From: a virus
IMG/VR virus record: IMGVR_UViG_3300050011_000007
Location: 1 to 28,478 of that record
DNA length: 28,478 nt
Direction: 5' to 3' (one strand)
Part shown: positions 1 to 28,478 of the stretch, in pieces
Position numbering within the stretch: position 1 is the stretch's first letter
Layout of the letters: the number at the start of each line of letters is the position of its first letter
Position numbers and translations under genes: made by a program
Notes under the pieces: generated by a model
What the model was told of the DNA's origin: nothing
The model's input: the letters and a program-made list of their open reading frames with translations, nothing else
The model's database searches: none

Positions 1-152
1 GATCCGACTACCATCGGAATGCTCAACTGGACACGACCCTGCGCCAGGGGGTCCACGTTGTTGTAGACGGTAGCCGGATAGACTCCGGGCCAGGTCGGTA
101 CGGTTCCCTCAGCGGCGGTCGGCAGGGTGCTCGCCCCGTAGTTAAGCCCCAT
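1..152 (-). CDS. Baseplate spike / gpV-like protein, N-terminal part (runs off the window)
   Basis: The start codon and 50 codons are inside the window; the 3' end lies beyond base 1. The protein begins MGLNYGAST. Residues 25-50 read as the first strands of a gpV/gp5-type OB fold: VYPATVYNNVDPLAQGRV, then a VQLSIPMV strand. The motif of Tyr, then 'N-DP', then 'GRV-x-V-P' is typical of contractile-tail spike proteins. Such proteins sit below the hub and carry the membrane-piercing tip. A GGAG Shine-Dalgarno lies 6 nt before the ATG, and the gene overlaps the hub gene by 11 nt, so it is the next gene of the baseplate operon. A lysozyme or needle domain may follow outside the window. The family call rests on the short N-terminus only. 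Confidence 0.72.
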   Translation of the reverse strand, partial: MGLNYGASTLPTAAEGTVPTWPGVYPATVYNNVDPLAQGRVQLSIPMVVG

Positions 153-1326
153 GTAACGCTCCGTTCACTATTCCGTCTACGATGACCCTCTGGTCCTTGG
201 ACACCCAGGCCCCGGCATTGTTGTTGCAGTCGACCAGTTCTGGTGATATGGTTACGACACTGGAGATCGGGGGCAGCGGACCCTGGTCGTTCCTAATCAT
301 ATCGACCTGAGTCGTATACATGTCATTGGTGCTCAGGGTACTGCCCGAGACGACCATGAGGTGCTTTGTCCTAGACAGGAGCCAGTATCCGATGTTGTTG
401 CCCGGAAGCGCGTTGCCATCGAGGTAGACCAGCTTGCCCGGATAGAGTCCCTGGTCACCGAAGAACTCAGCCTGGGCACCAATCCAGAACTGGGACAGCC
501 CGGACCATGCACTCAGAATATTCTGGGCTTCCTGCAATGACGTGGCGACACGTGTCGTATTGATGATGCTGATACCGGTACCTGATGATACAGTCACAGG
601 CTGACCCGTGGTCGAGTCGATAGCCGTGACCTGACGATTGGCCACGGTCGCTCCGGGCAGGTTGTCACCGCGAAGGACAGTGAAGTCCCGCATCGTGTCC
701 TGCTGGTACTGTAGCTTGTCCTGACGGAAGGTGGAGACGCCCTGGACTTGGCTCCCGGCGAAGAAGACGATAGGGTTGACGAAGTACATCGTCCCGCCAG
801 AGACCCAGAACCTGTAGCCCGTCTTCTGGGCGAGGTAGTTCATGAACTGGAAGTCAGACATGGCAGCCTGAGTCAGGTTGGCAATGATGGGAGCACCTGA
901 CGAGACGATGCACCGGAAGCCGTACTTCTGGGCGATCGACTTCGCGACGAAGGTCGGCGTGACCGAGCCCCACATGCGTGATGTCTGAGAGTTCATTGGC
1001 TTGGAGGTGCCGATGCAGACATAGGTGTACTGAAGGTTGTGCGTGCCGCTCTCTGCGTTCGACATCAGCTCATGGTGATTGACATAGCCGTACCACTTGA
1101 CCAGGGACCCTGGCTTGCGACCCCAGGACATCTGGACCAGGGCATTGTCGGGCCATGGCTGGATGGCTGACATGTTTTCTGCCCTGTTATACTCAATGCG
1201 CATCAGGGCGATGTCATGCAATCCCCAGGACTGCTCAAGGGAGACGTTGATGATCGTGTCGTATACGGGCACGCCATTGACGGAGATCGAGTAGACTACC
1301 GGGCCTACCGGTACCTGGAGTGTCAC
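142..1326 (-). CDS. Baseplate hub protein (gpD / VgrG / gp27-like)
   Basis: This 394-residue protein has the length and layout of phage late-control gpD proteins, which form the trimeric hub joining tube to spike. Around residues 125-185 it has the gpD hallmark 'VAKSIAQKYGF ... SDFQFMNYLAQKTGYRFWVSGGTMYFVNP': a helix, then a domain in which the hub evaluates as a two-barrel fold. The N-terminus (residues 5-90) looks like the first beta barrel, and residues 280-350 like the second. The start is GTG at 1326, overlapping the TGA of the LysM-like gene as GTGA, which implies coupled translation. The spike gene follows with an 11-nt overlap. The order LysM-like adaptor, hub, spike is the usual one in contractile tails and supports the call. 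Confidence 0.83.
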   Translation of the reverse strand: MTLQVPVGPVVYSISVNGVPVYDTIINVSLEQSWGLHDIALMRIEYNRAENMSAIQPWPDNALVQMSWGRKPGSLVKWYGYVNHHELMSNAESGTHNLQYTYVCIGTSKPMNSQTSRMWGSVTPTFVAKSIAQKYGFRCIVSSGAPIIANLTQAAMSDFQFMNYLAQKTGYRFWVSGGTMYFVNPIVFFAGSQVQGVSTFRQDKLQYQQDTMRDFTVLRGDNLPGATVANRQVTAIDSTTGQPVTVSSGTGISIINTTRVATSLQEAQNILSAWSGLSQFWIGAQAEFFGDQGLYPGKLVYLDGNALPGNNIGYWLLSRTKHLMVVSGSTLSTNDMYTTQVDMIRNDQGPLPPISSVVTISPELVDCNNNAGAWVSKDQRVIVDGIVNGALHGA

Positions 1327-1595
1327 TGCGGGATTCTTATGCTAGCTCCGGGCGTCAGATTATCCCAGAACATGATCTCCGGATTCGCGTTGGCTATCGT
1401 CCACCAGGCGGTAGAGTCACCGAGGTAGGAGAAGGCAATCTGGTCGATTCTCTCAAAGCCTGCGACCCGATGCACTAGATAGCTGAAGCTCGAAGCCGTG
1501 GGCTGAGGCTGGATGATAGTCGTCCTGTCAATGCCGTCGTTGCCCGTGATAGTCGTCAGGGTGTCATTGACGTACCTGGAATTACCCGTGATCAA
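1323..1595 (-). CDS. LysM-like baseplate adaptor (tail protein X-like)
   Basis: This is a 90-residue protein. Its C-terminal half (about residues 40-90) matches the LysM/gpX pattern of contractile tails: 'RIDQIAFSYLGDSTAWWTIANANPEI', then 'LTPGASIRIPQ', i.e. a conserved YLGD-x-WW-x-IA-x-ANP core and a final PG-x-x-IRIP strand. These proteins clamp the tube or hub to the baseplate. The chosen start is TTG at 1595, 1 nt after the tape measure stop. No ATG is available that keeps the N-terminal 'NSRY' segment typical of the family, and an AGGAGT lies about 12 nt upstream. The hub GTG overlaps its TGA stop. Confidence 0.75.
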   Translation of the reverse strand: MITGNSRYVNDTLTTITGNDGIDRTTIIQPQPTASSFSYLVHRVAGFERIDQIAFSYLGDSTAWWTIANANPEIMFWDNLTPGASIRIPQ

Positions 1596-1596
1596 A

Positions 1597-3699
1597 TTAA
1601 CCAGTGACTCCTGCCGCGATCGTCTTGAGTACCTTGGACTTCATGAGTGCCTTCTCCAGTGCCTGTACGAACTGCTGGGCCTGCGTGTTCACGTCGGCAG
1701 ACGTGTGGTATCCGGTACCCGAGCTGAAGCTGATGCTTCCCTTGTCGAATACGATGGAGACACCGCCGCCGCCGCTTGACGTGATCGGGCTGAACACATG
1801 CTGAGCCGTCTGGCCCGTAGTCCAGGGTGCCTGGACAGCCTGTGCCGTCTTAGAGGCATCCATGATCTGCTGACCACCCGAGAGCTTGACAAGCTCAGGG
1901 CCACGCTCACCGACCATGGCGACACCAGCCTTGGCACTGCTGGTTCCCGCTGAGTACCAGTTGTAGTTCTGCTCGTGCTGCCAGGCTGCTGTCGGGTTGC
2001 CGTAGCGCTGCTTGATGTACTTGAGCATGGCCTCGATCTGGGTCTGGGCGTCGGATGTCTTCGTGTATCCTACCGTCTGCCAGGTAGAGTCTAGGAACTG
2101 CCCGATGCCGTAAGCGGTAGACGTGGGATTCTGTGCCCGGTTGTTCCAGCCCGCCTCTCGCATCTCGACATTGTTCAGGGCTGTCCACTGTGAGCCCGTC
2201 CATCCGTATCCGGCAGCCAGCCTCTTTCCCATAGCCTCATTGGCTGCATTGGAACCAGAGGCATTGCCACCGGATGCCGTGACCCCGCTTGACACGCCCA
2301 GAGTCGAGTCGATAGAGTTACCGATGCCAGCCATGGTGGCACCCATGGAGATCAGGCTGGAAGCGATCGTCCCCATCGTTCCGCCAGCACCACCGGCACC
2401 CGAGATGCCGTTTGAGTTGCCCCATGCGACGCCACCGGCAGCACCCTGGACACCCGCCTGTAGGATGATGCCCTTGGCGAGCTGGTTGGTCAGGGTGTTG
2501 ATAGCCTTGGTAGCAGTCTGTAGCCCGGAAACGAAGGCGGCGTCACCGCCAGCCTGGGTGGCTGTCTGTCCTGCCTGAGTCTGATTGATGCTCTGTAGCA
2601 TCGACTGGGAGACACCATGAGACTGGAGCCACTTGGTAGCCGACGACTGCTGCGGTCCGCCATTCATGTAGTCAGCGATCTCATTCTGCATCTGGTTCAT
2701 GGTCACGCCATTGCCAGCCTTCTGGGTCCAGGTGTTAGCCTGCGCCCATGACTGTGACCACTCCGTATACTGATCCTGGGTCATGCCGGTCGCCTGCATC
2801 ATCTGCGACTGGAAGAGAGGATTGTCAAGGTTGGCGGCGAGTGACTGAGAACCGAAGGTCCCCGTCTTCGAGTTGTAGCCCCCGATGTTGAAGCGCTGGC
2901 CAATCGATCCCTCGACGCTCGTCAGGCTGTTGGCCTTGCCCGTGCCTAGCTGTAGCGGCGTAGTGTTGATGCCCATCATCATCATGTTGTATGACGTGTT
3001 CGGGTTGAACAGGGCACCAGCGACACCGGCAGAGCCTGTCATGCCCAGGCCCGGATTGGCCATGGCAATACCAGCAGTCGCCTGGAATGGGTTGTTGCCT
3101 CGTCCTGCGCCGCCCGTATAGTTAGCCTGGCCTTCCATCTGCGACAGGACAGTCCCGCCCTGGCGGGCGTCGTAGACGTTGTTCGCCATGTTGTTCTGCT
3201 GAAGACCGTTGGCTGTCGTTCCGCCGAAGTTAGTACCGATGGCAGACTGAGAGCTGACGTTCCAGAAGCCAGCCTGAGTATAGCCATAGGTGTTGATCTG
3301 GGCCTGTGGATTGAGCTGGTTGACACCCTGCTGGGTCGTCACGTTATAGGCTGATGACGCCAGGTTGGCGAGTACCTGGGTCGCTGAGAATGCGCCAGAA
3401 GCGCCGCCTAGGATAGACCCCAGCCCGCCTCCGCTGCTCCCGCCCATGCTGTAAGGATTAGTGCCCGTCGTCCCGCCAGAGCCGTTGTTGCCCGCTCCGA
3501 AGCCGCCGGTCGTGAAGGTCGCCCCCTGAGCCTGGCTTGCCATAGCCGGGCTCGTCGTTGTACCATTGCCGTTAGTCATCCCCTGAATCGACATAGACAG
3601 GCTGACGACGCTCTGGTTCAGGCGGTCGAGGCTCGCCTGTAGGTCATTCGAACCCGCGACTGTTCCGCCCAGTGGGTCAAACTGCGGTGCTGGTGGCAT
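1597..3699 (-). CDS. Tail tape measure protein with C-terminal lytic transglycosylase domain
   Basis: The 700-residue protein is rich in Gly, Ser, Ala, Gln and Asn. It begins with a short coiled-coil-like stretch (DLQASLDRLNQSVVSLSMSI) and contains long Ala/Gly segments, as tape measures do. Residues about 505-585 form an SLT/transglycosylase-like domain: MREAGW (putative catalytic Glu515), then AQNPTSTAYGIGQFLDSTW, then KYIKQRYGNPTAAW and a terminal NWY. The same arrangement is well known in actinophage tape measures and would cut peptidoglycan during entry. A 'VGERGPELVKL' motif, also common in tape measures, follows near residue 600. At the usual 1.5 Å per residue the length predicts a tail of about 100 nm. 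The start has an AAGGAG 4 nt upstream. It is divergent from the plus-strand gene at 3769. Confidence 0.88.
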   Translation of the reverse strand: MPPAPQFDPLGGTVAGSNDLQASLDRLNQSVVSLSMSIQGMTNGNGTTTSPAMASQAQGATFTTGGFGAGNNGSGGTTGTNPYSMGGSSGGGLGSILGGASGAFSATQVLANLASSAYNVTTQQGVNQLNPQAQINTYGYTQAGFWNVSSQSAIGTNFGGTTANGLQQNNMANNVYDARQGGTVLSQMEGQANYTGGAGRGNNPFQATAGIAMANPGLGMTGSAGVAGALFNPNTSYNMMMMGINTTPLQLGTGKANSLTSVEGSIGQRFNIGGYNSKTGTFGSQSLAANLDNPLFQSQMMQATGMTQDQYTEWSQSWAQANTWTQKAGNGVTMNQMQNEIADYMNGGPQQSSATKWLQSHGVSQSMLQSINQTQAGQTATQAGGDAAFVSGLQTATKAINTLTNQLAKGIILQAGVQGAAGGVAWGNSNGISGAGGAGGTMGTIASSLISMGATMAGIGNSIDSTLGVSSGVTASGGNASGSNAANEAMGKRLAAGYGWTGSQWTALNNVEMREAGWNNRAQNPTSTAYGIGQFLDSTWQTVGYTKTSDAQTQIEAMLKYIKQRYGNPTAAWQHEQNYNWYSAGTSSAKAGVAMVGERGPELVKLSGGQQIMDASKTAQAVQAPWTTGQTAQHVFSPITSSGGGGVSIVFDKGSISFSSGTGYHTSADVNTQAQQFVQALEKALMKSKVLKTIAAGVTG

Positions 3700-3768
3700 T
3701 GTTCTCCTTCGGTCTCATCCAAGTGTAATGCCCGGTATCATGAAGGTGTACCCCTGGACAGGAGAACC
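3700..3768. promoter_or_regulatory. Divergent intergenic region between tape measure and plus-strand gene
   Basis: This 69-bp gap carries good Shine-Dalgarno sites for both flanking genes (AAGGAG for the tape measure, GGAG for the plus gene). TACACT on the minus strand and TATCAT or TGTAAT on the plus strand could be -10 boxes, but none has a convincing -35 at the right distance. I expect at least a plus-strand promoter here because nothing upstream reads in that direction. Confidence 0.35.
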
Positions 3769-4716
3769 ATGACTTCCCTATTCGCGCCTCAGTTCAACTA
3801 CACGGGCACCTACGAGCTTCCTGGCCTGAGTGCTACGCCGAACAAGATCAACCTCAAGCTTCCCGACCGTGGCCCGAAGACTCCCAAGGACCCGACACCC
3901 GAAGAGACTCCGACGAGTAACCCTGAGACTCCGGGGACTCCCAATTCGGCTGACGTATCGGGTACCCTTGGCCTCTCCGGTGGCAAGCAGGCAAGACTTA
4001 ACTCCATGATCGGCATGGGTGCGTCTAACTCTATGGCTGCCTCGAACACCAAGGCCAATGAGATGCCTGTCTCTGCGAACGCATCCCCGGCTTCTCCAAG
4101 CTATGTCAGCATGAACAAGTTCTATGACGCACTGCCCGGAAGCACACCGCCTGAGGTCTCCATCCCGAAGCCCTCGACTGTCTCTACCGGAGGCGGGGGC
4201 TTCTCCTGGGGCGGTCTGGGCCATGACATCGCCAGCGGCTTCGACACGACGCGTCATGCTGTCGCCTCCGGGGCTGACGCCGTGAACAACGTCGCCCAGA
4301 ACCACTACGTCAAGGACGTCATGAGCTTCGGAGATCCCCTGCACTCACAGGGGATCGCGGGAATTACGAGCCCGTCGAAGGTCGCCACGCCGCCGCTTGA
4401 GGGCACAGTACTCCCGAAGGCAGCACCGACAGGCGTCTCACAGGGTGCCTCCAGGGTCATCCAGGGGAGTGTCGAGCCCAGTGAGTACAGCGCTCCTGGG
4501 AGCCTGGGATCGGGCAGCAACGCCATCGGGCCTGGTTCGTACTCATCCCAGTTCAAGGGACAGGGATTCGGGCGCGACATGATCGCCAGGTCTCAGCAGG
4601 CATCCGCCAAGGCTGCTGCGAATTCGAGTGACCTGTGGAGCGAGCTATCAGGCGACGCGGGCAGTGCTGCGAGTGATCTGGGGAGCGTGGCTGGCGACCT
4701 GGCCTCAGCCCTGTAA
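3769..4716 (+). CDS. Low-complexity protein of unknown function, opposite strand inside the tail module
   Basis: I do not recognise this 315-residue protein. It starts MTSLFAPQFNYTGTYELPG with a GGAG site 5 nt upstream. Residues 30-60 are a Pro/Thr/Glu-rich linker, and the rest is rich in Ser, Gly, Ala, Asn and Pro with few predicted helices. Exceptions are a possible amphipathic segment around 155-190 (GHDIASGFDTTRHAVASGAD) and a C-terminal Ala/Ser-rich helix. No signal peptide or membrane segment is visible. It lies between tape measure and baseplate adaptor but on the other strand, and its last 12 nt overlap the end of the adaptor gene. The composition resembles disordered virion or ejected proteins, but that is inference. 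Codon use looks normal for a real gene. Confidence 0.6.
   Translation: MTSLFAPQFNYTGTYELPGLSATPNKINLKLPDRGPKTPKDPTPEETPTSNPETPGTPNSADVSGTLGLSGGKQARLNSMIGMGASNSMAASNTKANEMPVSANASPASPSYVSMNKFYDALPGSTPPEVSIPKPSTVSTGGGGFSWGGLGHDIASGFDTTRHAVASGADAVNNVAQNHYVKDVMSFGDPLHSQGIAGITSPSKVATPPLEGTVLPKAAPTGVSQGASRVIQGSVEPSEYSAPGSLGSGSNAIGPGSYSSQFKGQGFGRDMIARSQQASAKAAANSSDLWSELSGDAGSAASDLGSVAGDLASAL
4333..4356. repeat. Perfect 9-bp inverted repeat inside the plus-strand gene
   Basis: The arms GATCCCCTG (4333-4341) and CAGGGGATC (4348-4356) are perfect complements separated by six bases. The hairpin lies in mid-gene, far from either end, and no T-run follows. Confidence 0.6.
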
Positions 4717-5523
4717 CTTCTTCTTAGGATGGGCGACCTTTCTGGGAGCCACGTAGTTCGACAGGTTACCATAGGGGTCCAGAATGCCCTGTGCCAGTGC
4801 TCCCGTCTTGTTAGACGACGCATTGGTGCTCGGCAGTAGCTGGAATGAGATGTCCATCGTCGCCCGGAATGGCACGTTGTCCGCAGTGAACTGCGTGTAG
4901 TTGACATCCCAGCCAGAGACGAAGCCATAATAGGCGAGCTGACTCTGTAGTGCGGGCACGTGAGACTTCCTATTGGCTGCATGAGGCACTGGCTGCCCGA
5001 AATAGACCCACGAGAAAATGTTCGTCATGATGCCGCCCTTGTTGACTACCTTGGGCGTCTTGGCTGAGGCACCGGCAGCCAGGTTCGACAGCATCCCCGT
5101 GAACTGCATCATCTGCATGACATCAGCCTGCACGCCGATGATCGCCGGGTCGTTGATCTGGCCATTGGGCTTATGGTAGTTGACTTCGTACGTCCGGTCG
5201 AAGTAGAGTGTCCATGAGACGGACTGAGACAGCGGGATGGCGATCGTTGACGAGGCACCCGGCATGTTATAGAGCAGGCTTGCCTGAGCCGTAGTGACCT
5301 CAGTCGCGAAGCTCGCCATGATGTTCTGGGGATTGAACAGGAACTTGAAGACAGACCGACCGTGGTAGGGTCCTCCGCTATAGCCCATGCCATTACCCCC
5401 GGCGACATCCCAGATCATGTAGCCATGCTGGAGTACCGGGTGCTCACCCAGGGGAGCCGTGCTCGGGTTGTATAGCTGGGGCGCGAAAGCGGGCTGATTT
5501 AGAGGTACTTGTGTGTTTGCCAT
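4705..5523 (-). CDS. Baseplate/tube adaptor (contractile-injection-system tube-protein-like)
   Basis: This 272-residue protein has features of the adaptors that in contractile tails bind the end of the tube. It has 'FKFLFNPQNI' near residue 59, a strand 'SVSWTLYFDRTYEV' near 103, a central loop with 'FGQPVP', and a C-terminal 'YGFVSGWDVNYTQFTADNVPFRATMDISFQLLP'. The pairing of F-x-FNP-x-x-I with L-x-FDRT and a late 'y-t-q-F-x-dn-vPfRA' is typical of CIS tube/LysM-adaptor proteins. The ATG at 5523 overlaps the 3' end of the chaperone extension by 25 nt, and AGGGAA lies just upstream. Its gene position between the chaperones and the tape measure fits a tail-end component. The exact family assignment is less secure than the general role. 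Confidence 0.62.
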   Translation of the reverse strand: MANTQVPLNQPAFAPQLYNPSTAPLGEHPVLQHGYMIWDVAGGNGMGYSGGPYHGRSVFKFLFNPQNIMASFATEVTTAQASLLYNMPGASSTIAIPLSQSVSWTLYFDRTYEVNYHKPNGQINDPAIIGVQADVMQMMQFTGMLSNLAAGASAKTPKVVNKGGIMTNIFSWVYFGQPVPHAANRKSHVPALQSQLAYYGFVSGWDVNYTQFTADNVPFRATMDISFQLLPSTNASSNKTGALAQGILDPYGNLSNYVAPRKVAHPKKKLQG

Positions 5524-5711
5524 TCGTTCTGTTCCCTGATCCGCTTTTCCATCTCGATGGCTTCCTCAGACCAGTGTACCCAATGGCGTCTCACCCGGAC
5601 TGGCATGGCCAGGATGTCCGAGTAAGGCACCTTGAGGTACTTCATCAGAAACCCGGCGTCAGCCATTGTCTGCTTGTAGAACAGGCCCTTAAAGGACGAC
5701 GACAAGCTCAA
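5499..5711 (-). CDS. Tail assembly chaperone, C-terminal extension read after a +1 frameshift
   Basis: This frame carries ADAGFLMKYLKVPYSDILAMPVRVRRHWVHWSEEAIEMEKRI..., the usual C-terminal extension of tail assembly chaperones: a short 'fLmkyL-x-v-pysdil-mPv' segment, then a charged helix. It lies in the +1 frame relative to the chaperone ending at 5689. No Shine-Dalgarno precedes either the TTG at 5711 or the internal ATG at 5666, so it is best explained as the tail of a fusion protein. With a shift at 5694-5688, about 63 residues from 'KGLFYKQTM' onward would be added to the 281-residue chaperone, giving about 344 residues. The fusion is inferred, not shown. The 3' end overlaps the next gene. 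Confidence 0.72.
   Translation of the reverse strand: MSLSSSFKGLFYKQTMADAGFLMKYLKVPYSDILAMPVRVRRHWVHWSEEAIEMEKRIREQNEWQTHKYL
5688..5694 (-). other. Candidate RF2-like +1 programmed frameshift site (CUU UAA G)
   Basis: The upstream chaperone frame ends GTC GTC GTC CTT TAA. Sliding one base forward turns CTT into TTT in the P site and places AAG, the first codon of the downstream extension, in the A site. This is the same heptamer logic as the bacterial RF2 gene (CUU followed by a U-starting stop codon). The RF2-type internal Shine-Dalgarno just before the CUU is not seen here. A -2 shift would reach the same frame and cannot be excluded. Confidence 0.55.
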
Positions 5712-6534
5712 GAAACATGTCCACGACCCCGAGTGCCAGGGTCACATCCTTCTGGCACTCTTCGTGCTTGAAGGTCACCGCCATGTAGCGCGGGCCTGGC
5801 TGCTTCTCTGTGACCGCCCGGAGGATGGCCTGCCTGTCAGGGATAGAGAGACGACCGATCTCGGACGGGCGCTCCGGAATACGCATCGTCCTGCCGTCAC
5901 GCTCGATCGTCTTGACACAGCGGCGCAGCAGCTCTGAGTTCCTCTCGGAGGCAGTCCAGTCCTTGTTGCTGGCAGCCTTCTGGTCAAGACCATTCGGGAA
6001 GCGGACGACCGCCTTGCCACCCTTGCGCAGAGGGACCTCGAACTGGACTTCTTCGAGAGGATTCTCCAGGCGAACACGCTCAAGGTCGTTCATGAGGCTG
6101 AACTTGAGGTCTGACTCGCCATTGCAGTGAGGGCACTTCCAGCCCTCGATGGCGAACTCGTCGCCGTAGGTGGCTGCCCGGATAGCGATCAGAAGTTCGT
6201 CGCGATCACCGATCAGGAGGTTGCCCAGCAGTTCAGGCGTAGCCTTCTGGCCACCGATGGTCTCCGTGCCACGCTGGATGACGACATCAAGGAAGTGGAA
6301 GGCGTCGTTCGACTTCATCGCCCTGGACAGGGCTTCCTCATCACTTCCGTTAAGCTCGCGGACAGTCGCCTGGCGGTATACCTGGCCACCCCATACGAGA
6401 CCTCCGGGCAGCTCAACGAGATCACCTTCCGGGTCTTCGATCTCAGGGAGATCATTACTGAAGAGCCGGTCGACGATCTCGTTCATGTTCGCCGCGTTGG
6501 CTAGGACTTCATCCCTGGTGTAATCTGCATCCAT
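5689..6534 (-). CDS. Tail assembly chaperone (gp26-like)
   Basis: This 281-residue protein lies directly after the tube gene, the standard place for the chaperone that coats the tape measure before tube assembly. It begins MDADYTRDEVLANAANMNEIVDRLF and has a segment 'VYRQATVRELNGSDEEAL' (about 52-69) typical of these chaperones. Around residue 134 there is a CPHC motif (C134, C137) followed by 'ESDLKFSLMND', as in T4 gp26-like baseplate/chaperone proteins. 'FKHEECQKD' near the C-terminus could supply further metal ligands. The start has AGGAG 6 nt upstream. The frame ends in GTCGTCGTC CTT TAA, where a +1 slip would fuse it to the 5499-5690 extension. Confidence 0.78.
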   Translation of the reverse strand: MDADYTRDEVLANAANMNEIVDRLFSNDLPEIEDPEGDLVELPGGLVWGGQVYRQATVRELNGSDEEALSRAMKSNDAFHFLDVVIQRGTETIGGQKATPELLGNLLIGDRDELLIAIRAATYGDEFAIEGWKCPHCNGESDLKFSLMNDLERVRLENPLEEVQFEVPLRKGGKAVVRFPNGLDQKAASNKDWTASERNSELLRRCVKTIERDGRTMRIPERPSEIGRLSIPDRQAILRAVTEKQPGPRYMAVTFKHEECQKDVTLALGVVDMFLELVVVL

Positions 6535-6561
6535 GTAAGCTCCTAAGTCGGGATTATCCTA

Positions 6562-7170
6562 TCAGAGAGAGACGGACTGAGTAACGCTGTTCGCGATCTT
6601 CAGGTCCCATCCCTCGTGGGCCAGAGTCATCTGGGAGATGAGAAGCTGGTTTGCGCCAGCGTCAAGATCAGAGTAGGCTACCGAGGTAGGCCAAGCGTTG
6701 TAGATCTTGAAGATGGCATTGACCGGGGCGTTGGCTCCGGTGATAGGGTGGCCAAGCACGCCGACGTGGATGGTCGCACGGAAGTCGCTGCCGACACCAT
6801 TCGGGAACTGGCCCGTAGTGTCATAGGCGCTCGATGACGTGCCCTGGGCGACCTGGAATAGCTGCTTGAGCCAGTAGAGTTCGTATGAAGCCCCGACTGC
6901 GACGCCACGTGAGAGCACGACCGGGCTGAAGTCAGCCTGGCCCGGCATCTTCTGGGTCGTCGTGTTCATGTTGCCAGCTCTGTAGGCGATCACGGAGACT
7001 GTCACATTCAGCCCGGCGACGGACATGAAGCCAGCAGAGATAGGAGATCCAGCCGGTGAGTTAGCCGTGCCCCTGCCGATCGGGCTGATCGTGACCGTGA
7101 ACTTGAAGTTCCTGAGCGGGTCAGTAGCGATACGCGCAGCGGTATTGGTCTGGGTGACCTGAGTCGCCAT
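6562..7170 (-). CDS. Tail tube protein (T4 gp19-like)
   Basis: The 202-residue protein fits the gp19 tube family, which stacks as hexamers inside the sheath. It opens 'TDPLRNFKFTVTI', then 'AGFMSVAGLNVTVSVIAYRAGNMNTTTQKMPGQADFSPVVLSRGV', the conserved 'f-s-V-s-Gl ... yR-G ... kmPG-x-x-x-~-p-v-lkRGv' block of tube proteins. It ends with 'FKIYNAWPTSVAYSDLDAGANQLLISQMTLAHEGW', the usual 'NAwP-x-x-~-~-~-dldA-x-~-n-~-~-iE-~-l-l-~-HEgw' ending. AAGGAG precedes the ATG. It directly follows the sheath gene, as in nearly all myoviruses. Confidence 0.93.
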   Translation of the reverse strand: MATQVTQTNTAARIATDPLRNFKFTVTISPIGRGTANSPAGSPISAGFMSVAGLNVTVSVIAYRAGNMNTTTQKMPGQADFSPVVLSRGVAVGASYELYWLKQLFQVAQGTSSSAYDTTGQFPNGVGSDFRATIHVGVLGHPITGANAPVNAIFKIYNAWPTSVAYSDLDAGANQLLISQMTLAHEGWDLKIANSVTQSVSL

Positions 7171-7180
7171 TTATTGCTCC

Positions 7181-9187
7181 TTACGAGCTAACCGTGGTAG
7201 TAGCCCCAGACTGCTGCTGGGAGAGGCTGATGACCACGAATTCTGCGGGTGACGCCACTGCCACTGCGACCTGGGCGTTTACGACTCCAGCCTGGACTGT
7301 CGTCGGAGTGTTGACAGTGCTGTCACAGATGACCTGGAAGGATGTCGCTGGCGTCGTGCCTGCCAGGACCCCTGCCTGCATCTGGCCCGTCAGGTAGTTC
7401 GTGATGACGTTGGTCAGGTTCTGCCAGAGTGTCGGGGTGTTGTTCTGGAAGACCGCGAAGGAAGTAATAGCGGTCAGGTCATTCGCGATCTTGAGAATGA
7501 CGCGTGAGTTGTTGACGTACCTAGCCGGGTAGGAAGCCTGCGTCGTCAGGGCACCGTAGATGCAGAAGCCCGCCTGAGGCACAATCTTGACCGGGTTGAC
7601 CATCGCAGTCTCAAGGATTGCCAGGTCAGCAGGAGTGAAGTATGCTTCTAGGGCGACCGCGTTGAGGATGGCTGTGTTGCCAGCCGGTGCCTGGGCGATC
7701 GAGTACAGCAGGTCGTTCTGCTCCCAGTAGCCTAGGACAGCACCGCCCGGAGGCAGCCAGCGGGTAGCACCGGATGCTGTTGACAGGGGATCTGGGATTG
7801 ACAGCCATGGCCCGTAGATCGCAGCTACCGTGCTCGCAGCCACGCCCGATGTAGTCATGGCAGCCATGGCAGAGGCGACGGAGGCTGAGCTTGACTGACC
7901 GCCCTGGAACTGGCTGTCGACGACCAGGTAGACATTGCCTACTGCCGCCGCCCAGGTCAGGAGGTTATTGATCAGGGTGTACAGGATTGATCCGGTCAGG
8001 CTGGTGTCAGGCAGGTTGAGGTTGATGACCTGGTTGCCGAATGACGTCAGGTGACCCTGGTTCCATGCTGGAGTGCTAGGAGCCGTTCCTCCGTAAGCCG
8101 TGCTGCCCGTGATGGCCCAGTTGAGGTCGATCGCGGTGGTACCGTCAGATCCTGAGACGCTGGCTGACAGCGGGTTGTTGTTACCCGTGGTCGTAGAGCC
8201 CAGGGCAGTCGGGGTAGACACGGTAGCCGGGTCGTTCGTTCCCGCGATGTAGCTCGTCGGAAGCCCGGACAGGATGACGTAGGATGAGCCTGATGTCGTA
8301 GAGTTGACGACGCTAGCAGCGTATCTTGACGACTGAGGATTCAGGCTGATGCCATTCCATGATTCGACCAGGAAGGCGCTTGTCGTACCGCCCTGGAAGA
8401 TCTGGAGGTTAAAGTTGGTCGTAGATGATCCGGCACCGCTCGGAGTCGTGATAGTGAAGTAGATCTGATTTCCGTAGACGCCCGGATTCTTCGCCGTGAT
8501 GACCAGCGCCGCTCCTGTTACGCCAGAGGTATTGCTCGACGGTGGAAGAGCCCCGGTGGTAGTCGGGGTGGCAGCGATAGTAAAGCTGGTTCCGAGAGCA
8601 GTCGGTGATCCCAGTGTCTGCTGGCGCTTAGCCGTGGCGGAACCGGCACCTGCCAGTGAGCAGTAGACATAGTAACCTGTGGCGGTACCACTGGCGACCG
8701 GAGAAGTAATGATCAGCTCACCAGTTGATCCAAGGACGGCAGGAGTAGCCGTGCTGCCCGTGGTCTCTCCAACAGGGTCTACATAGGTCACGATTACCTG
8801 GTAGGTCCCGGCAGCCAGTGTGCCCGTGCCTGTGGTCGGCGTGACAGTCGGTGCGGCGGGTGCGGTCAGAAGGGGCTCAACCGGGAGGACGGATGCCGAA
8901 GCCTGAACCGCGTCAGAGTTGGGCACGCGGAATGTGTAGCAGCCGGTGCCGCCGTTCGTGAAGAACTGGTAGACGGCGAATGGCAGGTAGCTCGATGAGC
9001 CCGAAGTGAATCCGCCGTATAGCTGTACGAACTGCTGCCAGGACGACAGGAAGGTCGGCACGGTAGGACCGACGTTATAGTTCGCAGCGAAGCACGCGAC
9101 CGGCACGCCCGGTGCCTGCCCGGCGCTCGTCGCCAGCGGTGCAGAGGTCTGGTTGACGAAAACCCCTGGTCGCGTGTATGTTGCCAT
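7181..9187 (-). CDS. Tail sheath protein
   Basis: The 668-residue contractile sheath subunit starts MATYTRPGVFVNQTS, the typical 'Y-x-x-PGVyv' opening whose N-terminal arm links neighbouring subunits. Residues 30-100 are the first conserved block (FLSSWQQFVQLYGG, then LPFAVYQFFTNGG). Residues about 107-222 are an inserted beta-rich domain resembling an Ig/FN3-like fold (PAAPTVTPTTGTG, TYQVIVTYVDPVGETT, GYYVYCSLAG). The sheath fold resumes at 'ALVITAKNPGVYGNQI'. The C-terminal domain from about 560 to 660 (QAGFCIYGALT, RYVNNSRVILKIANDLTAI, PAEFVVISLSQQ) is the conserved core that meets the tube. AGGAG lies upstream of the ATG. Sheaths without an insert are usually 450-500 residues, so the insert explains the larger size. 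Confidence 0.95.
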   Translation of the reverse strand: MATYTRPGVFVNQTSAPLATSAGQAPGVPVACFAANYNVGPTVPTFLSSWQQFVQLYGGFTSGSSSYLPFAVYQFFTNGGTGCYTFRVPNSDAVQASASVLPVEPLLTAPAAPTVTPTTGTGTLAAGTYQVIVTYVDPVGETTGSTATPAVLGSTGELIITSPVASGTATGYYVYCSLAGAGSATAKRQQTLGSPTALGTSFTIAATPTTTGALPPSSNTSGVTGAALVITAKNPGVYGNQIYFTITTPSGAGSSTTNFNLQIFQGGTTSAFLVESWNGISLNPQSSRYAASVVNSTTSGSSYVILSGLPTSYIAGTNDPATVSTPTALGSTTTGNNNPLSASVSGSDGTTAIDLNWAITGSTAYGGTAPSTPAWNQGHLTSFGNQVINLNLPDTSLTGSILYTLINNLLTWAAAVGNVYLVVDSQFQGGQSSSASVASAMAAMTTSGVAASTVAAIYGPWLSIPDPLSTASGATRWLPPGGAVLGYWEQNDLLYSIAQAPAGNTAILNAVALEAYFTPADLAILETAMVNPVKIVPQAGFCIYGALTTQASYPARYVNNSRVILKIANDLTAITSFAVFQNNTPTLWQNLTNVITNYLTGQMQAGVLAGTTPATSFQVICDSTVNTPTTVQAGVVNAQVAVAVASPAEFVVISLSQQQSGATTTVSS

Positions 9188-9195
9188 TGACTCTC

Positions 9196-9906
9196 CTAGT
9201 TCAGGACGTTGAGGGCACTGTTCATGCCGACTGAGAGGATTCCGGTGTTCTGGACTATCCCTGCCGGGGTAGTCAGGTCGATCGGTGTCAGGTCGCCGTA
9301 GACAGATAGGTCAAGTCCCATAGCGTTTACAGGAATAAGTGTACCGCCGAAAGCCGTCGAGGCTTCTAGGTACTCGACCAGCTCAGTGTAGACACGGACA
9401 CGGTAGACTACCTTGAAGAGGCGCTTGCCGTCCTCGTCCTTTCCATAGCCTTCTTCCGGGCCACCCAGGAGACGCATGGTCCTCAGGGTACCGTCCTGAG
9501 GAATCCACATCGCGCCGTGCTTGGCAGGCAGGCGGTACAGCCCGGCGAGGGTGGCGATCGTAGGCTGTACGTGGGCTGACCAGAATCGGGCATACAGTGT
9601 GACCTGGTAGTCAAGGTTGTAGGGAGTCGGTGCGTACTCGGTGTAGTACGGGCTGTTCATCGGGGTCACAGCCTGACCGAAGGATGTCCACGATGGCGAG
9701 CCCTCAGGCGCGTAAGGGAGCTGATAGTAGGTTCCCGACTGCATACGCTCCTGATCAGGGTAGATGCCAGCGTGCTCTACGATAATCACCGGGTAGGTCA
9801 GGTTGGCAAGCTCGTCCTGGGGCAGGCGATACCTCACGCCGATCTCACGACCACCGGCAGGAGCATTAGCGTCCTGAACTGTCAGCCCCTGGAGACGATT
9901 TTTCAT
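9196..9906 (-). CDS. Neck / tail terminator-like structural protein
   Basis: This 236-residue protein sits immediately before the sheath gene, the normal place of a tail terminator or tail completion protein. It contains 'ELANLTYPVIIVEHAGIYPDQERMQSG' and 'TPYNLDYQVTLYARF', the latter similar to the strand pairing of neck proteins that cap the tube. I do not recognise a specific family. The ATG at 9906 has no clear Shine-Dalgarno; the frame is open for 36 nt further upstream to an in-frame TGA but holds no standard start codon there. The HNH gene ends 35 nt upstream, so the natural ribosome site may have been displaced when that gene arrived. Confidence 0.6.
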   Translation of the reverse strand: MKNRLQGLTVQDANAPAGGREIGVRYRLPQDELANLTYPVIIVEHAGIYPDQERMQSGTYYQLPYAPEGSPSWTSFGQAVTPMNSPYYTEYAPTPYNLDYQVTLYARFWSAHVQPTIATLAGLYRLPAKHGAMWIPQDGTLRTMRLLGGPEEGYGKDEDGKRLFKVVYRVRVYTELVEYLEASTAFGGTLIPVNAMGLDLSVYGDLTPIDLTTPAGIVQNTGILSVGMNSALNVLN

Positions 9907-9941
9907 CGCAGCGTCTTCGTAAATTGCGGAGCCAAGGCACC

Positions 9942-10604
9942 CTAATCACCAGCCCTTTCATACCGACCTAGGCATTCATCTACACTGCGTCCATCGTCTT
10001 CGATGTAAGCGATGGCGTTCTTCATGAAGTCTACGTTATCTCGGAACATCCCGATACCAGAGTTGCATTGCTGGCAGAGCAGGCCTCGAATACGAAACTC
10101 GTCAGATACATGGTTGTGATCCCGGTAGATCTTCCCCAACTCACCGTGGCAGATAGCACATCCTCCGCCCTGGGCGCGGAGAACCTCTTCCTCCATCGCT
10201 GTGGTAAGACCATACTTCTGCTTCTTGAAGCTATCGAACTTGCACGTTCGGCAGTAGCGTTCCCCGGAGCTGTAGTGACCAAGATGAGGAGACCCTGATA
10301 GCAGAGAGTGACCGTTCGGGCAAAAGTCAATAAGCCATGTCAGGTGCTCGGGCGACAGGCACAACTTGTTCGAGCATCCGAAAGACCCGTTAGGACGCCA
10401 CGACTTGAAGGGCTTGTCATGCCCGAGAATTTCCTTCCATACCCAGCTGCGCATATGGCCACCGGAAGAATCTGTGCTAGATGAGTAGTATCGTGGATGC
10501 CCGGTCCTGTTGACCGGGCCAGTCCACACCATACATCCCGTGTCCCGGTGCTCACACATGCTACGGAACAGCTCTTGTGTCATCGGCGGGTTAGCTCGCG
10601 TCAC
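9942..10604 (-). CDS. HNH homing endonuclease, two nuclease-like modules (endonuclease VII type C-terminus)
   Basis: The 220-residue protein combines modules. Residues 24-90 look like an HNH_3-type region (CMVWTGPVNRTGHPRYY, later FGCSNKLCLSPEHLTW), though the first His expected before the Cys pair appears replaced. Residues 95-121 form a CPNGH-x(n)-C-x2-C zinc finger. Residues 149-190 form an endonuclease VII-like HNH core: C149-x2-C152, RDHNH at 161-165, then RGLLCQQCNSGIG (C177, C180, N181). The start is GTG at 10604, 6 nt after AAGGAGG, overlapping the TGA of the connector gene as GTGA. Unlike other homing genes here it depends on the operon's Shine-Dalgarno. It is inserted between connector and tail terminator genes. 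Confidence 0.87.
   Translation of the reverse strand: MTRANPPMTQELFRSMCEHRDTGCMVWTGPVNRTGHPRYYSSSTDSSGGHMRSWVWKEILGHDKPFKSWRPNGSFGCSNKLCLSPEHLTWLIDFCPNGHSLLSGSPHLGHYSSGERYCRTCKFDSFKKQKYGLTTAMEEEVLRAQGGGCAICHGELGKIYRDHNHVSDEFRIRGLLCQQCNSGIGMFRDNVDFMKNAIAYIEDDGRSVDECLGRYERAGD
10499..10519. repeat. 8-bp perfect inverted repeat inside the HNH gene
   Basis: GCCCGGTC (10499-10506) and GACCGGGC (10512-10519) flank five bases. The stem sequence is nearly the same as that of the terminator hairpin behind the plus-strand HNH gene at 21465-21490. Confidence 0.6.
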
Positions 10605-11125
10605 TGCGTTCCTCCTTGAAGGGTATAGAGTCCTCCTGGACTCCACTCCTTAAAGATTGTATCATTGACAAGCTCATCGGGCTTGACCTGAGTCGTGGAG
10701 ATTGCTACGATGATGTCACGACGCTGCATCTGGCCCCGGATCGAGATCTGGACGACACGGAAGACCTTCCTGTCATAGACGACACGATCCTTGAGGTACT
10801 TGCCCGTCTTGATGTCCTCGTAGTCCATGCCAGCCTGTAGTACCTTGTCGAAGGCGACGATCAGGGCGGCGTCATCGTTGAAGTAGAAGCCGTTCTCTGA
10901 GTTCTCGTTGGCACCCTCGACGTGCTCGATATGCTGAGCCTGGATTCGGACAGGAGGATTGTAGACTAGGCCATTGCCTACTGGCTCATCATAGATGGGG
11001 TCGATATCCGATAGGCCCGGATTGAACCGGTAGTAGTCAGCCCAGTCACCATCGACAGACTGCCAGCCAGCGAGGGCATTGAATATGTCATTGGTCTCGT
11101 AAGTAGTCGGGATTAAATCTCCCAC
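10601..11125 (-). CDS. Head-tail connector / head completion-like protein
   Basis: This 174-residue acidic protein begins (GTG) GDLIPTTYETNDIFNALAG. It contains 'YYRFNPGLSDIDPIYDEPV', and ends with the beta-rich 'GKYLKDRVVYDRKVFRVVQISIRGQMQRRDIIVAISTTQVKPDEL', a strand pattern found in neck proteins of Siphoviridae and Myoviridae (head closure type). The position between portal-distal genes and the tail terminator supports this role, but I cannot name the family. No ATG is available near the start; GTG at 11125 has only a weak GGAAG site 1-5 nt before it. The following HNH gene overlaps its stop as GTGA. Confidence 0.58.
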   Translation of the reverse strand: MGDLIPTTYETNDIFNALAGWQSVDGDWADYYRFNPGLSDIDPIYDEPVGNGLVYNPPVRIQAQHIEHVEGANENSENGFYFNDDAALIVAFDKVLQAGMDYEDIKTGKYLKDRVVYDRKVFRVVQISIRGQMQRRDIIVAISTTQVKPDELVNDTIFKEWSPGGLYTLQGGTQ

Positions 11126-11143
11126 GCTTCCAATCCAAACGAC

Positions 11144-11620
11144 TCATCCCGACTCCCCCTTTCGCAAGACCCATTCCGCGAACAACCGTAGCTGTTCAGG
11201 AGAGGCGTCTCTCTTCATGCTGTTCGCTAGATGACTAATAACCTGTATATTGCCCGGAATGTAACCAAGTTCAGGTATGATCCGATCAAGACTCGGCGCG
11301 TTGTGCTGTGGACCGCGCCCTACACCAGGATACAGGGGAATTCCCATAACAGGGCAAACATCTGGGATGATAATATCTTCTCGTGTGATCGTATGCGGCA
11401 CGCCTGCCTTCCTGGCGCGCTTCTTAGAGCTTGATACCATCATAGACGTGATGTTGGCATCTCGCCACTTCTTACGACGCTCAGGCTTACTAGAAGGGCT
11501 GAACTTGTTGGCGTTTATCGCATGAGGCTTGCAGTACGTGCTAAGACCGCTCTTAGTCTGAGTACTGGTGTAGAACTCAGACTCGTCCTTGGGCTCGGCA
11601 CACTTAGGGCACTTTTTCAT
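11144..11620 (-). CDS. HNH-type homing endonuclease (SLDRI / GNIQVIS family)
   Basis: The 158-residue protein has an N-terminal zinc knuckle (C4-x2-C7, C30-x2-H33: MKKCPKCAEPK ... STYCKPH), a basic middle segment (SSKKRARKAG) and a C-terminal HNH-type core. The core runs CPVMGIPLYPG, then PSLDRIIPELGYIPGNIQVISHLANSMKRDASPEQL (Asp112, Asn124, His130). The 'sLDRi-p-GY-~-GN-~-~v-s-~-aN-~-k' motif is a known phage HNH family. The ATG at 11620 has no Shine-Dalgarno, but an extended -10 box sits exactly 6 nt upstream, so a leaderless transcript is likely. It separates the ParB-like gene from the connector gene. It ends 18 nt before the next start. Confidence 0.85.
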   Translation of the reverse strand: MKKCPKCAEPKDESEFYTSTQTKSGLSTYCKPHAINANKFSPSSKPERRKKWRDANITSMMVSSSKKRARKAGVPHTITREDIIIPDVCPVMGIPLYPGVGRGPQHNAPSLDRIIPELGYIPGNIQVISHLANSMKRDASPEQLRLFAEWVLRKGESG

Positions 11621-11635
11621 GTCCTAAGTTTAACA
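11621..11635 (-). promoter_or_regulatory. Leaderless-type promoter of the HNH gene (extended -10)
   Basis: On the minus strand TG-T-TAAACT (TAAACT at 11632-11627) is followed by six bases and then the ATG. The TG one base before the hexamer makes an extended -10 box; no good -35 is seen. Confidence 0.55.
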
Positions 11636-11670
11636 CCAAAAGCTTACTGTGTTGTAGTCGAGCCTGGACA

Positions 11671-12078
11671 TTACTTCATCCTCGTCTTGTAGCCCTTGTC
11701 GCCGCGCTCGCCCAGCGTGTTGCGTGACTTCTGCTCTTCCGGGCTGCGGGTGAAGCTCTGTGACCAGGACTCATGTACTGCGTCGGGACGGGCAGCAGGC
11801 TCGTCTGAGAGGTCAGTCGCCGGTAGCGGAATGCCCAGGCGAGCAGCCACGGCAGCCCTGTGATGACCGCCGCCCTGGATCTGGTAGTTGCCAGCCCGGT
11901 CATTGAACCGGACTCCGACAGGCGTCTGGAATCCGTTCTGCTTGACATGAGACTCAAGCCTTGACATGTAGTCGGGCTCACGGTTATAGTAGGTGTCAGC
12001 CAGGGCGGGAAGGCTCTTTCCCCTGACGCCCGGATCGCTCCCGACTACATGACCGAACTGCTCCGGTGAGAATTCCAT
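11671..12078 (-). CDS. ParB/sulfiredoxin-like domain protein
   Basis: The 135-residue protein has a short ParB-N-like domain: 'YMSRLESHVKQNGFQTPVGVRF' (about 37-58), a strand 'GNYQIQGGGHHRAAVAARLGIPLPAT' (63-88) with the GHHR motif at 71-74 and the typical 'aA-~-~-lG-i-~-~-Pv' ending. In this superfamily the G-(D/G)-G-H-R-x-x-A loop binds nucleotide. No HTH domain follows; the C-terminus is polar (SFTRSPEEQKSRNTLG). The ATG overlaps the TAA of the preceding gene (TAATG). Such domains recur in phage head and neck operons, where their role is mostly unknown. A role in virion assembly or DNA packaging is possible but not shown by the sequence. Confidence 0.7.
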   Translation of the reverse strand: MEFSPEQFGHVVGSDPGVRGKSLPALADTYYNREPDYMSRLESHVKQNGFQTPVGVRFNDRAGNYQIQGGGHHRAAVAARLGIPLPATDLSDEPAARPDAVHESWSQSFTRSPEEQKSRNTLGERGDKGYKTRMK

Positions 12079-13046
12079 TAGTAAATACCGCCGCCGTAGT
12101 TCCACAGCGGGCTAGGAATGCCAGATACGTCATCGTTGCGGTGATCGACAGCCGGGATCTCACGGACTGGCCAGCGGTGGTCGTCGAACTCCTGTGGCTT
12201 GAAGAGAGGAACGAGACGCCCGGTCGTCCTAGAAACACGGCGTAGCTGCAATGTCTCCATGCGGTACATGCCGACATTGAGCTGACCGCAGTAGTCCATG
12301 TACCTCTGCGTCAGCGCGGTCATCTGCTCCATGATCTGACGGTAACGCCCGGAACGGTCGATGACGGTTCCCTCAGCCGTCTGGACATTGGCGTCGGAGG
12401 CTGCGTCATTAGCCAGAGCCCAGAAGCAGTTGATCGTCGTAAGCGTCTCTACGAGAGGCTCTTCGATCGCTGGAAGGTTCTGTAGGCTCTTCGGGGTCTC
12501 ACGGTAGTCGATGAAACCACGGGCATCCAGGTAACGCTCCTCGATCTCAGTCGCATAGGTATGCTGGCGTACTGAGTCGATAGCGATCCGGGCAAGCTCG
12601 TCATCGGAGAAGAGACTCCATGCCACGCCGACCATGAGCAGAGTCGAGTTGACGGCGACCGGAGCCCCCAGGAATACCTGTCCCACGTCAGGATTGAGGT
12701 AGAAGGCGATAGCCGTGTCATCACGCCAGTAGGCAGTACCGCCCGGAGCGGGGGTATGCGCGGTGTTAGTCTGGAGCGCGGTGTAGAAGTAGTTGTTATT
12801 GACAACCTGCGCGTTGACAGCATAGGTTGAAGTAGGAGACCAGGGCAGGGCGGTCGAGTAGTCAAGCAGTACCTGCTGGGAAGATCCTGTGATGACAGTA
12901 ACTGATAGCAGATTCGAGGTGTTGATCTCCTGCTTGGGCAGGTCGAACCAGACCGTCTGACCGTCTCCCAGAGCCGTCGTGCGAAATGGCGTCGGAGGAT
13001 CACCGATCTGGAGACGGACCCTGGAAATCAGGTCACTTAGACGCAT
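12078..13046 (-). CDS. Virion structural / connector-like protein
   Basis: The start at 13046 (MRLSDLISRVRLQIGDPPTPF) is chosen because AGGAG lies 4 nt upstream; reading further upstream would run through the previous gene in another frame. The 322-residue protein begins with 'L-x-x-RVR-x-x-iGDpp-tPF', found at the start of many actinophage head-tail or baseplate-associated proteins. A beta-rich middle part (about residues 35-130: ALGDGQTVWFDLPKQ, AYWRDDTAIAFYLNPDVGQVFLGAP) is followed by a helical part (140-270) with 'DELARIAIDSVRQHTYA' and 'YRQIMEQMTALTQRYMDYCGQLN'. I cannot name the family. The next gene overlaps its TAA by one base. Confidence 0.62.
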   Translation of the reverse strand: MRLSDLISRVRLQIGDPPTPFRTTALGDGQTVWFDLPKQEINTSNLLSVTVITGSSQQVLLDYSTALPWSPTSTYAVNAQVVNNNYFYTALQTNTAHTPAPGGTAYWRDDTAIAFYLNPDVGQVFLGAPVAVNSTLLMVGVAWSLFSDDELARIAIDSVRQHTYATEIEERYLDARGFIDYRETPKSLQNLPAIEEPLVETLTTINCFWALANDAASDANVQTAEGTVIDRSGRYRQIMEQMTALTQRYMDYCGQLNVGMYRMETLQLRRVSRTTGRLVPLFKPQEFDDHRWPVREIPAVDHRNDDVSGIPSPLWNYGGGIY

Positions 13047-13053
13047 CTCGCTC

Positions 13054-13905
13054 CTAGTTGCTAGGGTACATATAGTTCCATCTGTCAGAAGCGAGCTGCC
13101 GCATCCCGAACTGGGATGGGGTTCCTGCCCCAACACCCATTGTAATGGATGAATTAAGTGTGACCAGTGCATTCGATGCGATGACCAGGATCTTGACGAT
13201 GATGGACGTGCCACCAATTGAGAAGTCGGATCTCGAACCAGCGTAGTCATTGAACGTGACGTGGATAGATACCGAGAAGGTATCGTGAGCGCCAGCGGTG
13301 TCAAATGGACTGGCTGAGGCATGAATGCTGATCGACTGGTTGGACCCGGCATTGTCAGAGAAGGATACGGGAGTAGGACCAGAGGTGGTGATCTCCGTAT
13401 CAACCCAGTAGTTGGCTGAGTTAAACGTCTGAGTCGGGTACAGCAAAGAACTATTTGTACCATAAGCGTTTTGCCCGCCTGTCGAAGAAGCGTTATTGGG
13501 CGCAGACAGGGGTCCGCTGGCGATGCCGCCGGAACCGGAACCGGTATCCCAGTAATGGGAGGTGGCTGTATACCAGAGAGAGCCTGCGGTGCCCTGGAAA
13601 ACGCACGCCATGTAGGCGGTGCCAGGCGCCAGAGATGGAGGCGTCGCGAACGCTGCCCGCACCCACCCCGACCCGGCGGCTCCTGACCAGGACGCCGTTT
13701 CAGAGTAAATGAAAGCCTGAGTCGTGGCATTGAACAGCGCTATGGACTGCGGCAAGATCGCCGCCGTGGGAGCCGAGTAGAACCACATTGCCGTCAGGTT
13801 CGCTACGGTGCTGACGGAGACCTGGACCCCGAACGTGTAGCTGCTCAAATCAGCGACAACAGTCCCCGGACTGGACGGCTGACCGAAAAGAGTATAGACA
13901 GCCAT
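13054..13905 (-). CDS. Structural protein with DUF4082 domain (probable appendage)
   Basis: The 283-residue protein has an N-terminal DUF4082-like domain, residues about 5-170. Its signs are 'YTFGVQVSVSTVANLTAMWFYSAP', 'SIALFNATTQAFIYSETAS', 'GWVRAAFATPPSLAPGTAYMACVFQG' and the family's closing block 'PLSAPNNASSTGGQNAYGTNSSLLYPTQTFNSANYWVDTEI'. In bacteria this beta-sandwich occurs in secreted and glycan-binding proteins. Residues 175-283 are a separate beta-rich part ('SFSDNAGSNQSISIHASAS...'), which contains a repeat-like pair: 'SFSDNAGSN' and 'TFNDYAGSRSD'. It overlaps the previous gene by TAATG and is followed by AGGAG for the next gene. A receptor-binding or tail-appendage role is inferred. 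Confidence 0.72.
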   Translation of the reverse strand: MAVYTLFGQPSSPGTVVADLSSYTFGVQVSVSTVANLTAMWFYSAPTAAILPQSIALFNATTQAFIYSETASWSGAAGSGWVRAAFATPPSLAPGTAYMACVFQGTAGSLWYTATSHYWDTGSGSGGIASGPLSAPNNASSTGGQNAYGTNSSLLYPTQTFNSANYWVDTEITTSGPTPVSFSDNAGSNQSISIHASASPFDTAGAHDTFSVSIHVTFNDYAGSRSDFSIGGTSIIVKILVIASNALVTLNSSITMGVGAGTPSQFGMRQLASDRWNYMYPSN

Positions 13906-14504
13906 TAGCTAAGAGATGCTGAGTACCCGAAGTTGAGGATAGCCGTGGCATTCCATGTCTGCCCGGATACCTTGGTCCCCTGCGAGCTGATGCCGTGATT
14001 GATGAAGATACCGGATACAGTCACACCGGAGGCAGTGCCATTGTCGATTCCTAGTTCATTCCACGCGAAATTGGCCACGCCAGTACCGAATGTAGACGCA
14101 AAAGTCAGCGTCGATACAGCCGAAGACGTATTGATCACCGGGGCACCGGAGACTAGCTGGAAGTAAGAAGTAGTCGAACCGCCGCCGGTATCACCGCCTA
14201 GAGTCGTATCGGCAGCCGTGGCTGCTGTGCTGCTGGTGCCTACGCCGATCCTGCCCGCTGCTGAAGAGAACTTCGTCCCGATGCTGGTACCTGCAACGCC
14301 GCCCAGCAACGCCGCCCAGCCAAGCTCCGTGATGAGATTAGCGTTCTCGTGAACCGTCTCAAGATACGGCGTGACACCAAGATCGTCGAAATCACGGGCG
14401 GTAGGATCGAATAGCAGTCCCTTGCGTTCCTTGACCCACAGCGTCTGCCCTGCATCCCAGCGGCGGACCTTGAAGGTAGTCTGGACAGAACTGAATTCAT
14501 GCAT
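13905..14504 (-). CDS. Virion structural protein, beta-rich (unrecognised)
   Basis: This is a 199-residue protein. It begins MHEFSSVQTTFKVRRWDAGQTLWVKERKGLLFDPTARDFD, contains 'ELGWAALLGGVAGTSIGTKFSS' and a long Thr/Ser/Gly-rich beta-like region ending 'SGVTVSGIFINHGISSQGTKVSGQTWNATAILNFG'. This layout resembles phage minor tail or fibre-associated proteins that follow each other in one operon. Start and stop both overlap neighbours by TAATG (14504 and 13905), so translation is probably coupled. No signal peptide, membrane segment or catalytic motif is seen. Confidence 0.55.
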   Translation of the reverse strand: MHEFSSVQTTFKVRRWDAGQTLWVKERKGLLFDPTARDFDDLGVTPYLETVHENANLITELGWAALLGGVAGTSIGTKFSSAAGRIGVGTSSTAATAADTTLGGDTGGGSTTSYFQLVSGAPVINTSSAVSTLTFASTFGTGVANFAWNELGIDNGTASGVTVSGIFINHGISSQGTKVSGQTWNATAILNFGYSASLS

Positions 14505-15046
14505 TAGCTGCTCACCTGGAACGTTACCTGTAGGTTAAACTGGCTGTTGCCCGGAGATCCAGTAGCTGACCGGCGAATCCAGACGGGGTATACGGAGCGT
14601 GGACCGATGTTGCCCATCAGGACGCCACCGGCAGACGTGCTGGACGGAGGCACCCAGGAGGCGATTCCAGCGGGGAGAACATAGGGAGATGAAATAAGCA
14701 CAGCCTGAGGCGAGGTTGACGTGAAGGCAGTGGCTCCGGTAGGGTCAAGACCTAGTGCCCAGTCAATCGAGGCAGAGGTCACGGTAGACGCCGGAATCCA
14801 GGCAATAGCAGAGACCATCGTCGTCGTCGTATTCGAGTTATAGACGAAGGCGCACTGGTAGTCAACCTGCATGGCTGCGTTCTGCGGACCCGTGAGATCA
14901 GGGAAGAAATTGTTCTGGGCGACAGTAAGATCGATCTGTGTCGTCGAGCAGAAGTGCCCGTTCGAGTTATACACAGAACCGGCATTGGCGTAGCCGGCAC
15001 TTGCACTGGGAGCCCCCAGGAGGTACTGTACGTCTGCTGCGATCAC
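14504..15046 (-). CDS. Virion structural protein (unrecognised)
   Basis: The start is GTG at 15046, overlapping the TGA of the previous gene as GTGA; a longer reading would overlap that gene without support. The 180-residue protein begins MIAADVQYLLGAPSASAGYANAGSVYNSNGHF and is beta-rich: 'TQIDLTVAQNNFFPDLTGPQNAAMQVDYQCAFVYNSNTTTTMVSAIAWIPAS'. It ends in strands 'VYPVWIRRSATGSPGNSQFNLQVTFQVSS'. It looks like a small minor virion protein with a jelly-roll-like pattern. No family is recognised. Confidence 0.55.
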   Translation of the reverse strand: MIAADVQYLLGAPSASAGYANAGSVYNSNGHFCSTTQIDLTVAQNNFFPDLTGPQNAAMQVDYQCAFVYNSNTTTTMVSAIAWIPASTVTSASIDWALGLDPTGATAFTSTSPQAVLISSPYVLPAGIASWVPPSSTSAGGVLMGNIGPRSVYPVWIRRSATGSPGNSQFNLQVTFQVSS

Positions 15047-15621
15047 GTCAGTCCCACCTGGAATGTGCCCGGAGCGATCTGGATCGACTGAGTTGACAGA
15101 ACCTGAGCCGGGACCGGCACTGTCCATAGGTAGATCAGCAGACCGTTGAGTACCGTCGATGCCAGCGGGACATAGCCGCCCGTGTCGGAAGCGGGGATGG
15201 CCATGAGAGCCGTCCAGCCGATCGGTAGCGACTGATTAGCCGTATACGGGCCAAAGGTCAGGAGGTTGGTGTTCGTGACTACAGAGGGCGTTGCAGCCGT
15301 CCCCAGGCCCAGGGTGACGGGCTGGCGCAGGTATCCCGATGTAGTGTCCTCGATGGGTGCCACGTCTGAGATCAGGTTGGCCACGGTACCGCCCGAGCCC
15401 GCCGTCGAAGGATCGGCAGTCAGGAGTGCCATGTAGTAGTCATACGGGCCAGTAACCCAGGCGGACGTGTGCTGGTCATAGACATTGATCGCGGCACCGT
15501 TGATCCACTCCTGGCCCGGAATCCATGTTCCGGGCGCGGAGCCTCCGATGAACGGCACTGCCTGTCCGGAGAACTTGTTCGCGAGGAACTGCTCCCCGAT
15601 CTGGGTTAGCTGGCCCGGCAT
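15043..15621 (-). CDS. Probable minor tail / appendage protein
   Basis: The 192-residue protein starts MPGQLTQIGEQFLANKFSG. It continues 'YDYYMALLTADPSTAGSGGTVANL', an arrangement seen in short phage tail or baseplate-associated proteins that begin with a helix and then list 'yyvaLlt-~-~P'. A middle strand region (LRQPVTLGLGTAATPSVVTNTNLLTFGPYTANQSLPIGWTALM) and a C-terminal strand set (NGLLIYLWTVPVPAQVLSTQSIQIAPGTFQVGL) follow. AGGAG lies 4 nt before the ATG. Its GTGA overlap with the next gene suggests both products are made together. Function is inferred from position. Confidence 0.57.
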   Translation of the reverse strand: MPGQLTQIGEQFLANKFSGQAVPFIGGSAPGTWIPGQEWINGAAINVYDQHTSAWVTGPYDYYMALLTADPSTAGSGGTVANLISDVAPIEDTTSGYLRQPVTLGLGTAATPSVVTNTNLLTFGPYTANQSLPIGWTALMAIPASDTGGYVPLASTVLNGLLIYLWTVPVPAQVLSTQSIQIAPGTFQVGLT

Positions 15622-15628
15622 GTGACTC

Positions 15629-15814
15629 CTAGCAAATAACGGTAGGTCCGTGCCAGTAAGGCATTGGGACTGGCTGTGGCTGTACCCAGAACGCAGAGTC
15701 CGGGTACCTTGGTTCTGAGATCCTGATCGTCTTCATCAGTGCGATGTCGAGTTCAAGAGTCTCAATGCGCTCGCGGAGCCTATCCAGCTCCAGTTCTAGT
15801 TCCTCGTTAGTCAC
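15629..15814 (-). CDS. Small coiled-coil protein
   Basis: The 61-residue protein starts at GTG 15814 with an AGGAGGGG site upstream, inside the end of the LAGLIDADG gene (8-nt overlap). Residues 1-33 (MTNEELELELDRLRERIETLELDIALM) form a heptad pattern typical of a coiled coil. The C-terminus is Pro/Trp-rich (VQPQPVPMPYWHG). It may be a small assembly or appendage factor. No family is recognised. Confidence 0.55.
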   Translation of the reverse strand: MTNEELELELDRLRERIETLELDIALMKTIRISEPRYPDSAFWVQPQPVPMPYWHGPTVIC

Positions 15815-16373
15815 CTGGTCCCCTCCTGTTCATTGCAAGCATCTGATCTCTATATGCCTGTCTTAGACTCAAGTCTACACTCTTCCTTGGGTCTGCCAGG
15901 ACTTCCTGGTACTCTACTGCTAGTTTCGCTCGCTCTGACTTCACATGCATGTACGGAATGACTTGCTGAAGAACCGCAATTCCAGCCGGGCCACCAGAGT
16001 TCCATTTGTATGATGCCTTATACCCAGGTCGTTCAGCTTGATTCAGGCCAATTGATCCGATACCGGTCACATCTCTCAGCCATTCCAGCATAGGCATGTA
16101 CGTATTTGAAACCGAAATAACAATACGTGGTTGCCCGTTGCTGTGCCGGTAGATACCTACGTGACCATCAGCATCTATCATTCCAGCGATATAGGCTGCC
16201 TGTGCTTCAGTGAGCCGATTTGGCATGGTAATCCTGCGATTTGTCATCGCTGAACCAGAACATATCTTTGAGCAGTATTTAGTTTTTCTAGGTGGACGAC
16301 CCGTCCCGCCCACTTCAAACTTTCCGTCGCAGACGGGGCAGGTCTTGACCTCAGGAACTATCTTGGATACCAT
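15807..16373 (-). CDS. LAGLIDADG homing endonuclease with zinc-finger N-terminus
   Basis: The chosen start at 16373 gives 188 residues. The N-terminus carries a zinc-binding pattern C12-x2-C15 ... C34-x3-C38 (TCPVCDGKF ... KYCSKICSG). The LAGLIDADG motif is at 62-70 (IAGMIDADG), followed by 'HVGIYRHSNGQPRIVISVSNTY', the usual strand pair, and 'LRDVTGIGSIG'. A single motif implies a homodimeric enzyme. There is no Shine-Dalgarno; TG-C-TATGAT sits 6 nt before the ATG, so a leaderless transcript is likely. A longer start at 16430 would overlap the previous gene. The gene separates two structural genes, and its end overlaps the next start. It is free-standing; no intron feature is visible. Confidence 0.87.
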   Translation of the reverse strand: MVSKIVPEVKTCPVCDGKFEVGGTGRPPRKTKYCSKICSGSAMTNRRITMPNRLTEAQAAYIAGMIDADGHVGIYRHSNGQPRIVISVSNTYMPMLEWLRDVTGIGSIGLNQAERPGYKASYKWNSGGPAGIAVLQQVIPYMHVKSERAKLAVEYQEVLADPRKSVDLSLRQAYRDQMLAMNRRGPGD

Positions 16374-16388
16374 GGATATATCATAGCA
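16374..16388 (-). promoter_or_regulatory. Leaderless-type promoter of the LAGLIDADG gene (extended -10)
   Basis: On the minus strand TG-C-TATGAT (hexamer at 16385-16380) is followed by ATATCC and the ATG. No -35 of good match stands upstream; the extended TG may replace it. Confidence 0.55.
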
Positions 16389-16398
16389 TACCCAAGAA

Positions 16399-16869
16399 TC
16401 AATCGCCGTAGGTGTATCCAAGGAACTCAAGGTGATCAGCCAGCTCGGCGTCGACCGTGTACCAGCGACCCTCTTCGAAGCTGTGAGTGTTCAGGCTGCC
16501 CAGTTCGGGAGCCTTGAGCATCGTGCCTCGCTCGTCGTAGATGCCCGGTGATACGACCTGGCGACCGAAGGTCATGTCATCGATGGCTGCCATGACCCTG
16601 ATACGGCGCGTCGGTACCTCGACCTCGATGTCCTCGACCTCAAGCTCGCCAGCCTCGTTGTGGGAGGTAACGCGGGTAAGGCTTCCGACCCCGGTCGAAT
16701 AGTCGACCTCCGTGCGGCGCTTCTCGCGAGTCTCGTCATCGAGAGCACGAGCGACCTGTGTCTTGGTCTCTTCCTTCTCACGGGCAGCCTGGGCTGCTAG
16801 CTGCTGTCCGCGTACTCCGGTCAGGTCGCCTGGGCGCTTGCGCTGTGTCCTGCTGCTTGCTGGTGGCAT
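16399..16869 (-). CDS. Conserved-looking hypothetical protein, first gene of the tail/neck operon
   Basis: The 156-residue protein starts MPPASSRTQRKRPGDLTG with a basic, Arg/Lys-rich, probably helical region up to residue 55 (AAREKEETKTQVARALDDETREKRR). A beta-rich half follows: 'DIEVEVPTRRIRVMAAIDDMTFGRQVVSPGIYDERGTMLKAPELGSL', ending 'FEEGRWYTVDAELADHLEFLGYTYGD'. That last half resembles small DUFs of actinophages that lie next to connector genes. AAGGGG lies 5 nt upstream of the ATG. It is divergent from the plus-strand cluster and heads the minus-strand operon. Function is unknown. Confidence 0.6.
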   Translation of the reverse strand: MPPASSRTQRKRPGDLTGVRGQQLAAQAAREKEETKTQVARALDDETREKRRTEVDYSTGVGSLTRVTSHNEAGELEVEDIEVEVPTRRIRVMAAIDDMTFGRQVVSPGIYDERGTMLKAPELGSLNTHSFEEGRWYTVDAELADHLEFLGYTYGD

Positions 16870-16904
16870 GTCTACCCCTTATAGTTTCCTAGTGACAATG
16901 ACAG

Positions 16905-16945
16905 TCTACCGCAAGCTTGACAGGCGGTAGAGGGAAGGCTAGGCT
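16905..16945 (+). promoter_or_regulatory. Promoter P1 with an inverted repeat centred on its -35 box
   Basis: TTGACA (16917-16922), a 17-nt spacer and TAGGCT (16940-16945) are followed by six bases and the ATG at 16952, so the mRNA should be leaderless. An inverted repeat TCTACCGC (16905-16912) / GCGGTAGA (16924-16931) encloses the -35 box in its 11-nt centre, a good place for a repressor operator. Confidence 0.72.
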
Positions 16946-16951
16946 GGTCCT

Positions 16952-17248
16952 ATGAGACGAATGACCTACATCGCTCCGTCGTGCCCGGATGGCTACACGG
17001 AGAAGGATCTTGAGATCATCATGGGAGACCGTCTGCCCGAATTCCATAAGTGGATGACGGGCCAGACGTGTTCCCTATGTGAAGGCAAGAAGTACAACCA
17101 CGCCACGCAGCAGTATCAGTCAACGGTATGCTCTGGAATGTTCCCCGGCATGGTGGTCTCCCGTGACGAGGTGCTTGACGGTCATGGGATGATCACGTAT
17201 ACATGGGACGTGGACAGGTTCCTCAAGGGCCTGCCCGTCATCGACTAG
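16952..17248 (+). CDS. Small protein with CxxC motif, first gene of the plus-strand cluster
   Basis: The 98-residue protein starts MRRMTYIAPSCPDGYTEKDLEIIMGD. It has C40-x2-C43 (TCSLCEG) and C60 with H50 between them, which could bind one zinc. The C-terminus (ITYTWDVDRFLKGLPVID) looks like a strand plus helix. No family is recognised. The ATG lies 6 nt after a TAGGCT -10 box and has no Shine-Dalgarno, so a leaderless message is predicted. A TAGGAGG site at its stop serves the next gene. Confidence 0.62.
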   Translation: MRRMTYIAPSCPDGYTEKDLEIIMGDRLPEFHKWMTGQTCSLCEGKKYNHATQQYQSTVCSGMFPGMVVSRDEVLDGHGMITYTWDVDRFLKGLPVID

Positions 17249-17256
17249 GAGGACAT

Positions 17257-17511
17257 ATGGGAACGACAATGATCACTGCCGAGGGCTATCACGACCTCAC
17301 AGGCGGCGAGCTAGGAGCTATGCAGGCCATCCTCGATGAGGACAACAAGATCCTCGTCTCCTACGACTTCAATACGAACGACGACGGTGTTGACATCGAT
17401 GGCCCGGTCAGGGTCGTGCAGGGCAGCCTGCCCAAGACCAGCTACCTGAACATCTACGCAATGTGCAACGACCTGTTCGACCGCCTGTCGCCTGAGGACA
17501 GCATGGAGTAA
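17257..17511 (+). CDS. Small acidic hypothetical protein
   Basis: The 84-residue protein starts MGTTMITAEGYHDLTGGELG, with GGAGG 4 nt before the ATG. It is acidic (DEDNKILVSYDFNTNDDGVDIDGPV) and ends in a short helix 'YLNIYAMCNDLFDRLSPEDSME'. No motif is recognised. It overlaps the next gene by TAATG, so the two are probably co-translated. Confidence 0.6.
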   Translation: MGTTMITAEGYHDLTGGELGAMQAILDEDNKILVSYDFNTNDDGVDIDGPVRVVQGSLPKTSYLNIYAMCNDLFDRLSPEDSME

Positions 17512-17636
17512 TGGCGGACGAGGACTGCACGACATGCAACGGTGATGGAACTATCATTGTTCGCATAGTACGACCTGAAGCGGGTCCTCCGAAGACCATA
17601 ACATGCCCCGTGTGCCACGGCAGCAGAAAGAAGTAG
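17511..17636 (+). CDS. Micro-protein with DnaJ-type zinc motif
   Basis: The 41-residue protein has C6-x2-C9-N-G-D-G and, after a loop of 22 residues, C32-x2-C35-H-G. The CxxCxGxG form matches one DnaJ cysteine-rich repeat and its partner, so a single zinc site is likely. The start overlaps the upstream TAA (TAATG). Such mini zinc-knuckle peptides are common in actinophage accessory regions; partner and function are unknown. Confidence 0.6.
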   Translation: MADEDCTTCNGDGTIIVRIVRPEAGPPKTITCPVCHGSRKK

Positions 17637-17638
17637 TC

Positions 17639-17884
17639 ATGCCATATTGTTGCACAGGAGCCAAGGGCGGCGACCATTTGGATGGTTGTGAGCACAGGAG
17701 ATCCAAGGTCGCTGCCGTACTAGGCATCGGTCGTGTAGGAAAGCACCGAAAGACGGGTGACAAGTCCTGCACCACATCCTGGTCTACAGGCAGGAATATT
17801 CACGTCCATTACTGCGGACAGGTGCCCAGTCACGCGGGAAACCACACCTGTCGCACGTCTGGATGCACCGAGACCAAGAATTGA
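17639..17884 (+). CDS. Cys/His-rich small protein
   Basis: The 81-residue protein starts MPYCCTGAKGGDHLDGCEHRRS, two bases after the previous stop and with only a weak ribosome site, so it probably depends on coupled translation. It has about eight Cys and several His: C4, C5, C17-x-H19 and, in the C-terminal half, 'SCTTSW ... IHVHYCGQVPSHAGNHTCRTSGC'. This spacing suggests one or two zinc sites. Its TGA stop lies inside the -35 box of the next promoter. Confidence 0.57.
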   Translation: MPYCCTGAKGGDHLDGCEHRRSKVAAVLGIGRVGKHRKTGDKSCTTSWSTGRNIHVHYCGQVPSHAGNHTCRTSGCTETKN

Positions 17885-17912
17885 CAACAGGAGCCTTCGA
17901 GGATAGGCTCCT
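17881..17912 (+). promoter_or_regulatory. Promoter P2 overlapping an 8-bp inverted repeat
   Basis: TTGACA (17881-17886, containing the TGA stop of the previous gene), 17 nt, TAGGCT (17904-17909). The start point would be near 17916, giving a 20-nt leader with GGAGG. The inverted repeat AGGAGCCT (17889-17896) / AGGCTCCT (17905-17912), followed by TTC, could be an operator over the -10, or a terminator for the upstream genes when transcribed. Confidence 0.68.
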
Positions 17913-17935
17913 TTCACTAAACAAACGGAGGAAAT

Positions 17936-18949
17936 ATGCGCAAGAGTGTCAAGGGTGCCGTCATCGGTGCTGTCACCACGGCTGTCGTAGCGTCAGTCAC
18001 CGGGCTTAGCGCCCCGACTGCTCTGGCAGAAACGTCGAGCACTATCCCAGGCAATGGCTGGGTCAGTACCCAGACAGTACCTGACTACATCCTCTCTGAT
18101 GACGGTGCGTCCGTGAATTACACGCCCGGAACGGTGCTGTTCTCGACTTCATGGAACCCCAGGTTCGGCAAGTCATGGCAGGACACGTACCTCGTCACCG
18201 GATACTCGCATGGTGCGAACTCGACCGATCAGGCGGGGTCGTATGGCAAGTACGTCTACAAGATGCCCCTACAGGTCAGTTCTTCGTCTCAGTTCACCGG
18301 GAAGATGACCTACAGCGTCAGCCCGGATTTCTCCGGTCGCCCCGGATGGGACATCTGGCTGTCACCGAAGGGGAGCCAGGGCGTTGACACGTCTGCTTCG
18401 AGTCTGGAGGCCAACCCGCGCACGGTGGAGATCCTGCTTCAGCCCGGCAATGAGTCATTCGAGTCAAACCCTGGCTACGACAGGCTCTTCTACGGCGTGG
18501 GCTCTCTCACAGACGTGAACCTCGGCGCTTACGTCCAGAAGGGCCTGGCCTACCTTGGCCTTACTCCGTCGGACTACTACTGGGCGGCGGTCGACGGAGG
18601 CGTCGAGATGACGCAGGGCTCGTTCACCATGAACAGCTATGCCCTGTCTGTAACGGTCAATGCGTCTGACGGCTCGAAGACCGTCAAGACCCCCGACTGG
18701 GGAGCAACGGCTACTGCCACGACGCACGCCAGTACCAAGAAGAGCGAGAGCAGGCCCAAGGTAAAGGCCAAGCCCAAGACACACGCACAGAAGAAGCTGA
18801 CTGTGACGGAGAAGATTGCTCCAGCCAGTGATGTCACACAGCCCAAGTCGGGCACGTCGGTCATCCTGTACGCCCTGATCGGGCTGGGCATTCTGGGACT
18901 CGGAGTAGTCTCCGCAGTCGTCTGGCGCAGGCGTCGCAGGAGGGCTTGA
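17936..18949 (+). CDS. Secreted, membrane-anchored surface protein
   Basis: This is a 337-residue protein. Residues 1-31 are a signal peptide (MRKSVKGAV, a long Ala/Val core, cleavage after ALA-31). The exported part (32-250) is beta-rich and Ser/Tyr/Trp-rich with no family I can name. A Lys/Thr/Pro-rich stalk follows (about 255-300: STKKSESRPKVKAKPKTHAQKK). The C-terminus has Q302-P-K-S-G306, a hydrophobic segment 308-330, then six Arg and Ala, i.e. a stop-transfer tail like a sortase-type sorting signal, though the LPxTG motif is not canonical. It should face outward on the host cell. GGAGG lies 5 nt upstream. As a phage gene expressed from its own promoter it may alter the cell surface or block superinfection (inference). 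Confidence 0.8.
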   Translation: MRKSVKGAVIGAVTTAVVASVTGLSAPTALAETSSTIPGNGWVSTQTVPDYILSDDGASVNYTPGTVLFSTSWNPRFGKSWQDTYLVTGYSHGANSTDQAGSYGKYVYKMPLQVSSSSQFTGKMTYSVSPDFSGRPGWDIWLSPKGSQGVDTSASSLEANPRTVEILLQPGNESFESNPGYDRLFYGVGSLTDVNLGAYVQKGLAYLGLTPSDYYWAAVDGGVEMTQGSFTMNSYALSVTVNASDGSKTVKTPDWGATATATTHASTKKSESRPKVKAKPKTHAQKKLTVTEKIAPASDVTQPKSGTSVILYALIGLGILGLGVVSAVVWRRRRRRA

Positions 18950-18978
18950 CGCCCGGTGCCACTGGCGGTAAGCTACCG
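18946..18978 (+). promoter_or_regulatory. Promoter P3 with a small dyad over the -10 box
   Basis: TTGACG (18946-18951, containing the TGA stop of the surface protein gene), 17 nt, TAAGCT (18969-18974). The start near 18981 leaves a 14-nt leader with AAGGAGG. CGGTA-AGC-TACCG (18966-18978) is symmetric over the -10 box. Confidence 0.62.
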
Positions 18979-18994
18979 GTAACAAGGAGGCAAT

Positions 18995-19123
18995 ATGAAT
19001 TCACATCTCATGGCTGCGCACATCATGGCAGCAGGAGTATCGACGGCGGGCATTCCCACTAGCTTCATGTGGGGACTGATCGTCGGTCTCGTCATCGGTC
19101 TTATCCTTCGGGGCAAGTTCTGA
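18995..19123 (+). CDS. One-helix membrane peptide
   Basis: The 42-residue protein begins MNSHLMAAHIMAAGVSTAG and ends with one hydrophobic helix, about residues 22-38 (TSFMWGLIVGLVIGLILRGKF), plus a short basic tail. It is not holin-like by charge pattern alone, but a membrane-acting role is likely. AAGGAGG stands 4 nt upstream. The TGA overlaps the next ATG (TGATG), suggesting co-translation with the following Cys-rich gene. Confidence 0.62.
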   Translation: MNSHLMAAHIMAAGVSTAGIPTSFMWGLIVGLVIGLILRGKF

Positions 19124-19272
19124 TGACCGGGCATAGCTCGGATAGTAATTGCAGGTACTCCTGGGGGATCTGCGACATGCGTTCTGGTGTCCGTGAACTC
19201 CCGCATGTCTGTAACGAGGAGGGCAGGCATCTGCTTCATGTCTGCATGGTCTGCGGAGTGCCTCAGGCATAA
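19123..19272 (+). CDS. Small Cys/His-rich protein
   Basis: The 49-residue protein starts with an ATG overlapping the previous TGA. Cysteines at 10, 17, 30, 41 and 44 and histidines at 28 and 40 (HVCNEEGRHLLHVCMVCG) can form a zinc site. The ending HVC-x2-C-G resembles a zinc knuckle. No family is recognised. Confidence 0.57.
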   Translation: MTGHSSDSNCRYSWGICDMRSGVRELPHVCNEEGRHLLHVCMVCGVPQA

Positions 19273-19287
19273 TGGTAAGGAGGAACA

Positions 19288-19467
19288 ATGTTCGGCAGGC
19301 TCACGAAGGTAACGATCACCACAGCAGAGCGCACGTTCTGCGGTGAGGCGTGTTCCGATTGTCACGCCAGTAATCCGGGCTGTACGATGTCCGTGGGGCA
19401 CAACAAGACTCACGGGCACTACAGCAACGGTGGTGACGGAGGTTGCGGTCACAGATGGGGGAGGTGA
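19288..19467 (+). CDS. Small Cys/His-rich protein
   Basis: The 59-residue protein starts MFGRLTKVTITTAERTFCGEACSDCHASNPGC. It has C18, C22, C25, H26 and C32, then HNKTHGHYSNGGDGGCGHRWGR. AAGGAGG stands 5 nt upstream. The Cys/His spacing implies one or two metal sites. It follows the 49-residue protein at a distance of 15 nt in the same operon. Confidence 0.55.
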   Translation: MFGRLTKVTITTAERTFCGEACSDCHASNPGCTMSVGHNKTHGHYSNGGDGGCGHRWGR

Positions 19468-19494
19468 CTGACCGAACACGCCTGAATTGTGGAG

Positions 19495-19524
19495 TAGGGT
19501 AGAAACGCGGGCAAAGTGGCCCGC
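19495..19524 (+). promoter_or_regulatory. Possible promoter and leader hairpin before the 131-residue gene
   Basis: TAGGGT (19495-19500) resembles the -10 boxes of the neighbouring promoters, but no good -35 lies 16-18 nt upstream. A perfect GCGGGC/GCCCGC hairpin (19507-19512 with 19519-19524) follows, before the ribosome site. Confidence 0.35.
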
Positions 19525-19542
19525 CTTACGAAAGGTGTCATT

Positions 19543-19938
19543 ATGAACCTGGAAATTATCCCGCTTCAGGACGGTAACCCGCACGCTGAAGTTCAGCACG
19601 TAGAAGTACGTGACTCAGAGACCGGCAGCATCGAGGCTTCGGCTGACTGGTACAGCAGGACAGGTGACCCAAGGCAGTACCGCGTCACCCGTATCCAGAC
19701 CCGCGAAGCAACCGATACGACCATGCTGACCCGTCAGGAGCTTCTTGACGAGGTTGAGAAGCAGGCATGGGAGAAGCCCGGAAACACCTACGGGCTGAAC
19801 GACCGCGACTCCGAGGACAAGATCAGGGCAGTACCGGCTGATCGCCAGGACACCATGCGTGTTCAGGAGCCCCAGACCGCTCCCGCAGACCCGGCGAACC
19901 CGGCTCAGTCAAGGGTCGGCAACTTCATCAACAACTAG
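19543..19938 (+). CDS. Polar hypothetical protein
   Basis: The 131-residue protein starts MNLEIIPLQDGNPHAEVQHVEVRDSETG, with GAAAGGTG upstream. The N-terminal 55 residues look beta-rich, with a helix 'LTRQELLDEVEKQAWE' around 62-77. The C-terminal 50 residues are disordered (Pro/Asp/Gln-rich). A terminator follows 4 nt after the stop. No family is recognised. Confidence 0.57.
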   Translation: MNLEIIPLQDGNPHAEVQHVEVRDSETGSIEASADWYSRTGDPRQYRVTRIQTREATDTTMLTRQELLDEVEKQAWEKPGNTYGLNDRDSEDKIRAVPADRQDTMRVQEPQTAPADPANPAQSRVGNFINN

Positions 19939-19942
19939 CAGA

Positions 19943-19968
19943 AGGCCCGGACAATGGGGTCCGGGCCT
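19943..19968 (+). terminator. Intrinsic terminator-like hairpin
   Basis: AGGCCCGGAC (19943-19952) and GTCCGGGCCT (19959-19968) form a perfect 10-bp stem with a 6-nt loop, 4 nt after the stop codon of the 131-residue gene. The run of T is weak. The next promoter starts 7 nt later. Confidence 0.78.
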
Positions 19969-19975
19969 CAGCCGT

Positions 19976-20010
19976 TTGACATACCAGTACCGCCGTCATA
20001 GACTCCTGTC
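19976..20010 (+). promoter_or_regulatory. Promoter P4, leaderless
   Basis: TTGACA (19976-19981), 17 nt, TAGACT (19999-20004), then six bases to the ATG at 20011. Spacing and hexamers match P1. No Shine-Dalgarno precedes the ATG. Confidence 0.76.
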
Positions 20011-20130
20011 ATGGAGGACGCAGAGACGCTAGCCTGCAATGACAATACTACTCACATAGAGCCCCACTACTGGCAGAATCCCCATGATGGCAAGACGTAC
20101 TTCTGCCCGGGGCACACGGAGGTCAGGTAA
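20011..20130 (+). CDS. 39-residue Cys/His peptide
   Basis: The peptide starts MEDAETLACNDNTTHIEPHYWQ and ends KTYFCPGHTEVR. C9, H15, H19 and C32-P-G-H35 could form one zinc site. The ATG is at the predicted start of transcription. The next gene starts 3 nt after its TAA. Confidence 0.55.
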   Translation: MEDAETLACNDNTTHIEPHYWQNPHDGKTYFCPGHTEVR

Positions 20131-20133
20131 ACC

Positions 20134-20226
20134 ATGTATCAATGCCCGTATTGCCCGGAGAAGTTTCAGCTCCTGATCACGCTCTCACAGCACGTAGCAG
20201 CGGCTCATCCCAAGAGGGGGAAGTAA
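20134..20226 (+). CDS. 30-residue protein: single classical C2H2 zinc finger
   Basis: The whole protein is a perfect classical finger: C4-x2-C7-x3-F11-x5-L17-x2-H20-x4-H25 (MYQCPYCPEKF...LSQHVAAAH), then a basic tail PKRGK. This is the consensus of TFIIIA-type fingers, with the hydrophobic core Phe and Leu at the right places. A nucleic-acid or protein contact is likely. Its TAA overlaps the next ATG (TAATG). Confidence 0.68.
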   Translation: MYQCPYCPEKFQLLITLSQHVAAAHPKRGK

Positions 20227-20441
20227 TGGCCTGCGGAGTAAATGGTCACGTATGGGAGGACGACGAAGACGGCTGGTCCTACTTCGGCAAGGGAAAGTCG
20301 GGCAAGGAAGAGGACCACAAGGGCCAGACCTGCCGGAAGTGCGGAGAGTCCCAGCTCCTGAAGCGAAACCATTCACATCAGAACGTCGGTGACATGTGTG
20401 CCCTGTGCGGTCGCGGCAGCGGAAGAGGTCGCTGGCGTTGA
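20226..20441 (+). CDS. Small zinc-ribbon-like protein
   Basis: This is a 71-residue protein. It has C3-x4-H8, a Lys/Asp-rich loop, then C36-x2-C39 and C58-x2-C61 with H49 and H51 between them (TCRKCGESQ ... MCALCGRG). The two CxxC pairs suggest a zinc ribbon. It ends with a basic RGSGRGRWR tail that could bind nucleic acid. The start overlaps the preceding TAA. Its TGA stop is part of the next -35 box. Confidence 0.6.
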   Translation: MACGVNGHVWEDDEDGWSYFGKGKSGKEEDHKGQTCRKCGESQLLKRNHSHQNVGDMCALCGRGSGRGRWR

Positions 20442-20466
20442 CATTCCGGGCGACGCGGTGTAGGTT
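20438..20466 (+). promoter_or_regulatory. Promoter P5, -35 overlapping a stop codon
   Basis: TTGACA (20438-20443, containing the TGA of the previous gene), 17 nt, TAGGTT (20461-20466). The start would be near 20473, with a leader holding a strong GGAGGTGAT site. TGTA-GGT-TACA (20459-20469) is symmetric over the -10. Confidence 0.68.
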
Positions 20467-20490
20467 ACATCCACGGAGGGAGGTGATGAA

Positions 20491-20658
20491 ATGACCACAG
20501 GAGAAGTTATTCTGAAGCGCCGACTTGATCGGTTGGAAAACGCTTTTACTGCTCTTCTGAACAGTCTAGACAGCAATGAATTCGTTGGTGCAAATCCGAT
20601 CACAGGTGGAGTTGCTGCCAATGCAAGGGAAGCCATGCGGGAGACGCTAGGCGAATAG
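20491..20658 (+). CDS. 55-residue helical protein
   Basis: The sequence starts MTTGEVILKRRLDRLENAFTALLNSLDSNE, an amphipathic helix with a heptad-like pattern. It continues GANPITGGVAANAREAMRETLGE. A very strong ribosome site (GGAGGTGAT) and an own promoter suggest high expression. No family is recognised. Confidence 0.58.
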   Translation: MTTGEVILKRRLDRLENAFTALLNSLDSNEFVGANPITGGVAANAREAMRETLGE

Positions 20659-20711
20659 CTGACACTGAGGACCAATCACTGTACCATGTACCATCTGGTG
20701 TCACAAACTAG

Positions 20712-20753
20712 TTGACATTAAGTCCATGCCCCTGATACACTAGGGGCATGGAC
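20712..20753 (+). promoter_or_regulatory. Promoter P6, leaderless, inside a perfect 12-bp inverted repeat
   Basis: TTGACA (20712-20717), 18 nt, TACACT (20736-20741), six bases, ATG at 20748. The arms GTCCATGCCCCT (20722-20733) and AGGGGCATGGAC (20742-20753) are perfect complements; the eight bases between them hold the -10 box, and the right arm holds the start codon. This geometry fits a DNA operator for repression. Confidence 0.74.
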
Positions 20754-21461
20754 CAAACATGTAAAAATGATCTCAAGCCTGTTTATTCCAAGGGCTTGTG
20801 CCAGCAGTGTTATGACAGGCAGAAGTCATCCGCCCGGAATTACAAGAAGGCTGAGTGCCGAAACGGGCATCCTTTTGTCGAGGGCAGCTTCGAGACATCG
20901 ACTAGTAATAAGCGCCTCTGTTTGATATGCAAGGAAGAGAACAAGAAAACGCACTGCCCGCAAGGGCATGAGTACGTCAAAGATAATATCTATATGGTCA
21001 ATGGCAGTCCCCAGTGCAAGATCTGTCGCAACCAGCGTATGCGTGACAGACGACCAGCTAGGGGTATCGGTGCTGGAGGAGTCAACAAGGCAAAGACTCA
21101 TTGTCCCCAAGGCCACGAGTACAGTGAGGAAAACACCCTTCAAAACAAGGATGGGCGCAGAGGGTGCAGAGCTTGTGCTAACACCAATAGCAGAATACAA
21201 AGAGTAAAAGCACACGGAATCACGCCAGAGCAATATGAAGAACTCCTAATTGCGCAGGACTATAGATGCCCTGGCTGCAATGAGGTTCTAGAAGACAGAT
21301 CGGGCCAAGCTATAGATCACGACCACGTGTGCTGCCCGGAAGTCTTTTCTTGCGGCAGATGCATTAGAGGAATACTCTGCAAATCATGTAATACGGTTCT
21401 AGGGTTTGCTAAAGATAGATCTGAAACACTAAGAAATCTCGCTGACTACCTGGAGAAATAG
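20748..21461 (+). CDS. HNH homing endonuclease (endonuclease VII type) with three zinc-finger repeats
   Basis: This is a 237-residue protein. The N-terminus has a C5 and C18-x2-C21 site. Three repeats of the form C-x2-GH-x(n)-C-x2-C follow at 37-61, 70-93 and 119-143; the last two open with the same seven residues, THCPQGHEY. These probably contact DNA. The C-terminal endonuclease VII-like core has C174-x2-C177, D190-H-D-H193, then RGILCKSCNTVLG (C211, C214, N215). It is free-standing on the plus strand at the end of the accessory cluster. It lacks a Shine-Dalgarno; the ATG is 6 nt after the -10. Its A/T-richer coding region differs from the GC-rich neighbours, suggesting later arrival. A terminator follows its stop. 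Confidence 0.88.
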   Translation: MDQTCKNDLKPVYSKGLCQQCYDRQKSSARNYKKAECRNGHPFVEGSFETSTSNKRLCLICKEENKKTHCPQGHEYVKDNIYMVNGSPQCKICRNQRMRDRRPARGIGAGGVNKAKTHCPQGHEYSEENTLQNKDGRRGCRACANTNSRIQRVKAHGITPEQYEELLIAQDYRCPGCNEVLEDRSGQAIDHDHVCCPEVFSCGRCIRGILCKSCNTVLGFAKDRSETLRNLADYLEK

Positions 21462-21464
21462 AAG

Positions 21465-21490
21465 AAGCCCGGTCCTGATGGACCGGGCTT
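21465..21490. terminator. Strong hairpin terminator between converging transcription units
   Basis: AAGCCCGGTCC (21465-21475) and GGACCGGGCTT (21480-21490) form a perfect 11-bp stem with a 4-nt loop. It stands 3 nt after the plus-strand HNH stop and about 40 nt beyond the capsid gene stop on the other strand, so it may serve both directions. Confidence 0.8.
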
Positions 21491-21497
21491 GACTTCC

Positions 21498-21519
21498 TAA
21501 GTCTGGTGTGTTAGACTTA
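21498..21519 (-). terminator. Second small hairpin behind the capsid gene
   Basis: TAAGTCT (21498-21504) and AGACTTA (21513-21519) pair over an 8-nt loop, 13 nt after the capsid stop on the minus strand. It is weak by itself but adjoins the stronger hairpin. Confidence 0.4.
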
Positions 21520-21531
21520 TAATATCTGGGG

Positions 21532-22551
21532 TCAGTTCGTCCTTACAACCGTGACGGCTTGGTCCGTGATCAGGCCAAGACCCCAGATGGAGTACCACGC
21601 AAGTCCGTGCTCACGTCCGTAGTCGAGGATACCGGCGTCACGAAGCTCAACCGGAAGGCTGATCGCGTGACCGAAGGCATTGTCCCCGATGAAGATCGCG
21701 TCGTAGTACAGGGCGGTGCCTGAACCACCGGACAGGTTGGAAACGAGGTCGTTCCATACCTGGGTCGTCTCGATGAAGACGATATCGTTGATGCGACCGA
21801 TCTCACCAAGCATGAAATTGCCCGGTGCCGCGTACTTGGTCACTTCCGTCCATTCCGGGTCGTCACGAAGCTGACGTGACTGGTGAGGGTGGACGAAGCC
21901 GACGTAGCTGTCTCCGAGCCTCGGGACGTTCTTGGTGCTCAGGGTCTCAGCAACGTCCTTGGTCACGGATGCGGTGAAGGCGAAGTTACCCGCGCTCAGA
22001 CCGGTCGTGCCATTGCCCGTCGCCGGAACACCATGGTCGTACGGGCTAAGCGGTGTACGAACAGCCGACGCGAGCGCTGGCTTGTTGTAACCGTATAGGA
22101 GGCTGGTCGCCTGACGAAGGGTGTCTCGGGCTGAACCGTCTAGGTAGAGCGCCATGTTCCTGCCCAGAAGACGTGCGGCAGAAGCCATGACGTCATCGAA
22201 GCTGGCGTTCAGAAGAAGCTCGGTCACGGCAACGGCGAAGCCCTGCTCTGCGACGGAGATGTCGAACTGGGAAGCGGTCAGGGCGACAGGCTCAAGGCGA
22301 ACGCCTTCAACTAGCTGCGATGCACTCGGGAGGTTGTTGTACCTCATGAAGTGAATCGTGAGTCCGGGCTGCACGCCCAGCTCTGTCTTCTTGACAGCGA
22401 ACTGCTCAAAGCGAAGCACAGGCATCGCCATGAACAGAATTTCCTTCGACCAAAGCTGCTGAATCGCCGGGGTCAGGTTGCTGTTGGTGCCAGCATAGGC
22501 GGTCGGACTCCCCGCAAGGAAGTTCGTACCTGTAATTGCGCTTCCTGCCAT
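21532..22551 (-). CDS. Major capsid protein (N4-gp56-like)
   Basis: The 339-residue protein follows portal and scaffold, the classic order. Near its N-terminus 'TPAIQQLWSKEILFMAMPVLRFEQFA', then 'GLTIHFMRYNNLPSASQLVEGV' and 'ASQFDISVAEQGFAVAVTELLL' are the N4-gp56-like N-terminal blocks. The middle has 'YVGFVHPHQSRQLRDDPEW' and 'GNFMLGEIGRINDIVFIETTQVW', and the end 'GLAWYSIWGLGLI', all typical. It would form the shell as hexamers and pentamers with an HK97-like fold. AAGGA stands 7 nt before the ATG. It is downstream of a possible separate promoter, which would explain high expression. Confidence 0.9.
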   Translation of the reverse strand: MAGSAITGTNFLAGSPTAYAGTNSNLTPAIQQLWSKEILFMAMPVLRFEQFAVKKTELGVQPGLTIHFMRYNNLPSASQLVEGVRLEPVALTASQFDISVAEQGFAVAVTELLLNASFDDVMASAARLLGRNMALYLDGSARDTLRQATSLLYGYNKPALASAVRTPLSPYDHGVPATGNGTTGLSAGNFAFTASVTKDVAETLSTKNVPRLGDSYVGFVHPHQSRQLRDDPEWTEVTKYAAPGNFMLGEIGRINDIVFIETTQVWNDLVSNLSGGSGTALYYDAIFIGDNAFGHAISLPVELRDAGILDYGREHGLAWYSIWGLGLITDQAVTVVRTN

Positions 22552-22575
22552 TTGCAGTCCTTCTCTTCTTGACTA

Positions 22576-22611
22576 AGCAGGCGGTTTGCCCTGCTGACAC
22601 TTACGAGTATA
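22576..22611 (-). promoter_or_regulatory. Possible promoter and leader hairpin of the capsid gene
   Basis: In the 108-bp gap before the capsid gene, TATACT (22611-22606, minus strand) is a good -10 hexamer, but the -35 is weak. The leader holds a 6-bp hairpin (22576-22581 with 22590-22595). Confidence 0.42.
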
Positions 22612-22659
22612 GGGTATGTTTCCAGAGTAGTTGATAAAAGCTACGGAGTGTGGCCCGGA

Positions 22660-23400
22660 TTAGTCGAACAGACCGCGACCCGATCCTGAAGGCATTCCGA
22701 CACGCTTGCGGAGTGCTGCGTAGTCAGACATGCTCATGCCCGCGATCTCCTGGGCGGACACCTGACGGTCTCCCTGGGCGTCCATTGGTCCTACTCCGTT
22801 GGTCCCCGCTGCCGGTGCGACACCTGGCATCTGTGACCTCTGGCGCAGGCCAGCCTGGCGCATGTTCTCGACGATCTGAGCCGTCTTCGCCTTGAGCATC
22901 TCGATGCTCGCCTCGACTGAGGTCTCATCCTCGCCGGTAATGAAGTCAACCAGTTCAGGAGCGATGCTCTCGGATTCTTCTACGACCCTCCGCTGGATGT
23001 AGTTCTGCATCCTCATGTACTTCAGTTCCTGCTGGTACATGGCTTCGCTGCGCTCGCGCTCAGCCTGCATCTCAGCGAAACGGGCATCCGTCTCCTGGCG
23101 CAGGTGCTCTGCGAACTCCTTGGCTGACATCTCAGCCTCGCTGGCCTTCTTGCGTTCAGCCTCGATCTGTGCGAGGCGGTCAGCCTCGGTCTTCTCCTGG
23201 GCCTTCTGGAACTTGCGGAGTTCCTTCAGCTCGTCGTCCATCGCCTTCTGGCGCTCGTCAGCCTTGGACAACTGAGGGTATAGCTTGTCCCTCTCCTGTG
23301 TCCTGGCGCTGTTGAGCATCTCATCGACCTGTTCCTTGGAGAAGAACTTGTCGGTGCCGCCCGGAGCCGGTGGTGTTACCTCTTCGGTCATTGCAGACAT
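22660..23400 (-). CDS. Capsid scaffolding protein
   Basis: The 246-residue protein is acidic at the N-terminus (MSAMTEEVTPPAPGG), followed by 'FFSKEQVDEMLNSARTQERDKLY', a common scaffold start. A long charged coiled coil spans about residues 35-130 (KADERQKAMDDELKELRKFQKAQEKTEADRLAQIEAERKK...). The C-terminus is flexible and Gly/Pro-rich with a basic end, 'YAALRKRVGMPSGSGRGLFD', which would touch the capsid protein. The position between portal and capsid genes is the classic scaffold site. No protease motif was seen. The start has only a weak AGAG site; ATG 23391 is an alternative. Confidence 0.85.
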   Translation of the reverse strand: MSAMTEEVTPPAPGGTDKFFSKEQVDEMLNSARTQERDKLYPQLSKADERQKAMDDELKELRKFQKAQEKTEADRLAQIEAERKKASEAEMSAKEFAEHLRQETDARFAEMQAERERSEAMYQQELKYMRMQNYIQRRVVEESESIAPELVDFITGEDETSVEASIEMLKAKTAQIVENMRQAGLRQRSQMPGVAPAAGTNGVGPMDAQGDRQVSAQEIAGMSMSDYAALRKRVGMPSGSGRGLFD

Positions 23401-23456
23401 GATGTCTCTTTCTACGAATAATCCCCTTGGTCCTGACTCATTCTACTAGCTAGTTG

Positions 23457-25244
23457 CTAACTGCTGTAGCCAGGATCTTCTGAGTTGCCCGAAGGCAGGC
23501 GACGCTGGGCGAGCTTGGTGCCGTAAGCCTGGGTTACCAGATCCTTCAGCATTGTGCCCGATCCTGCATTCATGATAGCCCCGATGTCACCAAGGCCCGG
23601 AAGGCTAGGTAGCTGCATACCGCCGCCGTTGACGGCAGGCTGCTTCTCGGTCGTCTTCTTGGTCTTGGTACCGTCAGCCTTGGTCGTCGTGGACTCGGAT
23701 GTCTCGCCAGGTCCGACCGGAGTACCGGCACCCTCTGGGATGACACCCGTGAGCATCATGATCATGGCGTCTACCTGAGTCGTCAGGATGCGCTTGGCAG
23801 CATCCATCTTGACGTCATCCATCTGCTCCATGAAGAGTTCCTGAAGCTTCTCGTCAGGGAACTGCTCACCGAGCTTGGAGAGTGCGCCCTGCTTGGACTC
23901 AAGTCCGAGCATCAGCTCAGCCTGGATCTCGTTCAGCACGACGAGCTGGTCCTGAGGCAGCGGCGGCGGGAACATCACGTCGATATTGTAGACCTGAGGA
24001 TCGACAGGGTTGACGAACGGAGCCTGATCGTCACGCATGATGCCATCAGTGTCAGGGTTGTAGTAGACCTGCTCTGGCTCGAAGAGGAAGAGTGTCTTCA
24101 GGCACATCTGGGAGATCTTGCGGAAGCCATTGCCGTACTGGGTCTTCTTGAGGTTGTACTTCATGACGGTAGGCATGTACTGGATCGCCAGGGCGACTCC
24201 GGAGGTATTCGAGATCTGCTGCTCGGCACCCATGGCATTCTGGGGCACGCCCATCAGCTCGTGCATCCAGAGCTTGATCATGTTCATGAACTCGATAGCC
24301 GGTGCGAGACCCTCTGCCCCGCCCTGTAGGTTCTCTACACGGGCATCCTTGTTAGCCAGCGCCCAGATCTTGTTGGCACCCTTCTCAAGGTTGGATGCCT
24401 TCGCGCCCGTGATGACGGTGACCGGGGCGACATGGTAGTTGATGATGTCAAGGATGTCAGTAGCTAGCTCATTGAAGGTACGGTTAAGCGGGATGATGTC
24501 AATGACATCGCTGAGTCCCCATGGAGAAGCCGCTACGGGCTTGTTCGGGATGTGGACAACAGGAATGAAGCCGAGAGGATTCGGACGGCGGTCGATCAGC
24601 TCGTCATTGATGTATTCCTCGATGTACTGATCGGTGATGATCTCGACATAGGTGTTGACCATTCTCGTGCCCTCTGGGGCAGTCGACCAGAATCGGTACT
24701 TGAGCTTGAAGCGGAGCATCCTGTCCTTGTCATGGGGATGCCATTCAGGGAAGCAGAAGCTCGGGTTCAGGGGAAGGATGCGGACTCTGCCCGGAACTGG
24801 ATCGCCTGTCGCCTCATTGACATAGGCGGGCTCGTAGGCTACCTTGACGAAGACATCGCCGTAGACAGAACCCAGGTTGCCCATGCCCCAGAGCAGCTCG
24901 TCCTTGCGGTTGTCCTGGTTCCATACACGGTCGAGAAGGGCAGGAGTGATGTGGGTGAAGGCAGGGTCGACCTGAAACATGACCGACTTGCTGAAGGTGA
25001 AGTTCGTCAGGTAGTCTGAGAACGCAGCGACGTAGTTAGCCGTGAGCTGAGGCTCGCCCGGCGGACGCCTGTAGGCCCAGTGATGGCCCAGGTAGAAGGC
25101 TGCGGAGTTCGCGTAACGTGTGAGGCGCATACCATGGATCTCGAACTCCTCGTCAGAGAGTTCGATCAGGCCAAGCGGGGAGACAGCGATCGTCAGGTCA
25201 GAGCCTGATGCCCTGGCTGACGGGCTGATAAAGTCAAGTGCCAT
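23457..25244 (-). CDS. Portal protein (SPP1 gp6-like)
   Basis: The start at 25244 (MALDFISPSARASGSDL) has AGGGGA 4 nt upstream; a longer reading lacks a ribosome site. The 595-residue protein shows the portal fold: 'LTRYANSAAFYLGHHWAYRRPPGEP', 'NYVAAFSDYLTNFTF', 'GSVYGDVFVKVAY', wing strands (FPEWHPHDKDRMLRFKLKYRFW) and 'GLSDVIDIIPLNRTFNELATDILDIINYH'. It ends with the stem/crown 'GVPQNAMGAEQQISNTSGVALAIQYMPTV'. The C-terminal 100 residues are a Thr/Lys-rich tail. It forms the dodecameric DNA gate at one vertex. The gene order portal, scaffold, capsid supports it. Confidence 0.93.
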   Translation of the reverse strand: MALDFISPSARASGSDLTIAVSPLGLIELSDEEFEIHGMRLTRYANSAAFYLGHHWAYRRPPGEPQLTANYVAAFSDYLTNFTFSKSVMFQVDPAFTHITPALLDRVWNQDNRKDELLWGMGNLGSVYGDVFVKVAYEPAYVNEATGDPVPGRVRILPLNPSFCFPEWHPHDKDRMLRFKLKYRFWSTAPEGTRMVNTYVEIITDQYIEEYINDELIDRRPNPLGFIPVVHIPNKPVAASPWGLSDVIDIIPLNRTFNELATDILDIINYHVAPVTVITGAKASNLEKGANKIWALANKDARVENLQGGAEGLAPAIEFMNMIKLWMHELMGVPQNAMGAEQQISNTSGVALAIQYMPTVMKYNLKKTQYGNGFRKISQMCLKTLFLFEPEQVYYNPDTDGIMRDDQAPFVNPVDPQVYNIDVMFPPPLPQDQLVVLNEIQAELMLGLESKQGALSKLGEQFPDEKLQELFMEQMDDVKMDAAKRILTTQVDAMIMMLTGVIPEGAGTPVGPGETSESTTTKADGTKTKKTTEKQPAVNGGGMQLPSLPGLGDIGAIMNAGSGTMLKDLVTQAYGTKLAQRRLPSGNSEDPGYSS

Positions 25245-25306
25245 CGTTTCCCCTTGCGCCGAATATACTCCTATGTTACCGTGACGACTCCAATAGTCTA
25301 GCGGAC

Positions 25307-25334
25307 TTGACAACAGGTAACTAGTTGATAGACT
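25307..25334 (+). promoter_or_regulatory. Promoter P7 of the DUF2637 gene
   Basis: TTGACA (25307-25312), 16 nt, TAGACT (25329-25334). The start near 25341 leaves an 11-nt leader that begins at GAAGGAGG. It lies opposite the portal gene's upstream region, for which I see no convincing minus-strand promoter. Confidence 0.6.
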
Positions 25335-25351
25335 ACTCCAGAAGGAGGAAG

Positions 25352-26119
25352 ATGAAGCTACCTAATAGCATCACATGGATTAGAAAGCCCAAGGAGCCCA
25401 GTCTTGATGAGGAGCTGCTGGAATTCTCATTCCTGAGCACCCACAGGAAGTGGGCCTTCCGGCTCCTGGCTGTCATCGTTGTCATCGCCACGGTCGCGGG
25501 CCTCTCGGAGAGCTTTAACGGGCTCTACATCTGGTTCAGCACCCACGGAATCACCGGATTCTGGGCTGACTTCGCCCCGCTGCTTCTGGACTCGTTCACC
25601 GTCATCGGTGAGCTGGCCATCTTCGGTGCCCTGACTGCTCCGAGACACTGGCACTGGCGCAAGCGCTTCCTGCCATGGGTCGGAATCATCCTGGGCCTAG
25701 GCGGATCAGTCGCAGGCAACGTCGGTGACAAGGCGGGCCACCCGCTGAGCTGGCAGTTGACGGCTATGATCCCCCCGCTGGCTGGTGCCTTCGGAATCAT
25801 GATCGGCTTCTCGGTCCTCAAGTCACTAGCGGGCGAGAAGGCTGAAACCCTGATCAGGAAGCGGGCGACGGCTATCAAGGTCAGCGCGGAAAGGATCGAG
25901 CCCGTCGAGCTTGAGAAGCCAACGGTACACAGGGGGATTGACGTGCTGATTCCTCCGGTGCCCGAAGCGGCTCAGAGCATCGAGCCCGTTCCGGTCGAGA
26001 GCATCGAGTCAGGAAGGTCAGCGTTCGATGTCAGCAATGACTTCGCCATGACCCGTGTCCAGTTGCCCAAGCCTACCGGCGTGGTCGGGGAGACAGGTCA
26101 GTTCCCGGCGCTGCCATAA
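25352..26119 (+). CDS. DUF2637 (SpdB-like) four-helix membrane protein
   Basis: The start is the ATG at 25352, after AAGGAGG (3-nt gap). A TTG 27 nt upstream would lie before the ribosome site and is rejected. The 255-residue protein has four hydrophobic helices at about 34-52, 72-96, 106-124 and 138-159. The DUF2637 core is visible: 'SESFNGLYIWFSTHGITGFWADFAPLLLDSFTVIGELAIFGAL' followed by 'GLGGSVAGNVGDKAGHPLSW'. The family is known from actinobacterial plasmids (spread proteins) and phages. Residues 165-255 are a soluble tail with Pro/Glu-rich stretches (VELEKPTVHRGIDVLIPPVPEAAQSIEPVPVESIESG). It sits on the opposite strand to the structural genes, and its 3' end overlaps the HExxH gene by 47 nt. 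Confidence 0.82.
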   Translation: MKLPNSITWIRKPKEPSLDEELLEFSFLSTHRKWAFRLLAVIVVIATVAGLSESFNGLYIWFSTHGITGFWADFAPLLLDSFTVIGELAIFGALTAPRHWHWRKRFLPWVGIILGLGGSVAGNVGDKAGHPLSWQLTAMIPPLAGAFGIMIGFSVLKSLAGEKAETLIRKRATAIKVSAERIEPVELEKPTVHRGIDVLIPPVPEAAQSIEPVPVESIESGRSAFDVSNDFAMTRVQLPKPTGVVGETGQFPALP

Positions 26120-26624
26120 CATGCGGTGCCAGGGTTAGATTACCGGCAGCCTCATGGAAAGAAGCTGAGTCAAACCTGGTGGGCTTGCCCGCCGCGAGGG
26201 CAGTTCCGTAGGGAGAATAGCTTCCGGGGACTGCCCTCTCAGCCGTCTTCTCCGCGTATCCTTCTACACGACCCCGCCCGGTACTATTTCCGGGGGCCAT
26301 GGCAGCCTCGAACTGAAGCGGGTTGAGACGGTGCTGTGTCGCATGATGGGCTTCGTGGACGATCAGCCTGTGAGTCTGCTGCTCTCGCTCTGGTGAGCCT
26401 GCGGACATGCCTGAGGGGGCTCCTGCGAAGCGCATCGACTGGTCGGTGTGCCGGTAAGCCCCGGCGTGCTGAACGGAGTCGTCGTTGAAGCGGACCTTGT
26501 TGATGTGCTGGACAGTCTCCAGCGGGACGCGCCGCTGATACAGGGCGTTGGCGAGGTACTTGTGCTCGAAGGCATTACCGCCGTAGGATGTGAATGAATC
26601 GGCGTAGTCCTCCGGGGTAGCCAT
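26073..26624 (-). CDS. HExxH metallopeptidase-like protein
   Basis: The 183-residue protein has the zinc-peptidase signature H90-E91-A-H-H94 inside 'RLIVHEAHHATQHRLNP', preceded by a hydrophobic helix. 'VEGYAEKTAER' at 120-130 offers E121 or E125 as third ligand, as in gluzincins. The N-terminus (MATPEDYADSFTSYGGNAFEHKYLANALYQRR) and the disordered, basic C-terminus (TDLSPRPRR) flank it. Genes of this kind occur near phage portal and capsid genes, sometimes as virion-linked or ejected proteins; a maturation protease is possible but not proven. The ATG overlaps the TAA of the 83-residue gene (TAATG). Confidence 0.68.
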   Translation of the reverse strand: MATPEDYADSFTSYGGNAFEHKYLANALYQRRVPLETVQHINKVRFNDDSVQHAGAYRHTDQSMRFAGAPSGMSAGSPEREQQTHRLIVHEAHHATQHRLNPLQFEAAMAPGNSTGRGRVEGYAEKTAERAVPGSYSPYGTALAAGKPTRFDSASFHEAAGNLTLAPHVMAAPGTDLSPRPRR

Positions 26625-26875
26625 TATTCATCCGTTCCGTAGATAAACTGCGTGTACTCAGCGATCGAGTCGAAGTCACCCTCTCCCCTCTGACGCCAGC
26701 GGTGACGCTGGACAGCGGCGGTCCTGATGCGGGTGTTGATAGCATCCCTCCGGTGATCAGGAGCTGCCTCAAGAATGCGGCGGTTGGCATCAGCGACCGC
26801 GTACTTGGTCAGGGGAGTCGTCTCGTCCCCGTCCTGTTCGGGACGGGGACGGCGATCGTTGTAGAAGTCAGTCAA
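26624..26875 (-). CDS. 83-residue hypothetical protein with TTG start
   Basis: The start is TTG at 26875, which overlaps the end of the endonuclease gene and has a G-rich site upstream (GGGGGA). A longer reading would run through that gene in another frame. The protein begins (M)TDFYNDRRPRPEQDGDETT and continues with helical segments 'YAVADANRRILEAAPDHRRDAINTRIRTAAVQRHRW'. It ends 'FDSIAEYTQFIYGTDE'. No family is recognised. A TAATG overlap links it to the HExxH gene. Confidence 0.58.
   Translation of the reverse strand: MTDFYNDRRPRPEQDGDETTPLTKYAVADANRRILEAAPDHRRDAINTRIRTAAVQRHRWRQRGEGDFDSIAEYTQFIYGTDE
26825..26850. repeat. Perfect 10-bp inverted repeat inside the 83-residue gene
   Basis: GTCCCCGTCC (26825-26834) and GGACGGGGAC (26841-26850) are perfect complements with a 6-nt loop; a further C-G pair extends the stem. 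It codes for PRPEQDGDE on the minus strand and lies near the start of the gene, right behind the endonuclease gene. Confidence 0.65.
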
Positions 26876-27428
26876 GGTTAGTCCCCCTATACTCTTCCAG
26901 GTATTTAATCGCCGAATCCAGTCTACTCTTATCGTCATCAAAATTGCCCAGACCATGATTGCATTTCTGGCAAATAAGACCTCTAGCGCATTGTCCGCAA
27001 GATCTATTGCCCGAACAGCATGAATGATCATGGTCTACTACCAGAGGCAGATCTCTATAGCAAATCTTGCACAATCCATTCTGTTCTTGCATCAACAGCA
27101 AATATGACTCATAAGACATCTTGTACGTAGTCCTGAGCCAGCGTTCCCTCTGGTATTCCGCAGTACCCACCTGGTTGACTGATTTACGGAGCCTGCTAGC
27201 AGATTCTCTTTGAGCACAACCGCATGAACCAAGTCTCCCCTTCGTGTATGTCTCGCAGAGCTGCCTGAATCGAACATCTCTTAGCGTTCCGCAATCACAT
27301 TTACAAGGGAAAAAAGCGTCGTTGTTCCTGCCTGATCTGTAAAAGTCACCTGCTACCGTCCATCTGCCGAACTGATCTCCGGTGCGTACGGTAGCAGGTG
27401 ATCTCCTGGTTCTTTTTGCATTAGTCAT
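26868..27428 (-). CDS. Endonuclease VII-type homing endonuclease with N-terminal Cys-rich domain
   Basis: This is a 186-residue protein. Residues 17-75 (GDQFGRWTVAGDFYRSGRN ... PCKCDCGTLRDVRFRQL ... GRLGSCGCAQRE) form the FGR-W-x-V / CDCG / SCGC domain often fused to phage homing endonucleases. Residues 117-165 are the endonuclease VII core: C120-x2-C123, V-D132-H-D-H135, then RGLICQKCNHGLG (C153, C156, N157). The ATG lacks a Shine-Dalgarno, and TATGCT sits exactly 6 nt upstream, so a leaderless message is likely. It lies between the 129-residue and 83-residue genes, and its last codons overlap the TTG start of the latter. Its coding region is more AT-rich than its neighbours. Confidence 0.86.
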   Translation of the reverse strand: MTNAKRTRRSPATVRTGDQFGRWTVAGDFYRSGRNNDAFFPCKCDCGTLRDVRFRQLCETYTKGRLGSCGCAQRESASRLRKSVNQVGTAEYQRERWLRTTYKMSYESYLLLMQEQNGLCKICYRDLPLVVDHDHSCCSGNRSCGQCARGLICQKCNHGLGNFDDDKSRLDSAIKYLEEYRGTNLD

Positions 27429-27447
27429 GCATTAAGCATACACTAAT
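27420..27447 (-). promoter_or_regulatory. Leaderless-type promoter of the endonuclease gene
   Basis: On the minus strand TATGCT (27440-27435), six bases, ATG. A dyad ATTAGT (27447-27442) / ACTAAT (27425-27420) surrounds it. No -35 of good match is seen. Confidence 0.48.
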
Positions 27448-27453
27448 CACAGA

Positions 27454-27843
27454 TCAGTCCCTGACGACCGCCGCCGACGGACGCTCGGTCCTCGCACCCG
27501 AAAGGCTGACCTGGATGTAGTTCTGCTCTGCCTCAGGACTTGAACCGCCCATGAAGGCACGGAGATAGGTCGGGGCCTCTACCCAGGAAGCTGAGCCAAC
27601 GTGGACGCGCTCGCGCATCGTCTCTTCTGGCCACTTCTCGTAGACATTGCGGTTGTGACCGCGCCCGTCATCGATGTATCCCTGCTTCATGCCGTTGACA
27701 AACTCCATCGGCAGATCGGTGTCGGTCGCAAGACCTTCCTCGAAGCGCAGCGGACCACGACCGCCCGGCATATCCGGGGCGACCTTGACCTCGTAGACAC
27801 TCGACTGCTGCTGGGGCACTACAGGTGCCGGTGCTAGAGTCAT
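27454..27843 (-). CDS. Hypothetical protein of the head module
   Basis: The 129-residue protein starts MTLAPAPVVPQQQSSVYEVKVAPDMPGGRGPLRFEEGLATDTDLPMEFVNGMKQGY with AGGAG upstream. It has an N-terminal Pro/Gln-rich segment and a region 'GRGHNRNVYEKWPEETMRERVHVGSASWVEAPTYLRAFMGG'. No family is recognised. It lies between the 152-residue gene and the endonuclease gene, so its neighbours suggest a head or portal-associated role. Confidence 0.55.
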   Translation of the reverse strand: MTLAPAPVVPQQQSSVYEVKVAPDMPGGRGPLRFEEGLATDTDLPMEFVNGMKQGYIDDGRGHNRNVYEKWPEETMRERVHVGSASWVEAPTYLRAFMGGSSPEAEQNYIQVSLSGARTERPSAAVVRD

Positions 27844-27873
27844 TGTTTCTCCTTTAGTTACAACCAGTGTAGG

Positions 27874-28332
27874 CTATCCAGCAGCCTGGATCTCGTAGGT
27901 CGGAGTCCCGGTGCTCAGCAGACCAATGACTAGTCCGGGGTCAGCGGAGAATGTGCTCCCGCCAGCCAGGCTTGACATCGGGGTGACAGTGCCCGGATTC
28001 GTCATCGTTGACGGGTTGGTGCTCGCGTTGTAGGCTGCACCATTGCCGACCTGGATGACTCCGCGAGGGATGACGGTCTGGACCTGTGACCAGACACCGA
28101 GACCATTGGCGATCTCGATCGTCTCTCCGGGCTCGATCTCCACGGAGCCGGTCTCAGGGTCAGTGTCAGTCGGTGCGACGCCATTGGAGGTAACGTAGAT
28201 CAGCCCGGTCGCGCCCGTGTTGGTGATCGTCGCGTATCCGAAACGGTCAGCGAATGACACGGTGTCAGCCTGAGCAGCCACCAGGATTCCGCTGTAAGTC
28301 GAAATCCCAGAGGCCACAGGGAAGTTAGCCAT
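27874..28332 (-). CDS. Probable virion structural protein (beta-rich)
   Basis: The start at 28332 (MANFPVASGISTYSG) has AGGAG 5 nt upstream; an earlier start would overlap the upstream gene. The 152-residue protein is beta-rich: 'ADTVSFADRFGYATITNTGATGLIYVTSNGVAPTDTDPETGSVEIEPGETIEIANG'. This pattern is like small Ig-type or spike decoration modules that sit on capsids. It ends in a Gly/Ser/Thr-rich part. No family is recognised. Confidence 0.55.
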   Translation of the reverse strand: MANFPVASGISTYSGILVAAQADTVSFADRFGYATITNTGATGLIYVTSNGVAPTDTDPETGSVEIEPGETIEIANGLGVWSQVQTVIPRGVIQVGNGAAYNASTNPSTMTNPGTVTPMSSLAGGSTFSADPGLVIGLLSTGTPTYEIQAAG

Positions 28333-28339
28333 GAGGCTC

Positions 28340-28478
28340 CTAGCTAAGAACTGTCTCGGTAAGGGCGAATTCATATAGAGAAATGTCCGAGTAGCCGGAA
28401 CCGAGTGCGTCTACCATAGCCTTTACAGTAGTCTCCAGATCCGTTGAATCTGAAGAAGTTGTCCCAGGCATTAGCAGC
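28340..28478 (-). CDS. Small protein, 3' part (5' end beyond the window)
   Basis: The frame is open to the window edge and ends at TAG 28342-28340. An ATG at 28471 begins MPGTTSSDSTDLETTVKAMVDALGSGYSDISLYEFAL, but no Shine-Dalgarno is visible in the 7 bases available. The gene may be longer. The stop is followed at once by the AGGAG of the next gene. Confidence 0.45.
   Translation of the reverse strand, partial: LLMPGTTSSDSTDLETTVKAMVDALGSGYSDISLYEFALTETVLS

Follow-up and report, generated by a model that had tools for sequence, protein, structure and literature searches.

Leaderless-type promoter layout at putative homing endonuclease genes inserted in a BRock-like phage fragment

Four of the five endonuclease genes inserted in the viral fragment studied here (HEG1-HEG4) have a -10 hexamer, TANNNT, that ends exactly 6 nt before the ATG, placing its first T at exactly -12 in all four, and no Shine-Dalgarno (SD) sequence was found at a usable distance from any of these starts. 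At the level of sequence, this is the published leaderless-gene signature, in which the first T of TANNNT lies about 12 bp before the start codon (PMC3160421), and homologous endonucleases show it approximately ten times more often than other genes. We consider it probable that HEG1-HEG4 are separate leaderless units expressed from their own host-type promoters. Each gene would be driven by a host-type sigma-70 (HrdB-like) promoter whose -10 placement would start the RNA at the ATG or no more than 1-2 nt from it, and the resulting leaderless mRNA would be translated without an SD. For HEG1, HEG2, and HEG4, which lie in the structural operon, the predicted promoter is compact (~20-25 nt, little -35, and an extended -10 for two of the three genes), so the space from the upstream stop or insertion edge to the ATG would accommodate it; HEG3 would use a full TTGACA promoter, like its neighbours.

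The fragment is an IMG/VR virus record of 28,478 bases, and we refer to this whole stretch as the window. A nucleotide megablast of the whole window against phages returned no match. Its portal protein is 54% identical to the portals of GiJojo, pSt2308, BRock, Alone3, and LuckySocke, all Streptomyces phages, a tail sheath gene is present by PHROG match, and hundreds of capsid relatives occur in viral metagenomes. Judged by its proteins, the fragment is a BRock-like (Streptomyces-type) myovirus, and from the portal identity and the capsid relatives we infer that its host is likely actinobacterial. The structural region is interrupted by the five inserted genes, HEG1-HEG5 (Table 1). By Pfam, HEG3, HEG4, and HEG5 belong to the endonuclease VII family; HEG1 matched endonuclease PHROGs and had no match in Pfam; and HEG2 is LAGLIDADG-like rather than HNH by a weak Pfam match (PF14528, E 5e-4) below the curated cut-off. 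As for free-standing homing endonucleases, a homing-family domain is predicted in all five, in HEG2 by this weak match. Comparison with relatives also indicates insertion between conserved genes: the HEG2 site is empty in relative L003 and the HEG5 site in L084, and the HEG1 and HEG4 sites of relatives hold other short genes instead. Homing activity itself is putative.

Table 1. Coordinates of the endonuclease genes, predicted promoters, and associated features in the window
Feature	Coordinates	Strand	Basis
HEG1, endonuclease, PHROG 3322-like, 158 aa	11144..11620	-	phrog_3322 (E 6e-34), phrog_1035 (1e-24)
HEG1 extended -10, TGT TAAACT, 6 nt before ATG	11627..11635 (hexamer 11632-11627)	-	sequence
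g10601 original 5' end, remnant (ATGTCCAGGCTCGACTACAA), upstream of HEG1	11652..11671	-	comparison with L003, L084
g10601 replacement 5' end (ATGAGTCGTTTGGATTGGAAGCG; ATGAGTCGTTTGGATTGG), 3' edge of HEG1, overlapping HEG1 stop	11125..11147	-	comparison with relatives
HEG2, LAGLIDADG-like endonuclease, 188 aa	15807..16373	-	phrog_5046 (E 7e-19)
HEG2 extended -10, TGC TATGAT, 6 nt before ATG	16380..16388 (hexamer 16385-16380)	-	sequence
Gene 16952-17248, non-endonuclease, TTGACA-17-TAGGCT-N6-ATG	16917..16954	+	sequence
39-codon ORF (20011-20130), non-endonuclease, TTGACA-17-TAGACT-N6-ATG	19976..20130	+	sequence
HEG3 promoter, TTGACA-18-TACACT, TGA before -10, ending 6 nt before ATG	20712..20741 (hexamer 20736-20741)	+	
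HEG3 13-bp inverted repeat, arms 20722-20734 and 20741-20753	20722..20753	+	MFE -27 kcal/mol, z -5.4
HEG3, endonuclease VII family, 237 aa, convergent with major capsid gene	20748..21461	+	PF02945 (E 4e-20)
Stem-loop after HEG3, terminator-like on minus strand (capsid operon strand)	21465..21490		
HEG4, endonuclease VII family, 186 aa	26868..27428	-	PF02945 (E 5e-17)
HEG4 -10, TATGCT, 6 nt before ATG	27435..27440	-	sequence
HEG5, endonuclease VII family, GTG start overlapping g10601 stop	9942..10604	-	PF02945 (E 6e-16)

The initial annotation had described, in four of the five genes, the absence of an SD and a -10 hexamer exactly 6 nt before the ATG, and this held for every hexamer. HEG1 and HEG3 do have AGGA/AGGGG one base from the ATG, which is too close for a usable SD. 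Upstream alternative starts are excluded for HEG1, HEG3, and HEG4 by in-frame stops at -6 to -15, and the start codon of HEG2 is backed by two homologs (L016 and L216) with the same N-terminus, MVxKxxPE. Rather than two genes with the extended TG, as first reported, we count three (TGT in HEG1, TGC in HEG2, and TGA in HEG3), with the TG of HEG4 off by one base. At a distance of 16-18 nt, the -35 is perfect for HEG3 and poor for HEG1, HEG2, and HEG4. HEG5 is the exception to the layout; as annotated, it has a GTGA overlap, with an AGGAGG SD 6 nt upstream of its GTG. Of the neighbouring structural genes, to which clear ribosome sites had been ascribed, several have no SD, as their starts overlap the gene before them.

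Taken alone, TANNNT-N6-ATG shows no enrichment in the window (10 occurrences vs. 6.7 expected), which would favour chance, or an artefact of start calling in AT-richer inserts, as the source of the layout. Six of the ten occurrences are at real gene starts, namely those of HEG1-HEG4 and of the genes at 16952 and 20011, and given a per-gene background of ~2%, the chance of four in five endonucleases having the layout is ~1e-6. For each endonuclease, homologs were retrieved from viral contigs, and the distance between TANNNT and the first ATG or GTG was measured in them and, as controls, in the non-endonuclease ORFs of their loci. Starts were called automatically, on metagenomic contigs. In a first pass, which considered the first ATG, 10/24 endonucleases of BRock-like loci and 24/155 of those of other phages had a spacing of 6, compared to 14/750 and 16/696 of the other genes, respectively. 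Among protein-deduplicated homologs (ATG or GTG), TANNNT-N6-start was present at 33/204 endonucleases vs. 31/1756 other genes (Fisher p=3e-17), with a peak at spacing 6 only and a flat background elsewhere. The enrichment persisted in loci below 50% GC (p=8e-5), and the layout together with TGN was found at 16/204 endonucleases vs. 4/1756 other genes. A later, profile-based collection gave 14 of 61 new viral endonucleases with the layout, against a background of 0.95 per spacing; TGN was present in 13 of the 14. Endonuclease VII genes in mostly actinobacterial genomes had the layout in 11/78 cases vs. 17/776 other genes. The same hexamer-N6 spacing is thus found in related endonuclease genes of other phages, where the initial annotation had suggested comparing it. 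Against the single-spacing peak, its p value, the later replication, and isolated phages with annotated starts, chance is hardly credible as an explanation, and we reject it for the set as a whole, with the proviso that one single gene could still be chance.

When the homologs were stratified by context (overlapping or near the upstream gene, distant from it, or on the opposite strand), endonucleases were enriched in every class, and operon position was rejected as the cause of the enrichment. A sample of 22 homologs from named phages showed the layout in the Streptomyces phages Alone3, Karp, Teutsch, and Jay2Jay, and its absence in Manuel, the other of the five Streptomyces isolates. The layout was absent from the sampled phages of Mycobacterium, Arthrobacter, Rhodococcus, Klebsiella, Pseudomonas, Salmonella, E. 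coli, and Caulobacter, and from the sampled Gordonia phages BrutonGaster and Gray; in Gordonia phage GMA6, a TAAGGT lies inside the coding sequence of the preceding gene and is probably a chance match. The sampled homologs of Mycobacterium and proteobacterial phages use borrowed operon signals. Restriction to actinobacterial phages is rejected as stated, given that low-GC phages show the layout while sampled proteobacterial phages are without it. Nor is the layout confined to actinobacterial-type GC. Together, these findings demonstrate that the association between endonucleases and the layout is real and broad, being neither universal nor exclusive. Because leaderless genes are common in actinobacterial hosts, the enrichment is due in part to no more than endonucleases being independent transcription units with promoters of their own; in S. 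coelicolor, ~21% of primary start sites give leaderless mRNA (PMC4895711).

The layout is also found on genes other than endonucleases. Genes 16952 and 20011 of the window, both without endonuclease identity, have a perfect TTGACA-17-TANNNT-N6-ATG, and when whole relatives (Alone3, Karp, Teutsch, G002, G003, and G009) were scanned for leaderless-type starts, 11/87 ORFs of G003 and 13/233 genes of Teutsch had them, mostly non-endonuclease. A promoter exclusive to endonucleases is rejected on this evidence. The same genes favour the alternative that the promoters belong to the phage: BRock-like phages would use leaderless TTGACA-17-TANNNT-N6-ATG for many accessory genes, and the endonucleases would have landed behind such promoters or evolved the local type. 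Low-GC phages similarly put TGNTATAAT-N6-ATG on other genes too, and a neighbouring non-endonuclease gene in G003 has the order TTGACA, inverted repeat, TAGACT, N6, ATG, which is the design of the HEG3 promoter; because of this likeness, the HEG3 promoter may be of local origin. We regard phage ownership as a possible account that nevertheless falls short of even probability, since endonucleases are enriched in every context over the other genes of their loci and their promoters are of a different type. Among leaderless starts, an extended -10 was found at 36/61 endonucleases vs. 16/88 other genes (p=6e-7), and the -35 of endonuclease leaderless promoters was no better than that of other leaderless genes. 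Since an extended -10 can work without a -35, it suits a small, mobile promoter.

Phage ownership is also countered by the position of the promoters relative to the inserts. HEG1 is inserted behind the first codons of g10601, with its promoter between the upstream remnant of that gene and the HEG1 ATG, hence inside the insert. In L003, which lacks HEG2, g16399 and g15629 overlap; HEG2 occupies that stop/start junction, with its 3' end carrying the SD and start overlap of g15629, and its 25 upstream nt were not seen in L003. The 25 upstream nt of HEG4, which make up the whole intergenic stretch from the upstream stop, differ from L003, L006, and L007. The promoters of HEG2 and HEG4 thus lie in new short intergenic DNA absent from HEG-free relatives, consistent with a travelling unit. 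In one low-GC clade, whose member phages are related, endonucleases share an ATCTGAA box and an extended -10 that occur almost only beside an endonuclease, and promoter similarity reaches 0.81 without homology in the 1.2-kb flanks; it was only in this clade that promoter similarity between unrelated flanks gave a clear signal. The portable expression unit of the initial annotation is therefore partly supported, that is, for some inserts: HEG1, HEG2, and HEG4 speak for it, while HEG3 resembles local promoters. Its claim that the unit works wherever it lands is not supported: the clear promoter similarity is confined to that single clade of related phages.

The starts of HEG1-HEG4 all fall within predicted hairpins. 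Predicted start pairing probability was 0.65-1.00 in read-through RNA vs. 0.01-0.30 in the leaderless form, and 0.64-1.00 vs. 0.00-0.55 with longer flanks. The prediction is strong only for HEG3, where the inverted repeat encloses most of the -10 and its 3' arm holds the ATG: of 200 shuffles, none was as stable as the HEG3 hairpin, compared to 7 for HEG4, 17 for HEG2, and 23 for HEG1, the last two being weak individually. Across phages, leaderless endonuclease starts had a folding z of -1.24 vs. -0.23 and -0.24 for the controls (leaderless non-endonucleases and other endonuclease starts; p=3e-5 and 6e-6), and the difference from leaderless non-endonucleases remained with the window genes left out (p=2e-4). 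Start-spanning base pairs did not rise significantly in the leaderless endonuclease set (p 0.07-0.09), nor was start-to-upstream pairing significant as a hairpin measure across phages, so of the structural measures we retain overall stability alone.

The inverted repeats that surround the start of each of the four genes could also mean that the endonucleases are expressed by operon read-through, with the hexamers and hairpins acting as operator or regulatory elements (cf. I-TevI autorepression) and not as working promoters. In T4, hairpins and operators accompany the promoters of endonuclease genes, and several free-standing endonucleases are without their own promoter (PMC2988022). We find this unlikely: read-through RNA would have no SD and a buried start, the spacing peaks at exactly 6 and with TGN, as promoters would give, and gene 197 of Karp is on the opposite strand to both neighbours, so that no operon read-through reaches it. 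If HEG1-HEG4 are instead transcribed from their own promoters, late operon transcripts would give little endonuclease, given an SD-less start folded into the read-through hairpin, and expression would depend on the gene's own promoter. That the start hairpins are predicted to form in read-through but not in leaderless RNA suggests insulation from late operon transcription. We propose, tentatively and with some doubt, that leaderlessness is itself the insulation device, such that endonucleases in late operons would be translated only from their own start-codon-initiated RNA, the SD-less start being folded away in read-through. Endonuclease synthesis would then be coupled to host-type (early or constitutive) promoters and uncoupled from the late expression of structural genes, which would make this a general leaderless equivalent of the T4 I-TevI switch.

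How to express a selfish gene at a new site without disturbing the host operon is a practical question for homing endonucleases, and a promoter that needs neither leader nor ribosome site, and often no -35, would be a simple answer, since each endonuclease could then be turned on with no promoter or ribosome site supplied by the place of insertion. The pattern can be measured across many phages and yields a direct prediction of where transcripts in cultured Streptomyces phages have their 5' ends. It also aids correct start choice when annotating homing endonuclease genes and could be used as a small expression element in actinobacteria. Promoters specific to T4 endonucleases were already known, as were leaderless genes and the leaderless initiation suggested for one hidden HNH (PMC11855218), and we found no earlier description, among the open-access papers that were searched, of leaderless promoters as a recurrent trait of phage homing endonucleases.

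The T4 genes segB, segE, mobB, and I-TevI likewise are selfish endonucleases with their own promoters beside or inside phage operons (PMC2988022). In T4, these are phage-modified middle or late promoters with a leader and SD, whereas here host-type -10 promoters without a leader are predicted. For I-TevI and segB, a hairpin blocks translation of long transcripts, and the short RNA made from the proximal promoter evades it (PMC2988022); the T4 hairpins hide the SD, while here, with no SD, it is the start that would be hidden. Actinobacterial leaderless genes share the -10 consensus and spacing, with AUG preferred (PMC3160421, PMC4895711), but these are host genes, whereas the layout described here is concentrated on phage endonuclease insertions, often has an extended -10, and occurs in low-GC phages as well. 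The hidden HNH of ShiLan in mycobacteriophages is also a phage HNH homing gene without an SD for which leaderless initiation was proposed (PMC11855218); it lies out of frame inside a methylase, with a GTG start and no promoter identified, in contrast to the fixed-spacing -10 here. Finally, Cluster O mycobacteriophages such as Corndog have predicted SigA-like promoters with +1 at the start codon (PMC4351075), as we predict here, although those of Corndog drive operon-leading genes and not endonucleases.

The plus-strand island of the window carries three perfect TTGACA promoters, each at a gene start. The genes that these promoters serve, namely the endonuclease gene HEG3 (20748) and the non-endonuclease genes 16952 and 20011, are all three predicted from their sequence to be leaderless. 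The stem-loop downstream of HEG3 is terminator-like for the capsid strand.

Coordinates of the features, in the window or in homologous loci (L-numbers) of other viral contigs
Feature	Location	Strand	Context
Plus-strand island	window 16952-20750	+	between capsid and g16399
Strong GC-rich stem-loop	window 21465-21490		between convergent HEG3 and capsid genes
+4 nt site	window 11060-11150		comparison with relatives
+4 nt site	window 9880-9945		comparison with relatives
+4 nt site	L003 18300-18360		comparison with relatives
+4 nt site	L084 9380-9440		comparison with relatives

Compared with relatives, genes directly downstream of endonuclease insertions have a net +4 nt within their first ~15 codons. 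The window reads TAC[TTAC]GAG in g10601, the gene interrupted by HEG1 (TAT[TTAT]GAG in the L084 counterpart), and AAT[TTAC]GAAGAC in g9196, with a +4 in L003 too. The addition is absent from L100 and L042, although an endonuclease lies close by in both. A fill-in scar left at the cut may account for these 4 nt; alternatively, the start may have shifted to another frame.

Around the L062 and L066 endonuclease starts, the CxxC-coding codons that sit just within the endonuclease gene (GTACTAAGT) have the -10/spacer segment (ACTTAGTAC) as their reverse complement, and HEG1 (window 11600-11632) has the same design (ACTTAGG/CCTAAGT). In an EndoVII clade of low-GC phages (L399, L402, L413, L426, L428, L280, L442, L424, and L458), two ATCTGAA boxes precede the endonuclease gene and an inverted copy is usually present inside or after it, while the motif is nearly missing from the remainder of these loci.

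BRock-like phages repeatedly carry EndoVII endonucleases directly after the major capsid gene, at the MCP/g16399 junction (occupied in L013, L014, L016, L017, L020, L034, L053, L104, L105, L216, and L282). In these loci, the endonucleases are oriented as the capsid gene, whereas HEG3 of the window is convergent with it.
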